Shown: positions 1-64,000 of the stretch, in pieces
Layout of the letters: each line of letters starts with the position of its first letter
How positions within the stretch are numbered: the first letter of the stretch is position 1
Origin: a virus
Length of the DNA: 64,000 bases
IMG/VR virus record: IMGVR_UViG_3300028654_000001
Coordinates: 62,001-126,000 of that record
Strand: one strand, 5' to 3'
Program-made: the position numbers and the translations under genes
Notes under the pieces: model-generated
What the model was told of the DNA's origin: nothing
The model's database searches: none
Seen by the model: only the letters and a program-made list of their open reading frames with translations

Positions 1-1
1 C

Positions 2-2110
2 CTCATCTGGCAATACCGAGACTTCGTTGCTAACGCCTCTCTTACTGACACAGGCACAACAGGATCCCAACCTGATCACAAGCTCACACTGAGTGTACTC
101 GGAATTGATAGGAAGTTTGCCCCTTATGTGGAAGGTAAACTCGAGCTAGGAGCACGGGAACCAATCGGGACAGCGTATGTTCACCCATATTTCTGGGTTG
201 CATGTCACCAAGACGCAACTCTGATAGCGATCAATCCGGTAACTATGAAAATTGAGAAGACAGTCAATATTGACTATCTTCCAACGCGTATCCAGGTTGG
301 TGATGACGGGTTGTTATACATCATAGCAAGTGACACACCATCTGAAGTTGCTAGTAATGTTATTGATGTAGTAAATCCGGCGACTGGTGTAATTGTGCAT
401 CGATTCATTGGGTATCGAGCAATTGATGTATTCGTGCATGGGGGGTACATGTACCTATCCACCGATGTGAGCAGCAATCTAGCTAAGCTCAACTCTACTA
501 CCGGAGCGTTAGTAGCTACTGTTGATATTGGTGAGGGGGCGGGTCAATTTGCTTACGCGCCTGGAGGTCCGCTGTACATATCTACTCATACGGGTTGGGA
601 AACACAATCATCCGTTCGGATTTATGATCTCGCGACTGATACCGTAACTCATGTGATCCCCAATGTTGGACTGACCACTTACGGCATTGCCATTTGGAAC
701 ACTACCCTACTCACTGGTAATTATGGTGACGCTGGTGGGAAAGATGTGACCTTTATTGATCTAACTACAAACACCATCAAGAAGGCAGTAGCTATAGGGA
801 TTGGAGCCAATGTATTCGGGATTACTCCGAATAACCTTGCATTTGTTGGTTGCGCTGACTCATCTGAGGTGGTGGTTCTAGATTGCGTGGAAGAGAGAGC
901 AGTAGCTCGTTTTGCAGTAGGAACTTACATGATTGGTGGCGTGGCTTATGGTGGGGGTTACATTCTTGCCGTTGCTGATGGGAACTACCCTCCACCAGCA
1001 GGAGCCTATGCTGGTGGTAGAGCGACTGCGATCAAAGTAGCTTCCCGAGAGGATGTTACCATCACTTGGTCTGATCCAACCTACTGGGGGGCGGCTGATG
1101 CTGCTCCAACTACTAGCAATGGTGTGAAAGCTCTCCCCAAGTCAACACTAGGTGATCTACCTTCAGATCTTGTCTTCAATGCAACTGCTCAACACATGGT
1201 TGTAGCCTACCCTCAACGCGAGGGTTTAGTTGTACTATCCCAACCAGTAACAAGAACCTCAGTTGATGTGACCAATGCCAATGGAGTAGTTGAGTCCTAC
1301 GAGGTTTGTGACACTGGAGTTGTCACAGCTTCATTCGGGATTCAACATGTGTTCACGTACATCAGGGACTACGCAGATCTACAAGGCCTACTAGTTGATA
1401 TCGACCCTACAGCATTTAATAGACTGACTGTTGCTGCATCTGGGGGTGTTGCAGGAAGAGTGCAAGGTATCTTGGCAAGGCCAGGCACACTCTCTGGAGC
1501 TGTGTCCTACTCCTATGGTCCTATACTAAAAACCGGAGGTCTTGGAGGGCTACCTTACTTTGAATGCGGGCTTAGTGCAAACCCATTCAACGCTATGAAT
1601 ATCGGCACTTCCTGGGGGGATAACCCGATCTCGACCATAACAGCAGGGTGGGCTATCTTCGTCGGACAGATGAATACCGATCCTCCAACAGCTGGTAATG
1701 GTGCCTTGATGAAAATCGGTGGCGCTCAGGGTAATTGTTCATTCGTTCCGATTAGTACTGAATACGGTGGGCCAGGTATCTTTGATGGTTTTGGCACCAC
1801 AGTCTTTAAGAATACTGGGTATCTTACAGCTGGTGCTTCTGCACAACCGTTTGAGTATCAGGTTATGAGCAAGACAAATTCATGGCAATCACGATACAAC
1901 GACACTGTTACCCATGCTGCATTCACCCCAAACGTAGTGGACTTTGCGAGTACACCCCCGACAATCTTAGGGGATAACGCCAACATCTCTGCGTTTTTCT
2001 GTGGTAAGTTCTCCCGTTTCGCTCTATTCGACCACTACCCCAATGCTGACGAGATTCGTGCAATCAGCATCTTGAACAAGCACAAGTACGGGATCTCTTT
2101 AGTCTTGTAA
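2..2110 (+). CDS. Phage tail/receptor-binding-like protein, beta-propeller plus lectin-like domain (5' partial)
   Basis: The frame is open from the first bases of the window, so the gene starts upstream; the GTG at 128 is internal. About 702 residues are visible. The first half has repeated surface-propeller motifs of the YVTN type (for example NPVTMKIEKTVN and NSTTGALVATVDIGEG), which form beta-propeller blades. The last ~200 residues resemble a concanavalin/LamG-like jelly roll and end in NADEIRAISILNKHKYGI, a pattern common at the end of phage tail-associated lectin proteins. Likely a virion surface or tail protein that contacts the host; the function is inferred from fold-like patterns only. 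The neighbours downstream lie on the opposite strand and end 1 bp after this gene. Confidence 0.7.
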   Translation, partial: LIWQYRDFVANASLTDTGTTGSQPDHKLTLSVLGIDRKFAPYVEGKLELGAREPIGTAYVHPYFWVACHQDATLIAINPVTMKIEKTVNIDYLPTRIQVGDDGLLYIIASDTPSEVASNVIDVVNPATGVIVHRFIGYRAIDVFVHGGYMYLSTDVSSNLAKLNSTTGALVATVDIGEGAGQFAYAPGGPLYISTHTGWETQSSVRIYDLATDTVTHVIPNVGLTTYGIAIWNTTLLTGNYGDAGGKDVTFIDLTTNTIKKAVAIGIGANVFGITPNNLAFVGCADSSEVVVLDCVEERAVARFAVGTYMIGGVAYGGGYILAVADGNYPPPAGAYAGGRATAIKVASREDVTITWSDPTYWGAADAAPTTSNGVKALPKSTLGDLPSDLVFNATAQHMVVAYPQREGLVVLSQPVTRTSVDVTNANGVVESYEVCDTGVVTASFGIQHVFTYIRDYADLQGLLVDIDPTAFNRLTVAASGGVAGRVQGILARPGTLSGAVSYSYGPILKTGGLGGLPYFECGLSANPFNAMNIGTSWGDNPISTITAGWAIFVGQMNTDPPTAGNGALMKIGGAQGNCSFVPISTEYGGPGIFDGFGTTVFKNTGYLTAGASAQPFEYQVMSKTNSWQSRYNDTVTHAAFTPNVVDFASTPPTILGDNANISAFFCGKFSRFALFDHYPNADEIRAISILNKHKYGISLVL

Positions 2111-2111
2111 G

Positions 2112-2318
2112 CTAGGGTTGATCTTTGAGGAGTCTCTCAAACCGAGTTGAGTACACGACCCTGAGGTATCGCTGACAGTTAAGTACAGTGTCGATTAGAT
2201 TAGCTTCCTCAAGATCTTTGTGCCCACAGATCCCATTCCACCTGGAACTAAGCTCCCGACTCGGTATCTTCTCTCGAGATATAAAGTACTGGCACGAAAG
2301 GCAAATGAGCTCAGCCAT
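2112..2318 (-). CDS. Small Cys protein with C-terminal RFERLL tag
   Basis: 68 aa, function not recognised. Four cysteines (CLSCQY, CGHKD, NCQRY) suggest a small zinc-binding fold. It ends in STRFERLLKDQP, a divergent version of the peptide shared by many proteins in this window. It is the last of four consecutive minus-strand genes of the same type, each overlapping its neighbour; its start overlaps the stop of the gene upstream by 8 bp, which suggests translational coupling. Confidence 0.65.
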   Translation of the reverse strand: MAELICLSCQYFISREKIPSRELSSRWNGICGHKDLEEANLIDTVLNCQRYLRVVYSTRFERLLKDQP

Positions 2319-2565
2319 TGTCCTTCAAGATCCTCTCAAATCGAGTGGGCCTCCCCGTCCAGCACGGAAGGTGCCGAGCATTACCTTCCGGATCATCCCA
2401 GATGTTGAAGTTGTCCTCGCAGTAACCATTGGCTGCCTGGAAGTCAGTTGGGAAGTGCACACACTCCTTGCACGGGGGACTCACCACTGAGGAGTGGTTC
2501 CCTCGTATGTGCGAAGGCAAGAGCTTGTCATGCGACATCAGGTAAGCGCTTCTAGATTGCTCCAA
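2311..2565 (-). CDS. Small Cys protein with C-terminal RFERIL tag
   Basis: 84 aa, function unknown. CKECVHF followed by GYCEDN and LPCW gives a four-Cys pattern like its neighbours, consistent with one zinc site. The C-terminus is RPTRFERILKDNG, the shared tag. It overlaps the upstream gene by 14 bp and the downstream gene by 8 bp, so the cluster is probably a single translationally coupled operon. Outside the Cys pattern and tag it shows little similarity to its neighbours. Confidence 0.65.
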   Translation of the reverse strand: MEQSRSAYLMSHDKLLPSHIRGNHSSVVSPPCKECVHFPTDFQAANGYCEDNFNIWDDPEGNARHLPCWTGRPTRFERILKDNG

Positions 2566-2788
2566 CGATCCCCCTCAAGATCCGCTCAAACCTAGTAGGT
2601 GGGCTGTAGCGTGGGCACGTCGTCTTATGGGTGACATACTTATGATTACCATCCTCCTGTCGACAGTCTCCAAGCTGATCTCCTCTATCAGGGCGTAGGA
2701 ACAGCAAGTTTCTATGGGTGAACTTGGTGCACCCATTACAAAGACTAGGTTCGTTCGGGTCTTCATCCATCTTGAAGGATCCTTTCAA
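2552..2788 (-). CDS. Small Cys protein with C-terminal RFERIL tag
   Basis: 78 aa. CNGCTKF, GDCRQED and TTCPRY form a four-Cys zinc-site pattern. The tag PPTRFERIL is followed by a longer tail (RGIVGAI) than in other members. It overlaps the upstream gene by 26 bp, and that overlap encodes the upstream tag. Function unknown. Confidence 0.65.
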   Translation of the reverse strand: MKGSFKMDEDPNEPSLCNGCTKFTHRNLLFLRPDRGDQLGDCRQEDGNHKYVTHKTTCPRYSPPTRFERILRGIVGAI

Positions 2789-2981
2789 ACCGAGTAGGCC
2801 TATACAGTGGGAGGTGTCTCTTGCATTCTGTTAGGAAGTCACCCTTGTAAGTCTGATCACTGAACCTAGCACCACAGGGAAAATGCCCATCTGGAACCTT
2901 CTTGGTTAGATAAGTACAATCGGAACAGGGGTTGCGATCTCGATTCGGAGGCATCTTTCTCTGGCGTGGGAACTCACGCAT
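2763..2981 (-). CDS. Small Cys protein with C-terminal RFERIL tag
   Basis: 72 aa from the ATG at 2981, whose ATGCGTGA overlaps the stop of the gene upstream by 8 bp, the same coupling as elsewhere in this cluster. A longer frame upstream of this start is a shadow of that neighbour. NPCSDCTYL, FPCGARF and TECKRH give four cysteines, and the protein ends YRPTRFERILQDG. Probably a zinc-stabilised small protein carrying the shared sorting-like tag. Confidence 0.65.
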   Translation of the reverse strand: MREFPRQRKMPPNRDRNPCSDCTYLTKKVPDGHFPCGARFSDQTYKGDFLTECKRHLPLYRPTRFERILQDG

Positions 2982-3231
2982 CTGCTGGCCGGATGTCCCC
3001 GGTGATAACGAGGTCAACTTCGAAGCCCTCGAACTCAGTCGGTATCTTGGGGCTCCTTGGCTTGTGGTGGAGCAGGATGTGAATGGTTGGGTGGGTCCGA
3101 GCCCCGTTGACCCCAACCCCCACGCCCGTTAGAGCGAAGCCTTGATCCTTGAGCTTCTGATGCAGCTTCTTACCCGCTCTCTTGCAATCAAGGAAAGCTG
3201 GGGAGTCCTCGGTAAGTATTGGCTTAGTCAT
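2974..3231 (-). CDS. Small protein with a GVGVG...IP..F.GF.V beta-barrel-like domain
   Basis: 85 aa, first gene of the minus-strand cluster. GVGVGVNGARTHPTIHIL, IPTEFEGFEVDLVI and TGDIRPA follow the pattern of the N-terminal beta-barrel of NAL1-like trypsin-family proteins (GVGxG, then IPxxxxGxxVxVxxxGxIRP). No catalytic triad is present, so a protease activity is not supported. It lacks the C-terminal tag. It is divergent from the DIESFW-tagged gene at 3274, with 42 bp between them holding promoters both ways. Confidence 0.6.
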   Translation of the reverse strand: MTKPILTEDSPAFLDCKRAGKKLHQKLKDQGFALTGVGVGVNGARTHPTIHILLHHKPRSPKIPTEFEGFEVDLVITGDIRPADA

Positions 3232-3259
3232 CTAGGCGCACTATATACCACAGATGGTG

Positions 3260-3265
3260 TATACT
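3260..3265 (+). promoter_or_regulatory. -10 box for the gene at 3274
   Basis: TATACT preceded by TG lies 8 bp before the ATG and there is no Shine-Dalgarno sequence, so the transcript would be leaderless or nearly so. Confidence 0.5.
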
Positions 3266-3273
3266 TGGGAAGT

Positions 3274-3633
3274 ATGGCCGACAATGACATCGAATCCTTC
3301 TGGGATGGGCTACGACCGCCTCCACTGCCCCCTGAGGAGCAGAGACAGAAAGCCATTGAAACAGGGCTGTGTCGAGCTCGGGAGGAAGCGTTAAACCATC
3401 CTCACTGGGCCGTCTCCTGGAGGAACCCGGGTGAACCAGGGTCGGGGCCGCTCACTGACCTTGTCCGAGCTTTCACCGAGCTGGGGCTATCCGTCGACAC
3501 CCATTTCGAGTTCGATAGATCCGTTCTGTCCCTCGTCATTGGAGACCAGACCATCCACCTAGAAACAACCGATGGACAGACCCGTGTCAGAGTATTCGAT
3601 CTACTGCCAGACACACAAATTGTGATTGCCTGA
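3274..3633 (+). CDS. N-terminally tagged (DIESFWDGLRPP) protein
   Basis: 119 aa from the ATG at 3274; sequence upstream in frame is not coding. It begins MADNDIESFWDGLRPPPLPP, the N-terminal peptide shared with the genes at 16347, 16618, 20913 and 43896. The C-terminal half (LTDLVRAFTELGLS, then LSLVIGDQTIHLE) matches the ends of the 16618 and 20913 products (LGFPPxSI, SLTIxM), so this is a family with a variable middle. The gene stands divergent to four genes of which the last four carry the C-terminal tag. Function unknown; acidic, soluble, no membrane segment. Confidence 0.75.
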   Translation: MADNDIESFWDGLRPPPLPPEEQRQKAIETGLCRAREEALNHPHWAVSWRNPGEPGSGPLTDLVRAFTELGLSVDTHFEFDRSVLSLVIGDQTIHLETTDGQTRVRVFDLLPDTQIVIA

Positions 3634-3685
3634 TAAGCTTCAAGATGTCCCGCGGAGGTTGCCGAGTATCTGGCGTCTTAGAAAC

Positions 3686-4666
3686 CTAGTGTGGAATCTT
3701 TGAACACAGGCGAGCAGAGAACTGTTGGCCCGTCTCTTTGGCGAAGATTGCTTTGAGCTTTGCCACTTCTGCCCAGGCGAGCTGAATCCTCTCCCTGGTT
3801 GCATCTAAGTTGTATCTGTCAGTCCTGCCAGATGGGGTACTCCGGAGCCTCACCAGTTCTTGTTGTGACAACTTGATATCTTCGAGATCACCGCAAATAT
3901 TGGGGACGCTGTCGGTCACCGCCTCTGCACGAGCCCGATCGTGCATACACTTACGGCTGGCCCTGCAGGTGCTCTCTTTGGCCGCTAAGACCTTTATTTG
4001 TGCTTCAATGTCTTCGACATCCTTGGTGGCCCTTGTGAGATACTCTGGGTCACAAGATGAATCTTTGAGAACTTGTCGAACCTTGGCATCAGCCTCTACC
4101 CATCGTGTATCACTCAACTTTTCCGAGTTGAGGAAGTACTCCTCATTGAACATCCTCAACCACGAGAGATTGTATTCAACCGTTCGGACCTCTAAATAGA
4201 CCTTTCCGCGATCGGTCTTGATGACCAATTCTCTGTTCTCTTTAAGCAAGTCTACCAGCTCTTGTAGCAGAGGGCTTTTTAGCTCCTCTGCCATTTGAGG
4301 ATGATCCTTAGCGCCCTTCTTTAGATCATTCACCATACTCGATAAGATCTTTCCAAGCTCATCCACCTTTTTCTGTTGTGCTGTGAGATCACTACAGGTG
4401 GCCACCCGAAGAGACTTTGGTTTTAATCCGAACTCCTCCTTCCAGTGTTGTAAGAGTGCTTGCAACTTGTCCTGGTGACTGCGAGATGTATCGACCTGTT
4501 GCTGCATTTCGTCGTCCGTTGGAGGTTTGCTTGTCGGCTGCCTTGTGGTTGAACTTGAACCCGATGCAGTTTGCTGCACCTCTGAGGCCAGACTAGGTAG
4601 AGCCCGTGAGATCCAGGCCAGTAGAATGACCAACAGGATCAGAGTTTTTTGGAGTCTGAAGAACAT
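3686..4666 (-). CDS. Secreted or periplasmic coiled-coil protein
   Basis: 326 aa. Residues 1-28 are a typical Sec signal peptide: a short basic start, a hydrophobic core (LILLVILLAWIS), and a likely cleavage site after SLAS. A Ser/Thr/Pro-rich linker follows, then long charged helices with heptad character. Six cysteines in the mature part (SCDP, STCRASRKC, NICGD, LCSK) would suit disulphide bonds outside the cytoplasm. No enzyme motif is visible. In a phage context it could be a superinfection or lysis-related envelope protein, but that is a guess. Confidence 0.7.
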   Translation of the reverse strand: MFFRLQKTLILLVILLAWISRALPSLASEVQQTASGSSSTTRQPTSKPPTDDEMQQQVDTSRSHQDKLQALLQHWKEEFGLKPKSLRVATCSDLTAQQKKVDELGKILSSMVNDLKKGAKDHPQMAEELKSPLLQELVDLLKENRELVIKTDRGKVYLEVRTVEYNLSWLRMFNEEYFLNSEKLSDTRWVEADAKVRQVLKDSSCDPEYLTRATKDVEDIEAQIKVLAAKESTCRASRKCMHDRARAEAVTDSVPNICGDLEDIKLSQQELVRLRSTPSGRTDRYNLDATRERIQLAWAEVAKLKAIFAKETGQQFSARLCSKIPH

Positions 4667-4734
4667 GGCATTACCCCTTATTGAAGACTACGGATTTACT
4701 AGCTGAATTCTATTGAGTCCCTTGAATCCAGGAG

Positions 4735-4980
4735 CTAGACTCTTCTGCCTGTCTCGATTACCCTGACCATTTCCGAGGGTACCCCGATCGACTTCAACCA
4801 CTCAAGAGCGTAGCCCTTTCGAGTCTCTACTCTGAACGCAGGTCCGTAATCATCGTTAGGACTCTCGGCCTGAAGCTCAGGAAATGGAGTAGACCCTTCA
4901 AACTTGATCTCTACCAAGTCGGTTCCGCTTCCAGTAATTACCACTACAGAAGTAATCGAAACGTTGAGTTTAGTTGCCAT
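4735..4980 (-). CDS. Hypothetical small protein, leaderless
   Basis: 81 aa starting MATKLNVSITSVVV at 4980, directly downstream of a copy of the recurrent promoter. A longer frame upstream merely reads through that promoter (LVRSCPLERS). Predicted beta-rich N-terminal half and basic C-terminus; no family recognised. Confidence 0.65.
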   Translation of the reverse strand: MATKLNVSITSVVVITGSGTDLVEIKFEGSTPFPELQAESPNDDYGPAFRVETRKGYALEWLKSIGVPSEMVRVIETGRRV

Positions 4981-5017
4981 ACCAATACTACGTTCGAGGG
5001 GGCAGGATCTCACCAAA
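4981..5017 (-). promoter_or_regulatory. Recurrent leaderless promoter
   Basis: Minus-strand copy of the window-wide motif: GGTGAGATC, a CCCCTC block, CGAACG and the -10 box TAGTAT, ending 5-6 bp before the ATG at 4980. No Shine-Dalgarno sequence follows. Confidence 0.65.
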
Positions 5018-5041
5018 TTAGTGATAACTGCCCCACCCTTG

Positions 5042-5359
5042 TCACTCGACCTCACTCAGGAGTTCGCTCAGGTCCTGAAGATCAAACCAGATCTCACTCA
5101 GACCATTACTATGACCACGATCCCAAGCCTTCTCCCACAGAAGATCTGCCTTGGGGTGCTTGTACTTCTGATTCCCCTTCGAATCAACCTTCAGTAGTTT
5201 CAATTCTACCAGGGCATCAACCTTGAACTGCCCCTCGAGCCTAGCAATGTCGGCTCGGTATGCAGTATTTACTGCCAAGTCCTGCTTCCTATTCTTGAAT
5301 GGCAGGGTGGTCTTGTAATAACCCTCTTGAAGCTTTTCTGATACTCTCTTGTTTTCCAT
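5042..5359 (-). CDS. Hypothetical small basic protein, leaderless
   Basis: 105 aa. Starts MENKRVSEKLQEG immediately after a recurrent promoter. Lys/Glu-rich N-terminal two thirds, acidic C-terminus (DLQDLSELLSEVE). Its stop lies 25 bp upstream of the next promoter. No recognisable family; probably a small regulatory or accessory protein. Confidence 0.65.
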   Translation of the reverse strand: MENKRVSEKLQEGYYKTTLPFKNRKQDLAVNTAYRADIARLEGQFKVDALVELKLLKVDSKGNQKYKHPKADLLWEKAWDRGHSNGLSEIWFDLQDLSELLSEVE

Positions 5360-5396
5360 GTCAAGTATTACGCTTGAGGGGGCAGGATCTCACCAA
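5360..5396 (-). promoter_or_regulatory. Recurrent leaderless promoter
   Basis: GGTGAGATC, CCCCCTC, AAGCG and -10 TAATAC, ending just before the ATG at 5359. It is embedded in the last codons of the gene upstream, which therefore ends SSLVRSCPLKRNT. Confidence 0.7.
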
Positions 5397-5540
5397 ACTT
5401 GAAGGTTTTAGAGGTTCCGGAGGAGGTAGGCACTTGTAACAGGTCGGAATGACATAACACCGACGCCGTAACTCCACGACCCGTCCACATTGAACACAGA
5501 GGATTCTTGGATCAACCGGTGGTAGTTCCAGTACCTTCAT
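5361..5540 (-). CDS. Small four-Cys protein
   Basis: 59 aa from the ATG at 5540, overlapping the upstream gene by 29 bp. CVQCGRV and PTCYKCLP form two CxxC pairs, a zinc-ribbon-like arrangement. Its C-terminal residues are dictated by the promoter of the next gene, so the tail is probably not functionally constrained. Function unknown. Confidence 0.55.
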   Translation of the reverse strand: MKVLELPPVDPRILCVQCGRVVELRRRCYVIPTCYKCLPPPEPLKPSSLVRSCPLKRNT

Positions 5541-5730
5541 TGGTCGAAGTCCTACTCTCAGACCGACATGGACAGGGACGCGTATGACCCCTAACATCAA
5601 AGTCACACCCAGAGCCCCCACACATCGGGCAGTCCCCACGACAAGAGCATGGCTCAACAAGTATGATCCCGTCCCCCCTCGTTGAGTGGGTCAGCACTGA
5701 ATCGCAATTAGAACACTTCAAGGTAACCAT
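5512..5730 (-). CDS. Cys-rich zinc-ribbon-like protein
   Basis: 72 aa. Ten cysteines in CSNC, CSCRGDCPMC, GGSGC and PCPC resemble rubredoxin or DnaJ-type zinc ribbons, with a CxxCxGxG-like turn (CPMCGGSG). Likely binds two metal ions. ATG at 5730 chosen over the TTG one codon earlier. First gene of this short minus-strand unit; partner unknown. Confidence 0.6.
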   Translation of the reverse strand: MVTLKCSNCDSVLTHSTRGDGIILVEPCSCRGDCPMCGGSGCDFDVRGHTRPCPCRSESRTSTNEGTGTTTG

Positions 5731-5807
5731 CAAGTAACACCCTCACGTTCAAATCAAATCTAGCCCAAGTGTCCCCTCGAGATCCAGAAGTTTCAGCCAG
5801 TACTTAC

Positions 5808-6821
5808 TTACCAGATTGGGAAAACCAGCATATTCCAAGGGTTGGCGAACGAGGTACTCGTTATTGGGGTTCCGGCTGTCCAAAGTCCAGTAACTATCGA
5901 GTAGCTGAGTGGTGTCACTGTATTATTATAGAAATCTGATGCTAGTGCGGTGTTACCAATCCCGTCATTGGCTATGGTAACCGATACAATAGCGTTGAAA
6001 CCAGTTATGGTTTGACCCGGGCTAAAAGTATTGGTGGCCGGGTCAAAGTTTACGGTACGGATGACTCCAGGCTCTCCCTCACCACCTCCACCAATTGCAG
6101 ATAGACCATCCGGACGCCAACATACACTCCGCAAAGTAACTGGTATTGAAACATGGTCCCAAGTAGTTCCATTCCAGATCAGACCATCCGATGGTAACCC
6201 TTGGTAACAACTACCAACAATGGCAGCATTACCAGAAGTAGAGATCCCGCTACAAAAGAACTTCTCAGTACTCCCACTAAGTGGAATGCCACTGCCGACA
6301 GACCAGATCCCTGTGCCAGGATCCCTGGCTAGTGGGTAGACATAAGGATCCCACTTAGGAACAGCTATCGCCCTAGATCCATCCCGAGTCATGCTCACTG
6401 AGTTGAAGTGTGCATCCGAAATACTAACTATAGGCTGAGCTTCCCAAAGACCTGACTCTGTGTTGAATTCATAAGGGGTAACCCCACCTGCGTAATCCCC
6501 TCCCGATAGTGCGTGCAACCCGTCATTGGACATTGCTACGGCATCACAATTTCCTCCACCCTGTGGAACGAGAGTCCCCGGTACCCAAGTAGTTCCGTTA
6601 TAGTCTAGTGGAACAACACCACCACCAGAGTAGTTGGCGTATAATACACGAGACCCTTGAATATTGGAGGCGAGCGAGGATAGGTTGTTAGTGGTTGGTC
6701 CTGCCGTGATAGCTCCAGCCACTACCCAACCACCAGTTCCTGAACCAATCAAGTGAGTTACTTGATTGGAACCGTAGTTTTCAACCAATGCATGGAGTGA
6801 GTACAAGAACTTACGGGGCAT
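5808..6821 (-). CDS. Beta-propeller (WD40/YVTN-like) phage surface protein
   Basis: 337 aa. Roughly seven repeats of about 45 residues with motifs of the type ...VAMSNDGLHALSGG, ...VSMTRDGSRAIAVP and ...VTIANDGIGNTALA, each followed by an aromatic-rich strand and GTTW or TGLW turns. This is the signature of a beta-propeller, rich in Gly, Ser and Thr and poor in Lys, as in virion surface proteins. It lies next to the tail spike gene on the same strand, so a role in host recognition is plausible. No enzymatic residues identified. Confidence 0.65.
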   Translation of the reverse strand: MPRKFLYSLHALVENYGSNQVTHLIGSGTGGWVVAGAITAGPTTNNLSSLASNIQGSRVLYANYSGGGVVPLDYNGTTWVPGTLVPQGGGNCDAVAMSNDGLHALSGGDYAGGVTPYEFNTESGLWEAQPIVSISDAHFNSVSMTRDGSRAIAVPKWDPYVYPLARDPGTGIWSVGSGIPLSGSTEKFFCSGISTSGNAAIVGSCYQGLPSDGLIWNGTTWDHVSIPVTLRSVCWRPDGLSAIGGGGEGEPGVIRTVNFDPATNTFSPGQTITGFNAIVSVTIANDGIGNTALASDFYNNTVTPLSYSIVTGLWTAGTPITSTSFANPWNMLVFPIW

Positions 6822-6910
6822 AAAACCTAACTAGGCGAGCTATAAGCAAGTTATCCAACCTCACTTCCGATAGGTCTTGAGCTTCTAACCAGGGAACTCT
6901 ATTCTCCTAG

Positions 6911-9355
6911 TTAAACTGCAGCTGATACCTTGATCATAGCCCCGTTCGACCCAATACGAACAACAGTGGTCTTTCCTTGATCAAGCACAACCCCAGATCC
7001 AATGAACGGGTACTCGGTGAACTTGACTTGGAATGCCCCTGTTGTGTTGTTGTAGACTGCCCACTCAGCTCCAACCCAGGACGGACAATTGAGAAGTAGG
7101 TCACTATCTAGCACTCCTGTGACCTCTATTGATCTGCAGGTCATTTGAGAAGCTAATAACCCAAACGGACCCCCATGCCACGAAACGGTGGCCACCCCGC
7201 CTTGCTGCATAAAGATGATCTTTCCGGCCCCTGGCAGGAATGCCCCACCACTACAACCTGAGAAGTCACAGTTAGGTCCAACGATGATCGTTCCAGCATT
7301 TACCCACAACCCGTAAGCCCCACTGAATACAACGTTGTCGATGTAGAGAATACCTGCAGCATTATCAAGCTTGACGCAAATATCCCCAAGCCCCATCGCT
7401 ATACTGCCACCTGATAACTTGGTGACTCCTGTGCTACCGATTACGATACCAAGCCCATACGCCCCATTTGGCCTTAACAAGTCAAATCCAGTGATCACGT
7501 TAGGCCCTACTCCATTGAACACCCCAAATGAGTAAGCGTCATCCACCTCAGAGGTGTGCATCTTCCAACCATACACCTCGATTTCCCCAGCACATACAAT
7601 GCCATTCTTACAATCGTTGGTGTTTAGGCTGTAGCATTTAGTCCCCGTGACGTTAGCCCCAACATATACCCCTACTGGGGCTTTAACAAAGCTGCACGCA
7701 GTTAGTGTAGTGTCTGCTGTAATGTCTCCTGGGAAGTAGTCAATCAATGCACCATTCTGAAGTGCACCAATTGACGAGAAGTTGGAGATCTTGCTTCGAA
7801 TAGCACCAACTACCCACAAGCTAAATGCAGACCCGATATCCCCGCCACCTTCAATCGAGCAATCAATACTGCCAAAAGTCACCCCTGTAGAGAAGTCACC
7901 CGTAATCACATGTGCATAACCACAGCCGACTGTCCAATTGTTGATTGATCGGCAATTGTAACTATCCGTGAATCCACATCCCTGCTCAGTAAACCCAGTG
8001 AATCGACAATCGCGAATAACACATCGCTCAGTAGCCTGAGCATACATTCCAAAATATGCCAAACCACCAACATTATCATTGCGAGCTACGACGTTGACTA
8101 TCTCGGAGTCACGAGTACCGATATCTAGAGCACAAACTGTATGAACGGTTAGGTGTGGATCTGTTGCTCGATAGTGATAGTTGACATTCCTTAGTGAATA
8201 CCGGCGCCCCGCTGTAACCTCAAACTCCTGCCCGGCAGCCCCATACAGGTTACCCCCACGCATGTCGATATCAATGTCGTGCGGGGTATTGACATACAGG
8301 TCAATACTTGCCCCAATCGGTAACGGCCACACTACAGGACGATCGACTGCTATTGATAGGTTGGTTGCTGCTCCTGCAACTAGTCCAAGCAACGTGTTAG
8401 CAGTGCCAGATCCAACAACAATCGAAGTTACAGCTGATAGTGCTAGGTGATGGTTTGCTGCATCGTCAGTACAAAGGTTGAGAGCTGGCCATTTAGCGAG
8501 AATTGCCGCCAGAAAAGCCTTCTTCGTCGCAACATTTGTGGCCTTACTCAAGACCAGAGTTTGAGGCCCAGCACCATCAACATTCAGAATCAAGGTTAAC
8601 CCATCGAGAGTCGAGCTACCCCCATAGAGTGTTCCCGCTGAGATATCCGTCGTCCCTACGACAGCTTGACCTATGGAAATGACATCGTACATGCCACCAT
8701 TGTCTACAACACGTACAAACAACACCTCCCCCACAACTGGGGTTTGTACTAGAGGTACTGGTATGATAACGTTGCACACACTTTGTGTGACCGCTGTCCA
8801 CCCAAGTGGAGTTACATTGTCTGCGAGCGAGTAAAGGGCGTAATTCCCTACTTGATTAAACTTAATCTGTGTACCAGGGGCACAAGTGAGTCGAGTGTTA
8901 GACGGAATTGTACGACCACTAGAGCCTGCATCGAGAAGTTGGATCTCAGTAGTACCAGATAGTTGAAGCCCCTTTTGAGCATTAGTAGCTGCTACCAACG
9001 CATCCCTAAAGGCTAGCATATCATTGGATATACCGTCTATTGCGGTATAAGTGTTCCGTGAGATCTCGGTCTCAATCTCAGTTCGCATTTCATCGAGACT
9101 GCCACCGGTGAGAACTGCCACCACGACAGTTCCAGCTGCATGAGATGTTGCTGTAGTTCCTTCAACCCCTCTGGTAACCGTCCAAGTTGTGCCAGCAACT
9201 CCAGTGATCAGTATGAGCTCTTGGCCAACTCGAACTCGGAACTCTGGTTGGTTTGGAAAATGAGCTGCACTATCGACCGTGATCATCAAGTCCCCAAACC
9301 CCACCGGTGAAGACAAAGCTGTACTGGCCTGATTGACGAAGCGCTCGGTTGTCAC
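6911..9355 (-). CDS. Tail spike/tail fibre with parallel beta-helix
   Basis: 814 aa. The first ~110 residues (FVNQASTALSSPVGFGDLMI, then VGQELILITGVAGTTWTVTRG) match the short N-terminal domain found at the start of many phage tail fibres and appendages. The middle and C-terminal parts are long runs of short beta-strands with Asn, Gly and Asp turns (for example CVIRDCRFTGF, DCKNGIVCAGEIEVYG), typical of right-handed pectate-lyase-like beta-helices that bind or cut surface polysaccharides. The short C-terminal domain may aid trimerisation. Very likely the receptor-binding depolymerase or spike; catalytic residues cannot be assigned by eye. Confidence 0.8.
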   Translation of the reverse strand: MTTERFVNQASTALSSPVGFGDLMITVDSAAHFPNQPEFRVRVGQELILITGVAGTTWTVTRGVEGTTATSHAAGTVVVAVLTGGSLDEMRTEIETEISRNTYTAIDGISNDMLAFRDALVAATNAQKGLQLSGTTEIQLLDAGSSGRTIPSNTRLTCAPGTQIKFNQVGNYALYSLADNVTPLGWTAVTQSVCNVIIPVPLVQTPVVGEVLFVRVVDNGGMYDVISIGQAVVGTTDISAGTLYGGSSTLDGLTLILNVDGAGPQTLVLSKATNVATKKAFLAAILAKWPALNLCTDDAANHHLALSAVTSIVVGSGTANTLLGLVAGAATNLSIAVDRPVVWPLPIGASIDLYVNTPHDIDIDMRGGNLYGAAGQEFEVTAGRRYSLRNVNYHYRATDPHLTVHTVCALDIGTRDSEIVNVVARNDNVGGLAYFGMYAQATERCVIRDCRFTGFTEQGCGFTDSYNCRSINNWTVGCGYAHVITGDFSTGVTFGSIDCSIEGGGDIGSAFSLWVVGAIRSKISNFSSIGALQNGALIDYFPGDITADTTLTACSFVKAPVGVYVGANVTGTKCYSLNTNDCKNGIVCAGEIEVYGWKMHTSEVDDAYSFGVFNGVGPNVITGFDLLRPNGAYGLGIVIGSTGVTKLSGGSIAMGLGDICVKLDNAAGILYIDNVVFSGAYGLWVNAGTIIVGPNCDFSGCSGGAFLPGAGKIIFMQQGGVATVSWHGGPFGLLASQMTCRSIEVTGVLDSDLLLNCPSWVGAEWAVYNNTTGAFQVKFTEYPFIGSGVVLDQGKTTVVRIGSNGAMIKVSAAV

Positions 9356-9533
9356 ATCTGGGTAGACCTATAGAAGCTCTATTGACTGGTTTGGTCCCAA
9401 AATCTTTGCCGCTGTACCCAAACCCAGAACGCAGGTACTTTTCCGATCCGAACCGTCATTCAGATAAACAGGTCTCATCAAACGATGGATTCTTCGGGAT
9501 TAGTGGTCTCAATTGTACTCCATTGAGAGAAAG

Positions 9534-9565
9534 TTGGTGAGATCTGGGTCAGTCGAACGTAGTAT
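9534..9565 (+). promoter_or_regulatory. Recurrent promoter, leadered version
   Basis: TTGGTGAGATC, then GTCGAACG and -10 TAGTAT. The ATG is 14 bp downstream of the -10 box, so a short untranslated leader with AGG is possible. Confidence 0.6.
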
Positions 9566-9578
9566 AGTCAGGTAACCT

Positions 9579-9836
9579 ATGCCTGAAACGAAAAAGCCGC
9601 TCCCACACCAACGAGCTACCCTGGAAGCCATCGACCAGCTGATCAAGATCAACCTGTACCCAGACGATGAGAACTTCTCGAATTGTGAGGAGTCCATCGA
9701 TACCCTGTTCGGAGGACCCGAAGACTCTGGAATGATCATCGACATCCTCACCCTAGCGAGGATTGCCATCCTCCACCTTCGAGGTAATAGCTTCCTGGTC
9801 CACAAGGAGAAACCTACCACTGAACCTATTCAATGA
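9579..9836 (+). CDS. Hypothetical acidic protein
   Basis: 85 aa, helical, acidic (PDDENFSNCEESIDTLFGG). Starts at ATG 9579 below a recurrent promoter and overlaps the next gene by ATGA, so the two are coupled. No family recognised. Confidence 0.6.
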   Translation: MPETKKPLPHQRATLEAIDQLIKINLYPDDENFSNCEESIDTLFGGPEDSGMIIDILTLARIAILHLRGNSFLVHKEKPTTEPIQ

Positions 9837-10849
9837 CTAGCATCCAGTTGTACCAAGGGCTACGGATAGGCTCTGTTGAACTAGTTGCTGAGGTAGAACC
9901 CCGAGACTCCGTCGATGGATCCAAGCACTTCCGGCAATGGGAGGTGCTCTGTGATTGTGGAGGCAGGGCATACCGAACAGTAACTAGATTAGTTTATGCC
10001 CTACAAAATGACCAGGATACCTGTTGTGAGCGGTGCCTGCAGGAACTCCGCCATGGACTCTACCTTGATAAGGAAGTTCAAAAACGGAAGTCTCGCACCG
10101 CGTTCTTTTCCAAGTGGATCAAGAAAACCGGTAGCCTGTACTCCCCTCACTTCTACAAGAGTGAACTCGAGGAAAACCTCTCAGATACTATCCAAGTTGA
10201 TACTTTCTCTCTAGGCTATCAAAACTACAACACAGACTTCGACTGGGTCAACCCTGACTACCCTCAACAAGATCAATGGCTTACTCCACTCAAGAGCACT
10301 GCCGGTTGGATCTGCTACCACTGCGAAAAACCCTTCACGAACGGTTGTGGGTGCCTCCGATGCCTCATCCGCCTATGTGACTCTTGTAAGAATTCGGGCG
10401 CTCATTGCTGCCCCAGGAACTGGATAGATACCTGGAAGGGTGAGGTGAAGGACGAAGGCCTTCTCGCCCGCCGAATCCAACTACTGAACCTGAACCCACT
10501 CAAACTCACCACCCGTAAAGACATCGAAGAAGCCAAGAGGTTCTATCGGGAAAGCTACATCCAATGGAAGCATGAGCAACAGCAGATCCTAGCCAAAGAA
10601 CACCAGGACTACACCAGACGAGTTAGGAAAGAAGTGTTAGAGAGAAGAAGGGCTGACGAACTGAGAGTAGCCCAGCTGAGAGCAAATGTTAAGGCCCTAG
10701 CGGATGCTAAGAAAGCAGTCAAAAGACGTGATAGGGATGAACTCCTCAAGAGGATTGCTAAGGATAGAGCCAAAAAAAGGGCTGAGGATAAACTGAAGGG
10801 TATGCCAAAACCCAAGTATAGAAACCCCTATCTGAAGTATGACCCGTGA
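9833..10849 (+). CDS. Zinc-finger protein with basic coiled-coil tail
   Basis: 338 aa. Residues ~35-75 (WEVLCDCGGRAYR, then TCCERCLQELRHG) match the small zinc domain that precedes AP2 or HNH modules in phage homing-type proteins (W.C.CDCG...L..G..C..C). A second Cys cluster near residues 160-195 (ICYHCEKPF, CGCLRCLIRLCDSCK, CCPRNW) looks like a treble-clef or RING-like site. The last ~100 residues are an extremely basic helix (ERRRADELRVAQLRANVKAL, KRRDRDELLKRIAKDRAKKR), fit for nucleic-acid binding. No HNH catalytic residues seen, so possibly a DNA- or RNA-binding accessory factor. Confidence 0.65.
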   Translation: MTSIQLYQGLRIGSVELVAEVEPRDSVDGSKHFRQWEVLCDCGGRAYRTVTRLVYALQNDQDTCCERCLQELRHGLYLDKEVQKRKSRTAFFSKWIKKTGSLYSPHFYKSELEENLSDTIQVDTFSLGYQNYNTDFDWVNPDYPQQDQWLTPLKSTAGWICYHCEKPFTNGCGCLRCLIRLCDSCKNSGAHCCPRNWIDTWKGEVKDEGLLARRIQLLNLNPLKLTTRKDIEEAKRFYRESYIQWKHEQQQILAKEHQDYTRRVRKEVLERRRADELRVAQLRANVKALADAKKAVKRRDRDELLKRIAKDRAKKRAEDKLKGMPKPKYRNPYLKYDP

Positions 10850-10888
10850 CCCGGTTACACCAAGCACCAACCCAACAGTGATTCTTGA

Positions 10889-11278
10889 CTACGAGAAGAA
10901 CTCTACAAGTTCAGTACCAGTCGCATAACAGGCACAGCCAAGGTAAAGTAGAATGATCCCTATCCAAATTAGTAGGATTGTACGACCAGGGCGTAGGATA
11001 ACGTGCTTGTAGAAGAGCATGGCTCCTTTGGTTATTGCTGCGAGGATACCAAAGAAGAGGAGGGTTGCTAAAAACAGAACCGGAATCAGAGGGATAAGGT
11101 AGATCGCGAAACAAATCGTGAACCAACAAGCATCGGTGGTATCCATCCTAAACAAAGGAAGCCTCTGGATATACGGGATGAGGCTCACGAACCCAAAGAG
11201 GGCACCGACAAGACCTACAAGGAGTAGGATTCCGGCGATTTTTGAGAGCTGTTCTTCCCTAAGGCCAAAAGAGGGCAT
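10889..11278 (-). CDS. Four-helix membrane protein
   Basis: 129 aa with four strongly hydrophobic segments: IAGILLLVGLVGALFGFVSL, WFTICFAIYLIPLIPVLFLA, LLFFGILAAI and ILLIWIGIILLYLGCACYA. No signal peptide and few charged residues. It shares a ~55-bp upstream element with the gene at 12000. Function unknown; a holin or superinfection-exclusion role is possible but not shown. Confidence 0.65.
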   Translation of the reverse strand: MPSFGLREEQLSKIAGILLLVGLVGALFGFVSLIPYIQRLPLFRMDTTDACWFTICFAIYLIPLIPVLFLATLLFFGILAAITKGAMLFYKHVILRPGRTILLIWIGIILLYLGCACYATGTELVEFFS

Positions 11279-11282
11279 GGTA

Positions 11283-11341
11283 GTTGAACAACTTTACCCA
11301 AGTGTCAGCCAGAAATCCAGTGGTTTCAGCTATCAACTTAG
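11283..11341 (-). promoter_or_regulatory. Second recurrent upstream element (copy 1)
   Basis: About 55 bp nearly identical to 12419-12472 and placed in the same position just before the start of a minus-strand gene (start 11278). Shared blocks on the minus strand include TTCTGGCTGACACTT and GTTGTT. CTGACA could be a -35 box, giving a promoter class different from the GGTGAGATC type. Confidence 0.5.
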
Positions 11342-11406
11342 GAGCCTGCTTCTTTGGATCAATCCACATTACCGCCGCAGGTGCCTCGACCCTCATCGTA
11401 ACCATC

Positions 11407-11443
11407 TTGGTGAGATCGGAACTCCTCAAACGTAATACTGAGC
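11407..11443 (+). promoter_or_regulatory. Recurrent leaderless promoter
   Basis: TTGGTGAGATC, CTCCTCAAACG, -10 TAATAC, then TGAGC and the ATG at 11444. Confidence 0.7.
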
Positions 11444-11689
11444 ATGACCCAAGACATTACAACCCAGCAGTTCGAAGAACAGTTCGGTATAGCCCCGGAG
11501 CAGGATGACCTCGAAAGAGCCAACTGCCCTGAAGCGGGCCTTCCAGGTCACAAGCAGTGTGGTGTATGCAAGGAACACAAGAAACCGAGGTTCCTCTGCG
11601 GATGCTACATCTCTGTAGTGAAGCCCTACGAAAGCCAAAGGGCCGCCATAGGGACGGCTAACCAGATGACCAAGAAAACTGAGGGGTAG
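11444..11689 (+). CDS. Small Cys protein, leaderless
   Basis: 81 aa. QCGVCKEHKKPRFLCGCYI gives a compact four-Cys site, probably zinc. Acidic N-terminal half (TTQQFEEQFGIAPEQDDLE). Starts 6 bp after a -10 box without Shine-Dalgarno. Function unknown. Confidence 0.6.
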   Translation: MTQDITTQQFEEQFGIAPEQDDLERANCPEAGLPGHKQCGVCKEHKKPRFLCGCYISVVKPYESQRAAIGTANQMTKKTEG

Positions 11690-11806
11690 ACACGCTGGTG
11701 TCCACCCAAAAGAACTGACCACTGCTAAAGCTCTCGAACGAAAGGGCCTCATCGTCCTACATGTGATCTCAACCGCCAGCAAGGACTATTACGAAGCTGA
11801 GCTAAT

Positions 11807-12007
11807 CTAATCCTCCTTCGATAGGATCCTCTCGAATCGAGTCGGCCTCTCAAAAAAGTGCTCTGAGCACCCATCCATCTCGTGTAACTTCCAGCAAGTC
11901 TCATTGACCTGAGACAATGCCGTTCGCTTGCCATCCAACACAGGAATGAAAACCGACTCCCGAGTCCTGTACCGGTAGCAGTTGGAACAGGAACGAGATT
12001 CAGTCAC
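11807..12007 (-). CDS. Small Cys protein with C-terminal RFERIL tag
   Basis: 66 aa. CSNCYRYRT, ETCWKL and GCSEHFF give a four-Cys pattern as in the 2112-2981 cluster, followed by FERPTRFERILSKED. GTG start at 12007 overlaps the stop of the upstream gene by 8 bp. Function unknown. Confidence 0.65.
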   Translation of the reverse strand: MTESRSCSNCYRYRTRESVFIPVLDGKRTALSQVNETCWKLHEMDGCSEHFFERPTRFERILSKED

Positions 12008-12413
12008 CCTCCAAAGCCTTCCCCAGCTTCTCCCACGCTTCCATAGCCGTAGCCGGAACCTCCTTCAGCCTGTTCTCCATCCGAATGAAGTCATTGAAGA
12101 GCCGGAACGCCTCCTGTGCTGCCTCAGTTACCTCATAAAAGTCAAGCTGAAACACCAGCTTCGAATCATTGAGCTGCCTCAGAAAGTCATCAACCTCTGC
12201 CCACTTCTCCTCTGAAAGCTCCTTGGAAAATGGAAAGCAAACCATCTGATCGTCAGGGTTCCCTTCCATATTACCGCTGAATGTCACCTTGCATCGATCA
12301 GCTATCCGATCACAGATAACCTTTAACTGATCCATAGGCGGATGCTCCGCATCTACCCCCTCAACAATGAATCGGTCCGCCTCTATGCTGAGAAGAATCC
12401 TCTTCTTTGGCAT
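12000..12413 (-). CDS. Hypothetical acidic protein
   Basis: 137 aa, acidic, predicted alpha/beta then helical. Its N-terminus (MPKKRILLSIEADRFIVEGV) is repeated in the truncated fragment at 13604-13684, so the gene has a broken paralogue 1.3 kb away. Upstream sits the second recurrent upstream element. Function unknown. Confidence 0.6.
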   Translation of the reverse strand: MPKKRILLSIEADRFIVEGVDAEHPPMDQLKVICDRIADRCKVTFSGNMEGNPDDQMVCFPFSKELSEEKWAEVDDFLRQLNDSKLVFQLDFYEVTEAAQEAFRLFNDFIRMENRLKEVPATAMEAWEKLGKALEGD

Positions 12414-12704
12414 GATTACTCAACAACCTTACCTAAGTGTCAGCCAGAAGTCCAGTTGTTTTAGCTATCAGATGCCTCTAGATCAATAGACCTAACTTAG
12501 AAGTTTTTGTTGAGATTCATGGGTCAGGAGCGTATTACATGGGACTCAGTTGATCCGATCCCCAAGGTGTAAGCTGAAGGTTAGAACTACCTATTGCCCA
12601 CCGACGCTGAATAAACCTGCCAGAATACGAGTACTTCGGGGAGAGGTACAAGGGTATCCTACGTAACCAAAGACGGGGAAGAAATACTTGTTCGAGATTA
12701 GCTG
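12414..12704. other. Intergenic stretch with second upstream element and a possible coding remnant
   Basis: 12419-12472 is copy 2 of the ~55-bp element also found at 11283. Near 12640-12698 the plus strand reads RVSYVTKDGEEILVRD with no start codon in reach, which looks like the tail of a decayed gene. No tRNA or strong hairpin seen. Confidence 0.35.
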
Positions 12705-13010
12705 ATGACCGAGTATGACTTTGACCAGGATGAACTGATGTTTCCGATTAGTTGGCCGGAGTGCCCTAAGCTACAGAACATGCTTCCATCTAGAGCCAAG
12801 CAGGTTCTCATCGAGCACTTCATCCACGTAATGGAATCAGTACCTCTTGGTTTCAGTGGTACTACCCAGTTCACATTCCCCGACGCAATGCTAACCGTAG
12901 ATCAGCTCCACGATGAGTGGGTCCGAAAGATAGCCCCGACCTGCTATGACGAGGCTCTGAAGTTGTTTAGGGCCAAGAAATTCAGTGAGATCAAGGCCCC
13001 TCATCCGTAA
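12705..13010 (+). CDS. Hypothetical acidic protein
   Basis: 101 aa, helical and acidic (TEYDFDQDELMFPISWPECP). The last codons overlap the promoter of the next gene. No family recognised; no clear Shine-Dalgarno, so the start is uncertain. Confidence 0.55.
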   Translation: MTEYDFDQDELMFPISWPECPKLQNMLPSRAKQVLIEHFIHVMESVPLGFSGTTQFTFPDAMLTVDQLHDEWVRKIAPTCYDEALKLFRAKKFSEIKAPHP

Positions 13011-13018
13011 TACTGAGC
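12984..13018 (+). promoter_or_regulatory. Recurrent leaderless promoter
   Basis: GTGAGATC, GCCCCTCATCCG, -10 TAATAC, TGAGC, then ATG at 13019; it overlaps the end of the upstream gene. Confidence 0.7.
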
Positions 13019-13288
13019 ATGGCAACCAACAGCGAAATTCATGAGTTCCTAGTCAACCTAGACACTGACAAGGAATTCCAATCAGTTGGGATAGAAAGCG
13101 TCGAGATCCTCAATGATGGGTGGCTTGTCACGCGCTCTGATGGTTTTTGGTTACATGTCACCAACGATATTGAAAAAGTTGCTCCTATTCCAGGTGAAAC
13201 CATGATTTGCTATGGGGCTGGGATCAAGAGCCCCGTCCGAGGGATAGTAATTAGTGGACGAGTGTATCGATACGAAGCCCCTTGGTAG
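13019..13288 (+). CDS. Hypothetical beta-rich protein, leaderless
   Basis: 89 aa starting MATNSEIHEFLVNLD directly after the promoter. Predicted mostly beta (VEILNDGWLVTRSDGFWLHV, RGIVISGRVYRYE). Function unknown. Confidence 0.6.
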   Translation: MATNSEIHEFLVNLDTDKEFQSVGIESVEILNDGWLVTRSDGFWLHVTNDIEKVAPIPGETMICYGAGIKSPVRGIVISGRVYRYEAPW

Positions 13289-13339
13289 ACTGGTGAGATT
13301 AAACAAGCCTTCCAGGTTAGGGCTGGATCTCTTGAGTTG

Positions 13340-13594
13340 TCATCGGGACTCCACAATCCCAGATTGCCTCAAGTGATCTACCTGCTCTCGCCAAGCACGA
13401 AGACCATCTTCAATCTGTTCAGCTAGTCGGAGACCCGTTTCGTTGGGCATCAAATGAAACTCAACTCTACTATTCTCGTCATCGGTAGTGTCCTCACCAA
13501 GTATGGAAAGGATGGCATGACCCGAGGCTTTCATCTCAAGGAATACTGAATTCCCGTTGTGGTCGGTCACATCTTCTAATAGATCAGATGGCAT
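13340..13594 (-). CDS. Hypothetical acidic protein
   Basis: 84 aa, acidic; a beta-rich N-terminal half followed by a C-terminal helix (GLRLAEQIEDGLRAWREQVD). Member of a minus-strand run down from 14496. No family recognised. Confidence 0.5.
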   Translation of the reverse strand: MPSDLLEDVTDHNGNSVFLEMKASGHAILSILGEDTTDDENSRVEFHLMPNETGLRLAEQIEDGLRAWREQVDHLRQSGIVESR

Positions 13595-13603
13595 TCTGGT
13601 TAC

Positions 13604-13684
13604 CTACACCTTTAGAACCTCTTCCACATTCTCAACTACAAGCCGGTCTGAATTAGCACTAAGGATCAGCTTCTCGTTTGGCAT
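13604..13684 (-). pseudogene. Truncated paralogue of the 12000-12413 gene
   Basis: Encodes 26 residues, MPNEKLILSANSDRLVVENV and six more, before a stop. It matches the first 20 residues of the 12000-12413 product (MPKKRILLSIEADRFIVEGV) at most positions. Read as an N-terminal remnant of a duplicated gene; a functional short peptide is less likely. Confidence 0.5.
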
Positions 13685-13689
13685 TCAAA

Positions 13690-13893
13690 TCACTGGGTCC
13701 CGCTCAAAGCCTTCCAACCGATCACATCCCAGTTGAAGTCAATTTCCGAGTTGTCGTCTGCAGTCCTCCAAAAACAATCACTCTCATCCACATGAACTAG
13801 AACCGCCTCGACGAGCTTTCCTGTGGTGGCCCCTTTGAGAAGAGCTCTCACAGGAACACCAACCTCAGGACTTTGCTTCTTTGGATCAATCCA
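13690..13893 (-). CDS. DUF551-like small protein
   Basis: 67 aa from the ATG at 13893. MWIDPKKQSPEVGVPVRALL, then CFWRTADDNSEI and VIGWKAL follow the DUF551 pattern (W-I/N-x-x-x-x-x-PE-x-G-x-x-V, ending V-x-x-W), a family common in phages with unknown function. A longer start at 13923 is TTG and overlaps the upstream gene, so the ATG is preferred. Confidence 0.6.
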   Translation of the reverse strand, partial: WIDPKKQSPEVGVPVRALLKGATTGKLVEAVLVHVDESDCFWRTADDNSEIDFNWDVIGWKALSGTQ

Positions 13894-13906
13894 CATTTGC
13901 TTGGAC

Positions 13907-14263
13907 CTACGAGGGCTTATCAAGAACTACTTTTCTTGACCCCTCATAAGCCTCTACCCTGGCCTCAAGTCGGGCCGCCAAAGCCGCTATGGTGGATTCA
14001 CACTCGAGCTTCAAAGACAACGTAGCCGCTACCTGAAGTACTTCCAGATTCCCCTCCACCCACTGACGAAGCTCAAGAGCGGCTAACTCCTGATGACTCG
14101 GGTCATGATCCTGATCCTTATCCAAAGGTGTCGTAATAATACGGGTCAACCCGTCCTCCAAGGTGAAACCACCCTTGACCTCGAAGAATGCCATGTACTT
14201 GAATGTGGGGGTCTCCCCAGAAATGGTCACTAGATTCTTGGAAATTAAAACTTGGTGCATCAC
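13907..14263 (-). CDS. Hypothetical protein
   Basis: 118 aa; beta-rich N-terminal half, helical C-terminal half (LAALELRQWVEGNLEVLQVA, ALAARLEARVEAYEGS). ATGA overlap with the upstream gene. Function unknown. Confidence 0.6.
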   Translation of the reverse strand: MMHQVLISKNLVTISGETPTFKYMAFFEVKGGFTLEDGLTRIITTPLDKDQDHDPSHQELAALELRQWVEGNLEVLQVAATLSLKLECESTIAALAARLEARVEAYEGSRKVVLDKPS

Positions 14264-14496
14264 TCCTCAAGTCTATCCTTGGCTCGTACCCCATCCCAGG
14301 CTGTCTTCAATAGATCCGAGATGTCATACCGATGCATCCCATAAAAACCCTTCTCACTTAGCTGAGGGTGATTCTCACCCCCTACCCCAGCAAGTCGAAG
14401 GAATCGATGACAATCGTGAGAACTGAATAAAGCAAGCTCAGTATCACAATGAAGCTCAACGTAGCCAAGGAAGTCCCGATCTGAATCTTCAGCCAT
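14260..14496 (-). CDS. Hypothetical protein
   Basis: 78 aa, mixed charge. First gene of the coupled 14496-13340 set; overlaps the next gene by ATGA. No domain recognised. Confidence 0.55.
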   Translation of the reverse strand: MAEDSDRDFLGYVELHCDTELALFSSHDCHRFLRLAGVGGENHPQLSEKGFYGMHRYDISDLLKTAWDGVRAKDRLEE

Positions 14497-14652
14497 CGCA
14501 GCCTGAGGCTACCCCAAAGAACTGAAAATTACAAGAGTCACCGGACATTTAGGACCTTTCCCAAAACTAGGGGTTGGTGGGGTCAGGTCCTCGAACCTCC
14601 CACACCAAACCCAGGGAAGGGTCCACCGGGTGGCTAGCTAATCAAAAAGTAT

Positions 14653-14690
14653 TTTGGTGAGATCCGAGCCCCTCATCCGTAATACTGAGG
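14653..14690 (+). promoter_or_regulatory. Recurrent promoter, leadered version
   Basis: TTGGTGAGATCC, GCCCCTCATCCG, -10 TAATAC. The next start codon (14746) lies about 60 bp downstream, so this copy drives a transcript with a real leader. Confidence 0.6.
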
Positions 14691-14745
14691 GTGCTGCTCA
14701 AAAGCATATAACCCATGATGGGAGATAAGGGTCGGGGTACTCACC

Positions 14746-15009
14746 ATGATAAAGCCACTGCCAATCAACCGTAGCCTCAGAGAAGTTGTATGGGAGACAC
14801 GGGACACCGTAACCATAGGACTCGGATCGAAGACTGCTGGTATTACAGTGAGGGATAGAAACCTTCGTACAGTACAGTGCCTGCTCACGGTTCAGTTGAT
14901 TGACTACCTGTTGGAGCAGCTATTAGTAGCACGGGCTCACTTGGTCACGAATAATACTCAAACCGGTCCGGCCATTCCAACTTTGGTCTCATTGACCGCC
15001 GTAAAGTAA
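14746..15009 (+). CDS. Hypothetical protein upstream of the sigma factor
   Basis: 87 aa, no family recognised; a Leu-rich helix (LLTVQLIDYLLEQLLVARAHL) near the C-terminus. Ends 3 bp before the sigma-factor frame and is probably co-transcribed with it. Confidence 0.5.
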   Translation: MIKPLPINRSLREVVWETRDTVTIGLGSKTAGITVRDRNLRTVQCLLTVQLIDYLLEQLLVARAHLVTNNTQTGPAIPTLVSLTAVK

Positions 15010-15012
15010 ACG

Positions 15013-15822
15013 ATGTCACCGAGTACGCTACCTTGCCCTCCACTCGAATCGTCTACTCAATCAAGTCCTTCATGGCCTATAGGGTTACACCAGGAGTATT
15101 CCTCCTCTCCCAGTGGCCGTAGTAGCCACCCAGTGGCCAACTTCTCCAAACCCGCCAGCCTCCGCTCCCAAGGCTTCAGCCTAAGACAAGTCTCAAAACT
15201 CACCAGCCTCCACCGGGAAACTCAACTTCCCCACGCCCGTCATAAAGGAAACTCCGGCAAAGCCGGACGGCTTTGCCTCAGACCCAAAGCCAAAATCCAA
15301 GAACTCTTCCAAGATAACTTACCACTCGTCACCTTCGAAGCCGCCAGAGCCCTCAAAAAAGTTCACCACGTCTATGACCTCAAAACCCTCATCCACTTTG
15401 GGTCAATCGGCCTCTGGGACGCCTGCAGGCGCTTCACCGGCGATGAACCCTCATTTCAATCCTATGCCCGTGTCCGCGTCCGGGGGCAAATCTGGGACGA
15501 GATCCGAACCGAATCTCATATCCCCCGCCGAATGATCCGGCCAGATAAAAAACCAACCTTCAACAACATCGACTCCGTTGTCCTCGAATCCCACAACCCA
15601 ACCCCAGAACACCTCCTCCATCTCAAAAACATCCTCCTACAAGTAGACTCTATCCCCTTCACCGACCGAGAACGCCAAGTCATTGACGCCCTCGCCTCCG
15701 GTCAATCACTAGGTGACCTCGCCCTCGCTTGGGGTACCTCCCAACCCTTCGTCAGCCAAATCAAAACTAGAGCCCTCCTCAAGATTGCTGACCTCGCCCA
15801 CAAGGCTGACCTGGATCCATAA
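15013..15822 (+). CDS. RNA polymerase sigma factor, sigma-70 family
   Basis: 269 aa frame. The region from ~residue 105 carries sigma region 2 (IHFGSIGLWDACRRF, then SYARVRVRGQIWDEIRT, the 2.3-2.4 pattern of FliA/SigB-type factors). The C-terminal ~55 residues (FTDRERQVIDALASGQSLGD, then WGTSQPFVSQIKTRALLKIA) are a clear region 4 helix-turn-helix. An extra HTH-like stretch (GFSLRQVSKLTSLHRET) precedes region 2. The first ~40 residues are Ser/Pro-rich and may not be translated; the true start is uncertain. It is a candidate for reading the recurrent GGTGAGATC promoter, which would make this a middle- or late-gene switch; that link is inference. Confidence 0.75.
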   Translation: MSPSTLPCPPLESSTQSSPSWPIGLHQEYSSSPSGRSSHPVANFSKPASLRSQGFSLRQVSKLTSLHRETQLPHARHKGNSGKAGRLCLRPKAKIQELFQDNLPLVTFEAARALKKVHHVYDLKTLIHFGSIGLWDACRRFTGDEPSFQSYARVRVRGQIWDEIRTESHIPRRMIRPDKKPTFNNIDSVVLESHNPTPEHLLHLKNILLQVDSIPFTDRERQVIDALASGQSLGDLALAWGTSQPFVSQIKTRALLKIADLAHKADLDP

Positions 15823-15830
15823 GTCGTGGA

Positions 15831-16043
15831 TCAATCCTCTTCCTGGAGAATTCTCTCGAATCGCGTCGGGTATAGAGGCCTTGGATAGGGCAGGTATCTT
15901 AAACAACTCCTGATCTCTACGAACTCTAGGGGGCTGATTCTTTCCTCGCACCTTCGTTGCTTGAACTGACGCCCGTTGCCGGTGTCGACTAGCTCAAGCA
16001 CCCAGTGCTGGCAGTTGTCACAAGGGCAGGGAGGGTTTGGCAT
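15831..16043 (-). CDS. Small Cys protein with C-terminal RFERIL tag
   Basis: 70 aa from ATG 16043 (or 16049). Starts MPNPPCPCDNCQHWVLEL, matching the 20678 gene (MPDQPYPCDDCQHSLMV), then RRCEER and RSCLRYLP, and ends LYPTRFERILQEED. Four-Cys zinc pattern plus tag. It overlaps the gene upstream (stop 16018) and belongs to a pair divergent from the N-terminally tagged genes at 16347 and 16618. Confidence 0.65.
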   Translation of the reverse strand: MPNPPCPCDNCQHWVLELVDTGNGRQFKQRRCEERISPLEFVEIRSCLRYLPYPRPLYPTRFERILQEED

Positions 16044-16221
16044 CCTCATCCTCTTGAGGGAGTGGCTCTTGCCGGGGACCTCCGACGACTTGTTTAAACT
16101 CGAGAATGTAGGGACACTCTCGTATGATGAGAGTGTCAGTCCTCGGAGGAACAAGTCCCAAACTGCAAAGCTCTTCCTTCCACCGTTGACATCGATTACA
16201 AGGTCTCGGATCCTTTGGCAT
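16018..16221 (-). CDS. Small Cys protein without tag
   Basis: 67 aa. PCNRCQRWKEELC and RECPYI give four cysteines as in its tagged neighbours, but the tail is an acidic, Pro-rich stretch (GPRQEPLPQEDEDAKPSLPL) in place of the RFERIL peptide. It may be a family member that lost or never had the tag. Confidence 0.55.
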   Translation of the reverse strand: MPKDPRPCNRCQRWKEELCSLGLVPPRTDTLIIRECPYILEFKQVVGGPRQEPLPQEDEDAKPSLPL

Positions 16222-16346
16222 CTGAGAAGGCTACCATAGAGAGCAGTTTCGGTGTAATGTCCTTTCATGTTGTGGACAATTATTGTATACGCCTTCGGTT
16301 GTTTAACTGGCTGGTATGTTCGTAAGATCTTGGAATAAGTGGCCTA

Positions 16347-16625
16347 ATGGTCGAAGATGAAGATGACATCGAGTCCTACTGGGAGGACATCCGGTTTTAC
16401 CCGCCGGAACCGGTGGACCCTATCATCAAGCTTCGAGCAGAGGAGCAGGCCAGGGAGGCCCTAGCCGAAGAGCTGGGTGAAGACGCCTACGACTTCCGGC
16501 ACCTTCCCTTCGAACGATTCCTCGAAGTCATGCGTTCCATTCGGGCTAGCCGGATGGAGTCAACCTTGATTCGAGACCTTCATGAGCGGCCTGGACCCCG
16601 AGACGGGATAACTAGACGTGGCTGA
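16347..16625 (+). CDS. N-terminally tagged (DIESYWEDIR) acidic protein
   Basis: 92 aa. Starts MVEDEDDIESYWEDIRFYPP, the shared N-terminal peptide, followed by an acidic helical body. It ends 8 bp inside the next tagged gene, so the two are coupled. A stretch LPFERFLEVM recalls the C-terminal tag core but is internal and probably chance. Function unknown. Confidence 0.65.
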   Translation: MVEDEDDIESYWEDIRFYPPEPVDPIIKLRAEEQAREALAEELGEDAYDFRHLPFERFLEVMRSIRASRMESTLIRDLHERPGPRDGITRRG

Positions 16626-17160
16626 CGATGACATTGAATCCTACTGGGAAGGGATCAGACCCCCTCGAACTCCAGTTGGGGCTCGTAGAGAGTCTGGTCA
16701 CCTCACTACTTCTGGGGAGCAGTACCTGAGAAATCAACTAGCTGAAGTTGAAGAAAGGGCCTCTCTAATTAGAGACCAACTTCCGATCGAAGACCAGCAG
16801 CAAGGCTTAGTTCAAAATAGGTATGCTGATCGTCTCAGAGATCAGATAAACCAAGGACCCACCACTATACGGCAAGACCGCCTGGGGCGGCATCTGCAAT
16901 CCCATCTGGATAATCTCAGAAGACCGGGCTCCTTCGAGCATCCAACAGCCCCCGCTGTGCTACCAAGAACCCCCGAGGAGGACCTCTTCAACAATCTCAC
17001 CAATGCCCTCGCCGCTCTTGGGTTCCCTCCACAATCAATTAACCTCGAGAGTGACTTCGGTGAAGGCTTCTCCCTGACCATCACCATGTCCCCAAGCTAC
17101 GAATTCGAAACATCCTCTGACTCCGACGAGGTTTCCGTCACCTTCTCACATAGACACTAA
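16618..17160 (+). CDS. N-terminally tagged (DIESYWEGIRPP) protein
   Basis: 180 aa, GTG start overlapping the upstream stop by 8 bp. Begins MADDDIESYWEGIRPPRTP. A charged helical middle with coiled-coil character (YLRNQLAEVEERASLIRDQL) leads to a C-terminal domain, LTNALAALGFPPQSINLESD then SLTIxM, shared with the 3274 and 20913 products. The family architecture is thus tag, variable helices, small conserved alpha/beta domain. Lies divergent to two small Cys genes, one with the C-terminal tag. Confidence 0.75.
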   Translation: MADDDIESYWEGIRPPRTPVGARRESGHLTTSGEQYLRNQLAEVEERASLIRDQLPIEDQQQGLVQNRYADRLRDQINQGPTTIRQDRLGRHLQSHLDNLRRPGSFEHPTAPAVLPRTPEEDLFNNLTNALAALGFPPQSINLESDFGEGFSLTITMSPSYEFETSSDSDEVSVTFSHRH

Positions 17161-17169
17161 GTCAGGTTA

Positions 17170-18183
17170 TTATACTCCTAGTCCAGCTTCTCGCCACCGG
17201 AGCTTGAACTCCTGAATTAACTCAGCTCCACGCGTCCCCTCCTCAGCCCTGAATTCCTCTATCAGGTAGTGTTCCCCAGCTACATGAGTATAATCCTTTG
17301 GGTAAGCCCATCTACAACCACGACAAACATCAGGATCGTTGTTGTGGCACTTTGAACAAACATCTTCCTTATTTGTATTGTGGGAGGGGCACAGCAACAT
17401 TAGCGCCGATAACCCCTCTGCTCTGAAAACTGAGTTATCTACAATCCTCCAATGTATCCGGTGATCTCCTTGAAGGTTGTCAGTATCACCACAGAATTCG
17501 CACTTACCCCCATACATAGATATCAGAGCTTCCTTCTCTTTTCTACTAAGAGGGTACCTGCCTTCCCGAACCCTAGTAAACTTATCCGGGTCAAACTCAT
17601 ATCGAGTGGTCTGTCTACCATCAACAGTAAGGGATCTCCTTCGAAGAGGGATCCCATAATCCTCAAGTTCGTTGATCGCCCTCTCATCCCGTTCTTCCCG
17701 AACCTCTAAAGAAGTAACAAACCCCTTCTGTAGAATCAGATCACGAATGATGTTACACCTAGGATTGCGCTGTACTCTTCCAGTCTTGGGGGACCTCCTA
17801 GGGGCCAGAAGAGCATCAACAAAGGCTACGGAAGCCTCTGTCATGAGATCTTCTACTACAGTACGATTCGCCGAGGGTACCGCCGCCAAGATCCTTTCAA
17901 CTTGCTCGGATGCCTCAGGCCCGTAAATCCTCCCAATGGGCTCCACAGGAAAAGAACTCTCATCAATCTCCTCATCCCCATCAGGGAACTCAGAATCAAC
18001 TTTCGATCCCTTGCTGAAAAGATCCTTTAGGATCTCATCTTCGTCATCTGACATACTTGAGTACGCAGAAGTTGACCCCCCTTGACAACCATCACAGATA
18101 AACTTCAAGTCATCGGGTAAGCGATCCCCCTGAAGATAAGTCTTCCCACACACTTCACATGTTTTTTCAAAAGGTACAGGCAT
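17170..18183 (-). CDS. HNH endonuclease-like protein with zinc fingers
   Basis: 337 aa. N-terminal zinc finger (C9, C12, C30, C33), an acidic linker (residues 45-75), a helical region with a possible wHTH, then a C-terminal HNH module: C228/C231 (CEFCGD), D240-H241 (QGDHRIHW), C265 with H268-N269 (LCPSHNTNKED), and further CxxC pairs at 276/279 and 287/290. The DH...HN order fits HNH nucleases of homing or restriction type. Target unknown. Transcribed toward the tagged 16618 gene. Confidence 0.7.
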   Translation of the reverse strand: MPVPFEKTCEVCGKTYLQGDRLPDDLKFICDGCQGGSTSAYSSMSDDEDEILKDLFSKGSKVDSEFPDGDEEIDESSFPVEPIGRIYGPEASEQVERILAAVPSANRTVVEDLMTEASVAFVDALLAPRRSPKTGRVQRNPRCNIIRDLILQKGFVTSLEVREERDERAINELEDYGIPLRRRSLTVDGRQTTRYEFDPDKFTRVREGRYPLSRKEKEALISMYGGKCEFCGDTDNLQGDHRIHWRIVDNSVFRAEGLSALMLLCPSHNTNKEDVCSKCHNNDPDVCRGCRWAYPKDYTHVAGEHYLIEEFRAEEGTRGAELIQEFKLRWREAGLGV

Positions 18184-18278
18184 TTAGAACTTCTCCTTAC
18201 TTCTGCTTGTGAGATTCAGATAGGTTGGGTGAAGTTGGAAGACACCAACTGATTCAAAGTAGCTCATGGGACCAAAAA

Positions 18279-18313
18279 CCGCCGTTAGATGGGGCTTTTC
18301 AATCTAACGGCGG
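18279..18313 (-). terminator. Rho-independent terminator of the parB-like operon
   Basis: Perfect 12-bp inverted repeat CCGCCGTTAGAT / ATCTAACGGCGG with an 11-nt loop. Read on the minus strand it is followed by TTTTTGG, directly downstream of the stop at 18333. Confidence 0.75.
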
Positions 18314-18332
18314 AAGTCAACAAACCCTCAGG

Positions 18333-19073
18333 TCAATTGATCCACTGGCTTGGATCGAAGTCCTTGCTCTGCCGAATCGAAGAGATGAACCTCCGAACCG
18401 AGTACACCCCCTTGGAACAAGTTTTCAACCATGCCTTGGCTTGAGCCTGACGTTTGGAGGATACCATGAGATACTCACCTATCTCCAGCAAGTCAGGACT
18501 CTCATCCTTCTTTTTAGAAGCTTGATTCGCCTTGATCAGAGTGTTTTCGAAAATCTCATGAAGGGCTTTGATCGTCTGCTGTATTGCCGGAGATGTTTTG
18601 CCTTTCCTCCCAATGTCAACAGCTCGAGTCTTGCCAAAAATAGTTACCATCCCACGAATGTGAGCCTCCAACGTCCGAGACCCTCTCCCAATCACCTTGA
18701 CATGATGATCCCTCTGACTAGCCGCGATCGTTGCCCAGGATTGAAAGTGATGCTCCGCAGTATAATGTACAGTCCCACTATTCAAAAGAGCTATCAAGTC
18801 CTCGGCCGCTAGCAAACTCTCCGCTACATAACAAAGAACTGAATCATACCCAAGAACCTCGGCTGCAGCCCGCCTCCGATGACCATCACAAATGATGTAC
18901 ATCCCAGGTTCATTAGCCCTAACTACCACCAAAGGACTAATAAGTTCACTCTCCTTAATCAACTGAGTCAGAGGCGTCTTCTCTGTAATACTCTTATGAC
19001 GCTGCTCCGGCTGAATGCTGTTAGCCAGTAACTTGCTCAACGGAATCTCGATTACCTCAGGCTTCTTTTTCAC
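18333..19073 (-). CDS. ParB-like protein (ParB/Srx N-terminal domain)
   Basis: 246 aa. The N-terminal ~95 residues follow the ParB/Spo0J fold: IPLSKLLANSIQPEQR, ESELISPLVVVR, then YIICDGHRRRAAAEVLGY with the GHRR motif at residues 64-67. This is the CTP-binding catalytic loop of partition proteins and also occurs in phage ParB-like nucleases. The rest is helical without a clear central HTH. The gene overlaps its upstream neighbour by 17 bp, and the pair lies next to a 940-bp non-coding stretch. That setting fits partition or origin-linked function, but no ParA is in the window. Confidence 0.75.
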   Translation of the reverse strand: MKKKPEVIEIPLSKLLANSIQPEQRHKSITEKTPLTQLIKESELISPLVVVRANEPGMYIICDGHRRRAAAEVLGYDSVLCYVAESLLAAEDLIALLNSGTVHYTAEHHFQSWATIAASQRDHHVKVIGRGSRTLEAHIRGMVTIFGKTRAVDIGRKGKTSPAIQQTIKALHEIFENTLIKANQASKKKDESPDLLEIGEYLMVSSKRQAQAKAWLKTCSKGVYSVRRFISSIRQSKDFDPSQWIN

Positions 19074-19557
19074 AGTTTACCTCGTATTGAAATGGCTTCG
19101 AAGAGCCGACCCTTTTGATTGTCTTGTTCGGTAGAAGAACGTTGTTGATGATCTGTTTCACAACCCGAACATCTGCCTCTAGGTAGCTTCCTAACTGCTC
19201 TGCTGTCCAAGCCGGGTGATCAATAAGAGTCAAACAAATAGACTCACCTGTCACAGGATCCGGAGGTACTGACCTAGGGGTCTTCACAGGTAACTTCCCA
19301 CCTGCCCCATTCGTAGGCTTCCCCAACTCAAGCCCCCTCTGAGTCCCTGCTGGCCTCCCAGGGGGCCTCTTCTGAATTGGTTCTGTAGATTCCATATCTA
19401 TGGTTCTACAAAGCGCAGTGCAAATCATAGTTACACATGCTTCGTGTCCAAGATTCCCAACCAGAATCTCCAAACACTCTTCTGAAGAATACTTGCGAAG
19501 AGGTTTCCCATCAACTGTGATATTAGGGAATGGTTTTCCTTGATGCTTGTCAATCAT
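19057..19557 (-). CDS. DNA-binding protein with AT-hook and winged-helix-like end
   Basis: 166 aa. KRPPGRPAG is an AT-hook-like motif at about residue 65. The C-terminal ~60 residues (ICLTLIDHPAWTAEQLGSYL, VVKQIINNVLLPNKTIKRVG) look like a winged helix. Overlaps parB-like by 17 bp. Probably binds DNA, perhaps the adjacent non-coding region, as a partner of the ParB-like protein. Confidence 0.6.
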   Translation of the reverse strand: MIDKHQGKPFPNITVDGKPLRKYSSEECLEILVGNLGHEACVTMICTALCRTIDMESTEPIQKRPPGRPAGTQRGLELGKPTNGAGGKLPVKTPRSVPPDPVTGESICLTLIDHPAWTAEQLGSYLEADVRVVKQIINNVLLPNKTIKRVGSSKPFQYEVNCEKEA

Positions 19558-20269
19558 TGTTCAACCAAACCAAAGTACACCGAGACTTCCAAAGGGCCAC
19601 CCCGCAAAACCCCACTTTGGTCTCCACTGAACTTGATTCTGATTGGCAAGCTCTGAGTCGTTCTTCAGCTCAATTATCAGATCTCAAAAGTTATAGCCGC
19701 CCCAAGACAAAATTTGAAATCCGCCATGAGCCATCTAGGAGTCCCTTAAGGGGGGTGCCTAGCCCGCCCTGAGTCGGTCCAGAAAGAACCGCCACCGCCA
19801 TGAGCCATCTCTGGTCATGTCCACTCCGGTGTCTCGTCTCCGTGCCACCTGGACGCCCCTGCCAAGTTTGGTAGTTGTTACCCCGTCACCTAAATGTAGG
19901 TCGCTGACTAAATTAAGCCGGCCAACTAAACACCCCTAAACTTGCCCCGTCCTCTGCCCCTAGCCCCTGTCAGGTACAAGCCCAAGTTATTGCTTTTCCA
20001 GAAAAATTTGCCGCCGCAGGGAATTTTTTGCCCCTAGCCCCTTTTCAGGACAACTGGCAATGCCCCTACCCCGCTCCTGGGGTTTTTATGAGTCCAGAAA
20101 TACTAGGAACCATTGATTATTCTGGTAAAGTCCTACCGCGAAGCAGGTCGGGTTAAACCCGAAATACCTCACCGCCGCATAAAATGATCATGAGTACTAA
20201 ATACCCCAATTTAGGCAAGAACCGGTCAGTCGGAATGATAACCAAGCGAATTTCCATTATATTGGATCC

Positions 20270-20293
20270 AACACACATCTTCGTGTGTGTTTT
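20270..20293 (+). terminator. Hairpin with TTCG-containing loop, possible terminator
   Basis: AACACACA, loop TCTTCG, TGTGTGTT, then TT. Eight perfect base pairs in a region without genes. Confidence 0.45.
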
Positions 20294-20458
20294 ACTTCAC
20301 ATCTCATCATCACACACCTAATACACACTAAAAGACTACACAACACACAGTTAGTACACAGATAGTGAGTAAATATGTGGGTCATGTGTGTGCACCCTAG
20401 GGTTACTGGCCAGCTACTGTGCTAGACAAGAGCCATGCCAAGTACCCTCTATAATAAA

Positions 20459-20494
20459 TGGTGAGATAGTAGGGCCTCATGTGTAGTACTGAGC
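20459..20494 (+). promoter_or_regulatory. Recurrent leaderless promoter
   Basis: TGGTGAGATAG, GGCCTCATGTG, -10 TAGTAC, TGAGC, ATG at 20495. Confidence 0.65.
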
Positions 20495-20698
20495 ATGGAA
20501 CACGTTCGATTCAGCCAAGACCAGAAACGAATCATCGTCCTGAATAACCAATATGCTCAGTGCGGGATCAACTACGACAAGGACACTCGGCGCATCGTAG
20601 AGCAAGACATACACACGAGGCCTACCCTCAAGGCCATCCCCATTGAGTACGAAGAGTACCGCCTGCAGACGGTCTCTCTAGGACCCCTCTTCACGTAG
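20495..20698 (+). CDS. Hypothetical protein, paralogue of 24876 gene
   Basis: 67 aa. DQKRIIVLNNQYAQCGINYD then TRRIVEQ and RPTLKAIPI align with the 24876 product (EQRRIEAMRAYYAQFGVSCD, TRRLFES, RPTVKLLPV), so the two are duplicates about 4 kb apart. Leaderless. Basic N-terminal helix; function unknown. Confidence 0.65.
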   Translation: MEHVRFSQDQKRIIVLNNQYAQCGINYDKDTRRIVEQDIHTRPTLKAIPIEYEEYRLQTVSLGPLFT

Positions 20699-20869
20699 GA
20701 TACGTTCGAACCGTGTGGGGTACAGCCGCAGAAGTGGCAGTTGTACAGGACACACATCAGTACCTAGGAGACAGGGAGGAGTAACTCCCTTTGAGCACTC
20801 CCAGTACCTCCGTACCATCAACGAGTGCTGACAGTCATCACAGGGGTAGGGCTGGTCAGGCATCGCCAA
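20678..20869 (-). CDS. Small Cys protein with C-terminal RFERIL tag
   Basis: 63 aa. MAMPDQPYPCDDCQHSLMV resembles the 15831 gene; further cysteines at ECSKG, PPCLLG and VCPVQ. Ends LYPTRFERILREEGS. Its 3' end overlaps the convergent gene at 20495 by 21 bp. Divergent to the N-terminally tagged 20913 gene, 43 bp away. Confidence 0.65.
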   Translation of the reverse strand: MAMPDQPYPCDDCQHSLMVRRYWECSKGVTPPCLLGTDVCPVQLPLLRLYPTRFERILREEGS

Positions 20870-20912
20870 AGAACCCTACCATAGAGGGCCTTCTTGGTGT
20901 ACTGTCCATCCA

Positions 20913-21689
20913 ATGGCCGACGAGATCGAAGACTATTGGGAGGGGATTAGACCCCCTCGAGAGCCGGTTCCCCAGGCCTCGGACTGGCATAGGTTCTTCC
21001 CAGAGGGGCCGCCTAGTGCCGAACTCCCCTTCGGTATAACTCAGGACCTCCTAGCTAGGAACCGGGGTATCATTGAAGTAGTTCGTCAAGGACTCTACTC
21101 AGAGCTGGGTCGTGACCCTACTACAGATGAGATAATCACCGGACTAATCCCAGAGTTGGTATTTAGAGGGAGACTTCTGCAGCTGTACCCAGATCCTGGG
21201 CGGGATTTTGCACCTATTCGCCAGACACTCAGCACTCATCTGGGACGTGAGCCTAACATTCAAGAGATCCAAGACGCTTACAATAAAGAGGCCATCAGAA
21301 CCCTTAGCCAGTATAACCCCGTCCCCGAGACCCAAGAAGAGCTTGAGGCCTTACGGCCCGAGACACCCGCCGGTGAATCTCTTGGTAATAGGGTTGATCC
21401 AACCCATGCAGATATTCACCAAGCCCTTATAGATGGCTTGGGTCGAGATCCAACCATCCAAGAGATGAGTGAGGCCTACTCCTACCTAACCCGAGGGTTC
21501 AACCTCACCGAGCACCTCCTGAACCGGATCACCCATGACCTCGGGGCTCTTGGCTTCCCACCAGAGTCAATCACCATTGACCGGTCCATCGAAGGTGATG
21601 CACAGAGCCTGACCATCCACATGCCAAGGACCCAGCAAACCCAACTCACTGGACCTGGACACAGTAGCGTCACATTCCATAGATCATAG
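20913..21689 (+). CDS. N-terminally tagged protein with LGRDPT repeats
   Basis: 258 aa. Starts MADEIEDYWEGIRPPREP, the N-terminal shared peptide. The middle has three repeats of the type LGRDPTxxEI: LGRDPTTDEIITGL, LGREPNIQEIQDAY and LGRDPTIQEMSEAY, each the start of a helical hairpin. The C-terminal domain (HDLGALGFPPESITID, SLTIHM) matches 3274 and 16618. So this is the longest member of the tagged family. LGRxPT is also a motif of sigma region 3 helices, but no other sigma features are present. The promoter likely includes TGGTGTACTGT just before the ATG. Confidence 0.75.
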   Translation: MADEIEDYWEGIRPPREPVPQASDWHRFFPEGPPSAELPFGITQDLLARNRGIIEVVRQGLYSELGRDPTTDEIITGLIPELVFRGRLLQLYPDPGRDFAPIRQTLSTHLGREPNIQEIQDAYNKEAIRTLSQYNPVPETQEELEALRPETPAGESLGNRVDPTHADIHQALIDGLGRDPTIQEMSEAYSYLTRGFNLTEHLLNRITHDLGALGFPPESITIDRSIEGDAQSLTIHMPRTQQTQLTGPGHSSVTFHRS

Positions 21690-21825
21690 AAGTAAATGTA
21701 CGCATGGTACCGGTTCCGTGCCTATATTAGCACGAACATGGTAAGTGCCTACATGTGGGCGAGAATCACTTTGGAACATATAGTCAGGAACCTGTTCCTG
21801 GAGTACATATGGAATACCCTGTAAT
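21690..21825. repeat. Duplicated non-coding element, copy 1
   Basis: Aligns along about 120 bp with 29426-29550 (shared blocks: GGTTCC, TGCCTATA, GAACATGGTA, TACATGT, TATAGTCA, CCTG, GTACAT). It contains a palindrome-like core ACATGGTA...TACATGT (21736-21756) and a perfect palindrome CAGGAAC-CT-GTTCCTG (about 21782). No coding potential. Candidate operator, partition site or structured RNA. Confidence 0.6.
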
Positions 21826-21985
21826 CTGGGTGCAGGCTTTGGGAGGGCCTAAAACCAAACCCTGCAAAGCCTGCACTTTTGCAGGTACCAAGAATCATTG
21901 AGGTTGGCCAGCTGGCGGCAGGCTTTGCAGGGTTTAGGGACACGCATCAAAGCCTGCAAAGCCTGCAGGTAAGGTTCCGTACCCT
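21826..21985. repeat. Iteron-like GCCTGCAAA repeats
   Basis: The unit CCTGCAAAGCCTGCA or its inverse recurs at about 21829, 21862, 21908-21925 and 21952-21972, in both orientations with short spacing. Arrays like this bind replication initiators or regulators; the gene that would bind it is not identified. Confidence 0.5.
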
Positions 21986-22223
21986 TCCCCTAAATTCCCC
22001 TAGTTTCCCCTAAACTCCCTTATCTTCTGTTCCCTTACACCCATGACACCCCATGAATGGCCTCAACACCGCCCGAAGGGGCTCGTAAATGCGGACACCA
22101 GTGTCCCATTTACCCAAGCAGTGTGACATTTTACTTTGGGCCCTTGATCTTAGGAACCTCTCGGGTGTAGAGTCCAAGGCGTTACTGATCATTGAAGTGT
22201 TACTCCTGTCTAGAAGGTTTGAG
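21986..22223. other. Non-coding stretch without recognised features
   Basis: C-rich and pyrimidine-rich (repeated CCCCTA near 21990-22010). ACACCCCATGA-like words occur at 22043, 22929 and 23091. No gene seen. Confidence 0.3.
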
Positions 22224-22264
22224 CGGCCCTAGGTTTCTGGCATTACCTAGGGCCGTTCCCTTTT
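22224..22264 (+). terminator. Rho-independent terminator
   Basis: Perfect 11-bp inverted repeat CGGCCCTAGGT / ACCTAGGGCCG, 10-nt loop, then TTCCCTTTTT. It lies just upstream of the promoter of the 22322 gene and insulates it. Confidence 0.8.
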
Positions 22265-22267
22265 TGT

Positions 22268-22300
22268 TTTGGTGAGATCAGAACCCCTCAAACGTAGTAC
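22268..22300 (+). promoter_or_regulatory. Recurrent promoter, leadered version
   Basis: TTGGTGAGATC, CCCCTCAAACG, -10 TAGTAC. The ATG at 22322 is 21 bp further on and has a Shine-Dalgarno GAGGGA at 22311, so here the same promoter makes a leadered mRNA. Confidence 0.7.
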
Positions 22301-22321
22301 TAGACGAACTGAGGGATCTTT

Positions 22322-22711
22322 ATGAAAGACGAAACAGACGTCATTAATGTGAAGGCCAAGGATATAGAAGTTGGTGCTGAGGTGTGGGTCGACATCAGCC
22401 AATACTGCGGCTGGGAGAGGGTCACCAATGTTCTTGTTACCTCTAACGGGAAGGTCAAGATTACGACTACCGACGGGGCCTACTACGACCAAGAACGGTT
22501 GTTTCGGGTCAAGAAGTACAAGCCTGCCTCTAAGGTCAAGGTCACCCTCGAAGAAGTCGTTCAGATCTCTGCCACCAATTGTACGGTTGACACTGTGCAT
22601 AAGCTCGCTGAAGTCATCTACCGAGGGGTCAGATCAGGTACGGTGACCGTTGACTCATTGGAAGCCAACCTGGGCCTCTTGCTCTTCAGCTCAACTTCCA
22701 AAGTAGCCTAG
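22322..22711 (+). CDS. Hypothetical protein, first gene of the small-gene cluster
   Basis: 129 aa. Beta-rich N-terminal half (VGAEVWVDISQYCGWERVTN, KVKITTTDGAYYD) like a small barrel, then a helical end (VHKLAEVIYRGVRSGTVTVD). The RSGTxTxD motif also occurs in the 24324 product. Has its own terminator, promoter and good Shine-Dalgarno, so probably well expressed. Function unknown. Confidence 0.65.
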   Translation: MKDETDVINVKAKDIEVGAEVWVDISQYCGWERVTNVLVTSNGKVKITTTDGAYYDQERLFRVKKYKPASKVKVTLEEVVQISATNCTVDTVHKLAEVIYRGVRSGTVTVDSLEANLGLLLFSSTSKVA

Positions 22712-22726
22712 CCCCAACTTTGGATC

Positions 22727-22768
22727 GGCTCCGAGTCCTCCTTTCCTCGGAGCCATTCCCTTTTAAGA
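22727..22768 (+). terminator. Rho-independent terminator
   Basis: GGCTCCGAG / CTCGGAGCC (9 bp), 10-nt loop, followed by ATTCCCTTTT, 16 bp after the stop of the 22322 gene. Confidence 0.75.
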
Positions 22769-23225
22769 AGTGCCCATCGTACCCACTTCTTTTACTTTCG
22801 GGTCACTTCCGATACTTCCCGGGTTGCGCCGACCCAATGGAAACCAGACTTTCCTCAGCCCCCTTCGAGGCCTTGGAGTGTCCTGAACTGATCCGCTATG
22901 GATTAGCGAGCTCTTCTTCAAAGAGCCCAAAACACCCCATGACAGGTCACAAATGGTCACAGATCCCCATACTTAGAATAAAGGTTTGGATGCTCACTAT
23001 TCTAGACTAAGTAAATATAGGTGGTATGCTAATGCCCGACGGGGAGGGCATTAGTATTTGGGGACAATCCCATGTAGGTACTTCCCCTCTGACACCCCAT
23101 GACAGGCCATGGACACCTCACGGCACCAGAACAAGCTGTGGGTAACTCTATCCCAATAGAAGTTCAACACTTAGAGTTAAGGGGCGAGGGCCTCTGTGCA
23201 AAAGACCACAATCCACCAACTATTT
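22769..23225. other. Non-coding stretch with a hairpin and short repeats
   Basis: About 460 bp without a convincing gene. Holds CTAATGCCC / GGGCATTAG (23029-23054), a 9-bp hairpin followed by TATTT, and two copies of ACACCCCATGACAGG (22929, 23091). Possibly regulatory or a decayed gene. Confidence 0.35.
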
Positions 23226-23261
23226 TAGTGAGTTCTAGCTGGCTTGTATGTAATATTAGGC
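23226..23261 (+). promoter_or_regulatory. Recurrent leaderless promoter, variant
   Basis: TAGTGAGTTC, GTATG, -10 TAATAT, TAGGC, ATG at 23262. It shares TATTAGGC-type spacing with the copy before 34502. Confidence 0.55.
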
Positions 23262-23570
23262 ATGGACCAGAACACAGCCAAGCAAGAAGAGCAACCTGTT
23301 AGGACAACCTTGATACCCGTCAGTGGTATCCGAACACCCCATCTCGACTTACTGTACAAATTGCTCAATGCTCACATTAAACTCAAGAAGGCTGTTCTTG
23401 ATCCCCCAGTTGTCTTAGGGGCGAGGGCCCTCGAGGAAGCAAAGTGGAGTCTTCAGAAGTTGGAGCTCTTGTTCGCGGACAGCTTCGGGAAGCGGGCCCC
23501 CACTACTATGGCCGAGATCTACCAGATGATCTCCTCAGGAGTCGACAACAGTCTTCGGAGTAGAGCCTAG
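23262..23570 (+). CDS. Hypothetical helical protein, paralogue of 24015 gene
   Basis: 102 aa from ATG 23262. HLDLLYKLLNAHIKLKKAV, then WSLQKLELLFADSFGKRAPT and EIYQMISS align with the 24015 product. All-helical. Leaderless. Function unknown; duplicated pairs in this cluster suggest early phage genes under diversifying duplication. Confidence 0.65.
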   Translation: MDQNTAKQEEQPVRTTLIPVSGIRTPHLDLLYKLLNAHIKLKKAVLDPPVVLGARALEEAKWSLQKLELLFADSFGKRAPTTMAEIYQMISSGVDNSLRSRA

Positions 23571-23634
23571 GTCCAAACCTCTTTTTCTTACGCTTAAAAA
23601 CCACCTACCAAAGGATCCGATCCCATGTTCACTC

Positions 23635-23757
23635 GTCTACTCACTCGTATCAAGGCCTTCTTTCAAGCTCATCAAATCGCGGCTCGTAGCCGGAAGTTCA
23701 TACGGCTTGAGGCCGACGTCGAAGTTCACTCCCACCTAGGACTGTAGTTAGATCCAA
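23635..23757 (+). CDS. Small basic amphipathic protein
   Basis: 40 aa: MFTRLLTRIKAFFQAHQIAA, then RSRKFIRLEADVEVHSHLGL. Preceded by AAGGAT as a weak Shine-Dalgarno. The amphipathic basic helix could associate with membrane or nucleic acid. Small size makes this tentative. Confidence 0.45.
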
Positions 23758-23781
23758 GAGCCTCAAACGTAGTATTTGAGT
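23747..23781 (+). promoter_or_regulatory. Recurrent leaderless promoter
   Basis: AGATCC, GCCTCAAACG, -10 TAGTAT, TTGAGT, ATG at 23782. Confidence 0.65.
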
Positions 23782-24006
23782 ATGCTCAATCTCACTCCTG
23801 GCCAGCCCGTTGAAGTCCACTGCATGCTCCTAAGCAACGGAGCGTTCCTTGCCCCGACCAAGGTCTGGGCTTCAGGCTATGTGTTCGAGGGCTTCAACGG
23901 GGAACTGGTCGTTGTCAGACAGGTCAAGAAAGGACTTTTCAACAACTGTCTCATAAATTATGCCCTCGAAGATGTTCGTGGTGAGATCGAGGGCACTCAA
24001 ACGTAG
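23782..24006 (+). CDS. Hypothetical beta-barrel-like small protein, leaderless
   Basis: 74 aa: LTPGQPVEVHCMLLSNGAFL, then SGYVFEGFNGELVVVRQV suggest an SH3-like barrel. The last codons overlap the next promoter, which sets its tail EIEGTQT. Function unknown. Confidence 0.6.
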   Translation: MLNLTPGQPVEVHCMLLSNGAFLAPTKVWASGYVFEGFNGELVVVRQVKKGLFNNCLINYALEDVRGEIEGTQT

Positions 24007-24014
24007 TATTGAGT
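23978..24014 (+). promoter_or_regulatory. Recurrent leaderless promoter
   Basis: GGTGAGATCG, GCACTCAAACG, -10 TAGTAT, TGAGT, ATG at 24015; lies inside the end of the upstream gene. Confidence 0.7.
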
Positions 24015-24311
24015 ATGATCATTAATTCAAGCACTAAGCTCCCTGTTGAAATACAAGCATTTGGCATGATGCTCGTTGATGCTCGGACCTCTCATACCAA
24101 CTTGCTGTACTCCCTTCTCAAGGCTCGTATTGCGGCCCTGAGAGATATATTTGATGACTCTCTGAATTGGGAGCTGGAGAAGCTGGAGCTTCTCTATGCA
24201 GACCACTTTGGACGTATGCCTCCAGAATCGTTAGTCAAGATCTACCAGATGATCACTACCGATTCCTCATCGATACCCTGGAAGAAAACCAACAATTGCG
24301 GACATAACTAA
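24015..24311 (+). CDS. Hypothetical helical protein, paralogue of 23262 gene
   Basis: 98 aa. HTNLLYSLLKARIAALRDIF, WELEKLELLYADHFGRMPPE and KIYQMIT correspond closely to the 23262 product. Leaderless. Function unknown. Confidence 0.65.
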   Translation: MIINSSTKLPVEIQAFGMMLVDARTSHTNLLYSLLKARIAALRDIFDDSLNWELEKLELLYADHFGRMPPESLVKIYQMITTDSSSIPWKKTNNCGHN

Positions 24312-24323
24312 GTGAGACTCCCA

Positions 24324-24500
24324 ATGAACACTGCTGAACAAGTTGAACAAACCTCCTATGAAGAGTGCTCCCTTGTCATCGTCGAGAAGGCCCCTAGGAC
24401 CTTATTCGATGCCGTCCGATCCGGTACCCTGACCCAGGACCAGTTTGAGACCTTGATGGCCTCTGCTTCTTTACGCGGTGCTTGGTCAACCCCACGATGA
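24324..24500 (+). CDS. Hypothetical small protein
   Basis: 58 aa from ATG 24324. LFDAVRSGTLTQDQFETLMA recalls the end of the 22322 product (IYRGVRSGTVTVDSLEANL), so a shared helical motif. 12 bp after the upstream stop; likely co-transcribed. Confidence 0.5.
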   Translation: MNTAEQVEQTSYEECSLVIVEKAPRTLFDAVRSGTLTQDQFETLMASASLRGAWSTPR

Positions 24501-24516
24501 TTGAAGTGTGAGAATT

Positions 24517-24807
24517 ATGAGCGAAACAACGTACTACTACATCAAGTATTGGGAGTCTTCTGGGATCTTGGCAATCAAGAGCGACTTTGAGCCCAGTCAT
24601 AGTGGCTCGGTCCACGTACGTGGCGACTACAAGGACAAGCCCTCCTACCTCCTATGGATCAACAAGGATGCTTTCCTGACGGTCGAGGAAGCTCGAGCCG
24701 CTATAGCCCCCAAGCTCAAGGCTGCCATCACGTCAGCTGAGAAGAAGGTTGCCAAGCTCAAGGCCATCGACCTATCCAAGTTGGAGGTAACGGTCACAGA
24801 GTCCTGA
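24517..24807 (+). CDS. Hypothetical protein, paralogue of 26798 gene
   Basis: 96 aa from ATG 24517. YYYIKYWESSGILAIKSD, NKDAFLTVEEARA and AEKKVAKLKAIDLSKLEV align throughout with the 26798 product. A beta N-terminal half and a Lys/Ala-rich helix. Function unknown. Confidence 0.65.
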   Translation: MSETTYYYIKYWESSGILAIKSDFEPSHSGSVHVRGDYKDKPSYLLWINKDAFLTVEEARAAIAPKLKAAITSAEKKVAKLKAIDLSKLEVTVTES

Positions 24808-24839
24808 TTGGTGAGTACCCAAGGGTACGTGTCAAATAT

Positions 24840-24875
24840 CGGTGAGATCCAAAGCTCTCAGATGTAGTACTGAGC
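24840..24875 (+). promoter_or_regulatory. Recurrent leaderless promoter
   Basis: GGTGAGATCC, GCTCTCAGATG, -10 TAGTAC, TGAGC, ATG at 24876. Confidence 0.7.
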
Positions 24876-25067
24876 ATGACAATCAAGATTACCCTCGAAC
24901 AACGACGAATCGAAGCTATGCGAGCATACTATGCTCAGTTTGGGGTCAGCTGCGACAAGGCCACTCGACGCTTATTTGAGTCCTTTCAAGAGGAGAGTCG
25001 TCCCACCGTCAAGCTCCTCCCTGTAGCATCCAACATGACTGTCCTTCAGATAGTGAGTCCCAAGTAA
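24876..25067 (+). CDS. Hypothetical protein, paralogue of 20495 gene
   Basis: 63 aa. EQRRIEAMRAYYAQFGVSCD and RPTVKLLPV match the 20495 product. Leaderless. Arg-rich N-terminal helix. Function unknown. Confidence 0.65.
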   Translation: MTIKITLEQRRIEAMRAYYAQFGVSCDKATRRLFESFQEESRPTVKLLPVASNMTVLQIVSPK

Positions 25068-25080
25068 GACCTGGTAAGTC

Positions 25081-25359
25081 ATGGCAACAAAGAACCGCTA
25101 TACCTACAAGTACCCAACAACTACTTGGGACGAAATCCGAGCCGACTTGAGGACTCACAAGCGCTCCTATTGGTACTCCATCAAGAAGGCTGCTGATTGC
25201 ATCGTAAACATGATGAGGCCCGGGTATACCTCGGAACCCTACATGCAGTTGATTGAAGTGTCCCACAACGGCAGTATGCGAGTAGTAGCAGAACGAACTC
25301 AAGGCGAATGGCTCGTACCCAGCGTGGCTTCTGGCTTTACCTCTCGACGAGTTGCCTAA
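25081..25359 (+). CDS. Hypothetical protein
   Basis: 92 aa, basic (TKNRYTYKYPTTTWDEIRAD). Ends TAATG with the next start, so coupled. No family recognised. Confidence 0.55.
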   Translation: MATKNRYTYKYPTTTWDEIRADLRTHKRSYWYSIKKAADCIVNMMRPGYTSEPYMQLIEVSHNGSMRVVAERTQGEWLVPSVASGFTSRRVA

Positions 25360-25589
25360 TGTCCTATCAAGTATCCACTGAAGACGGAACTTTCAATGAG
25401 CTGACCAAGCCCGAAGCTGACCTGTTGCACTCGGGCTTGGAATCTCTCCAAAAGGGTGAGTATACGGAACACCTCCTTTCGGTGTTCGATTCCTGGTGCA
25501 GAGCCACTGGGGCCCCTGACTCCATCCTTGTGCTGTCAACTGTCTTTCCAGTCAAGGCTCTCTTGTCCTTGGTTCGGTATTATCGGTGA
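25359..25589 (+). CDS. Hypothetical helical protein
   Basis: 76 aa from the ATG of TAATG at 25359; the longer frame upstream is a shadow. LTKPEADLLHSGLESLQKGE then LLSVFDSWCRATG. The last bases run into the next promoter. Function unknown. Confidence 0.5.
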   Translation: MSYQVSTEDGTFNELTKPEADLLHSGLESLQKGEYTEHLLSVFDSWCRATGAPDSILVLSTVFPVKALLSLVRYYR

Positions 25590-25619
25590 GATCCAAGCCC
25601 CTCAAACGTAATACTGAGC
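25584..25619 (+). promoter_or_regulatory. Recurrent leaderless promoter (consensus copy)
   Basis: GGTGAGATCC, GCCCCTCAAACG, -10 TAATAC, TGAGC, ATG at 25620. Closest to the window consensus. Confidence 0.75.
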
Positions 25620-25787
25620 ATGGCAACCAAGAACCCGATGTACTTCTACGATGCAGCCCCCTCAGGTCTAACTCGACAAGAGCGTATCGAGCTCGTGGCC
25701 CTCATGAACAAGCCCAATTGGACGAGTACTGAGAAGAGCCGTATCTCGGCCCTCAAGTCCAAGATGAACTACTACAGTGTTGGTTGA
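25620..25787 (+). CDS. Small leaderless protein
   Basis: 55 aa: MATKNPMYFYDAAPSGLTRQ, then ERIELVALMNKPNWTSTEKS and a short basic tail. The start sits exactly where other leaderless genes begin, and the stop is 3 bp before the next ATG. Function unknown. Confidence 0.55.
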   Translation: MATKNPMYFYDAAPSGLTRQERIELVALMNKPNWTSTEKSRISALKSKMNYYSVG

Positions 25788-25790
25788 GCC

Positions 25791-26126
25791 ATGAAGAACA
25801 TAGATGCAGAACTGATTCAAGCGGGGTACACCAAGTACCCTAGTCCTGAAAAGTTTGCCCGTTGTGTCTTTCAAAAGAAGGTATGCAATCAGGGGTCGAC
25901 GGTCCTCTACTTCGTGGACATCACGGCCTACGAGATCCCCAACGACCTCAATGGTCACTACTATGGGGTTGAAGTATCACTGTACAAGCACCTAGGGAAA
26001 GACCCTGAAGCTATGCTGACCTTCCAAGTAAGCCTCAACGATAGGGTATCGCTCCAAGACGTCGAGACCGAGGTAGCCTCAATCTACGAGAAACTGGGTT
26101 GCATCCCGGACCCTCACAACAACTAG
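25791..26126 (+). CDS. Hypothetical protein
   Basis: 111 aa, alpha/beta; QGSTVLYFVDITAYEI and DLNGHYYGVEVSLYKHLGKD are beta strands, then a C-terminal helix (DVETEVASIYEKLGCIPDP). Co-transcribed with neighbours at 3-8 bp spacing. Function unknown. Confidence 0.55.
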   Translation: MKNIDAELIQAGYTKYPSPEKFARCVFQKKVCNQGSTVLYFVDITAYEIPNDLNGHYYGVEVSLYKHLGKDPEAMLTFQVSLNDRVSLQDVETEVASIYEKLGCIPDPHNN

Positions 26127-26134
26127 GGGAAGTT

Positions 26135-26392
26135 ATGAGCACCCGCCAAGAGATCAAGCGACTTCGAGGCCACAAGCTGGTCCGTCAAGATAAACACTTC
26201 GGATACTGGTGGTATGGGACCGAGGTCATCAACATAGCCCTCGTCAACGAACGCAGCGGCAATTGGAAGCTGACCATTGACTTCCTTCTCGCAGAGATCA
26301 GGATCAAGGTTGAAGGGGATACCGAGAAGATGGTCCGACGTGAGTTTGCCAGCATACTGAGCTCCTTGAAGGCCGGTATAGCGGTACTATGA
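26135..26392 (+). CDS. Hypothetical protein
   Basis: 85 aa from ATG 26135 with Shine-Dalgarno AGGGGAAG. RHKLV-like basic start, beta hairpins (YGTEVINIALVNERSGNWKL), C-terminal helix. Layout recalls the 25791 and 27061 products (beta, then a helix ending the domain). ATGA overlap with the next gene. Confidence 0.55.
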   Translation: MSTRQEIKRLRGHKLVRQDKHFGYWWYGTEVINIALVNERSGNWKLTIDFLLAEIRIKVEGDTEKMVRREFASILSSLKAGIAVL

Positions 26393-26634
26393 ACCCCCTC
26401 AACAACCTCTGTTGGCACGCCCAAAGAACCGTCCCGAGCACCATCCCCATCAAGGCTGAGTGCTCTCAAGAGATCATTGGCGAGGCTACCATCAAGGTTT
26501 GCCTTGCTTGCGGTCAGGTTGAGGGCACCGTCTCGAATGGATCCCTTCTCAACCCCTCAGGGAACCTCCCCCTGACCGTCTCTCCCGAGGGTGACATCGG
26601 TGTTGAAGCCCGGAGGGTCCTTGGACTCCCATAG
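26389..26634 (+). CDS. Hypothetical Cys protein
   Basis: 81 aa. NLCWHAQRT, AECSQE and VCLACGQVEGT may form a zinc site. ATGA-coupled to the upstream gene. Function unknown. Confidence 0.5.
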   Translation: MNPLNNLCWHAQRTVPSTIPIKAECSQEIIGEATIKVCLACGQVEGTVSNGSLLNPSGNLPLTVSPEGDIGVEARRVLGLP

Positions 26635-26767
26635 TAACGAGCCCAGCACTGTCTTCACAGCCCCAGTACCCGAGAAACCCACTTCAAAACTGACTCCAGA
26701 ATTCATCATCCTGAACCTAGTAGCCGGAATGATCATTGCCTATTGGATTGTTCGTCTACTTAGCTGA
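26621..26767 (+). CDS. Small single-span membrane protein (TTG start)
   Basis: 48 aa starting TTG at 26621 with Shine-Dalgarno GGAGG six bp upstream. Pro-rich N-terminal part, then FIILNLVAGMIIAYWIVRLL, one transmembrane helix near the C-terminus. It overlaps the end of the upstream gene and the next promoter. Too short to be sure. Confidence 0.45.
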   Translation: MDSHSNEPSTVFTAPVPEKPTSKLTPEFIILNLVAGMIIAYWIVRLLS

Positions 26768-26797
26768 GATCAAGGCCCCTCAAGTGTAATACTGAGC
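26763..26797 (+). promoter_or_regulatory. Recurrent leaderless promoter
   Basis: CTGAGATC, GCCCCTCAAGTG, -10 TAATAC, TGAGC, ATG at 26798. Confidence 0.7.
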
Positions 26798-27064
26798 ATG
26801 GTAACATATTACTACACGAAGTACTGGGAAACCAGTGGCATCCAGATCGTAAAGTCTTCTGGTGAGCCTGGGGTACACGGCACCATTCTTGTCAAAGGGA
26901 CTGGTGGGTATGATTACTGCATCACCCTCAACAAGGATGCCTTCCTGACCGTCGAGGAAGCTCGGGCGGACGTGGTCAAAAGGCATGCAAAGGCCATCAA
27001 GGCTGCCGAGAAGAAGCTTGCCAAGATCAAGGCCATTGACCCCTCCAAGATTACAGTCAAGTGA
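26798..27064 (+). CDS. Hypothetical protein, paralogue of 24517 gene
   Basis: 88 aa. YYYTKYWETSGIQIVKSS, NKDAFLTVEEARA and AEKKLAKIKAIDPSKI are near-identical in pattern to the 24517 product. Leaderless. Overlaps the next gene by GTGA. Confidence 0.65.
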   Translation: MVTYYYTKYWETSGIQIVKSSGEPGVHGTILVKGTGGYDYCITLNKDAFLTVEEARADVVKRHAKAIKAAEKKLAKIKAIDPSKITVK

Positions 27065-27375
27065 CCAATCAAGATAACAACTCCATGCCAGAAGTTCGTG
27101 AGTGGGTACGAAGTAACCTCTACTTCCGAGCCGTCTGGTCTCGAAAGAATGGCTTCTGGAAGGTCTATTCCAAAGTTAGTCCTTCCCTTACGGCCCCCTA
27201 CCAGTGCGATTGCACTGTGATCCTTAGTGAGGGTCTGGCTGCCACCTGTGACCAGATCAATGAGGGCGTCAAGAATGAGGTTAGGGATCTGCTGAAACGC
27301 CTTGATCGGCCTTCGATGGCTCTTCCTGGCTCACATCGAGACCCTGAAGGAACTGGTGTCAAAGGAAGGCAATGA
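27061..27375 (+). CDS. Hypothetical protein
   Basis: 104 aa, GTG start in the GTGA overlap. Beta-rich start (YFRAVWSRKNGFWKVYSKV) then a helix (INEGVKNEVRDLLKRLD). ATGA overlap with the next gene. Function unknown. Confidence 0.55.
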   Translation: MTNQDNNSMPEVREWVRSNLYFRAVWSRKNGFWKVYSKVSPSLTAPYQCDCTVILSEGLAATCDQINEGVKNEVRDLLKRLDRPSMALPGSHRDPEGTGVKGRQ

Positions 27376-27719
27376 CCATCCCATCAGACCCAAAAGAGGA
27401 TTCAAAGCTCCTCCAACAGATCATCGCCGGGCTCGCAGAGCAGGGCCTTGAAGGGTTCGAGGGCCCTACCCCTGGAACCCTCCACCTGAAGGTCAAAGAC
27501 CTCTCAGTCAGGTTCCTTAGGCTCGAGGTGCAGGGCTACATCAGCTTCGATGAACTCAAGCACCCAGCGAAGCCTGAGTGCACCATCCTCGGAGCAGACA
27601 AGACCCGGCGCTCTCACACCAAGAAGAAGGTCCTCGAGATCGTCCGTACCCTTCGGTACCGACACCGGATCTATTCGAGTCATTGGCCATGTAGTGAGAT
27701 CAGAACCCCTCAAACGTAG
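27372..27719 (+). CDS. Hypothetical protein
   Basis: 115 aa, coupled by ATGA. Basic C-terminal half. The tail SEIRTPQT is simply the next promoter read as protein. Function unknown. Confidence 0.5.
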   Translation: MTIPSDPKEDSKLLQQIIAGLAEQGLEGFEGPTPGTLHLKVKDLSVRFLRLEVQGYISFDELKHPAKPECTILGADKTRRSHTKKKVLEIVRTLRYRHRIYSSHWPCSEIRTPQT

Positions 27720-27726
27720 TACCAGT
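27691..27726 (+). promoter_or_regulatory. Recurrent leaderless promoter
   Basis: TAGTGAGATC, CCCCTCAAACG, -10 TAGTAC, CAGT, ATG at 27727; overlaps the end of the upstream gene. Confidence 0.7.
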
Positions 27727-27969
27727 ATGGCAAGAGACATCGCAGTCCCCCTCAACCACAAGGTAGCCAAAGAGCTCAAATCAAACCTTGAACTCTGGCT
27801 GGTCTTCTCAGCTAAGTTCAGCGGCTACGATTGGGAGATCGATTCCCTGCACCGGCCCGAGTGGGTCAGAGCCACCAAAGAGCACGAGGCTCAGCTCCTG
27901 GAAGAGTCCAAGGTCAAACTCGAGTCCCTCAAGAAGCTCCACGAAGACCTTCAGATCGTTCGATGCTAG
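27727..27969 (+). CDS. Hypothetical protein, last gene of the plus-strand cluster
   Basis: 80 aa from the leaderless ATG at 27727. MARDIAVPLNHKVAKELKSN, then a charged helix (HEAQLLEESKVKLESLKKLH) with coiled-coil character. Function unknown. Confidence 0.6.
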   Translation: MARDIAVPLNHKVAKELKSNLELWLVFSAKFSGYDWEIDSLHRPEWVRATKEHEAQLLEESKVKLESLKKLHEDLQIVRC

Positions 27970-28143
27970 TTCGTTTCAATCATCGTCCTGTCTTATTCAG
28001 CTTTCCTGGGTGACTACCCGCGAGAGGAAGGCCCTGAGCCTGTCTGGGGTGTCCAAGGTAACCAATCCGACCTGACCCTCGGATTATAATACCCTCAGAA
28101 CGTACATGCAAGCACTCAATGGACCCGTGAGGACTCCTGAGGG

Positions 28144-28437
28144 TTACTCTGACGGGGGCTTCCTACCAGGAGGGGTCAGTACCCGGTTCGCAATCACAGC
28201 ATCTACGGTTCGGATAGCCCTCACCGCTTGTTGGTACCGCTCACCCCTATTGACCATATTGATCTTCTTGCTCTTGATGGCCATCGCTACACGCCCATGA
28301 ACTGAACTAACACAGGCCTCACCACTCTTTGCAGGCTCACCCTCCATGGCTCTTATCGTATTGATAGCCTCAGCTGCCCTGGCATCAGCTGTCGATGGTG
28401 GAAGTGGCGCCCCTACCCTGCGTTTCATTGATTTCAT
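28144..28437 (-). CDS. Hypothetical basic protein downstream of GIY-YIG gene
   Basis: 97 aa from ATG 28437, overlapping the upstream stop by ATGA. Basic, helical (ARAAEAINTIRAMEG, RGERYQQAVRAIRTVDAVIA). Possibly a small DNA-binding protein. About 170 bp without features separates it from the convergent gene. Confidence 0.5.
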   Translation of the reverse strand: MKSMKRRVGAPLPPSTADARAAEAINTIRAMEGEPAKSGEACVSSVHGRVAMAIKSKKINMVNRGERYQQAVRAIRTVDAVIANRVLTPPGRKPPSE

Positions 28438-29054
28438 AATACCTTGTCCCAATCCTTCTCGACACCAGGGGTCGCCTCCACAGGCTTGCTTGGGGCCGCT
28501 ACCCTGCCTCTCCCCAGTGCCCGTTCCAAGAGAAGCCTCACCACAAAGGACCGACTCACCTTTTTCCCCTGAGCCCGACTCCGCTTGCTCCGGATCTGGT
28601 CAATCTCGACCAACAGCTCGGTAGGGATACGTACCACAAGTGTCGCTTCTTTGTACTGTTTGACTTTAGGAAGCGTCTTAGGCTCAACCTCCCCGTTTAA
28701 TACCCTTTGGTACACACCCTCGACTTCTTCCGGTGCTGTATTGAACCACTCGTGCCCGCAACCCTCTTCCCGCAACCACTTCCCTTCTAACTTCAAAAGG
28801 TAGTGGATTCCTCTCTCAATAAGTTCCGGGGTATCAGTGTGAATTACAAGTCCTATGACCGGGGGTTCAGGCCAAGCTGTCCGAAGGCCTTGAGCCAGAA
28901 TTCTCTTGAGGGCGTCATTCTTCGTGTGACCTACCTTACATCTCCAGGATTCCAGTCCAGTGAGTTTAGCATTTTCCCTATGGGTCGAGTAGAACCATAC
29001 ATAGACGATCCCAGCTCCTACACCCACTTCCCGTTCATATCGAAGGTCAGACAC
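28434..29054 (-). CDS. T5orf172/GIY-YIG-type domain fused to a ribbon-helix-helix domain
   Basis: 206 aa, GTG start. Residues 16-110 (GIVYVWFYS, WRCKVGHTKNDALKRI, then HYLLKLEGKW and HEWFN) match the T5orf172/MUG113 branch of the GIY-YIG superfamily: YVW for the first strand, CKVGxTKN for the second, and a conserved Arg and Glu. Residues 137-182 (ATLVVRIPTELLVEIDQI, SRSFVVRLLLERAL) are a ribbon-helix-helix DNA-binding domain. So this is a nuclease-like domain with its own DNA-binding module. Two direct repeats upstream may be its autoregulatory operator. Confidence 0.7.
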   Translation of the reverse strand: MSDLRYEREVGVGAGIVYVWFYSTHRENAKLTGLESWRCKVGHTKNDALKRILAQGLRTAWPEPPVIGLVIHTDTPELIERGIHYLLKLEGKWLREEGCGHEWFNTAPEEVEGVYQRVLNGEVEPKTLPKVKQYKEATLVVRIPTELLVEIDQIRSKRSRAQGKKVSRSFVVRLLLERALGRGRVAAPSKPVEATPGVEKDWDKVL

Positions 29055-29068
29055 TCTCGATTGGTATC

Positions 29069-29098
29069 ATGTAATACACGTTTGATCAATGTAATACA
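29069..29098. promoter_or_regulatory. Operator-like direct repeats upstream of the GIY-YIG-RHH gene
   Basis: ATGTAATACA at 29069 and again at 29089, spaced exactly 20 bp (two helical turns), 15 bp before the GTG start on the minus strand. The spacing suits cooperative RHH dimers. Confidence 0.55.
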
Positions 29099-29122
29099 AA
29101 TGGCACTCCACTTCTGGATTAG

Positions 29123-29371
29123 CTAGGTGTCCGGAAGCTCACCCCCATCATCGGGAGAAGGCACCGAGGGAGCCCTCCGGGCTGGTTCGCTAGCCTTGAC
29201 CTTGTCCCCTCCTTGTTCGTACTTGTCGGCCCCACTCTTCAAGAGTGCTCGAATGACCATTGCCCGTGTCAGTGGGAAGGGGACTGTCTTACTCATCTGG
29301 TCTCTGATTCGGTCAATCCGCTCCCCAAGTTCGAGATCCAGACGTATGTTGAATGCATATTCCATGGGCAT
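29123..29371 (-). CDS. Ribbon-helix-helix regulator
   Basis: 82 aa from ATG 29371 with Shine-Dalgarno AGGTGA. MEYAFNIRLDLELGERIDRI then LTRAMVIRALLKSGADKY is the strand-helix-helix pattern of CopG/MetJ-type repressors. The tail is acidic and Pro-rich. An inverted repeat just upstream is a likely autoregulatory operator. GTG at 29401 would give a longer form but runs through that operator. Confidence 0.65.
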   Translation of the reverse strand: MPMEYAFNIRLDLELGERIDRIRDQMSKTVPFPLTRAMVIRALLKSGADKYEQGGDKVKASEPARRAPSVPSPDDGGELPDT

Positions 29372-29381
29372 ATTGCTCACC

Positions 29382-29411
29382 TGTAACTCAGTGTAACTCA
29401 CTGAGTTACAC
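29382..29411. promoter_or_regulatory. Operator-like inverted repeat
   Basis: GTGTAACTCA C TGAGTTACAC, a perfect 10-bp inverted repeat, preceded by another half-site TGTAACTCA. It lies immediately upstream of the RHH gene start. Confidence 0.6.
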
Positions 29412-29425
29412 TGGTCAAGAACTCA

Positions 29426-29550
29426 GTAAATAAGTGTACGAAAACCCACGGTTCCTGCCTATAAGCATGAACATGGTACTTGCGTACATGTAGTTTTTAC
29501 TGTACTTCGTGCTTATAGTCACGAGTCCAGAGCCTGCGTACATTGTATTT
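29426..29550. repeat. Duplicated non-coding element, copy 2
   Basis: Aligns with 21690-21825 over ~120 bp. Core ACATGGTA...TACATGT at 29471-29491. In this copy CTATAAGCA (29459) and TGCTTATAG (29510) form outer inverted arms. Between the RHH gene and the 29564 gene; no coding potential. Confidence 0.6.
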
Positions 29551-29563
29551 AATACAAATCGAC

Positions 29564-29767
29564 CTACCCTCGAGGGGGATTCTTCAGAGCCGGACATATA
29601 GGAGGCTTCGAGCGTACAACCCGCTTGAGACCTTCCCGGACGTCTACGATGTCCAATGGCTTTGGGGAACGAGCACCGACAGGCTTGGCCCCAAGGGCCG
29701 CGGCCACTCGTTTAGGATCAACCTTCCGCTCCATCTTGAACTTTGGCATCCCTACAATCTTAGACAT
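29564..29767 (-). CDS. Small basic protein
   Basis: 67 aa from ATG 29767, which overlaps the stop of the tagged upstream gene by 8 bp. MSKIVGMPKFKMERKVDPKR then VGARSPKPLDIVD; very basic, likely nucleic-acid binding. Function unknown. Confidence 0.5.
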   Translation of the reverse strand: MSKIVGMPKFKMERKVDPKRVAAALGAKPVGARSPKPLDIVDVREGLKRVVRSKPPICPALKNPPRG

Positions 29768-30176
29768 CAGAATCAAGGATCCTTTCAAATCGAGTCGGCC
29801 TCTCTATAGGCTCCTCAGCACCCCGAACCAGGTGAGCATGTTTCAGGTCCATGACCGGCTGTGCTAATGTAGTGTGATCATCACACAGAAATGGGCCCCC
29901 TTGAGGATTCCATTTGAGGATTCTAAGTTCCCCATTGATGTAAGGTGTCAGCTCTGAACCTTCTTGAACCATCCTATCGAAGTGCCTTCTGAACGCTCGA
30001 GAGAGCTCCTCAGCAGTGAACACTTCGGGGGCGGCCATCACGAGCCGAAACAACCCGATCCCAACCCTCCAGAAGGTCTGTCCCTTCTCAGGAACATGCA
30101 TCCTCGTAGCTATCTTTGCACATACATGACAGCGAGGTGCAAAGTGCCTCAAGAAATTGTTCAGATCTTCAGACAT
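29760..30176 (-). CDS. Zinc-site protein with C-terminal RFERIL tag (family B)
   Basis: 138 aa from ATG 30176 in an 8-bp overlap with the upstream stop. FLRHFAPRCHVCAKIATRMH and FLCDDHTT form a CxxC...CxxH zinc site. Ends EERPTRFERIL-type: IERPTRFERILDSDV. Homologous to the next gene upstream and to 39937 (pattern FGPRCxxCxxLATR, then QDLxxAxLVR before the tag). Function unknown. Confidence 0.7.
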   Translation of the reverse strand: MSEDLNNFLRHFAPRCHVCAKIATRMHVPEKGQTFWRVGIGLFRLVMAAPEVFTAEELSRAFRRHFDRMVQEGSELTPYINGELRILKWNPQGGPFLCDDHTTLAQPVMDLKHAHLVRGAEEPIERPTRFERILDSDV

Positions 30177-30579
30177 CAGGCCCAAGAATCCTTTCAAATC
30201 GAGTCGGCCTCTCCACTGGAGGCCCCTCCTCAACTCGAACCAAGTTGGCTATGGGAAGGTCTTGATACCCCACACTGGCAGGACTCTGATGCTTGTCACA
30301 ATAGTACCAACCTCTAATCCTGGGCCAGTCCAATGGGTAAACTTCAACGTCGGCACTACCACTTCGAACCAAGTCATTCTCGATCAAGGTTCTCAACCAT
30401 GTGCGCCCTAGGTCACCTGCAACCTCAATCGAGGTACTCTGAAACAGAAAACAGAAGTCCTCACACCTTGCTTCAAATAAAGTATGGAACCATGTGGAGA
30501 CTGTGATTCGAGTAGCAAGCTCTCCACAGAAACAACACCGGGGCCCAAACTTACTCAGAAGGTCGACAACATCAGACAT
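30169..30579 (-). CDS. Zinc-site protein with C-terminal RFERIL tag (family B)
   Basis: 136 aa from ATG 30579. LLSKFGPRCCFCGELATRIT and YYCDKHQSP give the zinc site; QDLPIANLVRVEEG precedes VERPTRFERILGPDV. Tandem paralogue of the 29760 gene; the middle has diverged strongly while the ends and tag are kept. Confidence 0.7.
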   Translation of the reverse strand: MSDVVDLLSKFGPRCCFCGELATRITVSTWFHTLFEARCEDFCFLFQSTSIEVAGDLGRTWLRTLIENDLVRSGSADVEVYPLDWPRIRGWYYCDKHQSPASVGYQDLPIANLVRVEEGPPVERPTRFERILGPDV

Positions 30580-30584
30580 GGCTC

Positions 30585-30791
30585 TCAAACCTTCTCTAAT
30601 TGAGGCCTTGGTAAGGCCTTGTCAGCGGTCAGACCTTTCTCGAGGTACATCCTGACGATGGCCCCTAGAGAAATCCGATCTCTTTTGAGTTGACTCATCT
30701 GACGCCTCACCTCTTCAAGGCCTTCCCACATATCATGGTCGAGGTGAACCACTACGTTCCCACCGTCTACCTTCTTCTTACCACGTTTCAT
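30585..30791 (-). CDS. Ribbon-helix-helix protein
   Basis: 68 aa. NVVVHLDHDMWEGLEEVRRQ then ISLGAIVRMYLEKGL, an RHH pattern with a basic N-terminal arm (MKRGKKKVDGG). ATGA overlap with the upstream gene; 5 bp before the tagged gene. Likely regulates this operon. Confidence 0.6.
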   Translation of the reverse strand: MKRGKKKVDGGNVVVHLDHDMWEGLEEVRRQMSQLKRDRISLGAIVRMYLEKGLTADKALPRPQLEKV

Positions 30792-31111
30792 GGATGAGCT
30801 TCACCAGAGTCAGCCTTCTTACCCTTGGGCACTACGGCCACGAAGTAGTATGTAGTCCCTCCACGGCATTGAATCTTGTAACCATCAGCTTTGCCATCCC
30901 CGAGGTCATGAGGGCCGGCTCCATGAGCTTCGAAAACTTCTTTCGCAACCGATGACACCCGATCTTTTTGAATGGTCAGAGCAGCCTCCACTCGAGCCAA
31001 TCGATCCTTCTCAACTCGATACTTTGTGATCAATTCTTCCTTGCTAGCCATACTTACTCCATACACCGATCCGATGCCTCGTACCCCATCAGTACCGTGT
31101 GAATCAGACAT
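30788..31111 (-). CDS. Hypothetical protein with coiled-coil and Gly/aromatic end
   Basis: 107 aa. ELITKYRVEKDRLARVEAAL is a coiled coil; YKIQCRGGTTYYFVAVVPKG is a beta hairpin. First gene of the 31111-28144 operon. Function unknown. Confidence 0.55.
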   Translation of the reverse strand: MSDSHGTDGVRGIGSVYGVSMASKEELITKYRVEKDRLARVEAALTIQKDRVSSVAKEVFEAHGAGPHDLGDGKADGYKIQCRGGTTYYFVAVVPKGKKADSGEAHP

Positions 31112-31470
31112 TGTAGTTCACTGTTCTAATTAGAGTATTGTGACTAATAGAACCTACCAACAATCAGTTGTGTGCAAAACCAGGGCAAAAGACGCGAAGC
31201 GGGTCTAATGCAACGGTCATGCCATTAATGGTTTTCCATTTTCGTAGAATAATTCTCTTAGCCGATCATACTATTGGTTTACGAGGGTCCGGTCCTCAAC
31301 TTGGCTCTTCGGCCGTTGTTTTGATGAAGGGGAGTTAGGGGTGATTGGGCTCTTCGGCCTGGTTTAGGAGAAGGTTGATTGGGGGTTAAACTGACTCTGT
31401 GACCTGATTAGTATTAGGGGGAGGGTTCCTGTTCTTGGTACTATTCCTTCCCCTGTCCCTTGGCTCTCTG
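31112..31470. other. Non-coding stretch upstream of the 31111 operon
   Basis: About 360 bp. Contains the minus-strand promoter region of the 31111 gene (CACAATACT near 31135) and two GGCTCTTCGGCC-type hairpin words (31303, 31349) followed by T-rich sequence. No gene seen on either strand. Confidence 0.4.
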
Positions 31471-31683
31471 TCACTCGTTCTGGAGGATGCGTTGGAACCT
31501 GGTCAGGGGTTGATTCGATTCCAGATGGGGGCAAGGGTCGTAGTTGATGTTACGGCTGTTGGTGAGGCGGAGGAGGCCTTGGAGACCTACCCAGACGCGT
31601 TCACCCTTATCGCAGAGGGTGATGTTCTGGTCTTGGAGGGTGGGTTTGTTGTTCCAGTGGCACTTGTCACATTCGGTGGGCAT
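31471..31683 (-). CDS. Small Cys protein with variant tag RFQRIL (family C)
   Basis: 70 aa. MPTECDKCHWNNKPTLQDQN, then LCDKGERVWVGLQGLLRL and DPCPHLES align with the N-terminal 60 residues of the 42372 product. Ends PLTRFQRILQNE, a variant tag. A zinc site of four Cys and one His is likely. Last gene of the long minus-strand set above it. Confidence 0.65.
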   Translation of the reverse strand: MPTECDKCHWNNKPTLQDQNITLCDKGERVWVGLQGLLRLTNSRNINYDPCPHLESNQPLTRFQRILQNE

Positions 31684-31702
31684 GGTTGTGGGTCTTTAGG
31701 TT

Positions 31703-31804
31703 TCAGATGACTGGGTCCCGTTCGAATCTTGATGGGCGGTCTTGGTCTATCTCTTCCTCTAGGGGGAGTTGGTCAGGCACTGAGACAGTGTGGGGTAGGT
31801 TCAC
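31703..31804 (-). CDS. 33-aa peptide ending in RPSRFERDPVI tag
   Basis: GTG at 31804, stop at 31703. The peptide is MNLPHTVSVPDQLPLEEEID followed by QDRPSRFERDPVI, so it is little more than an acidic lead and the shared tag in its RFERxxVI form. It overlaps a 32-codon frame (31773-31871) in another frame; joined by a single-base shift they would make one 60-residue protein. Either a very short tagged gene or a frameshifted one. Confidence 0.5.
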   Translation of the reverse strand: MNLPHTVSVPDQLPLEEEIDQDRPSRFERDPVI

Positions 31805-31871
31805 GAGCTAGGGGGTCACGACCTTTGACAATGAAGACTTGGTCGCTATCTTCTATTTCGAGGGTGGGCAT
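31773..31871 (-). CDS. Short frame overlapping the 33-aa tagged peptide
   Basis: 32 aa, MPTLEIEDSDQVFIVKGRDP and on; its start resembles the 37650 product (MPTLELTENEARVFV). It overlaps the upstream gene by 19 bp. Could be the front of a frameshifted tagged gene. Confidence 0.35.
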   Translation of the reverse strand: MPTLEIEDSDQVFIVKGRDPLAREPTPHCLSA

Positions 31872-32203
31872 ACGGGGTCAGGTTTCAAGCAACCCAAGTT
31901 GAAGTTCTCTGGGTAGTCTTTGTAGAGTTGTTCCCATTCCTGGTGATGGCCGCAGGCAGGGGTACAGCGTTTGATGTTTTGAATTGGGTGTTTGGCACAT
32001 CGGGGGCAGGTGACATAGTTATGAAGCCAATCTGGGTTGGATTTGAAGGCCCACTTCGTGTAGGCATACCGGAGCTTTGGGAAGCGGCCAAGGGGCATCC
32101 AGACGAGGACATAGAAGGTGATGCAGCACCAAGGGAAGCCAGAGCATCGGCCGTGTCGGATGTCTAGGGAGAGCATCCTCAGCGTGTAGGGGATTGGCTT
32201 CAT
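31853..32203 (-). CDS. Phage-type hypothetical protein with membrane segment and Cys/His site
   Basis: 116 aa from ATG 32203. MLSLDIRHGRCSGFPWCCIT, FYVLVWMPLGRF, then NYVTCPRCAKH and CTPACGHHQEW. The RxGRCSGFPWCC start followed by a hydrophobic stretch and a CxxC/CxxxC-HH site occurs in uncharacterised phage proteins. ATGA overlap with the upstream membrane protein gene. A longer frame starting TTG inside the solitary CRISPR repeat is unlikely. Confidence 0.6.
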   Translation of the reverse strand: MKPIPYTLRMLSLDIRHGRCSGFPWCCITFYVLVWMPLGRFPKLRYAYTKWAFKSNPDWLHNYVTCPRCAKHPIQNIKRCTPACGHHQEWEQLYKDYPENFNLGCLKPDPVCPPSK

Positions 32204-32403
32204 AGGCTTGACATCTTGTTCTTTCTTGTAGGCCCGGGGGCACAGAAGACGTAGACGACCATCATTATTACTTGGGTCTTCCAGGTGTAGTTCCCGAGGG
32301 GTAGTATTACGGTAAGCGACTCCAATAGTCCGAAGGCGAGGGTACCGATCCAGAACTTTCGATTCCTTTTGAGTTCTTGGAGTATGTGTAGGTACGGGTT
32401 CAA
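32200..32403 (-). CDS. Small membrane protein
   Basis: 67 aa, TTG start at 32403. FWIGTLAFGLLESLTVILPL and VIMMVVYVFCAPG are two transmembrane helices. Begins 12 bp downstream (minus strand) of the solitary CRISPR-type repeat and couples to the next gene by ATGA. Start codon uncertain. Confidence 0.5.
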   Translation of the reverse strand: MNPYLHILQELKRNRKFWIGTLAFGLLESLTVILPLGNYTWKTQVIMMVVYVFCAPGPTRKNKMSSL

Positions 32404-32415
32404 GTGATAGTTTTC

Positions 32416-32451
32416 GTTTCAATGAACGGGAAGATCCTATGCGCTTCCCAG
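32416..32451 (-). repeat. Solitary CRISPR-type repeat 1
   Basis: 36 bp on the minus strand: CTGGGAAGCGCAT then AGGATCTTCCC and GTTCATTGAAAC. Same length and same 3' handle as the array repeats, but a different stem (GGGAAG / CTTCCC). No second repeat beside it. It lies in the gap between two minus-strand genes, in the sense orientation of that transcript. Confidence 0.75.
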
Positions 32452-32455
32452 TGAT

Positions 32456-32545
32456 TTAGTTAGTCAATTGAGAGTCAATGAGGTTCTTTCCACAGTTGGG
32501 GCATTTGGGGTGGGCTGTATTGGAGCAGCTCTGGCGGGTATGCAC
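32456..32545 (-). CDS. 29-aa zinc-knuckle peptide
   Basis: GTG at 32545. Encodes MHTRQSCSNTAHPKCPNCGK and NLIDSQLTN; C-x6-C-x2-C with a His is a zinc-knuckle-like pattern. It ends 5 bp before the solitary repeat. Small size, moderate support. Confidence 0.4.
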   Translation of the reverse strand: MHTRQSCSNTAHPKCPNCGKNLIDSQLTN

Positions 32546-32558
32546 GGGGTCAGACCTT

Positions 32559-32789
32559 CTATCGTAGGTGGGAGAGCAGCATCCAGGAGAGCGCGAGGGC
32601 AAGGGTGAGGGTAACTGACCAGGTGAGGTAGTGGGGGCGTCTACAGTCCACCCAGAAGCCTTTGCAGGTGTACCCGAGGGACAGGTCTCCGGTTCCGACC
32701 CGGTGGGCACCACAGAGGGTCTTACCACATTGGACACAGGGGAGTGTTCCATCCGTGGAGCCGCAGACGGCACACGGTTTAGACTTCAA
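32559..32789 (-). CDS. Zinc-site membrane protein
   Basis: 76 aa, TTG start in a TTGA overlap with the upstream gene. CAVCGSTDGTLPCVQCGKTL then CGAHRVGTG is a double CxxC/CxxH zinc fold, and LTWSVTLTLALALSWMLLSH is a C-terminal membrane anchor. Function unknown. Confidence 0.6.
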   Translation of the reverse strand: MKSKPCAVCGSTDGTLPCVQCGKTLCGAHRVGTGDLSLGYTCKGFWVDCRRPHYLTWSVTLTLALALSWMLLSHLR

Positions 32790-32899
32790 GGGGTGACCAT
32801 TGGTTTGGATAGGTTTAGAAACTCTTCTCGGGTGGGTTCGATCTTGATGACGGTTTCCATCGATTTCTGGAAGCCACCTCTATACTGTCGTAGTTTCAT
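32786..32899 (-). CDS. Short phage-type protein
   Basis: 37 aa from ATG 32899: MKLRQYRGGFQKSMETVIKI then EPTREEFLNLSKPMVTP. The MxxRxYRGGxxxSMxTV start recurs in small phage proteins of unknown function. Coupled to the next gene by a TTGA overlap. Confidence 0.5.
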   Translation of the reverse strand: MKLRQYRGGFQKSMETVIKIEPTREEFLNLSKPMVTP

Positions 32900-32913
32900 T
32901 GGGTGTCCTTTTG

Positions 32914-33118
32914 CTAGCAGAACTGGGAAAGGCACGGTTTGATACCGAGCTCTTTGTGAAGGCGGACGGGGACACCTGTTCCATCGCATCCGGGGCAGGT
33001 CTTGGAGCCACCATCTGGGGGTGAAGACGTATTCGTTGGTAGTCAGGTCACGGGAGAAGGAGCCCGTGGGGACAGATCCAAGGCAGTCATCGCAGAGTGG
33101 GCATTCAGGGTGTGGCAT
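32914..33118 (-). pseudogene. Zinc-ribbon protein interrupted by a frameshift
   Basis: ATG 33118 gives MPHPECPLCDDCLGSVPTGS and TTNEYVFTP. At the run of five C (minus strand; 33017-33021) the frame breaks. With one C fewer it continues PDGGSKTCPGCDGTGVPVRL and stops at 32914 after CLSQFC. The joined product would have two CxxC pairs as in DnaJ-type zinc ribbons. Homopolymer sequencing error, true mutation or slippage are all possible. Confidence 0.55.
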
Positions 33119-33342
33119 CAGGGTGAGCGATTCAGGTGCAAGCTGTTGTAGGAGCCGTCTGGGTTGACCGTCCATCGAGCTCCATGTTTACCGAGGTGAG
33201 GGCCTTCATGGCCTCTTGGTAGGTCGCACGGATCCATGTAGTGGACTTCCATGCATCTCGGGTGGTGCTGACAGCATATGAGGCAGAAGCCTGTATCATA
33301 CTCGTCTCGGCATTCCAGTTCTGGGTGGACAGGGCACTTCAT
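33118..33342 (-). CDS. Small Cys/His-rich protein
   Basis: 74 aa. MKCPVHPELECRDE, FCLICCQHHPRC and DPCDLPRGHEGPHLGKHGAR; the latter is the CDLPxGHxGPH pattern of small phage zinc proteins. Starts 4 bp after the upstream stop. A degenerate copy of its start region lies at 34160-34200. Confidence 0.6.
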   Translation of the reverse strand: MKCPVHPELECRDEYDTGFCLICCQHHPRCMEVHYMDPCDLPRGHEGPHLGKHGARWTVNPDGSYNSLHLNRSP

Positions 33343-33345
33343 GAT

Positions 33346-34143
33346 TTAGGCCAATCTGACAGCGAGAGAGGAGGATCCATCGGTGTCTTGTTGATCCCCG
33401 AACTGTTCTAGCTCTACTGATCCTTTGGGGACCTTGGGCTTATAGGTTCTGGGGGTGAGGGACTTTCGGAAGTGTCCTTCCTTTTTGTCCAGGTAGATCA
33501 GGGTATCGTCTCCTTGGGAGCAGACCAGCAGGTCATATTTGAGGGCTAGTTGGGCGATGGTTTTGGCATCGACGTCGATGGCTTGGCCGTCCATCCAACC
33601 CTCTTTGGCTAAGTCTTTGTCGATGTCGGTGGACTTTTTCCAGTTGATGATTCGGAAGACGGGTTGTTTTTTCGGTGTAGGGGCTGCCTTGATGATTTCG
33701 ACGGGTTTTTGAGGTAGTGGCACGGTATAGCTTGGGGTATCATCCATTGGGTTAACCTCATCGAGCAGGTCATCTGGTTCATCAGCGATGGCATTTGAGG
33801 AAGCGAGCCAGAGGTTGGGGTCCCAGGGGAAGTCACCGTTGAGGTGGCCGATCCATTCCTCTTTGGTGGCCATGCGCCATTGGCCCCTGAGTTCTTCCCC
33901 AGTGGAAGACTTGATTAGTTTCCCTCTCCAGATGTAGACGCCCTGGACGAGCGTACTGAGGTCTTTATCGAGGGAGGTATCGAGGGTACCGAGATCTTCT
34001 AAGTAATCTAGGGCAGGGCCAATATGGTCAAGGACGAGGCATCTTTGGTCTTGGACTACAACGAGGGCACGGTCTTTTGGGCAGGTGCCTTCTGGTTTGT
34101 AGACTCCACCTCTACTTTGTTCTACGCTTTGGATGGGAGTCAT
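33346..34143 (-). CDS. Hypothetical protein
   Basis: 265 aa from ATG 34143 (a TTG inside the solitary repeat would add 29 residues of unrelated-looking sequence). Acidic middle (LDEVNPMDDTPSYTVPLPQK) and a C-terminal half with alternating beta strands (FRIINWKKSTDIDKDLAKEG, YDLLVCSQGDDTLIYLDKKE). No family recognised. It follows the solitary repeat 2 on the same strand. Confidence 0.6.
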   Translation of the reverse strand: MTPIQSVEQSRGGVYKPEGTCPKDRALVVVQDQRCLVLDHIGPALDYLEDLGTLDTSLDKDLSTLVQGVYIWRGKLIKSSTGEELRGQWRMATKEEWIGHLNGDFPWDPNLWLASSNAIADEPDDLLDEVNPMDDTPSYTVPLPQKPVEIIKAAPTPKKQPVFRIINWKKSTDIDKDLAKEGWMDGQAIDVDAKTIAQLALKYDLLVCSQGDDTLIYLDKKEGHFRKSLTPRTYKPKVPKGSVELEQFGDQQDTDGSSSLAVRLA

Positions 34144-34223
34144 AGGCTGATTCCGAGTTCCTGATGTAAGCGGACTAGGCACTTCATGATTTTCATGCCA
34201 ATTGGACAGCGAGGGCAGGGCCT
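34144..34223 (-). pseudogene. Degenerate copy of the 33340 gene junction
   Basis: The minus strand around 34165-34222 repeats the junction at 33330-33375: end of one gene (CCTCGCTGTC), a short gap, then ATGAAGTGCC. Here the second gene would stop after about 16-19 codons. The copy is cut off exactly at the solitary repeat. Confidence 0.4.
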
Positions 34224-34259
34224 GTTTCAATGAACGGGAAGGTCCTATGCGCTTCCCAG
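34224..34259 (-). repeat. Solitary CRISPR-type repeat 2
   Basis: 36 bp, differs from solitary repeat 1 at one base in the loop (AGGACC for AGGATC on the minus strand). Sense orientation relative to the downstream 33346 gene. Upstream of both solitary repeats lies the same short coding end, AACCTCATTGACTC (NLIDS). Confidence 0.75.
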
Positions 34260-34463
34260 TAATTTATCAATACTGGATAGACACTTATGAGTCAATGAGG
34301 TTATTCTCGGTGTACTTGCTTAGGTGTCCTACCGATATGCCAAGTCCTACATGGTTTTCATCAATGCTCTTCGTGAATGTTTGGGTTTAGGGCCAATTCC
34401 AGGTACAAAGGTTGAGGTAGAGGATCTCGAGTGGGACGCTTGGCCAGGGGGTGTTTGAGTGAT
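34260..34463. other. Intergenic stretch with a start-less coding remnant
   Basis: The minus strand encodes ...SIDENHVGLGISVGHLSKYT then ENNLIDS and a stop at about 34285, with no usable start codon upstream. It looks like a gene tail left by rearrangement next to the solitary repeat. Confidence 0.35.
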
Positions 34464-34501
34464 TTTGGTGAGAACCCAAAAGATGGTATGTATCATTAGG
34501 C
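34464..34501 (+). promoter_or_regulatory. Recurrent leaderless promoter, variant
   Basis: TTGGTGAGAACC, GGTATG, -10 TATCAT, TAGGC, ATG at 34502. Confidence 0.55.
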
Positions 34502-34768
34502 ATGGACATCCCAAACTTCGATGCAATGACTCCAGATGAGCTACGGGCCTTTTGGTCAAAGTGGCATGTGACCACCAAGAGGAATGCTGTTGAATTCACA
34601 GGTGACCGAGTGGATGCTCGTCAGATAATGGAGACTTTGGCTTGTTATGCCATCAACAAGTCTTGTGCCATGCGGCTTCGACTTGAGGGCAGGATAGCGA
34701 CCGCCTCTGGGTACGAGGCTGACTGTGAGCTTGCCTACAATCGACTTCCTGTCGACGTCCGGTGGTAG
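34502..34768 (+). CDS. Hypothetical helical protein, leaderless
   Basis: 88 aa. MTPDELRAFWSKWHVTTKRN, then METLACYAINKSCAMRLRLE. All-helical with a conserved-looking LACYAxNKxxAM core as seen in uncharacterised phage proteins. Converges on the minus-strand operon. Function unknown. Confidence 0.6.
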   Translation: MDIPNFDAMTPDELRAFWSKWHVTTKRNAVEFTGDRVDARQIMETLACYAINKSCAMRLRLEGRIATASGYEADCELAYNRLPVDVRW

Positions 34769-35530
34769 TCAGTCTTCATCCTCGATGGAGTCAGGTTCGA
34801 AGGTAGCTGGATCGATGTCACTATCGGCCAGGGACTCGAGCTCCTCGAATAGTTCATCGCTGAGTACTTTGCGGGCGAAGCCTTTGAAGCGTTTGAGCTT
34901 AATTTCATAGGATGTGTTGTCTTGGTCGGCTTCTTGTCTACGGAGTTGACCGAGGGTGACTTGGATACCTTGGGACTCTTGTTTGAGGGCTTCAACTTGA
35001 GCTTCTAGCTTTCGATAGGCCAATGGGTCCATGTACTTATGGTACTTGATCACATCGGCTTTGGCCTTACCTAGTTTAAGTTTGGCTGAACGGAGGGCTT
35101 CATCCACCTCATGCTTGTGGAGCATCAATCGAGCCCGGTCACGTTCTAGTGGGTCATTGGCGTGTTTGAGGAGGGTAGCTTGTTGGGCCTCTTTGAGCTT
35201 CTGGTTTTGGGCCCGTTCTTGTTTCTCCTCCCTCATCTTACGACCTATTGATTGAGTCCAACGACCGGTTCCAACCTCTAGGGAGACACGGACAGTCAAG
35301 CCTGCGATACCCAGGGCTTGGGAAACGGCATCCTTTTCGAAGGGAGATCTGAGCTTTGGTAGTTGGAAATCCGATCCTTTGTGGGCATGAACGAGCATTG
35401 CTGTAGGGCGATTAGCGAACAAGACGATACGAACTGGGTTCTCTTCAGTGGGCATGTATCTGACTTTCTCTGTTAACCCGTCCCAATCTGGACGGGTTTG
35501 TTCTTTGGGGTTGTGCGTTTTATACCTCAC
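34769..35530 (-). CDS. Coiled-coil protein
   Basis: 253 aa. Globular N-terminal ~90 residues (PVRIVLFANRPTAMLVHAHK), then a long charged coiled coil (REEKQERAQNQKLKEAQQAT to QVTLGQLRRQEADQD) and an acidic tail. Overlaps the upstream gene by 11 bp. Function unknown. Confidence 0.6.
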   Translation of the reverse strand: MRYKTHNPKEQTRPDWDGLTEKVRYMPTEENPVRIVLFANRPTAMLVHAHKGSDFQLPKLRSPFEKDAVSQALGIAGLTVRVSLEVGTGRWTQSIGRKMREEKQERAQNQKLKEAQQATLLKHANDPLERDRARLMLHKHEVDEALRSAKLKLGKAKADVIKYHKYMDPLAYRKLEAQVEALKQESQGIQVTLGQLRRQEADQDNTSYEIKLKRFKGFARKVLSDELFEELESLADSDIDPATFEPDSIEDED

Positions 35531-36230
35531 TCATCCATAGTTGGTCCAATCGTTGGATCTCCTTACGGATGAGGGTGATGTTCTCATCGATGTTGGTCTT
35601 GAGATACTTGAGTTGGATTGTCCTACGTCTCTCCCACCAAGAGTCTACCTCGTCGGGGTTCTTTGGCTTCTGACCCAAAGACTTGACTTCTTCGATCAGT
35701 TCTTTGAGGGACTCTTCTTTGAAGAGTAGGGTTTCCGAAGCCGACAGGATCCGGTGGTCCACAGCTGTGGGACCTATCCTCAGACCCCACTCGTCGACGG
35801 CCCAATGGCGTTGATCCTTGTCAAGGGAGGCCTCTTGCTCCTCTGTGACCACCAGGACCGGTGTTTCGAAGGGTTCACAATCATAGTTGTAATAGGGCGT
35901 GGGCTGAGGGAATGTGACTACCACTTTGTAGTCACCATCAGTCTCGTCTGTCTTCATCTCAGTGAGACGGTCACCAACCTTAATGGCCATCCATCGAATG
36001 ACACTGTAGAGGTAGTCCCGTTCGAACCCACCCATTCCTGACTGATAGTCGAACCCGATCGAGGTTGGGCAACCAAAGACCTCATCAGTTAGGAGCCCGC
36101 TCGATCCACGCCACTTGTCGGGTTCCTTGCAGATGATCACTGGCCACCGGCGGTAGTTCTGCTCTATGAACTTGAAGAACTTGACTCTGAGCTTTTGGGA
36201 CTTGATGGGAATGGATATAGTGTAGCCCAT
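35520..36230 (-). CDS. Hypothetical protein
   Basis: 236 aa. N-terminal MGYTISIPIKSQKLRVKFFK, a middle with YYNYDCEPFETPVLVV, and a C-terminal coiled coil. Probably a partner of the 34769 product, as both end in coiled coils and overlap by 11 bp. No family recognised. Confidence 0.6.
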   Translation of the reverse strand: MGYTISIPIKSQKLRVKFFKFIEQNYRRWPVIICKEPDKWRGSSGLLTDEVFGCPTSIGFDYQSGMGGFERDYLYSVIRWMAIKVGDRLTEMKTDETDGDYKVVVTFPQPTPYYNYDCEPFETPVLVVTEEQEASLDKDQRHWAVDEWGLRIGPTAVDHRILSASETLLFKEESLKELIEEVKSLGQKPKNPDEVDSWWERRRTIQLKYLKTNIDENITLIRKEIQRLDQLWMSEV

Positions 36231-36237
36231 GATGTGA

Positions 36238-36418
36238 TTACCGCTTCAAGAGGAGTCGAGCCAAGTCTGAGAGTGAGATACTGAGTTTTTTGGCTTCGTC
36301 TTCGAGTTCTTGTCGTTGCTGGTGTAATTCTGACTACGAGGGTGTAGTTCCGAGCTTCACCATCGGGGAGGAAGGGGCGCCCTCGATGCTTCGTTCTTGG
36401 CTTGGGTGCTGGGGTCAT
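36238..36418 (-). pseudogene. Ribbon-helix-helix protein interrupted by a frameshift
   Basis: ATG 36418 in an ATGA overlap. MTPAPKPRTKHRGRPFLPDG, ARNYTLVVRIT is the usual RGRP...LVVRI start of an RHH protein. One frame over, the sequence continues QQRQELEDEAKKLSISLSDL and ARLLLKR before a stop at 36238, which is exactly the missing helix-helix part. The shift is at about 36320-36330. The frame as it stands runs on into noise. Confidence 0.6.
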
Positions 36419-36672
36419 CGAGCTTCTTTGAGTTCTTTGATCTTGGTGACGACGTTAGTATAGCGTCGTTGTAGCTCTAACATGTCATTCCAGGCGTCTT
36501 GATTGGCTTGTTCGTTACCGAGGTCATCGAGGGATTGAAGGGCAGCGATACCTGCGTGGAGTTCGTCTCTATACTGTCTCAGGGCATGTAGGTCTTCACT
36601 GGTTGGGACTTCGAGTTTGAGGGCACGTTGACCGTCACCGAGTCTTCGAGTGGTGACTGAGGAGTACTTCAT
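36415..36672 (-). CDS. Helical coiled-coil protein
   Basis: 85 aa: DLHALRQYRDELHAGIAALQ, then WNDMLELQRRYTNVVTKIKE. ATGA-coupled on both sides. Function unknown. Confidence 0.6.
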   Translation of the reverse strand: MKYSSVTTRRLGDGQRALKLEVPTSEDLHALRQYRDELHAGIAALQSLDDLGNEQANQDAWNDMLELQRRYTNVVTKIKELKEAR

Positions 36673-37205
36673 GTAGGTAACTTGAGGGTCTGTAAGAGTT
36701 CTCTGAGACGGTTTGCTGATAGATGACCGATATGTAGATCGAACACTGGTACAGGGTAACTGGATACTCGTCTGATGTATTTTCTGAACTCTGGGAACTC
36801 ATTACAGAGGTCAGCTTCGATCTGTATCGCTTCGGAAACACACTGTATTTTAGCGGCCTTCTGTTCGTGCATCTTTTTGGCCCCTTGATTCTGTAGCAGA
36901 ATCTCATCGTAGAGATCCTCGGTGAAGGTGGGGCTTAATTCACTCAGGAGGGATCCACGGTACAGTACTTCGTAGGGTTCCACTGTGATGGTAGAGATAT
37001 TAGCAAGGAGGGTGCCTTTGGAGGAGGAATCTTCTCCTAATGAGACAGCTACATAGTTTTCTGAGCACTCTTCGATGACCAGGAGGACTCGATAATAGTC
37101 TTCGGAGATAGCTGACTTGATGCCAGCCTCTGTGAACCTTGGTTGGAGGGCAGTTAGAATACTACGGGCTCGAGTGTCTAGTTCAGGGTTGCTGTACTTG
37201 GTCAT
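36669..37205 (-). CDS. Hypothetical protein
   Basis: 178 aa, alpha/beta N-terminal half (YYRVLLVIEECSENYVAVSL), helical C-terminal half. ATGA-coupled to the 36415 gene. No domain recognised. Confidence 0.6.
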   Translation of the reverse strand: MTKYSNPELDTRARSILTALQPRFTEAGIKSAISEDYYRVLLVIEECSENYVAVSLGEDSSSKGTLLANISTITVEPYEVLYRGSLLSELSPTFTEDLYDEILLQNQGAKKMHEQKAAKIQCVSEAIQIEADLCNEFPEFRKYIRRVSSYPVPVFDLHIGHLSANRLRELLQTLKLPT

Positions 37206-37212
37206 AGGTTAG

Positions 37213-37689
37213 TTAGTTCCCGAAAGCTTCTGAGACGAGCTTTTGAATCCCTTTGAGGGCTTTGGCTTGGTTCTTGTCAAGGAAGCTCAGGCTAGGGAGG
37301 TCAGGACAGGTGGCAACAAACTCCTGATCCTCATCAGACCAAGCGATCTGATAGGACAAGTGTTCTGGGTTTAGGGGTTTGGTTTCCTGATCTTCTTCCT
37401 TGATTGGGACGATAGGGGCCGGTGGGTAGTCTCGGTCACTCCCATGGGCGATCTCCCCGAAGGTGGGTCGATGGGCGATTTGTTCTCTTCGGCACCAGTC
37501 GGTCTTAGAAGGGACATCTTTGGGGTCACCACGGGAGGCACAGGTTGGGCAGCAAGCGACCTGCTGACCCCCTCTACGGCTCGGGAGAGAGGTCCACCAA
37601 GGGGTTCGGTCTCGACAGAAGCAACACTTCTCGAGATCGGTGTTCCGAGTCAGCTCGTCATCTTTTTCTTGGTGGATAGGGATTGGCAT
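37213..37689 (-). CDS. Zinc-site protein with HicB-like domain
   Basis: 158 aa. N-terminal CCFCRDRTPWW and VACCPTCASR give a zinc site. The C-terminal ~48 residues (LSYQIAWSDEDQEFVATCPD, LPSLSFLDKNQAKALKGIQK) match the HicB antitoxin partial RNase-H fold (W..ED.EYVA.CP..P.LS). No HicA toxin is next to it, so a stand-alone HicB-like protein. Confidence 0.6.
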   Translation of the reverse strand: MPIPIHQEKDDELTRNTDLEKCCFCRDRTPWWTSLPSRRGGQQVACCPTCASRGDPKDVPSKTDWCRREQIAHRPTFGEIAHGSDRDYPPAPIVPIKEEDQETKPLNPEHLSYQIAWSDEDQEFVATCPDLPSLSFLDKNQAKALKGIQKLVSEAFGN

Positions 37690-37943
37690 GGGACCTTATC
37701 TCCGATCGGCAGTCTCTGGCAGTTGTTGCTCCTGAAGGCTTCGATCTCGTCACTCGATAGCTCAACGATATCGAGTAGTGATCCCTCATTGGGGTCTACG
37801 TGGACAAGTACACCTCCCGTGAAGGCATACTCTTCTCGTATGGGCTCACCTTTGGCCTCTACGCGGTCAAGGCAGTCACAGACGACTTCTAACGCTCTCA
37901 CGAAGACACGGGCTTCATTCTCGGTCAGTTCTAGTGTCGGCAT
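37650..37943 (-). CDS. Hypothetical protein
   Basis: 97 aa: MPTLELTENEARVFVRALEV, then beta strands and a basic tail. Overlaps the downstream gene by 40 bp. Function unknown. Confidence 0.55.
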   Translation of the reverse strand: MPTLELTENEARVFVRALEVVCDCLDRVEAKGEPIREEYAFTGGVLVHVDPNEGSLLDIVELSSDEIEAFRSNNCQRLPIGDKVPCQSLSTKKKMTS

Positions 37944-37950
37944 AGAGGCC

Positions 37951-38397
37951 CTATTTTACTTCCAGAGCTGGTGACTGACCTACCTTGAGCCACTTCTTGG
38001 AGTTTGAACGGACTTTGATCTTCTTTGAGTAGGCGAGGATCCTTTTAGCAAGGCCATCGAGGTTGTGGGTGTAGTCTTTCATAGCCAGAGTGAGAGCTTT
38101 TTGAGGGTTATGAGAGCTTCCCTTACCGGTCAGATGTTCGTAGGGGTCACCCCCGTCCGGTAGATCCCCGACACTGGCATAATACTCGGCTATGTACCCA
38201 TCAAGGATGTAGGCATCGGTTGGGTACTTGGTGTTCCGTTTTAGTTTGACCCACTCGAGGTCGACGTAGATGAACAGGTCATCGTGAGGTGGATCTACAG
38301 GTTCATAGTCCTCATCCTCACTCCAAGAGAACCTAACGCCTTGGAACTTGAAGTCTGGTGGGATAAAGATTTCTTCTTCGGTCTTGGTGTTTGTCAT
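37951..38397 (-). CDS. Hypothetical protein
   Basis: 148 aa, acidic N-terminal half (SEDEDYEPVDPPHDDLFIYV) and basic C-terminal end (KKIKVRSNSKKWLKVG). 5 bp from the upstream gene. Function unknown. Confidence 0.55.
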   Translation of the reverse strand: MTNTKTEEEIFIPPDFKFQGVRFSWSEDEDYEPVDPPHDDLFIYVDLEWVKLKRNTKYPTDAYILDGYIAEYYASVGDLPDGGDPYEHLTGKGSSHNPQKALTLAMKDYTHNLDGLAKRILAYSKKIKVRSNSKKWLKVGQSPALEVK

Positions 38398-38402
38398 GAA
38401 CC

Positions 38403-38678
38403 TCAGTTTGACTTTCCAATCAGATTGGATAGTGGGTAGTCATTGGGGTACCTTACCGTAACGGGCACCTTTTCGACTCCGAAGGTGAGTTGGCCTCTCT
38501 TGTTTTTGCCCAGACGGAGCATGATACCGTTCACTGGTCTATTCGCGTACTGGGAGAGAGCAGCTTCTAACTGCTTCTCATTCGGGAGAGGATCAGTTTC
38601 ACTCAAGCCTAAGAGGCCTTTGATGGCAGCTTCTAGAGGGTTGTGCTTCTTAGTACGGTAGGTATGTTTGAACTTCAT
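38403..38678 (-). CDS. Hypothetical basic protein
   Basis: 91 aa from ATG 38678; AGAGAG upstream may act as Shine-Dalgarno. MKFKHTYRTKKHNPLEAAIK; beta end. First gene of the operon running to 34769. Function unknown. Confidence 0.55.
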   Translation of the reverse strand: MKFKHTYRTKKHNPLEAAIKGLLGLSETDPLPNEKQLEAALSQYANRPVNGIMLRLGKNKRGQLTFGVEKVPVTVRYPNDYPLSNLIGKSN

Positions 38679-38695
38679 TGAGAACTCTCTTTCAA

Positions 38696-38730
38696 ACACT
38701 ACTACGTTTGAGAGGCTAGGATCTCAACTA
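38696..38730 (-). promoter_or_regulatory. Recurrent promoter, leadered version
   Basis: GTTGAGATCC, GCCTCTCAAACG, -10 TAGTAG on the minus strand, with a ~20-bp leader before the ATG at 38678. Confidence 0.55.
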
Positions 38731-39147
38731 ATTATTTGAATTCTTCTTATGTTCGGCGTCGAGGTGGGCAAGTCTCTCGAAGTCGATCTCTGAGCCTTTG
38801 AGTTCATCGAGAGAGAAGCTGATGGGCTCGCTGTTCGATTGGATGACTCTTCCGTCGTCAGTTGATTCGGTGTTACAGTCGAAGCATAGGATTCGATGGA
38901 GTTCGGCCACGGGTGGGTGTGCACAATTGTTCCTTCGGGCTTCGGCCTCAAGGCATCCTTTTGGATCGGACTCACCGAGGAGCAATTTTCTTGGCTTCAG
39001 AATGGCTGGCAAGGGAAGGCGGTTACCGTCTCGGTCGATTGCACCTGGACCATCGAGGCTATCCCCATCCCCTTCTGGTTCGATGTCTCCGGTCTCTGGG
39101 TAGCATACTTTGCATCGAGTGAGGGCTAGATCATGGCGGCAACTCAT
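38728..39147 (-). CDS. Cys/His-rich acidic protein
   Basis: 139 aa. MSCRHDLALTRCKVCYP is a compact zinc site, with a second at CAHPPVAE then LCFDCNTE. Acidic elsewhere. 6 bp after the tagged upstream gene. Function unknown. Confidence 0.55.
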   Translation of the reverse strand: MSCRHDLALTRCKVCYPETGDIEPEGDGDSLDGPGAIDRDGNRLPLPAILKPRKLLLGESDPKGCLEAEARRNNCAHPPVAELHRILCFDCNTESTDDGRVIQSNSEPISFSLDELKGSEIDFERLAHLDAEHKKNSNN

Positions 39148-39153
39148 TGGGGA

Positions 39154-39936
39154 TCAATCCTTGTCTTCTTCGAACAGGTGTTCAAATCTTGTGGGTCTTG
39201 GGCCATCGTACGGTTCGACTTCTTTTTGGAGTTCGCGAGCGGTGGCTTGGTTTCGTTCTGGGGTGGGCTCTCCGGTGTCTTCGTCGGTAGCTTCATAGTT
39301 GGGGGACATAAAGCTATAGAGTTCGATGAGGTTCTCTCTGAGGGCCATCAGAGGGATGCTGAAGCGTTCACCCTCAGGGTAGCATTGGATGAGGTTTTCG
39401 ATTAATCTGGCTTGTCTTCTGGCATTTAGTAACGAGTCCTGGTTGACTATCAATCGTCGAATCTGTTGGGTTGTGGGTTCTACATACGATTGAGCTATTC
39501 GCAGTCGGCCCTCTGGTGTTAGTGCTGAGTGATTGACGAGATCCAAGACTGAGGGGATGGGCTCAGAGACTTGACTACTGAGGAACCAATCGAGGAACTT
39601 CTTCGAGGGTGACGGGTAATGCTCTTTGATGTACCTGATAGCTCCTCTGAAGTCGTGGCTCCCGGGGACGCTGAACTCATCGCAGAGGAGGTTCAAGAGC
39701 TCGTGATAGGTCGGCAGGGGCGGTTCCTGACCTGGTTCCGGTCTTGGGCTGGAGACGATATCGATGTCGATGGGCATGGGTAAATCCCTAAGTCGATTCC
39801 GTTTGAGCTCCTTCTGAAGGCCATCAATCCGGATGTTAGTTTGAATCCATCCAATCATGAAGAACACCGCGAGAACCAAGCGGTATTCCGTAACCAAGTT
39901 AGCGAGCTCTTTAGCGAGGGCTATCATATCAGTCAT
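39154..39936 (-). CDS. Membrane-anchored protein with C-terminal RFEHLF tag (family A)
   Basis: 260 aa. Residues 17-36 (EYRLVLAVFFMIGWIQTNIR) form an N-terminal membrane helix, unusual among tagged proteins. The body (FLDWFL, RLRIAQSYVEPTTQQIRRLI, CYPEGERFSIPLMALRENLI) is homologous to 40437, 41716 and 50474. Ends YDGPRPTRFEHLFEEDKD, a variant tag. If the tag is a docking signal, this member would dock at the membrane. Confidence 0.7.
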   Translation of the reverse strand: MTDMIALAKELANLVTEYRLVLAVFFMIGWIQTNIRIDGLQKELKRNRLRDLPMPIDIDIVSSPRPEPGQEPPLPTYHELLNLLCDEFSVPGSHDFRGAIRYIKEHYPSPSKKFLDWFLSSQVSEPIPSVLDLVNHSALTPEGRLRIAQSYVEPTTQQIRRLIVNQDSLLNARRQARLIENLIQCYPEGERFSIPLMALRENLIELYSFMSPNYEATDEDTGEPTPERNQATARELQKEVEPYDGPRPTRFEHLFEEDKD

Positions 39937-40434
39937 TCAATCCTCGTCGAGGATCCTTTCAAACCTAGTTTTTACCAATGGTTCTGGTAACCTACCCCTG
40001 AACTTACGGACTAAGGGTGCAACCTCGAGGTCTTGATATCTCCAATTGGGGTCTCCGCAGTAGTCACAATAGCAGGGCAGTGGGTCTTTCCAACTACTAT
40101 AGGGCTCTTTACGACTCTCAATCAAGGACTCAGTCAAGTCTCTGACTCCGGCGATAGCCTCCAGGTTGATTTCTTGAATCAGGTTGGTGAGCTCCTCTGA
40201 CTGGGATAGCTCAGCTAGCCACTCTCTACACTTATCTTGGATTTCATGTCGGACTGTTCGAGTTGAAGCTCCATCTTCCCCTACCACGCACTCTGTTTCT
40301 AGAGAGCCGAATCGGAGGGTTGTTGTCTTGTAGCCCTCTTGAGGTCGGATTTTTCTCCTGGTGGCCAAGCTGTAACACGCGACACATCTCTGGCCGTACT
40401 TTAGAAGCAACCTGATTGTAGCTCCAGAGGGCAT
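39937..40434 (-). CDS. Zinc-site protein with C-terminal RFERIL tag (family B)
   Basis: 165 aa from ATG 40434 (TTG two codons earlier possible). LLLKYGQRCVACYSLATRRK and CYCDYCGDPNW are the zinc site; QDLEVAPLVRKFRG precedes LVKTRFERILDED. Homologous to 29760 and 30169. Middle is helical and acidic. Confidence 0.7.
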   Translation of the reverse strand: MPSGATIRLLLKYGQRCVACYSLATRRKIRPQEGYKTTTLRFGSLETECVVGEDGASTRTVRHEIQDKCREWLAELSQSEELTNLIQEINLEAIAGVRDLTESLIESRKEPYSSWKDPLPCYCDYCGDPNWRYQDLEVAPLVRKFRGRLPEPLVKTRFERILDED

Positions 40435-40436
40435 AG

Positions 40437-40808
40437 TCAATCCTCGTTGAGAATCCTCTCAAACCTGGTGGGGTAGGGGCCGGTATAGACTCCAACTTCT
40501 TCAGGCTTGCTGCAGATCCTACAGAGGGTTTCTCGAAGGGCCGTGACAGGTTCACTGAAGCGTTCTTTTTCTGGAAAGCAGCTGATGAGGGTTTCGATGC
40601 TGAAGATGATCTGTCTGATCCCATCCAAACCTTGAGGCACATCGAGTTTAGTCTGTACCCTATTCAAGTAGGACTTGGCGATAGCGTCTCGTCCAGTTCT
40701 TGTACTCGCGTGGTACCCAAGCATGGGGTTGGTGAAGCCCTCTGGGCACTTGACTAAGTATTGGCCATTGAACCACTCTAGGAACTTCTTGGCGTGTTTT
40801 GATGGCAT
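40437..40808 (-). CDS. Helical protein with C-terminal RFERIL tag (family A)
   Basis: 123 aa. KKFLEWFNGQYLV, RDAIAKSYLNRVQTKLDVPQ, ETLISCFPEKERFSEPVTAL and a tag YTGPYPTRFERILNED. Shares the WF / ERFS / ALRExL pattern with 39154, 41716 and 50474. Function unknown. Confidence 0.7.
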   Translation of the reverse strand: MPSKHAKKFLEWFNGQYLVKCPEGFTNPMLGYHASTRTGRDAIAKSYLNRVQTKLDVPQGLDGIRQIIFSIETLISCFPEKERFSEPVTALRETLCRICSKPEEVGVYTGPYPTRFERILNED

Positions 40809-40814
40809 GGTCTT

Positions 40815-41099
40815 TCACATGGACAGATCGATCAGATTGATGCCAAGTGCGTTGGAGATCTTCAAGAGGGTATTGAGGCTCACGTTACCGATGTACTTTG
40901 GGTTGTGGAGCCACTTCATGAGTATCTGACCGGTGCCCGAGGATTCCATGAACTTCTCTCTGGTCATCCCCTTGCGCCTCAAGGCTCGTTGGATCTTGAT
41001 CACCAGGACCTTCTTTATGACCAGTGCATTGACGACTTCGAGGTCACCGGTCTCCTTGAGAAGGGAGTCGAGGGTAGATCCGATGTGCTTGTTTGGCAT
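40815..41099 (-). CDS. XRE/HigA-like antitoxin-type HTH protein
   Basis: 94 aa from ATG 41099 with Shine-Dalgarno GGAG; ATG 41114 is also possible. MPNKHIGSTLDSLLKETGDL then VIKIQRALRRKGMTREKFME and NVSLNTLLKISNALGINLID follow antitoxin HTH proteins (xNxHIGSxLDxxL start, a five-helix XRE fold, VSLxTLxKIxxALG). No toxin gene is adjacent, so it may be an orphan used against a host toxin or as a regulator. Confidence 0.7.
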   Translation of the reverse strand: MPNKHIGSTLDSLLKETGDLEVVNALVIKKVLVIKIQRALRRKGMTREKFMESSGTGQILMKWLHNPKYIGNVSLNTLLKISNALGINLIDLSM

Positions 41100-41127
41100 T
41101 AATCTCCGTTCCATACTTGAGCCAGGC

Positions 41128-41397
41128 TCAATCCTCCTCGGGAAGTACAGCTCCACAAGTACACATGCGGACCTTCTTAGGCCTGAGCTTCTCGACAGAC
41201 ACCGGTGGCCCCAGGGCTTCATCGCCTCCGATCACTATGTGGTTGGTGTTGAGTAGGTTGGACGCCACACCATAAGCCACATGGGTAAGGTCCTCACCGC
41301 GAGGGACCTCCACTTCGAGGATGAGCTTGGCCTTGCTTGGTAGCTTGGTGTTACCATAGGCTCCGAACAAGTTGTAAGTGACGCGGTAGCGGGCCAT
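41128..41397 (-). CDS. Hypothetical beta-rich protein
   Basis: 89 aa from ATG 41397. MARYRVTYNLFGAYGNTKLP, then strands and a C-terminal VRMCTCGAVLPEED. Function unknown. Confidence 0.55.
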   Translation of the reverse strand: MARYRVTYNLFGAYGNTKLPSKAKLILEVEVPRGEDLTHVAYGVASNLLNTNHIVIGGDEALGPPVSVEKLRPKKVRMCTCGAVLPEED

Positions 41398-41489
41398 TAT
41401 TGGATCTCGATGGGCAGTCCGAGTTTGCTGCACTTGGTAGGGGTCATGGGTTGATCCCGAGAGCTTTGTTCCATACTCAACGTGTGCAT

Positions 41490-41723
41490 TTAGGGCTTCT
41501 TCCTCTTGGGTTTACTAATCACTTTTGAAGTCTTGGTATGGGTCACACTTGTCTTCACGAACTTGCCCACCCGGGCTCTTGGGCGATACCTAAGGCACTC
41601 GCAGCGGGCACAGCCAGAGGTTGTGCTGTAGTGGTTGTTCAACGGGTGTCCACACTCGCATATGATCAACCCATACTTGAGGGCTTCTTCTACAGTCATT
41701 CGAATGGTGATATACTTAGCCAT
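41490..41723 (-). CDS. Small zinc protein with basic tail
   Basis: 77 aa from ATG 41723, an 8-bp overlap with the tagged gene upstream. IICECGHPLNNHYSTTSGCA, RCECLRYRP is the CxCGHxxxxH...GxCxxCxC pattern of small phage and actinobacterial zinc proteins. Lys-rich C-terminus. Function unknown. Confidence 0.6.
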   Translation of the reverse strand: MAKYITIRMTVEEALKYGLIICECGHPLNNHYSTTSGCARCECLRYRPRARVGKFVKTSVTHTKTSKVISKPKRKKP

Positions 41724-42099
41724 CGGTGAGAATCCTCTCGAATCGAGTTGGTCGCGGCCCATAATAAGGGGAGGCTCTATTATACTTGGAAACTAAGTCA
41801 CAGAAAGCACTTCGTAGAGCCGTAGTAGTGTCAGTAAACCTCTCATCTTTAGGGAGTAAAGACATGAAGTCCTCACAATTATGGATAAGCCACCTAGTAT
41901 CTTCCATCTTTGATTGAATGAGTTCAACACTCCTACTCCCTACTGTACTTACTGAAGCGCAGAGGGACTTCGTTAGCTGGTCCCTACCGGCTTGAGTAGA
42001 GACTAGACCATTGATGTATTCAACTACAGACAGATCGTCACCTCTATCAAAGTAAGTTCTAAACCACTCAATGTAGTCTTCTGGGGTTACCTTTTTCAC
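41716..42099 (-). CDS. Helical protein with C-terminal RFERIL tag (family A)
   Basis: 127 aa. YIEWFRTYFDRGDDLS, LLPKDERFTDTTTALRSAFC, and YYGPRPTRFERILTDG. Matches 39154, 40437 and 50474 along its length. Function unknown. Confidence 0.7.
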   Translation of the reverse strand: MKKVTPEDYIEWFRTYFDRGDDLSVVEYINGLVSTQAGRDQLTKSLCASVSTVGSRSVELIQSKMEDTRWLIHNCEDFMSLLPKDERFTDTTTALRSAFCDLVSKYNRASPYYGPRPTRFERILTDG

Positions 42100-42114
42100 T
42101 TTACTCAGATCCCT

Positions 42115-42366
42115 TCATACGGGCTTTCCAAACCTGTTGACCGTCGCCGGGTTTATCTCCACCTCAGTTACGGTGGCGTTCATGTACGCCTTATCGAAGT
42201 AGGTTTGGGCGGCCTTGATCAACTTATCTCGGGCCTCTTCAGGGGTATTACCGTAGAAGCGGTCATTATCGATTGGCCAGGGTGTTCCAATGGCGGTGGC
42301 CACGAAGGGGTCCGTAACATCAACTGTACCCTTCAAGCGTTGATAGGTCAGGATCTGGAATTTCAT
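42115..42366 (-). CDS. Hypothetical protein
   Basis: 83 aa, alpha/beta: MKFQILTYQRLKGTVDV, EEARDKLIKAAQTYFDKAYM, ATVTEVEINP. 5 bp after the tagged gene upstream. Possibly a small dsRBD- or HicB-like alpha/beta fold; not certain. Confidence 0.55.
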   Translation of the reverse strand: MKFQILTYQRLKGTVDVTDPFVATAIGTPWPIDNDRFYGNTPEEARDKLIKAAQTYFDKAYMNATVTEVEINPATVNRFGKPV

Positions 42367-42371
42367 GTGGG

Positions 42372-42836
42372 TTACTCGTCCTCTCGAGTGATGCGTTCGA
42401 ACCGAGTTGGGGCTTGAGTTTCTTCGATCTCAGGGGGTGGGTTCATGAAGAGCCTTCGGACTTGCTCGATGATGCTCTTGTCGAACCAACAAAGGTTCTT
42501 GGAGGTCATTGTTGAGCTGATCCAACCCATGTAGTGATGATTTTCGAAGTGCTCCCCGTAGTCGAGGAAGAGGTCAACAGTGTCACTACCGGTGTTCCAT
42601 ACGATCCTGAACCTGGAGGTGATGTCGATGTTCAACCTCACCTTCATGGTCTTTTGATCTGGTTCTAGGCGGTGGGGGCATGGATCAGTAGTGGCATCGT
42701 CCTTGATGCGGTCGATACGTAGGAGGCCTTCATGGGCTGACATCCAAATGCGTTCACCCTTATCACAGGTTGCTTGACCGCACTCCGGGATAGCTCTCCC
42801 GGTGTTCCACTGACACTTGTCGCATTCGGAGGGCAT
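42372..42836 (-). CDS. Zinc-site protein with tag RFERIT (family C)
   Basis: 154 aa. N-terminal MPSECDKCQWNTG, TCDKGERIWMSAHEGLLRID, DPCPHRLE as in 31471; a beta-rich middle (LNIDITSRFRIVWNTGSDTV) as in 44422; ends QAPTRFERITREDE. It thus joins, in one protein, parts seen separately in two others. Confidence 0.7.
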   Translation of the reverse strand: MPSECDKCQWNTGRAIPECGQATCDKGERIWMSAHEGLLRIDRIKDDATTDPCPHRLEPDQKTMKVRLNIDITSRFRIVWNTGSDTVDLFLDYGEHFENHHYMGWISSTMTSKNLCWFDKSIIEQVRRLFMNPPPEIEETQAPTRFERITREDE

Positions 42837-42897
42837 GGCTCTTTAGCTTGGCATAGGCATCAGCCCATTTCGAAGAAGTTTTGGTTGGTGGACATGC

Positions 42898-43203
42898 TTA
42901 GGTATTCAGTTCGTAGGTTTTCCAGCAGCGAGGACAAGTGTCTTCAAGGGTGTCAATGGTATCGATAGGTTCCGTTTCAACCTCACAGTGCTTCCCGAGA
43001 AGAAGTTGAACGAGGGATTGAACTTCAATCGGGTTCAAAGGTCTGGAGCAGATAAGCGGGGTTCCGACTCGTATCTGGTTGCTCTCCTCAATGACCTCAA
43101 CCATCGAGACATACATGCCAAGGGTCGGATCCTCTGGAAAGCTGTGGTAGACACGGAAGGTTGGGTTTGATAACCCTGTCAATTCGACTTTCTCAACGGT
43201 CAT
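42898..43203 (-). CDS. Hypothetical protein
   Basis: 101 aa. Beta-rich N-terminal part (MTVEKVELTGLSNPTFRVYH), helix (VQSLVQLLLGKHC), C-terminal CPRCWKTYEL as a half zinc site. Function unknown. Confidence 0.55.
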   Translation of the reverse strand: MTVEKVELTGLSNPTFRVYHSFPEDPTLGMYVSMVEVIEESNQIRVGTPLICSRPLNPIEVQSLVQLLLGKHCEVETEPIDTIDTLEDTCPRCWKTYELNT

Positions 43204-43204
43204 T

Positions 43205-43480
43205 TTACCGCTCCCAGATGGTGGCTATCCCGTCAGATCCAAAGGTACAGGGCGTGATGGTTAGCCGTTGTTCCCTGATCTTGTGAAGACCTTCTAGGGA
43301 TGCTTGAAAGGACTCATCAGAGGAGTACTCCTCACGAAACTCAGGGTCAATCCTTCTGTGGAACTTCCCGAGAGCCGCCTCTTTGGAGGGGGCTCGGATG
43401 ACGAACATCCGCTCACTCGAGTTGCCATCGTATAGGATGCTGAAGTATTGATCTTGTGGTTTGAAGATGTTGGGGGTCAT
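43205..43480 (-). CDS. Hypothetical protein
   Basis: 91 aa, ATGA-coupled to the N-tagged gene upstream. YFSILYDGNSSERMFVIRAP, EAALGKFHRRID. Function unknown. Confidence 0.55.
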   Translation of the reverse strand: MTPNIFKPQDQYFSILYDGNSSERMFVIRAPSKEAALGKFHRRIDPEFREEYSSDESFQASLEGLHKIREQRLTITPCTFGSDGIATIWER

Positions 43481-43896
43481 GGTTCCAACGAGCCTAGTGC
43501 AAACTTGAACTTGATTCCGAGAGGTGGTGTAATATCGAGTCTTGGGGTGCCGAGTGATCGACTTGCAATTGGTCGAGCATAACCTTCGTTGCTTCGGTAC
43601 AGGTTGAGCTGATCGAGGGTACAGAGCATAGGTGGGAAGAAGTAACCCTCGATGAGGAAGAAGTAACCACTGAGTGGTACGACGTCTTGAGGATCCAGTA
43701 ACTCGTTCATATCATCCATACTGAGTCGTCTAGGTTCTGGGACTGGGACTTTTACCAAACCAAGGTACTTGAGCTCGTGACCCTGGTAGGCGCCTCCTAT
43801 GTAGAGCTGGACAGGCGTGACCCTAGGGGGCTCCGGTGGCAGCCGATTGGGGCGAACCACCTTCCAGAAGTCATCCAGGTCGTCTAGAGGGGTCAT
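43477..43896 (-). CDS. N-terminally tagged (DLDDFWKVVRPNRLPP) protein
   Basis: 139 aa. Begins MTPLDDLDDFWKVVRPNRLP, a divergent form of the DIESYWEGIRPP peptide with the acidic-aromatic-W and RPxxxPP features kept. The body differs from the other N-tagged proteins, being beta-rich (VQLYIGGAYQGHELKYLGLV). It lies amid C-tagged genes. Function unknown. Confidence 0.6.
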   Translation of the reverse strand: MTPLDDLDDFWKVVRPNRLPPEPPRVTPVQLYIGGAYQGHELKYLGLVKVPVPEPRRLSMDDMNELLDPQDVVPLSGYFFLIEGYFFPPMLCTLDQLNLYRSNEGYARPIASRSLGTPRLDITPPLGIKFKFALGSLEP

Positions 43897-43911
43897 ATTC
43901 GTGGTTGATTC

Positions 43912-44211
43912 TCACTCAGTAGTGAAGATGAAGGCCTTCCACTCGTGGCTTATACCATCTGGTAGAGTGTCGCCTTCAAGAGCCTCCCCGAGAGTCCCGT
44001 CCTCGGTGAAGAGCAATCGGGCTATAGCCGTGAGCTGAATCTCACAAAGGGCGTCTGGGCACTCCAATGGGTATCCAATGAGGACTACTCGTTCACCATT
44101 GTCCTGAGTACCAAAGGCTCGGAAGTTGAACACACAGGTACTTGATGGATTATCAAGCTCAAATACAACCGTGGCGGTCTTGGGTGTCGGGAACGTTATG
44201 CTTTGGATCAT
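43912..44211 (-). CDS. Hypothetical protein
   Basis: 99 aa, beta-rich: SITFPTPKTATVVFELDNPS, VFNFRAFGTQDNGERVVLIG. ATGA overlap with the upstream frame. Function unknown. Confidence 0.55.
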   Translation of the reverse strand: MIQSITFPTPKTATVVFELDNPSSTCVFNFRAFGTQDNGERVVLIGYPLECPDALCEIQLTAIARLLFTEDGTLGEALEGDTLPDGISHEWKAFIFTTE

Positions 44212-44405
44212 CCGTGGGTAACCTTTCTCATGGGTAAGCTGAGAGAATTGGCTTGGAGTACCGCTTGAACAATCTCGATAGGGGCGACTCCAGTGGATAG
44301 GTAGAGAGTCCCCTCACGGATAGCTACAATACAGTCATACTCAAATGTAAAGATGAAAGCTGAGTAGAAGCCGCGGTAGTAACTCCACTCCCAACCCTCG
44401 AGCAA
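44208..44405 (-). CDS. Hypothetical protein (TTG start)
   Basis: 65 aa from TTG 44405: LEGWEWSYYRGFYSAFIFTF, then IREGTLYLSTGVAPIEIVQA. A longer frame upstream is the shadow of the tagged 44422 gene. Similar in style to 43912 (both end in aromatic beta strands). Start uncertain. Confidence 0.5.
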   Translation of the reverse strand: MLEGWEWSYYRGFYSAFIFTFEYDCIVAIREGTLYLSTGVAPIEIVQAVLQANSLSLPMRKVTHG

Positions 44406-44421
44406 TGGTGGTAGACCTGGG

Positions 44422-44742
44422 TTATTCCTCGCGTGTGACCCTCTCAAACCTCGTGAGGACGGGGACTTCTTCTGTATCGTTGATAACTTCACGAGCTTCG
44501 TTGATGAGGACTTGATGGAGGCTGCACCTTCTCGGTTCTGGCAAACCTTCAAGGTTCCGGATCCCGACGTAGCTTTCCGCTTGTGAGGTGCGGTCACTGA
44601 CCCAACCGAGGTTAATCCTTTGCTCGAAGTTCGGGCCGAACTCGATGACGAGGCTCGCAACTGCCCAGGAGCCTTCTTCTTGATTGATGATGATCCTGGC
44701 ATTGGTTTGGATGACCTTGGTCTTGGGTTCATGCTTGGGCAC
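44422..44742 (-). CDS. Beta-rich protein with tag RFERVTREE (family C-like)
   Basis: 106 aa, GTG start overlapping the upstream stop by one base. NARIIINQEEGSWAVASLVI and INLGWVSDRT resemble the middle of 42372. Ends VLTRFERVTREE. Lacks the zinc part found in 42372 and 31471. Confidence 0.65.
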   Translation of the reverse strand: MPKHEPKTKVIQTNARIIINQEEGSWAVASLVIEFGPNFEQRINLGWVSDRTSQAESYVGIRNLEGLPEPRRCSLHQVLINEAREVINDTEEVPVLTRFERVTREE

Positions 44743-45368
44743 TAGTCAGCCATTACGCTAATGAGAGCACATTTTCTAGTATCTAGGGTGATACAGTACC
44801 GGTTGCTAGGGAGCTTGTAGAAGAGTCCAGCAGGATCTTTACCGCAGAGGTAGTTACCCGGCTCGTTGGGAATGGTCTCGAGGATCCCATCGGTAGGATT
44901 CCCAGTATGCACCCAGGTGATACCCCATTGCTGAGCCCTGGCGGCCAGGTGCTGGTACTCACTCTGGTAAGCGGTGACTGGGTCGAGCTTGAGCCGGCAA
45001 GCATCCAGGATGGCTTGTATCCTCTCCTGGATGCCTTCATCCTCGGCCTTGAAGGGTTGGATAGCGATGAGGGAAATCGGCTTGGTCGGGTCAACGCCCT
45101 CCGGGTTCTTGAAGAAGCTCCCTCCAACAAATGGAACAAGAAAGACCCTCTGAGTATCGGGATAGCACCTCTCTGAATGGATGGTAGTGCTATCAATGTC
45201 GTAGTACAGGATTGATCCATCTGGCCCCTTGTCTAGAATCGAGTCAGGAAAGACGTCGACTAGGAGTCCAGGCCAAACCTGTTTGAGAAACTCGTTCGGC
45301 TTGGAGTCGACGTAATCGATCACCTTGAAAACCCGTTCTAAGTTGTATTCCACATCAGTTCTATACAC
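44742..45368 (-). CDS. Hypothetical protein related to family D
   Basis: 208 aa, GTG 45368. A long alpha/beta protein (GPDGSILYYDIDSTTIHSER, RVFLVPFVGGSFF, EGIQERIQAILDACRLKLDP) with end motif AGLFYKLPSNRYCITLDTRK. The 'helix, then GLxY/ELGL strand' layout recalls 46077, 46598 and 54601. It has no tag. Divergent from the tagged plus-strand operon at 45402. Confidence 0.55.
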   Translation of the reverse strand: MYRTDVEYNLERVFKVIDYVDSKPNEFLKQVWPGLLVDVFPDSILDKGPDGSILYYDIDSTTIHSERCYPDTQRVFLVPFVGGSFFKNPEGVDPTKPISLIAIQPFKAEDEGIQERIQAILDACRLKLDPVTAYQSEYQHLAARAQQWGITWVHTGNPTDGILETIPNEPGNYLCGKDPAGLFYKLPSNRYCITLDTRKCALISVMAD

Positions 45369-45401
45369 CAATCTGGACAGTTTTGGTGTAATAAAGGGGC
45401 C
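45369..45401. promoter_or_regulatory. Divergent promoter region
   Basis: 33 bp between two divergent genes. TTTTGGTGTAATAAAGG lies just before the ATG at 45402 and may be the plus-strand -10 region (TGTAATAA). Confidence 0.4.
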
Positions 45402-45788
45402 ATGGCTTTAGAAGCTGGACGATCCTTCGGGACGGTTGGTCGGCACGTTCATATCACTGATAGTTCTACTGGGATGTCCTATGCTGTTTACCTGGAAGTG
45501 GCAGAAGGGAATAGGTTGTCGTTTGTGGAACGGTTTCTCGGCTGGGTAAAGCCATTAGACGGCACTCAAAACTGTCCGTGGTATTGGACTGGGGCGTTGA
45601 AGTGGAATCGATTCAACCCGGAAGAAGTCCGGACCCTCGATCTTATAGAACCTGGGTCTGTTGGAGTCGACTTCTGGAATAAGCTGGCTCTTGACCTGGT
45701 GGACACGTATCTTACGGTAATGTCTGATCCGGAGTCCGAGTACCGAGGGCCTAGACCGAATCGATTCGAACGCGAGGAAGTGATCTGA
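45402..45788 (+). CDS. Protein with C-terminal tag RFEREEVI
   Basis: 128 aa. Beta N-terminal half (HVHITDSSTGMSYAVYLEVA) and a helical end; tag YRGPRPNRFEREEVI. This is the RFERExVI subtype, found in five genes. TGATG overlap with the next gene. Function unknown. Confidence 0.7.
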   Translation: MALEAGRSFGTVGRHVHITDSSTGMSYAVYLEVAEGNRLSFVERFLGWVKPLDGTQNCPWYWTGALKWNRFNPEEVRTLDLIEPGSVGVDFWNKLALDLVDTYLTVMSDPESEYRGPRPNRFEREEVI

Positions 45789-46072
45789 TGTTGAAGTTCA
45801 TAATTGGCTCGTTCTTCTGTGTTGAGTACCGAGACCTTGAGCAGTTCATTCTCGAGGAGACTGGGCATGAGTACGAGATCATCCCCAATGAAGAGTTCAG
45901 GAACGACTCGGTTCATAGATATCGAGTCCATGCTGACCTCAAGACCCATTACTGGGAAGAGTTCAAAACCACAGGAGAGCAGAAGCCATTCAACCTAGAT
46001 GAGATCCTGCTCGGCCTCTGTGCTGATGGTAAGATCTCTGCAGGAAACTACCTCATCTGTGTTAGCTGGTGA
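45788..46072 (+). CDS. Hypothetical protein, no tag
   Basis: 94 aa: MLKFIIGSFFCVEYRDLEQF, ETGHEYEIIPNEEFRNDS. The only member of this operon without the tag. Coupled by TGATG. Function unknown. Confidence 0.55.
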   Translation: MLKFIIGSFFCVEYRDLEQFILEETGHEYEIIPNEEFRNDSVHRYRVHADLKTHYWEEFKTTGEQKPFNLDEILLGLCADGKISAGNYLICVSW

Positions 46073-46076
46073 GTCA

Positions 46077-46574
46077 ATGGAGAGTGCACCCAGACCTATC
46101 ACGTGGTGGAGGCTTGGGCCTCAAGACTTACCGATCTTCAACAAGCGACAAATGATGACGGTAACTATCCTAAGGGAGGGTGGAGAGGGTACTGTGGACG
46201 TATATCACCCCCGTCGAATTCTACTTCCCTTGGTTGACATCCTTTTTCCACCCTATGACTTCCTTCTCGAGAGGATGACAGAGTTAGTTCCTCACGACAC
46301 TACTGCCTGGAGAGAAGGGGGGTTAACTCCCCTGGCGATCCAAGGGAAGCTCTACGGTGTCCTACGACCGCACGCGACGGGTGAGTCCTACGGGATCTGT
46401 TTCTCCCCTGAGGATCTGACACCAGGTTTCCAAGATGAATTCCGGAACCCTGGACACATCTACGAGATGCCTCCCCCTGAGTGCCATCGGTATGGACTTC
46501 CTCTATGGGTGGATCCAGGCTCTCTCTACAACGGACCACGGCCAACAAGGTTCGAGCGCGAACCGGTGATCTAA
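46077..46574 (+). CDS. Family D protein with C-terminal tag RFEREPVI
   Basis: 165 aa from ATG 46077. PRPITWWRLGPQDLPIFNKR at the N-terminus and YGVLRPHATGESYGICFSPE, DLTPGF in the C-terminal half are shared with 46598. Ends YNGPRPTRFEREPVI. Two tandem paralogues with the same tag; function unknown. Confidence 0.7.
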   Translation: MESAPRPITWWRLGPQDLPIFNKRQMMTVTILREGGEGTVDVYHPRRILLPLVDILFPPYDFLLERMTELVPHDTTAWREGGLTPLAIQGKLYGVLRPHATGESYGICFSPEDLTPGFQDEFRNPGHIYEMPPPECHRYGLPLWVDPGSLYNGPRPTRFEREPVI

Positions 46575-46597
46575 AACCTCTGGTGTATCAGATCTAA

Positions 46598-47134
46598 GTG
46601 ATTCCTCCACGACCAATCACCTGGTGGGGCCTCGGCATGGGGTGCCTACCCGTACTCAATAAACCTGCAAGGACTCCATCCTTTATCATTGATGAGAATG
46701 CGGACACCATTTTTATGGTGTCCATCCCCAATCTTATCCAAGTACCAATCTTCGAGCTTCATTGTGGAGAGGAGGGCACTTCCATCGAAGAACAGATTCA
46801 GGAGCTCCTAGGAGTCTTGCTGGACGCTGCCAAGTTCGAGACTTGTACGAATGATACCGAACCAGGGGGAGCCTTCTACGGGCTCCTGAGAGCCAACTAC
46901 AGAATGCAGAATAGGGATGGTTGGATGTGGACCGTCGAATTGGGCCTGGCCTTCTCAGAGGAAGTCCTGACCCCTCACTTCGATGACCTTATGGCTTCTG
47001 GGGCCGTATTCTCGAGCCATGAGCTGAAACCTGATGAATGCCAAAGGATTGGGCTTCCAACTCTCTTGGAAGTGTCAGCATCTGAACCTGAGCTATACCG
47101 TCCGACTAGATTCGAGCGCGAAGACGTGATATGA
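46598..47134 (+). CDS. Family D protein with C-terminal tag RFEREDVI
   Basis: 178 aa, GTG start. PRPITWWGLGMGCLPVLNKP, then EEQIQELLGVLLDAAKFETC, ELGLAFSEEVLTPHFDDLMA; ends YRPTRFEREDVI. The ELGLxxSExxLxP motif also occurs in the 54601 gene of the cas operon. Confidence 0.7.
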   Translation: MIPPRPITWWGLGMGCLPVLNKPARTPSFIIDENADTIFMVSIPNLIQVPIFELHCGEEGTSIEEQIQELLGVLLDAAKFETCTNDTEPGGAFYGLLRANYRMQNRDGWMWTVELGLAFSEEVLTPHFDDLMASGAVFSSHELKPDECQRIGLPTLLEVSASEPELYRPTRFEREDVI

Positions 47135-47143
47135 GAGTCAGTC

Positions 47144-47506
47144 ATGCTCGAGGTACTTGTTCAGGTCAGTGAAACTATAGATACTTACATAGTAGATGTA
47201 ATAGATGTGAGGGGGTCTACCCCAGACGATGAGCCTAATAACAATTATAACTCTGAGTTGAGAGTTGAATTGAACGAGATTATCGACGATGAGATTAGTA
47301 ACGTGGTCTCTTCTAGGGTAAGTAAGCTGGTCTCCCACTTGACTGAGAAGTATTTCATGTACTCGTGGAGGGTCATTGTGCTTAATGACGGTATCGAGGT
47401 CAATCGAATTGAGTGCAAAGTAGTAGGAGAGTCGAGCCAATCTGTCCAGGAAGAGCCAGCCCCTATTGAGCGGAGGTCTCGATTTGACCGGGATGACGTG
47501 ATTTAA
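47144..47506 (+). CDS. Acidic protein with C-terminal tag RFDRDDVI
   Basis: 120 aa. LVQVSETIDTYIVDVIDVRG, LNEIIDDEISNVVSSRVSKL, then IERRSRFDRDDVI, the most divergent tag. Otherwise not similar to its neighbours. Function unknown. Confidence 0.65.
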   Translation: MLEVLVQVSETIDTYIVDVIDVRGSTPDDEPNNNYNSELRVELNEIIDDEISNVVSSRVSKLVSHLTEKYFMYSWRVIVLNDGIEVNRIECKVVGESSQSVQEEPAPIERRSRFDRDDVI

Positions 47507-47545
47507 GGTGGACGGCTTTTAGTCACCCATGGTATAGCTTGGCCG

Positions 47546-47998
47546 ATGGACTTTGAACGTAAACGTAGGCACATTTCAGACCATCTGGTAAGCATGAACC
47601 GTAGAAACCTCCTTCAGGCAGCAGGACTCGCGCTCCTATCGTTGGTACCCCTCAAGCTTCTGATGGAGGATCCAAAGGAACCTAAGTACTACCTGGGCTA
47701 CAACGAGCCTTATGATCGGTCTTTGGTTCGTATCTTTCGTCAAAGTATAGGGGATTGGCGAGCTGAATTGTTCTATGAGCACATACCTGGATCAGCTCCC
47801 TTGATGATGTCAGTGAATCTAATGGAGTATGATCCTGAAAAGATTCACCACGTCATGCAACTTAACCTTGAACGCCATAAGCTTCATGGTGTCACTAATG
47901 ACATTTTGGGTTATGACGAAGCTACGGATAGTTTGATCAATTGGACTAAACAAAGACATATCGACTCACCGCCTCAATTGCGCCGATATGTAGTGTAG
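47546..47998 (+). CDS. Protein with twin-arginine-like signal
   Basis: 150 aa, or 134 aa if ATG 47594 is used. MNRRNLLQAAGLALLSLVPL (from residue 17) has the RRNLL twin-arginine core and a hydrophobic segment as in Tat signal peptides or N-terminal anchors. The exported part (YYLGYNEPYDRSLVRIFRQS, HVMQLNLERHKLHGVTNDIL) has no recognised domain. Confidence 0.6.
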   Translation: MDFERKRRHISDHLVSMNRRNLLQAAGLALLSLVPLKLLMEDPKEPKYYLGYNEPYDRSLVRIFRQSIGDWRAELFYEHIPGSAPLMMSVNLMEYDPEKIHHVMQLNLERHKLHGVTNDILGYDEATDSLINWTKQRHIDSPPQLRRYVV

Positions 47999-48004
47999 GA
48001 CTTA

Positions 48005-48688
48005 TCAGATCTTCTTCTCAAGTTCCTCAATGCGCTCATGAGTCTTTTGGATCGTATCCGGGCTCATATAGTCCAAGTTGATCTTGAGCTGAGTCCTCAA
48101 GCTTTCTAACTCGAGTCGGGCTTGGTACTTCTTCTCAGCAGCTCCACTACGGGGCTTGATGAGGTATTGGACTACGCCCCCTAATCTCCGCTTCCCCACG
48201 ATGGTCCCTGATGGAACATCAGTACCAATCGGAGTTGTCCTGAGTACAAAGGTGGCACCAGCATCATTGTCCCAACCCCGCCCCTCAATTCGAGCACCCT
48301 CTTCTTCGATATGACACCCAGGCTTCCAAGGCTTGGAGGACTCTTCCTTGGGGATCCGTTCTGGCTTCTTCGGTCTCCCATTCTTGTCAAGGTAAGTGAC
48401 CTCAACCGTTGAGTCCAAGTACCGTTGCCTCACTCGTCTCTCTAAATCACGCTTGTAGTTATCTTCCCACTCTTGGAACAATCGAGTGAGATTAACCCTA
48501 TCCTTCTGAGGTCCGAGAGCTACTGATATAAACCGAGTGAGACTTGCGGGGGGTCCTTGATAAATAGGACCATTGGAGTCATAATCACAGTCTCGAAGTG
48601 CGTCGATGAAGATGGGCCAATACTCCCCTTGGGAAGGCATGTGCTCGGCTCGCTCCACCAACTCCTTAATGATCGGATCGTTGTTCAT
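48005..48688 (-). CDS. Hypothetical protein
   Basis: 227 aa. Helical start, a basic helix (WEDNYKRDLERRVRQRYLDS), a beta-rich middle (GWDNDAGATFVLRTTPIGTD) and a C-terminal coiled coil. No family recognised. Converges with the 47546 gene with a 6-bp gap. Confidence 0.55.
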   Translation of the reverse strand: MNNDPIIKELVERAEHMPSQGEYWPIFIDALRDCDYDSNGPIYQGPPASLTRFISVALGPQKDRVNLTRLFQEWEDNYKRDLERRVRQRYLDSTVEVTYLDKNGRPKKPERIPKEESSKPWKPGCHIEEEGARIEGRGWDNDAGATFVLRTTPIGTDVPSGTIVGKRRLGGVVQYLIKPRSGAAEKKYQARLELESLRTQLKINLDYMSPDTIQKTHERIEELEKKI

Positions 48689-48718
48689 ACTCTTTACCCC
48701 AGCATAAGAGGATTGTGA

Positions 48719-48916
48719 CTACTCATCAAACTTCAGCTTGAGGACCCGCTCTCGTTGGGCGGTCTGCTCCTCTTCGGTGATGTACCGGCGCCCGTGTTCA
48801 TCCTGTCGAGGGCACACGAGCCGTCCATGTTCGATCGTGGGCCCCGGGAGCTGACCCCGGTCAATCATGTCTTGGAGAGCTCTCTCGTCTTTTGGGGACA
48901 GCTTCGGGTCGACCAT
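48719..48916 (-). CDS. Hypothetical small protein
   Basis: 65 aa: MVDPKLSPKDERALQDMIDR, EEEQTAQRERVLKLKFDE. Charged, helical. Function unknown. Confidence 0.55.
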   Translation of the reverse strand: MVDPKLSPKDERALQDMIDRGQLPGPTIEHGRLVCPRQDEHGRRYITEEEQTAQRERVLKLKFDE

Positions 48917-48935
48917 ACCCGGTCACTACACCGAT

Positions 48936-49181
48936 TTACGTGGAAGCTAAGGGGACCCGTCGACGAGGAGGAACGGTAACGGCTGTCTTATCGATATAGA
49001 CCATGGCGTCATTTTGGTCGACCCCAATGAGGTACTTCCATTTAGGGAAGTCCTTGATGAGTTTGATAGCCATATCAACTGAGTAAATCTTAGCCTGCTC
49101 ACGAGGCCCCCAGTACCAATGAATGCCCTCATTGCAGAGGTACACTCCAGTGACGGTTCGGTGCATAATGAAGATGCTCAT
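48936..49181 (-). CDS. Hypothetical protein
   Basis: 81 aa: MSIFIMHRTVTGVYLCNEGI, HWYWGPREQAKIYSVDMAIK. Alpha/beta with a basic tail (PPRRRVPL). ATGA-coupled to the upstream gene. Function unknown. Confidence 0.55.
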   Translation of the reverse strand: MSIFIMHRTVTGVYLCNEGIHWYWGPREQAKIYSVDMAIKLIKDFPKWKYLIGVDQNDAMVYIDKTAVTVPPRRRVPLAST

Positions 49182-49495
49182 GACTTCTCCTCTGTGTGCT
49201 TGAGTTTGTAACTATCGGTCCAAGCTAATGATACCCTTTCCGGCACTACGTCACCGTCAACCACGACCGGAACAAGGGTCGTACCATTTGCTTCCAATGT
49301 CTTCTCAGCGGCTGCCACTTGCTCCTCAGTAAGACTTATCTTCTGAGAAAAGTTCTCACTAGGCACCCCACATGGATCAAAGCCGTAGATCACCTGTACA
49401 CCAATGTCACGGTCTCGTAGACTACACATTGGTGATCGAAGGTAACTCTCACCAACCAAAAGAACTGCAGGTTCAGGGTTTGGTTGCTTTGCCAT
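49178..49495 (-). CDS. Hypothetical protein
   Basis: 105 aa. PAVLLVGESYLRSPMCSLRD, then a helix (LTEEQVAAAEKTLEANG) and strands. TAATG overlap with the upstream gene. Function unknown. Confidence 0.55.
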   Translation of the reverse strand: MAKQPNPEPAVLLVGESYLRSPMCSLRDRDIGVQVIYGFDPCGVPSENFSQKISLTEEQVAAAEKTLEANGTTLVPVVVDGDVVPERVSLAWTDSYKLKHTEEKS

Positions 49496-49827
49496 TACTT
49501 TTGGATCCCCCGGCTGTACTTTTCAAGTGCATCAAAGATACTGAATCCGACCAATATGTTGCCACCCCCATCAACCATAATGACCGACTTCTTTGTGTCA
49601 GGAATGGGCTCCTCTTCCGAGGAAAGAGCGGTCACGAGACAGTACTCACTGCACTCGTCTTTGGTCCACTCCCCTAGTCGAGCGTTGTAGGTGTCCAAGA
49701 AGACCTTCTCACTCTGCACTGGGAGCATATCTGATCTCCATCCACCTTCTTGGCGATTCATCATCCAGAGCATCCCGAGGCTGTCTCGTCGAAGTACACA
49801 GTCACCTAGTAGGTTTCGCTTTGCCAT
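49495..49827 (-). CDS. Hypothetical protein
   Basis: 110 aa from ATG 49827. MAKRNLLGDCVLRRDSLGML, then KKSVIMVDGGGNILVGFSIF. Function unknown. Confidence 0.55.
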   Translation of the reverse strand: MAKRNLLGDCVLRRDSLGMLWMMNRQEGGWRSDMLPVQSEKVFLDTYNARLGEWTKDECSEYCLVTALSSEEEPIPDTKKSVIMVDGGGNILVGFSIFDALEKYSRGIQK

Positions 49828-49829
49828 GA

Positions 49830-50207
49830 TCACACCCGCCTCCAGCCATTGGCCCGCCAACCATCTTTGATTTTTTGCCACTCACCGTAGGTGGTTCGGA
49901 TCAATTTATCAGCGAGTACAAGAGTGATCTTCCCATCGTTATCGAAGTACACTGTACGAGTTTCAGCACCCTTCTGAAAGGTCTGAGACAACGTCAGCGA
50001 GTAGTGGACCCAACCTACATCCCGAATGAAGTCCCAACGGTCCAACCACTCACGAGTAGGAATGCTGAAGATCTCACCCTTGCTGTTCGACATGCGAACA
50101 TTCTGGCCGTCAAGATAACTTACGATCAGGGTGTTCTGATTAAGCTTCCACACACCAAAGGTTTGTTCAGCCGCTTTGATCTCGTCAATGGTTGCGTTAG
50201 TTGCCAT
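49830..50207 (-). CDS. Hypothetical beta-rich protein, leaderless
   Basis: 125 aa starting MATNATIDEIKAAEQTFGVW right after a -10 box. Beta strands (TLIVSYLDGQNVRMSNSKGE, TRTVYFDNDGKITLVL) and a basic end. Function unknown. Confidence 0.6.
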   Translation of the reverse strand: MATNATIDEIKAAEQTFGVWKLNQNTLIVSYLDGQNVRMSNSKGEIFSIPTREWLDRWDFIRDVGWVHYSLTLSQTFQKGAETRTVYFDNDGKITLVLADKLIRTTYGEWQKIKDGWRANGWRRV

Positions 50208-50245
50208 GCCCTATATTACGCACAACCAGGGCGGCTCTCACTGAC
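50208..50245 (-). promoter_or_regulatory. Recurrent leaderless promoter, variant
   Basis: Minus strand: CAGTGAGAGCC, TGCG, -10 TAATAT, AGGGC, then ATG at 50207. Confidence 0.55.
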
Positions 50246-50477
50246 TTTTCATAATTAGTCTAGAAGGCCGAATCAAATCCTCGACTGGAACCTTAGTATT
50301 CGGATCAACTTCAATGCAGCTATAACTATCCCTGAGGATGATTGCGTGAGGCTTCGTGGTCAAACCCTGAGCAATTACGCGCCCATTGACCAAGGACAGA
50401 GCCTCATAAACCCCTGACTTTGGCCATAGGATCAACCCATTGCGGGCGGCGATGGTTACAAGATCTGAGCTAGTCAT
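50238..50477 (-). CDS. Hypothetical protein
   Basis: 79 aa: SSDLVTIAARNGLILWPKSG, VNGRVIAQGLTTKPHAIILR. Beta-rich. ATGA-coupled to the tagged gene upstream. Function unknown. Confidence 0.55.
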   Translation of the reverse strand: MTSSDLVTIAARNGLILWPKSGVYEALSLVNGRVIAQGLTTKPHAIILRDSYSCIEVDPNTKVPVEDLIRPSRLIMKSQ

Positions 50478-50950
50478 TGCACTATAGATTGAACTAAGGG
50501 CTCGTCAGTTTCAGTTTCGTTCGAGGGTTCCTCATCTATCTCTAGGAGCCGTTCGAACCTAGTGGGGCGAGGACCGTCATACTCTTCTGAGCTGGCCTCA
50601 ACTCCATGGCGGCTGTTGAGGAAGTCACAGAGCTCGAACAGCTGCTTTCGCATAGCCATGATGACTGGACTGAAGCGTTCCTCATCTGGGAGGAGGTTGA
50701 TGAAGTTCTCGAGCTCGATGACGAATCTTCGGATATCTCTTGAGGAAGACCAGAACCTCTTGATTTTCTCAAGCTTATTCTGTGATGCCTGCACCATAGC
50801 AAGAGCTATCTTGATCCTACCCTCCTTGGAGATGATCAACTGCTCTAGTGAGGTGAGGAGCTTTCGAGTACTCTCTGGAGGGCCGCTAGACTTATCCTTG
50901 ATGTCTCTGGTGGCGTACCATTCAAGGTATCTTTGAAAGTGAGGTTCCAC
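50474..50950 (-). CDS. Helical protein with internal RFERLL tag (family A)
   Basis: 158 aa, GTG start with Shine-Dalgarno AAGGAG. QRYLEWYATRD, GRIKIALAMVQASQNKLEKI, LLPDEERFSPVIMAMRKQLF, then YDGPRPTRFERLLEID. Uniquely, the tag is followed by another 22 acidic residues (EEPSNETETDEPLVQSIVQ), so the tag need not be at the very end. Homologue of 39154, 40437 and 41716. Confidence 0.7.
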   Translation of the reverse strand: MEPHFQRYLEWYATRDIKDKSSGPPESTRKLLTSLEQLIISKEGRIKIALAMVQASQNKLEKIKRFWSSSRDIRRFVIELENFINLLPDEERFSPVIMAMRKQLFELCDFLNSRHGVEASSEEYDGPRPTRFERLLEIDEEPSNETETDEPLVQSIVQ

Positions 50951-51238
50951 AGGAACTCCTTAAAGCGAGATAGGGCAGCCCGGAGGTCAGCAACACGTTA
51001 TTGCTGGTTCGGACTGCCCGCCGAATCGGAACCTTTCGGATCACCGACTACCTCTCCGGCTTCCTCGGACTAAGACTCACTACCTATTTTTGCCCTCCGA
51101 GGCCGCATTGAAATCCCGGCCCAGGTCGTAGATTCCCGGACAAGAAGCAATGCCAGGTGGCAACCCTAGCTCTTGATACTGGATTTAGTCAAGAACTTTC
51201 AAAACCAACCCCGAATTTTTTATCTTTGGAAGGAATTA
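50951..51238. ncRNA. Candidate structured RNA or regulatory region
   Basis: No gene. Around 50969-51019 GGGCAG pairs with CTGCCC and encloses CAGCAA...TTGCTG; next come CCGAA...TTCGG (51020-51040) and a GC-rich stem near 51055. Serial stems suggest a folded RNA or a long leader. Strand unclear: it lies upstream of genes on both sides. Confidence 0.35.
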
Positions 51239-51270
51239 AGTGGAGACTTGGCATCCTAGAACGTAATACT
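51239..51270 (+). promoter_or_regulatory. Recurrent promoter, leadered version
   Basis: GTGGAGACTTG, CTAGAACG, -10 TAATAC, then CCATAAAGGAGGCATAA with a full Shine-Dalgarno before the ATG at 51288. Confidence 0.6.
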
Positions 51271-51287
51271 CCATAAAGGAGGCATAA

Positions 51288-51656
51288 ATGCCTAAAGGTA
51301 AGACTGTAATCACCAACCCTAACAAATGTAGGTGCGGAGACCCTGCGTGTGAGGGACTTCACCAGTTCAATGAGAGTATGTTCCTAATGATTAAGGAACT
51401 ATTTCTTCGTGAGACTCAGAAGTACATGTCCGAAAAGGGGTTTGACAGCTCCTCTGACCTCGGGCATCGAGTACAGCTGGCAGCTGCAGATGCTCTTTTG
51501 AGTTTTGCTAGTAATGCCTACTACTTCAATCAGGGTCTAGCATCGAGAGCTGTTGACCAAGTACTGACTACGATAGAGAACTTGAGCGAGAGCTTGGGGG
51601 CAGTAGATGCTGCTGGACACCCAGTAGCATCTACACTTCAAGGTGGGCATAACTAA
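51288..51656 (+). CDS. Hypothetical Cys protein next to CRISPR array 1
   Basis: 122 aa with Shine-Dalgarno AAGGAGG. CRCGDPACEGLHQFNES is a short zinc-site-like start; the rest is helical (VQLAAADALLSFASNAYYFN). It ends 38 bp before the distal end of array 1 and converges on it. No Cas family recognised. Confidence 0.6.
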   Translation: MPKGKTVITNPNKCRCGDPACEGLHQFNESMFLMIKELFLRETQKYMSEKGFDSSSDLGHRVQLAAADALLSFASNAYYFNQGLASRAVDQVLTTIENLSESLGAVDAAGHPVASTLQGGHN

Positions 51657-51693
51657 CCGGTTTACGTTCGTTTGTTTGTTTATTTGTTTCAAT

Positions 51694-54366
51694 GTTTCAA
51701 TGAACGGGGAGCCCTTCGGCTCCCCATCTGTTCTAACTTGATAAACACCAACCAACATCGCCTGGACGTGGGCGTCTGCGTTTCAATGAACGGGGAGCCC
51801 TTCGGCTCCCCTCACACCGGTACTCACCGTACCACCGGTCGCGCATGTTTCAATGAACGGGGAGCTCTTCGGCTCCTCTCACCTCGTACAGGGCGTCGAG
51901 AACGCTTAACCTTGGGTGACTTCACCAAAGGTTGGTTTCAATGAACTGGAAGCCCTTCGGCTTCCCTCACCGTACTTCATCCCCACTATCCCTGTGGTTA
52001 CTGCTTTGTTTCAATGAACGGGGAGCTCTTCGGCTCCCCTCACCTTGCTGCAGTGCGACAATTCAAATCCGACGTTTCGTTTCAATGAACGGGGAGCTCT
52101 TCGGCTCCCCTCACCGAGAAAGGCTTGTTGTTTTGTCAATCCGTTCCCAAGTTTCAATGAACGGGGAGCTCTTTGGCTCCCCTCACTCAAGATGTCTGGG
52201 ACCGTTACCAGGACGCGGAATTGTTTCAATGAACGGGGAGCCGAAGGGCTCCCCTCACTTTTCGGGGTAATGGGCTCCGGTGATGCTTTTATCGTTTCAA
52301 TGAACGGGGAGCCCTTCGGCTCCCCTCACACACCTTACCGCGGATGAGCTGCAACAGTACTTAGGTGTTTCAATGAACGGGGAGCCCTTCGGCTCCCCTC
52401 ACCTACCTGAGGCCAGGCTCGAACCCGCAAAGGAGAGTTTCAATGAACGGGGAGCCCTTCGGCTCCCCTCACCAAATAGACTTGGTTCCCCCTCCTCTTC
52501 GATGGCTGTTTCAATGAACGGGGAGCCCTTCGGCTCCCCTCACCCGGTTTTTTTCCGCCTGAGCCCGCGGATGATGATGTTTCAATGAACGGGGAGCCCT
52601 TCGGCTCCCCTCACCGACCGCTTCTTTTACGGACATTTTGATGGTTTCAATGAACGGGGAGCCGAAGGGCTCCCCTCACGATACAGACGCACTGGTTGCC
52701 AGTGTTGCTGGGACACCGTTTCAATTAACGGGGAGCCGAAGGACTCCCCTCACTTCGAGGGCAAATCGGTCCGGGCATTTAGCAAGTCGCGTTTCAATGA
52801 ACGGGGAGCTTTTTGGCTCCCCTCACTAGTGTCGCAAGGGTATGGATTGGAAGAGCCAGTTGTGTTTCAATGAACGGGGAGCTCTTCGGCTCCCCTCACG
52901 AACATGAACTATTGAACGCTCTCCTCCTTAGGCTGTTTCAATGAACGGGGAGCTCTTCGGCTTCCCTCACTCAGAACCGCCCAACTCGAACTTGATGGGG
53001 TCAACACGTTTCAATGAACGGGGAGCCCTTCGGCTTCCCTCACGAAGCAGAACGCTATTACTCGTCGGAGCCCCAGAGGTTTCAATGAACGGGGAGCCCT
53101 TCGGCTTCCCTCACGAAGCAGAACGCTATTACTCGTCGGAGCCCCAGAGGTTTCAATGAACGGGGAGCCCTTCGGCTTCCCTCACCTTCAGTAGGTCCCT
53201 TGAGGTCCTTTTCCATTCACGGAGTTTCGCGTTTCAATGAACGGGGAGCCCTTCGGCTCCCCTCACTGCGTGAGGGGACATCTAGCGGTTCCTTCTTTGG
53301 ATGTTTCAATGAACGGGGAGCTCTTCGGCTCCCCTCACAATCACGTCGAGGTCACGTCCACAGAGTACTAGATCGTTTCAATGAACGGGGAGCTCTTCGG
53401 CTCCCCTCACGACAACGGCAGTAGTCTGCTTGTCTATCCAACCGGTTGTTTCAATGAACGGAGAGCTCTTCGGCTCCCCTTCGGCTCCCCTCACTGGTAA
53501 TTAGCGCCAAGCTTGGCCTTTGGATTGGGAGTTTCAATGAACGGGAAGCCCTTCGGCTCCCCTCACCAGGGCGGATCGAACGCGAGCCAAGGTGGATCGA
53601 TTGGTTTTAATGAACGGGGAGCTCTTCGGCTCCCTTACTGAATAGGTTTGCTAAACCTCATAATTTCAATGAGCAGACCTTTTGATGATCCTACCGAAGT
53701 TCGTTTCAAGTCATTCCAAGCCGCATATGTTTCAATGTTTCAATGTTTCAATGAACGGGGAGCCGAAGAGCTCCCCTCACCTAACATGGGGGACCCGTTG
53801 GATTGTGACTTCGTTTCAATGAACGGGGAGCTCTTCGGCTCCCCTCACTTATCAACTCGGCTACCCCTGAGCCTGTCAGATGGGGGTTTGTTTGTTTCAA
53901 TGAACGTGGGGATCTTTTGATGATCCCCACCAGGCGAGTGAGCACTACCTGCGATGGTTAGCACCCGTTTCAATGAACGTGGGGATCTTTTGATGATCCC
54001 CACGCATCAATGGGCAGACTTCGCCCTTCGTGAGGGGTTTTTCAATGAACGTGGGGATCTTTTGATGATCCCCACTATGAGTCACCCGGCGTTTTCGGAA
54101 CTGCTTAGGTGTATTTCAATGAACGTGGGGATCTTTTGATGATCCCCACGCACCTGCTAAATCGAAAGCCCCACCCATTGCAACGTTTCAATGAACGTGG
54201 GGATCTTTTGATGATCCCCACCTACGATCTCCATGCTGATGACTCATGCTCGGAATGGTTTCAATGAACGTGGGGATCTTTTGATGATCTCCACACACGG
54301 ACCCGCTATATTGTAGGACGCTGGATCGATCACCAATGAACGTGGGGATCTTTTGATGATCCCCAC
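51694..54366 (-). CRISPR. CRISPR array 1, about 37 repeats, two repeat types
   Basis: Transcribed on the minus strand, judged by the leader and by the 3' handle GTTCATTGAAAC. The 30 leader-distal repeats have stem GGGGAGC / GCTCCCC with loops that vary and sometimes invert. The 7 leader-proximal repeats (53894-54366) are 37 bp with stem GTGGGGATC / GATCCCCAC. Spacers are mostly 34-38 bp with outliers of 26-52. One spacer is duplicated exactly (53044-53078 and 53115-53149). One repeat has an internal duplication of 11 bp (53458-53504), and a decayed unit lies at about 53640-53744. The outermost repeat on each side is degenerate. Confidence 0.95.
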
Positions 54367-54550
54367 ACCCCTAGTTTCAATAGAGTAAAGACATCTGTTA
54401 CTTATGATTCAGTTTGCGAGAGGTTAGCTACCTGTCTAGTAGGCGGGTAGCTCTATACCGACCCCCACTTCAGTAGATCAATTTTCAAGGACCAAGTGAT
54501 ATGCGAGAGGCTAGGGAGTATCTGTTACCACCTAGCCTCTCGCATACCCG
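54367..54550 (-). promoter_or_regulatory. Leader of CRISPR array 1
   Basis: Contains the inverted repeat TATGCGAGAGGCTAGG (54500) / CCTAGCCTCTCGCATA (54531) and, nearer the array, TTGAAAATTGAT on the minus strand (54477-54488). Both are shared in the same order with the leader of array 2. About 110 bp separate TTGAAAATTGAT from the first repeat. Confidence 0.7.
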
Positions 54551-54600
54551 AACTAGTACAGATCCTACCATGTGACGAGGATCTGTACCTCAATGCTGGT

Positions 54601-55104
54601 TTAGCCAGAACCAACCCCTTGATTTCCCCAAGTTATCTGATTTGGAGGGTGTACAATCATCGGAAGGTTATCTGGGTTACCATCGAACATCGACTCACCT
54701 ATTGGATACAGGGTGTCTTCCGAATAGCACAGTCCAATTTCATAATGATTACCACCAGCGCACCCGCCTCCAACACCGATTACTGCATAGACATGACCGA
54801 AGTCAATACCACTTGCTTGGATGAGTTTTTGAGCCCACCCAACCACAAGAGTTTTTTGGGCTTCATCAAAACCATCATCTAGGAAGCTTAGCTTGTCACC
54901 TTCGGGTATGACTCTAAGGTGAAACAACCGGTCTTTTCTTGAATCCACTAGTACCTGGGCCTCGTTGGTGAGCACCTCAGCTATTTCTGGAATGTTGGTT
55001 GTGTCAAGGTAGTAGACAACGGTGTCTGGTTCTCGACCAAAGTAGAATCCTTCATCGACCAGGTACTTGTCTGTTAGAAGCCAGTGTATTTGGATCTCAT
55101 TCAT
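54601..55104 (-). CDS. Family D-related protein in the cas operon
   Basis: 167 aa from ATG 55104, 5 bp after the stop of the winged-helix gene. QIHWLLTDKYLVDEGFYFGR, VVGWAQKLIQASGIDFGHVY and YEIGLCYSEDTLYPIGESMF correspond to the family D products at 46077 and 46598 (GLxxSExxLxP), but it ends NQITWGNQGVGSG and has no tag. Its place as last gene of the cas operon suggests a link between the tagged-protein families and the CRISPR system. Function unknown. Confidence 0.6.
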   Translation of the reverse strand: MNEIQIHWLLTDKYLVDEGFYFGREPDTVVYYLDTTNIPEIAEVLTNEAQVLVDSRKDRLFHLRVIPEGDKLSFLDDGFDEAQKTLVVGWAQKLIQASGIDFGHVYAVIGVGGGCAGGNHYEIGLCYSEDTLYPIGESMFDGNPDNLPMIVHPPNQITWGNQGVGSG

Positions 55105-55109
55105 GACTT

Positions 55110-55349
55110 TTACCCTGTGTACAACCACCGGCTTGACTGGTCTGGGTTGCTACTGGGGGGTACCTGACCGTGGTCTAACTTCTCCTTGATCCTGCAGATG
55201 GCAATGCCAGCTGCGGCCTGTTGAGGGCGAACTCCAAGAGCTTTGGCCAACTGCTCAGTACTGAACTTTTTGTGCTTCTTGGCGAACTCCAAGACTCGGT
55301 TTGCATCCAATCGATCACTAGTTTTTGAACTCTTCTTACGCGCTGCCAT
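55110..55349 (-). CDS. Winged-helix DNA-binding protein
   Basis: 79 aa. Basic start (MAARKKSSKTSDRLDANRVL), then EFAKKHKKFSTEQLAKALGV, RPQQAAAGIAICRIKEKLDH, a winged HTH. 3 bp from the neighbouring cas-operon gene. May regulate the operon or act with the effector. Confidence 0.6.
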   Translation of the reverse strand: MAARKKSSKTSDRLDANRVLEFAKKHKKFSTEQLAKALGVRPQQAAAGIAICRIKEKLDHGQVPPSSNPDQSSRWLYTG

Positions 55350-55352
55350 TGA

Positions 55353-56105
55353 TTACCTATCCCATCTCGCCTTGTAGGCGGTTACCATTCCTGCTCTGAA
55401 GAACAGGCGAAGTGTTGCCATTTGTGAGAACGTCTTCCCATCACAATGGTAAAGCTGAAAGTTACTCATCAAGTCACTCACATTGGTAGCAGACCCAACC
55501 CACCCCTTGGATTTCAACTTATTGACCCAAAACTCAGCTTGTTTTTCTTTACTTCTGATCAGATCCCCACCCAACGTTGACTTTTGAACATAGGCATTCG
55601 TAATAACTGCACAGCACTTCAACGGCCCCTTGACTGTAGGTTCCACAACACCATCGACTATGCTGTCAATCTTGTCCACCCAATAATGGTGCCCGAGCTC
55701 GCCGGTGTCGTCAAAATTGAATATCCCGATTGGTCTAGTTGGTGTATTTTCACACAACTTTGAGGCCCGAGCATAACCGTCTGGTTGATACCCATACCTG
55801 AAAAGTATGTCTTTACCAACAGGGCCGCTGTACAGATCAAGATTCCTCTCGTACTCTAACCCTCTAAGTCGACAAATGACCTCTAGGTTGCAGTCAACTC
55901 CAATGAAGTCTCTGTCATCGGTCAGATACTTTCGAATCATGTTAAAAAACTGCCAACCTGAGTAACCTAGTAACTCATAGTAGGAGCAGATTAACTTACC
56001 TCCTGACCAGAGAGGCTTCAGCCTTGGATCTAGGAAAAATGTGCGGTTCATTCGCCACCAGGGGTCCTTGTCAAAAGGGCCTGATTCAGGATTACTCTTC
56101 TTCAT
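55353..56105 (-). CDS. Unrecognised 250-aa protein in the cas operon
   Basis: 250 aa, ATGA-coupled to the helicase. DPWWRMNRTFFLDPRLKPLW, DDRDFIGVDCNLEVICRLRG, PIGIFNFDDTGELGHHYWVD, KCCAVITNAYVQ. The DFIGVDCN...V and IFNFDDTG stretches faintly recall strands of a Rossmann or methyltransferase fold, but no full motif set is present. There is no HD pair, PD-(D/E)xK or HNH signature. Because cas3's nuclease domain is missing from the neighbouring gene, this protein is the best candidate for a replacement effector or for a non-degradative role. Unknown. Confidence 0.6.
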   Translation of the reverse strand: MKKSNPESGPFDKDPWWRMNRTFFLDPRLKPLWSGGKLICSYYELLGYSGWQFFNMIRKYLTDDRDFIGVDCNLEVICRLRGLEYERNLDLYSGPVGKDILFRYGYQPDGYARASKLCENTPTRPIGIFNFDDTGELGHHYWVDKIDSIVDGVVEPTVKGPLKCCAVITNAYVQKSTLGGDLIRSKEKQAEFWVNKLKSKGWVGSATNVSDLMSNFQLYHCDGKTFSQMATLRLFFRAGMVTAYKARWDR

Positions 56106-58501
56106 TGGTCGCTCGACTCCCCGCTAACTAGAGCACAGGCCTCTTCAAGAGTTAGACCTTCAGGTAGTTTTTTACCAACTAACCTGCGTAGGTACTTATA
56201 GACAGGGCACCTTCTTCCATGAGACTCCCTGAAGGCTTCTCTATTAGCAGCCACCACCTCATGGTAGTGATCAGTCCACTTATCAAGTTTCTCTCTCCAC
56301 AACTCACCGTACTTTCGTTTGATGGCCCATTGACGGAGCCCTCCAACAAGTACAGGCCCAAAAGCACCCCTCTTTAGGAACGAGTGGCAAGTGGCAAATG
56401 TATAGGTACTACTAGGAGTCAACTTATCCAGTATGTCCGGGCATCTCTCATTGAGTTCAAGAAAGTTATCATAGTATTGTTCCATGTCACTCATGGACTT
56501 TGGTATACACTTTGAGGATATACCACCAAACTTAGAACCCCAGTAAACTAAGTCAACAGATCCAAAGTTATGAAGGGAGTCCGATTGAGTCTTTATCTTG
56601 AACTCCTCACACAAGGCATCCAGTTCTTCTAGTAGGTCTGGGTTATTTGGATCCCTAGCTCGGGTCCTGCGGATGAAAGCCCCATCTAACTTGGGGGAGT
56701 CAGTACTCTCCATCAGACGTTGTATAATAGCCTCATTCAAAGCCTGATCATCAACCTCGATGTACTTTTTCCCGGCTTCCTCAACTTTAGGGATGGCAAC
56801 AAACTTCTCATACACTCTGGCCAACTTCCTGGGGTTGACATCAGCGTCATCCTCTGTTTTGACTGACTCCCACCACTTAAGGGCTTCTCCCACCAGTAAC
56901 CTGGCGTGAAGAGCCTCCTTTGGTTTCACCTGATTCTTTAGGATTGTGTCGGTAACATCGTGATTGAGCTCATTCAGTATGCCGTGCTTCTTGAACACAC
57001 TAATAATCAAGGATATGTTAGAAAGTCCCACCATGGTGGCCAGGGTACTGAGAAGACCCATCAAATATGGGCTACTCTCTTTTTGAGGCGCTGTGATGTA
57101 TACTTGTTTCGACACCCCTTGCCATTTCTCTGGGTAACCCTTGATAGTAGGTACCGCTGTTTTACTGTAGTCACGCTTTCCATTCTCATCCAACTCTATA
57201 TCTAGACGTAGTCTCATGAGACGACCAGGCAACTGTGCTGATAGTACCTCTGACTGTGGGATACCAATGGATATCCCAAGGCACCTGCAAGGGGAATCCA
57301 GCCCTTCAGTAGCTCTCTGGATGGCTAGTATGACAGGATTTTTTTGTATGTCAGAGTAAGTTACACCAGTTATCCTCTCTTTTTCAATGAGATCAGTCAA
57401 CTTATTGTTGCCGCCGAATCCTATGGCATCAACAACATCGACTCCAAACGGCTCCTTCTTGAAAGCCTCTCGTTGTGCAACCCTGAGATCCTCATTAGTG
57501 CTAGCTGGGCAAAAACAACAAGACCTAGAAACTGTAGGTACACGGCCATGCCTATCCCAAATGTCGACCACCTCTTGTGCTAAACCACCGATTTTTTCCG
57601 CCTTAGCCATCAGCATTTCCTGATCAGACTCGGAATCTGGTAGATCTCTCAAGGTGAGATTATCGCTCTGAACTAGTTCAAATTCTAGCCTTTCCGGCGC
57701 AAAACCCCTCAGCATCATTTCAGGGAGAGTTCTCTCAAGAACTAGTGTATCCTTAATGCTTACTTGGCTACCATCCCTCCAAAACCCCGAAGTATATTCA
57801 TTCCACGTTATCTCACGAGTATTTGGTGGCTTCCTGTCAGCTCTGAAGTTCGTTGCGGTAAGCCCACAGCTTGCTGTTGAACCTTGTTCAATTAGATTAG
57901 TTTCAAGATCTCCAAGATCAGTACCCTTAGTGGCTGCGTGGTGCTTCTCATCAGGAATCAGGAGAAGCCTTTTTTTGGAGCCCCTCTTAAACTCTTCCAT
58001 CAGTACTTTTTCGGCTTTTACAAACAACTGATGAGTTACCACGAGAATATTAGACTTCTTTGGAGCTGTAAGAAACCTCCCTAACACATCAAAGAGCTTA
58101 GGTGTATCATCGGAAGTAACTGCTACGACTTCAGGTGTCGTTCGCACCACCCCATTCTTACCTACCCTCTTGTACTTTTCCTGCTTGTACTTTTTCGGAT
58201 TGTCCTTTTCCGGTTTACCCCTAAATTGCTTAACAATGTTACTTTGAGGGGCTACTATCAAGATGTGTGTGAAGGGGTTGTTCTCGGAAGCTAGTATCTC
58301 GGAAGCAATAACCTTGGCTTCTAATGACTTTCCAAGACCAGTACCCCACCAAAGTACCACCCGCTCCTGACCCGCTAGGAGAGCTTGAACGGCCTTACCC
58401 ATATCCTCGTCTTGATAGTATCGTAGGGGTTTTGGAGCTTCTTCGTCACAAGGCGTCAAGGTCCTGACTTGCTTGTATTGTAATGTCTTTGGCATGGGCA
58501 C
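56102..58501 (-). CDS. SF2 helicase replacing Cas3, no HD nuclease domain
   Basis: 799 aa. Walker A WGTGLGKSL (residues 52-60), motif II DEKH (184-187), motif III GLTATNFR (213-220), motif V ATEGLDSP (397-404) and motif VI QLPGRLMRLR (423-432). This is an SF2 helicase close in pattern to type I/III restriction helicases (DExH) rather than to canonical Cas3 (DEVH with an N-terminal HD domain). Residues 1-50 leave no room for an HD domain. The C-terminal ~360 residues have no recognised domain and may bind Cascade or DNA. Lies between cas7 and the 250-aa gene in one transcript. Probably unwinds or translocates DNA after target recognition; how the target is cut, if at all, is unknown. Confidence 0.75.
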   Translation of the reverse strand: MPMPKTLQYKQVRTLTPCDEEAPKPLRYYQDEDMGKAVQALLAGQERVVLWWGTGLGKSLEAKVIASEILASENNPFTHILIVAPQSNIVKQFRGKPEKDNPKKYKQEKYKRVGKNGVVRTTPEVVAVTSDDTPKLFDVLGRFLTAPKKSNILVVTHQLFVKAEKVLMEEFKRGSKKRLLLIPDEKHHAATKGTDLGDLETNLIEQGSTASCGLTATNFRADRKPPNTREITWNEYTSGFWRDGSQVSIKDTLVLERTLPEMMLRGFAPERLEFELVQSDNLTLRDLPDSESDQEMLMAKAEKIGGLAQEVVDIWDRHGRVPTVSRSCCFCPASTNEDLRVAQREAFKKEPFGVDVVDAIGFGGNNKLTDLIEKERITGVTYSDIQKNPVILAIQRATEGLDSPCRCLGISIGIPQSEVLSAQLPGRLMRLRLDIELDENGKRDYSKTAVPTIKGYPEKWQGVSKQVYITAPQKESSPYLMGLLSTLATMVGLSNISLIISVFKKHGILNELNHDVTDTILKNQVKPKEALHARLLVGEALKWWESVKTEDDADVNPRKLARVYEKFVAIPKVEEAGKKYIEVDDQALNEAIIQRLMESTDSPKLDGAFIRRTRARDPNNPDLLEELDALCEEFKIKTQSDSLHNFGSVDLVYWGSKFGGISSKCIPKSMSDMEQYYDNFLELNERCPDILDKLTPSSTYTFATCHSFLKRGAFGPVLVGGLRQWAIKRKYGELWREKLDKWTDHYHEVVAANREAFRESHGRRCPVYKYLRRLVGKKLPEGLTLEEACALVSGESSDQ

Positions 58502-58561
58502 TCACCGAGTCAAGGGAGCAACTAAGGCCCCCTTGACTCCAAATGCTAACAGATCTGATGG

Positions 58562-59500
58562 TTAACCGTCAACTATTTCGATCTCAATCCCCTTTTCGGA
58601 AAGGCCGGAGGTGTCGATTGTGATGTCGTAGTCGTCAACCGAGCTCGGAGGGGGTAGCTCCTTGCCCGTCTGGTTCTTTCTGGTAACTTTGACTCTCCGC
58701 ATCAGGCTTGCGGCCGATTCCTTGCCGTTTGCATCAGGGTGCCGAAAGACAATCATCTTGTGGAAGTGATTGTTGGGCCTGGTTGTGGACCGGAATAGGT
58801 CATAGGACTCCCGAGCGTAGTCAAAAAAGTCAGTGAGATCACCGTAGGTGGTTCCCAAACGAGAGGCGCAGAACGGATTGACGTGGATGTTGGTTCGGAA
58901 CAACCCAAAGGATATGACTGGGATCTTACCCATGGTTCGCTCCTTGTCGATATCCTCCTCCTTGGACACGGCGCCGCGGGTGATGGACAGGTTCATGATC
59001 TCGACACGTTCAGCAGTTTCCCCGAAGCACACTTGGATGGGTCCAGTCACTTGTTCGTTGATCGGATTTGTCAGGGCTCCACCGAACCAGCAAACATCAA
59101 TGTACTTAGTCATCATTTTTACAGCGGCTTCCTTCACATCTCGAGATGACATCTTCGGGTCCGACTCTTTATCACCCTTGGCGCCTTTACCCTTGGCGCC
59201 CTTGGTGTCGGAATAGAGATCCCCACAAGCCTCCTTCATCTTGGTGGATAGGGGTAGACCACCGCGAGCGATGTAGACCTCCCTTCCATGAAGTTGTGCC
59301 GTAGCACGCACCCAGCTCTTGAAACACATGGGTGTCTTGATTCCGTTACCTGTTGACGGATCAACTCGTTGCATGTTGTCGTTATCTGGATCTCCATTGC
59401 CGTTGGATAGCTTGGAGTAGTCAATAAAGACAACATCATGCCGGCGATCAATAACTTTTTCACGGTCAAACTGTTTCATAGTATACATCCGATCTTTCAT
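58562..59500 (-). CDS. cas7: Cas7 (Csd2-like), Cascade backbone
   Basis: 312 aa. DVVFIDYSKLSNGNGDPDND carries the NGDPDNDN motif of type I-C Cas7 (residues 35-42), followed by RVDPSTGNGIKTPMC. FGGAL (139-143), TGPIQVCFGETAERVEIMNL (152-171) and FGLFRTNIHVNPFCA match the core RRM of the Csd2 family. A Gly/Lys-rich loop (GAKGKGAKGDKESD) fits the thumb or exposed loop. Several copies would coat the crRNA spacer. Length is close to the usual ~290. Confidence 0.85.
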   Translation of the reverse strand: MKDRMYTMKQFDREKVIDRRHDVVFIDYSKLSNGNGDPDNDNMQRVDPSTGNGIKTPMCFKSWVRATAQLHGREVYIARGGLPLSTKMKEACGDLYSDTKGAKGKGAKGDKESDPKMSSRDVKEAAVKMMTKYIDVCWFGGALTNPINEQVTGPIQVCFGETAERVEIMNLSITRGAVSKEEDIDKERTMGKIPVISFGLFRTNIHVNPFCASRLGTTYGDLTDFFDYARESYDLFRSTTRPNNHFHKMIVFRHPDANGKESAASLMRRVKVTRKNQTGKELPPPSSVDDYDITIDTSGLSEKGIEIEIVDG

Positions 59501-59596
59501 CTAATTGAATGGGGACTAACCCCAGTTCATGTAAGTTACTCTTGCTTCAATTATCGGGATACAAAGTCTGTACCCCACACATCCTAATTCAGGGGT

Positions 59597-61258
59597 TTAC
59601 TCTAGCCCTTCTTCAGCAGCCGTCGCTTTGATTTTCTCAGAGCGGTAGCGGTAGAGGCCTGCGTTCTGATGTTCATACCCTAGGACAACTAAGCCCTTTT
59701 GAAGGTTGTTTAGGTTACCTCTCGGAATGTTTATTACCTCTGAGGCAACTCTTCCAAAGTGCTCTCTGTATTCCTGAGGGGTTCGCTCACGATAGAGATC
59801 TGGGTTCATGTTTGCGAAGCAACTCTGGGGATTTGCCAAAAAGGTTCGGATTTCCTTGCACTCAGGAACTTTATTGCCTTTGTGGTAGCTGATTCGCATA
59901 TGGTGAAAAGAAGCGATGTACCGCCCCCAAGCATACGCAAGATCACCACACAAGTCTTCGGAGATGGATCCATCCATGAGTCTGATCTTGTCCTCCAACT
60001 CATCCTCGTTGTTTTCCTTCTTGAATGTAATCGACGTCGCCATTACTGTTAGTTCTTTCTGGGCAAGCCCGTGTTCTCGGTAGTAATTTATTTCAGTCCA
60101 CTTGGTGAAGTTAGCTAAGTAAAGGTCACTTGATATGCTGAATAGCTGTTGAGGGATTCGTCCTCCTGTCAGCAAAGCCCACATCGTGTCCTGAATCACT
60201 GATTCAGGGTAGATCGGTTCAAACTTCCCGTTCGAAGTTTCCCCCAGATCACACATGAGCCACCGTAGGTTGACTCGCTGTGGGTTCTGGTACCTCACCT
60301 GCTTCTGAAACAGGAGTAGGTTGTCACGTATCTTACCGACGGTAGTGATAGCCATGTTTCGGATCGAGATGCGAGACATGCTGGGGCGAATCTGAACCAT
60401 ATGAATAGGATCGTTGGTCGACTCAAGATCGGTCAGTATCTTCCAACAGCACTCAACAGCATCCTTGTCCGAGTACCCCATCCCGAGGATTCCCTGAGCC
60501 GCTTCAATGATTGGGTGACTGATTCCGGTAACTGGGATCATCACTATTGATGACTCGTTGGTGTGCACCGCATTGTTTGCAAGCGCGTAACTGAGCCCTG
60601 TCACAACAGTGATTGCTTCCCCAACCTCAATCATGAAGTTGTGCCCTTGCTTCATCCCGAGGAACTTATTGGCCCCTTCGTTAACCGAATGGAGCTTCCC
60701 GTTAGCCCTAACTAAACCAATTCCATTTACTTCGGGTTGGAGTCGAGCTTTTGACCCACCTTTAGCTCCAGACATTAGACTTGGTTCGGTCAGGCAGTCC
60801 GGGTTACCATCTTTCCCAAGGATAGTCAGTTTCTGACTTTGAAACAGCTTGTTGCAAGCTTCGTAACAGGCCGATCCAATGGATTCTAGACTACCAACTG
60901 GTGTACCCTTGAATGTCAGAACAACCCAGTTGGTGGGTTCGATCTCAGGATACTTCAGCGATCCCTCCAAGAACTTGATAGCTGCTTGATACAAGGTCCT
61001 GTGCTTTTTGAAGATCGGTAGGTGAACTTCCCAGAAGACAGACTCAGGGTCGAGTACGACCTTCTTGGAGTCATAGCCCGAACATGGATAGAGAGACGCT
61101 TCTGTGGCACGCCCCGTAATGGCCTTCTGAGGCATCACGAAGGTCTTGTGCTTGGTTGCGACTCCAGTGGTCAGCTCCAAGGTAAAAACATTCTTACGAG
61201 TCTCTGGGGTGGCATCAACTCGACTTCCTAGGGATTGGAGATCCCAATAGAGGTTCAT
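59597..61258 (-). CDS. cas8c: Cas8c (Csd1-like), large subunit
   Basis: 553 aa, ATGA overlap with cas5d and followed by cas7. Position and length fit Cas8c (usually ~570-600). SISIRNMAITTVGKIRDNLL-like (RISIRNMAITTVGKIRDN), NFTKWTEINYYREHG, and the C-terminal helical part LGYEHQNAGLYRYRSEKIKA correspond to conserved Csd1 regions; in I-C systems the C-terminal part is also made separately as Cas11 from an internal start. PAM reading and Cascade assembly are the expected roles. Sequence is divergent, so the call rests partly on synteny. Confidence 0.75.
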   Translation of the reverse strand: MNLYWDLQSLGSRVDATPETRKNVFTLELTTGVATKHKTFVMPQKAITGRATEASLYPCSGYDSKKVVLDPESVFWEVHLPIFKKHRTLYQAAIKFLEGSLKYPEIEPTNWVVLTFKGTPVGSLESIGSACYEACNKLFQSQKLTILGKDGNPDCLTEPSLMSGAKGGSKARLQPEVNGIGLVRANGKLHSVNEGANKFLGMKQGHNFMIEVGEAITVVTGLSYALANNAVHTNESSIVMIPVTGISHPIIEAAQGILGMGYSDKDAVECCWKILTDLESTNDPIHMVQIRPSMSRISIRNMAITTVGKIRDNLLLFQKQVRYQNPQRVNLRWLMCDLGETSNGKFEPIYPESVIQDTMWALLTGGRIPQQLFSISSDLYLANFTKWTEINYYREHGLAQKELTVMATSITFKKENNEDELEDKIRLMDGSISEDLCGDLAYAWGRYIASFHHMRISYHKGNKVPECKEIRTFLANPQSCFANMNPDLYRERTPQEYREHFGRVASEVINIPRGNLNNLQKGLVVLGYEHQNAGLYRYRSEKIKATAAEEGLE

Positions 61259-61905
61259 GCTGACCTCCTATTGAGCCGCTTGATTCCCATGTTTCGAACA
61301 ACGTCCCAAGAAGGATATCGAACAACCCCGTGTGACATGGTCAACGGTGCAAAGTAATACGGTGTTTCTGGATCATCCCAATCAACATCATAGAACATCA
61401 GGCCGAAGTCAGGCGAGATATCGACTGGGTTTGCAGGCTCTTCAGCGGCTTCCAAGTAACACTTGCACTCGGAGGTTCCAAAGTAGATGCGCCGTCGTTC
61501 AACACCCATCCGAAGACGATCTCGGAACATCTTGTCGAACTTTGGGATATTGTCCTCAGGGCCGGCTTTACTTGAAAGCTTGAATTGGCACTCAATAATG
61601 CAATCGTAATTCCGTAGATAAGTCGACGTTCGTTGAGTCCGGTCCTCTTCAATAATGATAGGTTTGTTTGGGGAGTTTGAGTCAAAGCTCAGTTCGTTGA
61701 GAAGCATAGGGTGGTATACTGGCTTACTTTGGAGGGATAGACTGAGGATCCTCCAATCAATTGCCTTGTGCCCGCATATCCCCCTTGGAAGGGCAACCCC
61801 CGCTGAGTGAGATGGGATCAGTGAACTGATCCTCTCTGACCTGAATGCTGGTTGGTTGAACAATGCATAGGGTCCCCATGCATGTATCCTGTATATTGGT
61901 GACAT
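61255..61905 (-). CDS. cas5: Cas5d, pre-crRNA processing nuclease and Cascade subunit
   Basis: 216 aa. GPYALFNQPAFRSERISSLI matches the Cas5d N-terminal signature (Y-x-x-F-x-x-P-x-x-x-x-ERxS). EEDRTQRTSTYLRNYDCIIE (86-105) is the EDRTQRxSxxLRD block, and RMGVERRRIYFGTSECKCYL the (Y)xGxxEC block. In type I-C this protein cuts the repeat 3' of the hairpin, since these systems lack Cas6; the repeats here have the right hairpin. First gene of the cas operon with Shine-Dalgarno AGGAGG. Confidence 0.85.
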   Translation of the reverse strand: MSPIYRIHAWGPYALFNQPAFRSERISSLIPSHSAGVALPRGICGHKAIDWRILSLSLQSKPVYHPMLLNELSFDSNSPNKPIIIEEDRTQRTSTYLRNYDCIIECQFKLSSKAGPEDNIPKFDKMFRDRLRMGVERRRIYFGTSECKCYLEAAEEPANPVDISPDFGLMFYDVDWDDPETPYYFAPLTMSHGVVRYPSWDVVRNMGIKRLNRRSA

Positions 61906-62091
61906 CTAGTTCGATTCCTCCTGGTTTGATTGACTTTCCTACTTGGGAGTGGCTAAGGTAGCCACCTTCTATGAAGTTTAGCAAGACACTTCTCAATCAG
62001 GTCGTATAATAAGTAGGATGTTGACCCACACCAGTGATTTTGGTTGAACTAGACTACCTTACCAGCTACATTCGAATGGATCTGCATCAGT
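61906..62091 (-). promoter_or_regulatory. Upstream region of the cas operon
   Basis: Contains the Shine-Dalgarno AGGAGGAATCG before the cas5 ATG at 61905. TATTATACGA near 62000-62010 (minus strand) is a candidate -10 region. No gene seen. Confidence 0.4.
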
Positions 62092-62283
62092 TATGCGAGA
62101 GGTTAGGTGCCACTAAAAGTAAGGCAACCTCTCGCATACTAGCTAGGTCTTTGAAAATTGATATTAATCAATTAGCTAGCAGCTACCAATTGCACGAGTT
62201 TAACTGAGTTACCTGAAGTTCGAAACGTAGTTCTCGAGATCAATCCTGTAACTGGTTGGACTCTCTAGTTCTATAGGTGACTA
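62092..62283 (+). promoter_or_regulatory. Leader of CRISPR array 2
   Basis: Inverted repeat TATGCGAGAGGTT (62092) / AACCTCTCGCATA (62126), then TTGAAAATTGAT (62151-62162) and AT-rich sequence to the first repeat 121 bp on. Same order as in the array 1 leader, which fixes the array 2 direction as plus. Confidence 0.7.
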
Positions 62284-64000
62284 CTGGGGATCCTTGATTG
62301 GATCCCCGTTCATTGAAACTCTCGATACAATGCTCCCAGAGGAAGCCTCTCGGTCAGCTGGGGATCCTTGATTGGATCCCCGTTCATTGAAACAGCTTCG
62401 CCACGATGACCGTTTGCGCCTCCCCGTCTTCTGGGGATCCTTGATTGGATCCCCGTTCATTGAAACCCGTAAAGGCGTCAACGTCATCTCGATTCCCATT
62501 CTTGCTGGGGATCCTTGATTGGATCCCCGTTCATTGAAACCTTTCAGTGCCGGTTCTCAGAGATGGGGAGAAGGACCTGGGGATCCTTGATTGGATCCCC
62601 GTTCATTGAAACGATTGTGTGCAGAACGTCGTCGAGCGCGGTGCGTCCTGGGGATCCTTGATTGGATCCCCGTTCATTGAAACACGGAAACTTGCGGAAG
62701 GTCGAATAAAGGGTGAGAACTGGGGATCCTTGATTGGATCCCCGTTCATTGAAACAATGTTGCTGTTTTCCCATCGCCACTCGCAGCGGTCTGGGGATCC
62801 TTGATTGGATCCCCGTTCATTGAAACCATCTCGTTGACCATGGTCCCACCCACTACGAGTGGCTGGGGATCCTTGATTGGATCCCCGTTCATTGAAACCA
62901 CGCTCTGAGAGGGGCATTCGTTACAGCAATGATGGCTGGGGATCCTTGATTGGATCCCCGTTCATTGAAACAAACGAGTCACGGCAATTGCACCGCGTAC
63001 TGGCCCGAGGTCTGGGGATCCTTGATTGGATCCCCGTTCATTGAAACAGGAGCTCTGCGTCTTGACGTAGGAGGCCTTCAGGCTGGGGATCCTTGATTGG
63101 ATCCCCGTTCATTGAAACCAAGTCCTCAAGTTCCTGCGATTCGCTCCGATCATTCTCTGGGGATCCTTGATTGGATCCCCGTTCATTGAAACGTCAATAA
63201 CCTAATGATTCGGTTCGCAGGCTCTGGGCCTGGGGATCCTTGATTGGATCCCCGTTCATTGAAACGAAGAGTATCATCGCTCGAAGTTTCACCTGTAGCA
63301 GGCTGGGGATCCTTGATTGGATCCCCGTTCATTGAAACGATCCACTGAAGACCCTGACTCCTCGGACTTAGGGCTGGGGATCCTTGATTGGATCCCCGTT
63401 CATTGAAACGGAGCCCTACCTAGTCTGTTCAAGAGCGAGGGAGAGCTGGGGATCCTTGATTGGATCCCCGTTCATTGAAACTGGAACCTTCTTCTGCTCT
63501 ACCGACAGACCGTTGAGCAGCTGGGGATCCTTGATTGGATCCCCGTTCATTGAAACGGCCCTCTTGGGCTGACACCCGGACCCATAAAGATCTGGGGATC
63601 CTTGATTGGATCCCCGTTCATTGAAACTTGGGTTTGATTTTGACTATCCGCTCTCCATAGCAGCTGGGGATCCTTGATTGGATCCCCGTTCATTGAAACG
63701 AGACCAAGACAAGGATTATTCCTCCTCGTCCAGTCTGGGGATCCTTGATTGGATCCCCGTTCATTGAAACACGTCCATGAGTCGCTTGGTCTGATTGGCG
63801 CAAAGTAGCTGGGGATCCTTGATTGGATCCCCGTTCATTGAAACTGGTTGAGGTGAAATCGGTTCGGGCAGCTCGTTGGCTGGGGATCCTTGATTGGATC
63901 CCCGTTCATTGAAACACTCAGCTCCCGAACTCGTTCGAGTCGCTCACGGACTGGGGATCCTTGATTGGATCCCCGTTCATTGAAACGACAGTAGCAACGC
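62284..64000 (+). CRISPR. CRISPR array 2, at least 24 identical repeats, continues past the window
   Basis: 24 full repeats of 36 bp, starting CTGGGGATCC, with inverted stem GGGGATCC / GGATCCCC and ending GTTCATTGAAAC. All copies read are identical, in contrast to array 1. Spacers are 35-40 bp and all differ by eye. Last full repeat 63951-63986, then part of a spacer. Repeat length, hairpin and ATTGAAAC end are those of type I-C repeats processed by Cas5d. Confidence 0.97.

Follow-up and report, generated by a model that had tools for sequence, protein, structure and literature searches.

A handful of phage proteins are known to bear portable peptide labels. The capsid-targeting sequence of T4 is N-terminal in IPI, IPII, IPIII and Alt and is cleaved; its carriers lie inside the virion and are processed by the prohead protease, and the T4 internal proteins combine this constant tag with variable bodies. 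Encapsulin and bacterial-microcompartment peptides are short sequences placed after a flexible linker on unrelated cargo, the microcompartment encapsulation peptides being amphipathic helices. The XB peptide of SspB is C-terminal, lies on a flexible tail and docks a client-binding body on the zinc domain of ClpX, while sliding-clamp-binding peptides are short terminal hydrophobic motifs of the QxLF type on unlike proteins, among them DNA polymerase and the clamp loader. No account of a C-terminal or linear-motif tag in jumbo phages emerged from a literature search. Here we describe a short peptide shared by ~60 proteins of a 512-kb phage, mostly at the extreme C-terminus. Its carriers make up ~8% of all genes of this phage, as against the handful of proteins that bear the known phage labels.

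The phage tag resembles each of the described systems in part. Like the T4 sequence it is a short, constant peptide of the address-label kind, carried in a contractile-tail phage by accessory proteins that are small and variable; however, it is mostly C-terminal, also occurs internally and has another sequence, and packaging is here a proposal. It shares with encapsulin and microcompartment peptides the flexible linker and the unrelated bodies, and its type A form suggests a similar amphipathic helix, but the sequences are unlike, the clients of the phage tag include membrane proteins, and the major capsid protein is the only shell-type protein recognised so far in the phage. The SspB system is approached in that a ClpX with a zinc domain is encoded by the tag-bearing phages (six of six well-covered genomes), yet the XB peptide differs in sequence and belongs to one adaptor rather than ~60 carriers, and ClpX is only a candidate docking site for the phage tag. 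The QxLF-type pattern of clamp-binding peptides is absent from the tag. A whole-genome scan also found no tag on the called genes of the replication region at 426-447 kb, where clamp-loader-like 426181, RecA-like 436581 and helicase-like 440578 are all untagged, so that the tagged replication proteins expected of a clamp-binding peptide are missing.

Occurrence and forms of the motif

The window analysed is a stretch of 64,000 nucleotides (positions 62,001 to 126,000 of IMG/VR record IMGVR_UViG_3300028654_000001) from the 512-kb phage, labelled G000; other G-numbers denote the other phages or contigs compared. A preliminary description of the window had listed 22 genes whose products close with one peptide. 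Translation of all listed stops recovered the peptide or a near variant in 22 of 22 (Table 1); 17 of these ends have exact TRFER (NRFER in one) near the stop, and the remaining five deviate. The count of 22 holds for the window, which limited the view; genome-wide it rises to the ~60 carriers, some with two copies (for example 243801).

Table 1. Tagged genes of the window and the clade-specific ClpX of the phage.
Position	Strand	Product	Tag or domains
2112..2318	-	Zinc-type protein, 68 aa	STRFERLLKDQP, C-terminal end
2311..2460	-	Protein, 49 aa or longer	PTRFERILKDNG, C-terminal end
2552..2770	-	Zinc-type protein, 72 aa	PTRFERILRGIVGAI, C-terminal end
2763..2981	-	Zinc-type protein, 72 aa	PTRFERILQDG, C-terminal end
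11807..11941	-	Short ORF	PTRFERILSKED, C-terminal end
15831..16268	-	ORF, 145 aa	PTRFERILQEED, C-terminal end
20678..20869	-	ORF, 63 aa	PTRFERILREEGS, C-terminal end
29760..30176	-	Five-member Cys protein family, 138 aa	PTRFERILDSDV, C-terminal end
30169..30579	-	Five-member Cys protein family, 136 aa	PTRFERILGPDV, C-terminal end
31471..31683	-	Zinc-type protein, 70 aa	LTRFQRILQNE, variant end (TRFQRIL)
31703..31807	-	34-codon frame directly downstream of two stops; probable gene remnant	SRFERDPVI, end
39154..39936	-	Protein with hydrophobic N-terminal stretch, 260 aa	PTRFEHLFEEDKD, variant end (TRFEHLF)
39937..40434	-	Five-member Cys family, 165 aa	KTRFERILDED, C-terminal end
40437..40808	-	Helical-family protein, 123 aa	PTRFERILNED, C-terminal end
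41716..42099	-	Helical-family protein, 127 aa	PTRFERILTDG, C-terminal end
42372..42836	-	Zinc-type protein, 154 aa	PTRFERITREDE, C-terminal end
44422..44742	-	ORF, 106 aa	LTRFERVTREE, C-terminal end
45402..45788	+	Protein, 128 aa	PNRFEREEVI, type B, exact C-terminus
46059..46574	+	Protein, 171 aa	PTRFEREPVI, type B, end
46637..47134	+	Paralog, 165 aa	PTRFEREDVI, type B, end
47144..47506	+	Protein, 120 aa	RSRFDRDDVI, type B variant (SRFDRDDVI), end
50474..50950	-	Helical-family protein, 158 aa	PTRFERLLEIDEE, 24 aa upstream of C-terminal end
277071-279446		Clade-specific ClpX	zf-C4_ClpX and AAA_2 domains

Across all 512,571 bases of the genome, TRFER was found 50 times and the reversed control pattern not once. 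A 9-position matrix was then applied to the proteins of the whole genome and of related phages, and the enrichment lay far above that of shuffles. At 6 bits, 58 matches in G000 fell within 20 residues of the C-terminus compared with 1.8 in shuffled proteins, and at 12 bits there were 54 tail matches compared with 0.1. Genes were called with our own script and the genome was fetched and scanned in pieces, so genes spanning the piece borders may be missed; several of the compared genomes are partial.

Two forms of the motif were distinguished. Type A has the core [ST]-x-[FWY]-[DE]-[RHK]-[LI]-[LM]-x-[DE][DE], a pattern that would fit a short helix with its N-end capped by Ser/Thr/Asp and an acidic end, the aromatic and the two aliphatic residues predicted to share one face. 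Type B, [STP]-R-F-[DE]-R-[DE]-[DEP]-[VP]-[IL], has a free C-terminus in every case, and the two types could have separate partners. G000 and related phages also have copies in loops of proteins or at the N-terminus (two N-terminal cases were noted, both in G023), so the C-terminal placement first described stands as the usual position only.

The motif is carried by unrelated proteins

The unlike bodies and synonymous codons noted in the window were both confirmed across the genome. Sixty-one bodies formed 49 sequence clusters at E<1e-3, with 43 singletons and few families of shared body (clusters of five, four and three members). The 42 TRFER copies compared are written in 33 distinct codings, with a pairwise nucleotide identity of 0.746 where codon usage predicts 0.734. 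Paralogs without the tag also exist: untagged 171173 is a paralog of tagged 45748 (E 5e-23), and 95346 stands in the same relation to 170710 (E 9e-14). In the 20 residues upstream of the tag, proline is enriched 2.4-fold. AlphaFold models, with a mean pLDDT of ~60, placed the tag of the window protein 29760..30176 in an isolated short helix (residues 129-135) and that of a tagged kinase in a short helix inside a low-confidence loop. The untagged paralogs, the Pro-rich linkers and the isolated helix indicate that the tag is not a domain. Together with the unrelated bodies they support the reading as a sorting or docking signal given in the preliminary description, and no shared C-terminal fold reaching upstream was found.

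Diverged forms in related huge phages

Diverged forms of the tag, such as TAWERLLxDD, TAWRRLMxDDEY, DAYDKLMDED and SRFDREEVI, recur in no fewer than five further huge phages. With the matrix retrained for each genome, which may inflate weak matches, and the shuffled null scored with the identical matrix, tail tags (null in brackets) numbered 21 (0.9) in G016, 9 (0.9) in G021, 16 (0.2) in G022, 58 (0.5) in G023 and 15 (0.6) in G024. The tags align across orthologs in five protein families. A kinase homolog carries the tag in an N-lobe loop as GPRTRFDHILEDDDD in G000, GPKTRFDHILEDDD in G001 and GGGFFEQLEADD in G016; its ortholog L170, in a fourth phage, is without the N-lobe loop and has PTAWARLMDEDDE in the activation segment instead. 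An equivalent internal site in diverged phages reads TRFERILDPEPEDPN, TRFERILEPEPEDPN and DFFDHLIGEPPPDPN, and the C-terminus of family 264224 reads NRFSRILLDDDD, TAFDHLLEGDDD, TAYDHLLGDTLGEDE and NAFSRLLSDDQIGDDD in four phages. These orthologs show that the diverged forms are equivalent. A RecA-like protein ends in TRFEREDVI in G000 and in TRYERILRGRD in G004, and types A and B therefore interchange. Seven ortholog pairs of G000 and the sibling contig G030 had a mean identity of 84% in the tag 9-mer compared with 52% in the aligned protein, and in these alignments the tag is preserved more than the body.

Tag scans did not find the motif in the relatives LR745208 and Tunturi_5, the first of which has an 84% identical major capsid protein; in these two phages the system would be dispensable or replaced. 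Pfam and PADLOC assigned hardly any functions to 103 tagged proteins of related phages.

The comparisons show a genuine, portable motif that is under selection and that related huge phages share with a diverged consensus. Its presence on ~60 unrelated proteins, with versions of its own in related phages, argues for a portable label read by one partner, and the uniformity of the motif suggests that this partner is common to the carriers. On the sequence evidence the peptide very probably serves as a short linear motif for docking, one that is portable between proteins. Each accessory protein would carry one copy, sometimes two, mostly at the C-terminus after a flexible Pro-rich linker and elsewhere in a loop or close to the N-terminus. 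The helix would fit a groove on a single partner that is conserved among these phages and is most simply phage-encoded, and docking would collect otherwise unrelated proteins at one place. The tag offers access to hundreds of genes that otherwise lack annotation, and its reader would reveal where they work; the motif can also serve to recognise accessory effectors in new huge-phage genomes.

Possible destinations of the tagged proteins

Three destinations were weighed, and in our judgement loading into the head ranks before a cytoplasmic hub, and the hub before the phage ClpX. By analogy with the T4 internal proteins, the motif may attach to a scaffold or head-core protein while the head assembles, so that the tagged proteins would be packed into the very large capsid and reach the next host together with the DNA; we favour this tentatively. 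Small, variable and lineage-specific bodies joined to a constant tag are the T4 pattern, and 50 of the 61 tagged genes were without orthologs in the compared phages, as against 381 of 714 untagged genes (P 1e-5). The major capsid protein was identified in G000 (PF05065, E 1.7e-6), and pieces of major capsid protein occur in 7 of 186 tagged proteins compared with 6 of 3034 others (P 2e-6; G000, G016, G022 and G023), although partial homology between the capsid-piece proteins from separate phages means that this P value overstates their independence. In the window, 46059..46574 weakly matches a segment of the major capsid protein (iE 3.5e-4). Among the tagged bodies one resembles Tad2 and would be plausible as an early anti-defence protein. 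Against head loading, transmembrane segments in tagged 198805, 199554 and, in G016, L163_1006 and L163_17869 are unexpected in lumen cargo; a promoter-like motif found upstream of 9 of 22 tagged genes is rare before structural genes (4 of 39; P 0.008); and the 58 matches in the C-terminal region of G000 contrast with the N-terminal location of the T4 sequence.

In a second, somewhat doubtful reading, a phage-built scaffold or compartment at the membrane or in the cytoplasm of the infected cell would recruit enzymes, Cys/zinc proteins, kinase-like proteins and membrane-anchored proteins through the motif. This reading accommodates the mixture of soluble and membrane-anchored proteins and a tag tolerated at any topological position, and proteins with two copies, such as 243801, could crosslink, but no scaffold candidate was conspicuous in the general searches.

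Docking on ClpX is rather unlikely. By analogy with SspB, each tagged protein would combine a variable body, a flexible linker and a constant dock, and would act as a bait or adaptor that hands captured proteins to the phage ClpX and host ClpP. The phage ClpX is clade-specific, joins a zinc domain to an AAA domain and has a [VLM]GF loop at the position of the ClpP-binding loop. It is present in six of six well-covered tag-bearing genomes and missing from the tag-less LR745208 and Tunturi_5, and G023 and G024, picked solely for this ClpX, turned out to be tag-rich. However, this distribution is shared by no fewer than 13 further gene entries, a second AAA ATPase among them, so the link to ClpX goes no further than phylogenetic correlation. 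No phage ClpP was found with a simple regex, and we know of no ClpX-binding peptide that resembles the motif. Less likely still is a modular adaptor system in which dozens of small baits for different host, defence or competitor proteins share one helix that docks on phage ClpX with host ClpP; if true, it would be the phage counterpart of a single ubiquitin ligase with exchangeable substrate receptors.

That the peptide is a C-terminal degradation tag of the ssrA kind is very improbable. Most copies are C-terminal, and type B, which ends in a hydrophobic residue, always stands at the free C-terminus that an ssrA-type ClpX/ClpA degron requires; type A, in contrast, also occupies orthologous sites inside proteins, close to N-termini and in kinase loops, from which a C-terminal degron could not be threaded. 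It is also hard to see how selection would stably retain dozens of genes per genome whose products are destined for degradation. Although some tagged families share bodies, a family feature, either one homologous C-terminal domain or one DNA segment lately spread by duplication, is scarcely credible in view of the 49 clusters, the untagged paralogs, the random codon identity of the copies, the relocation of the tag among kinase orthologs and the isolated modelled helix.

Database searches

TRFERTL in G002, G003 and G019 is a coincidence, being the start of an FmdB-type zinc-ribbon family. The G[GST]xILD[LM]F-type tail motif of LR745208 was rejected as an equivalent, since it has a different pattern and lies on large proteins. 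A peptide-pattern search with the RecA-like protein returned no relatives. At the DNA level, a general pattern of the diverged motif lacked the stringency for more than a rough count. The strict type B DNA pattern had no match in the GTDB species genomes searched. In IMG/VR a six-codon pattern picked up a real relative and a chance match, one stretch each, and the strict type B pattern returned five stretches on three contigs.

The tag is shared by unlike proteins across the phage genome

The virus record is 512,571 bases long, and the window represents bases 62,001-126,000. By its gene content the source virus (G000) is a tailed phage, because the genome encodes a tail-sheath relative and a major capsid protein with a match to PF05065. 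The remaining genome was taken in stretches, and a simple gene finder based on codon usage gave 775 genes, whose starts are estimates; the short window ORFs 11807, 20678 and 31703 are weakly supported as genes.

The preliminary description had placed a short peptide at 22 C-termini in the window. Translation to every listed stop confirmed this: each of these frames closes with the peptide or a near variant of it. When a motif matrix was run over the whole of G000, a threshold of 6 bits gave 58 tails (1.8 expected) and a threshold of 12 bits gave 54 (0.1 expected). As a DNA pattern on both strands, TRFER gave 50 matches, compared with 0 for the reversed control. Two forms occur: type A, TRFER-(I/V/L)-L-x-(D/E), and type B, TRFER-E-(D/E/P)-V-I, with the stop directly after. 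Several copies are internal, including those in genes 227143 and 246657 (named by genome coordinate); the kinase-like protein 240283 carries the tag close to its N-terminus, and 243801 has two copies. At window 31703-31807, a 34-codon frame with a type B tag is preceded by two stops and, in frame upstream, Cys-rich coding sequence; this is probably a broken tagged gene.

The bodies proved as unlike as had been described, sorting into 49 clusters in G000. Tagged proteins are of the same length as others (median about 139 amino acids), and 50 of 61 tagged genes lack orthologs in the compared phages, against 381 of 714 untagged genes (P 1e-5). The reported synonymous variation also held: the tag is encoded in many different ways, with no greater likeness between copies than codon usage would give, and the similarity is therefore maintained in the peptide.

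The model of window protein 29763-30176 shows the tag as an isolated helix spanning residues 129-135; Thr directly precedes the helix, and an unstructured stretch lies ahead of it. The kinase model, whose best Foldseek matches are kinases (E 8e-11), places the tag as a short helix within a low-confidence loop between two strands. Ser, Thr or Asp followed by an aromatic residue at +2, Asp or Glu at +3 and aliphatic residues at +5/+6 is the pattern expected of a capped short amphipathic helix, which, judging from sequence and low-confidence models, the tag may form.

Diverged tags occupy orthologous sites in related huge phages

Related huge phages were gathered with tail-sheath and kinase queries, and further ones with phage ClpX. 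Diverged tag forms, each far over the shuffled null, were found in G016 (312 kb), G021 (363 kb), G022 (252 kb), G023 (435 kb) and G024 (309 kb), and a few copies in the fragments G001, G004, G015 and G025. No tag was found on scanning LR745208 (485 kb) and Tunturi_5 (309 kb). Some relatives are partial (the G023 set is without 220-260 kb), and absence of a gene from a fragment is uninformative.

The diverged tags are the same motif rather than lookalikes, because they lie at orthologous sites. The kinase loop and the internal site of 246657 are orthologous across phages; the 264224 family has the tag at the protein end in four phages; the tagged end of a DUF3268/topoisomerase-ribbon protein reads SDAFDLLEESD in G016 and TAWRRLMGDDEY in G021; and the end of a RecA-like protein is type B in G000 and type A in G004. 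The G022 kinase ortholog has lost the N-lobe insert, and its activation segment carries PTAWARLMDEDDE instead. Retention of the motif despite its change of position within kinase orthologs strongly suggests a portable docking peptide. Between G000 and its sibling contig G030, mean identity in seven tagged orthologs is 84% in the tag 9-mer and 52% over the aligned sequences. The strict type B DNA pattern, searched in its exact form only, had 0 occurrences in the GTDB species genomes examined, which gives no indication of a common host motif in exactly that form.

Candidate partners and destinations

Major-capsid-protein pieces occur in 7 of 186 tagged and 6 of 3034 untagged proteins. Tagged proteins joining such pieces to other domains are 220848 and 222714 in G000, two in G016, and others in G022 and G023. 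These fusions consist of another N-terminal domain, a major-capsid-protein stretch (N-arm, spine helix) and the tag; in 222714 (two segments) and G016 L165_1 the order of the capsid segments is permuted. Both the capsid pieces and a constant label on variable bodies agree with a head-loading signal, a possible reading that we hold tentatively. Membrane-anchored tagged proteins and a different promoter-like motif agree with a role in the infected cell, as a membrane- or cytoplasm-based hub, a reading that we consider somewhat unlikely.

Each of the six well-covered tag-bearing genomes, but neither tag-less genome, contains a set of fourteen G000 gene entries (some of them paralogs of each other), which includes a zinc-finger ClpX, a second AAA ATPase and the tagged family 264224 itself. 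This distribution agrees with docking on the phage-encoded ClpX, which we consider doubtful; neither it nor the capsid-piece enrichment singles out one partner.

CRISPR locus, insertions and other features

The window contains cas genes and CRISPR arrays, with matches to the Cas7, Cas5 and Csd1/Cas8 families and a ResIII/DEAD helicase gene; three arrays flank the cas genes. Three G000 genes carry intein or homing-endonuclease insertions; ClpX in the relatives carries none.

Coordinates and composition of CRISPR, capsid-fusion and insertion features
Feature	Location	Detail
Type I-C-like CRISPR system and arrays	window 51684-54366, 55353-61905, 62266-63986	
Array		about 29 copies of GTTTCAATGAACGGGGAGC...
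Array		7 copies of GTTTCAATGAACGTGGGGATC...
Array		at least 24 copies, opposite orientation, reaching window end
Capsid-stretch fusion proteins	G000:220848-223754; G016 L164:9693-10403, L165:1-630; G022 L189:16104-16856; G023 L290:2960-3859	
Intein or homing-endonuclease insertion	G000:277071-279446	ClpX
Intein or homing-endonuclease insertion	G000:291481-294426	AAA ATPase
Intein or homing-endonuclease insertion	G000:267973-269817	DUF1848 protein

Two strong upstream motif classes were found in G000 intergenic regions. The first is [CT]GGTGTA, often as the inverted pair TACACC[GA]...[CT]GGTGTA. The second, GGTGAGATC...CTCA..CGTA[GA]TA, is common in the window; no instance was seen ahead of tagged operon leaders in G000.

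Other conserved ends were observed. Four LR745208.1 proteins of 515, 1290, 515 and 269 amino acids (L130, L134, L143, L150) have a G..[IV]LD[LM][LF]-type end, which may serve replication proteins as a clamp-binding tail. A small protein (G000:131212-131505 and orthologs), near tagged genes in G000, G016, G021 and G022, ends in AYRxxWDxIFGxKxVVGxA, which is like the tag core yet a separate family. Another class of short conserved C-terminus (DxxLxxA...AxPF-like) occurs in G000:265142-265963 and 38073-38924 and their orthologs, on a family common to all tag-bearing phages.

Among tagged proteins, G000:10102-10578 has a match to a Tad2-like domain (Thoeris anti-defence; E 1.7e-4) that falls slightly short of the family cut-off, and G023 L292:8290-9492 is a radical-SAM protein, most likely the one member of the tagged set matched by prokaryotic viperin models (E 6e-12).
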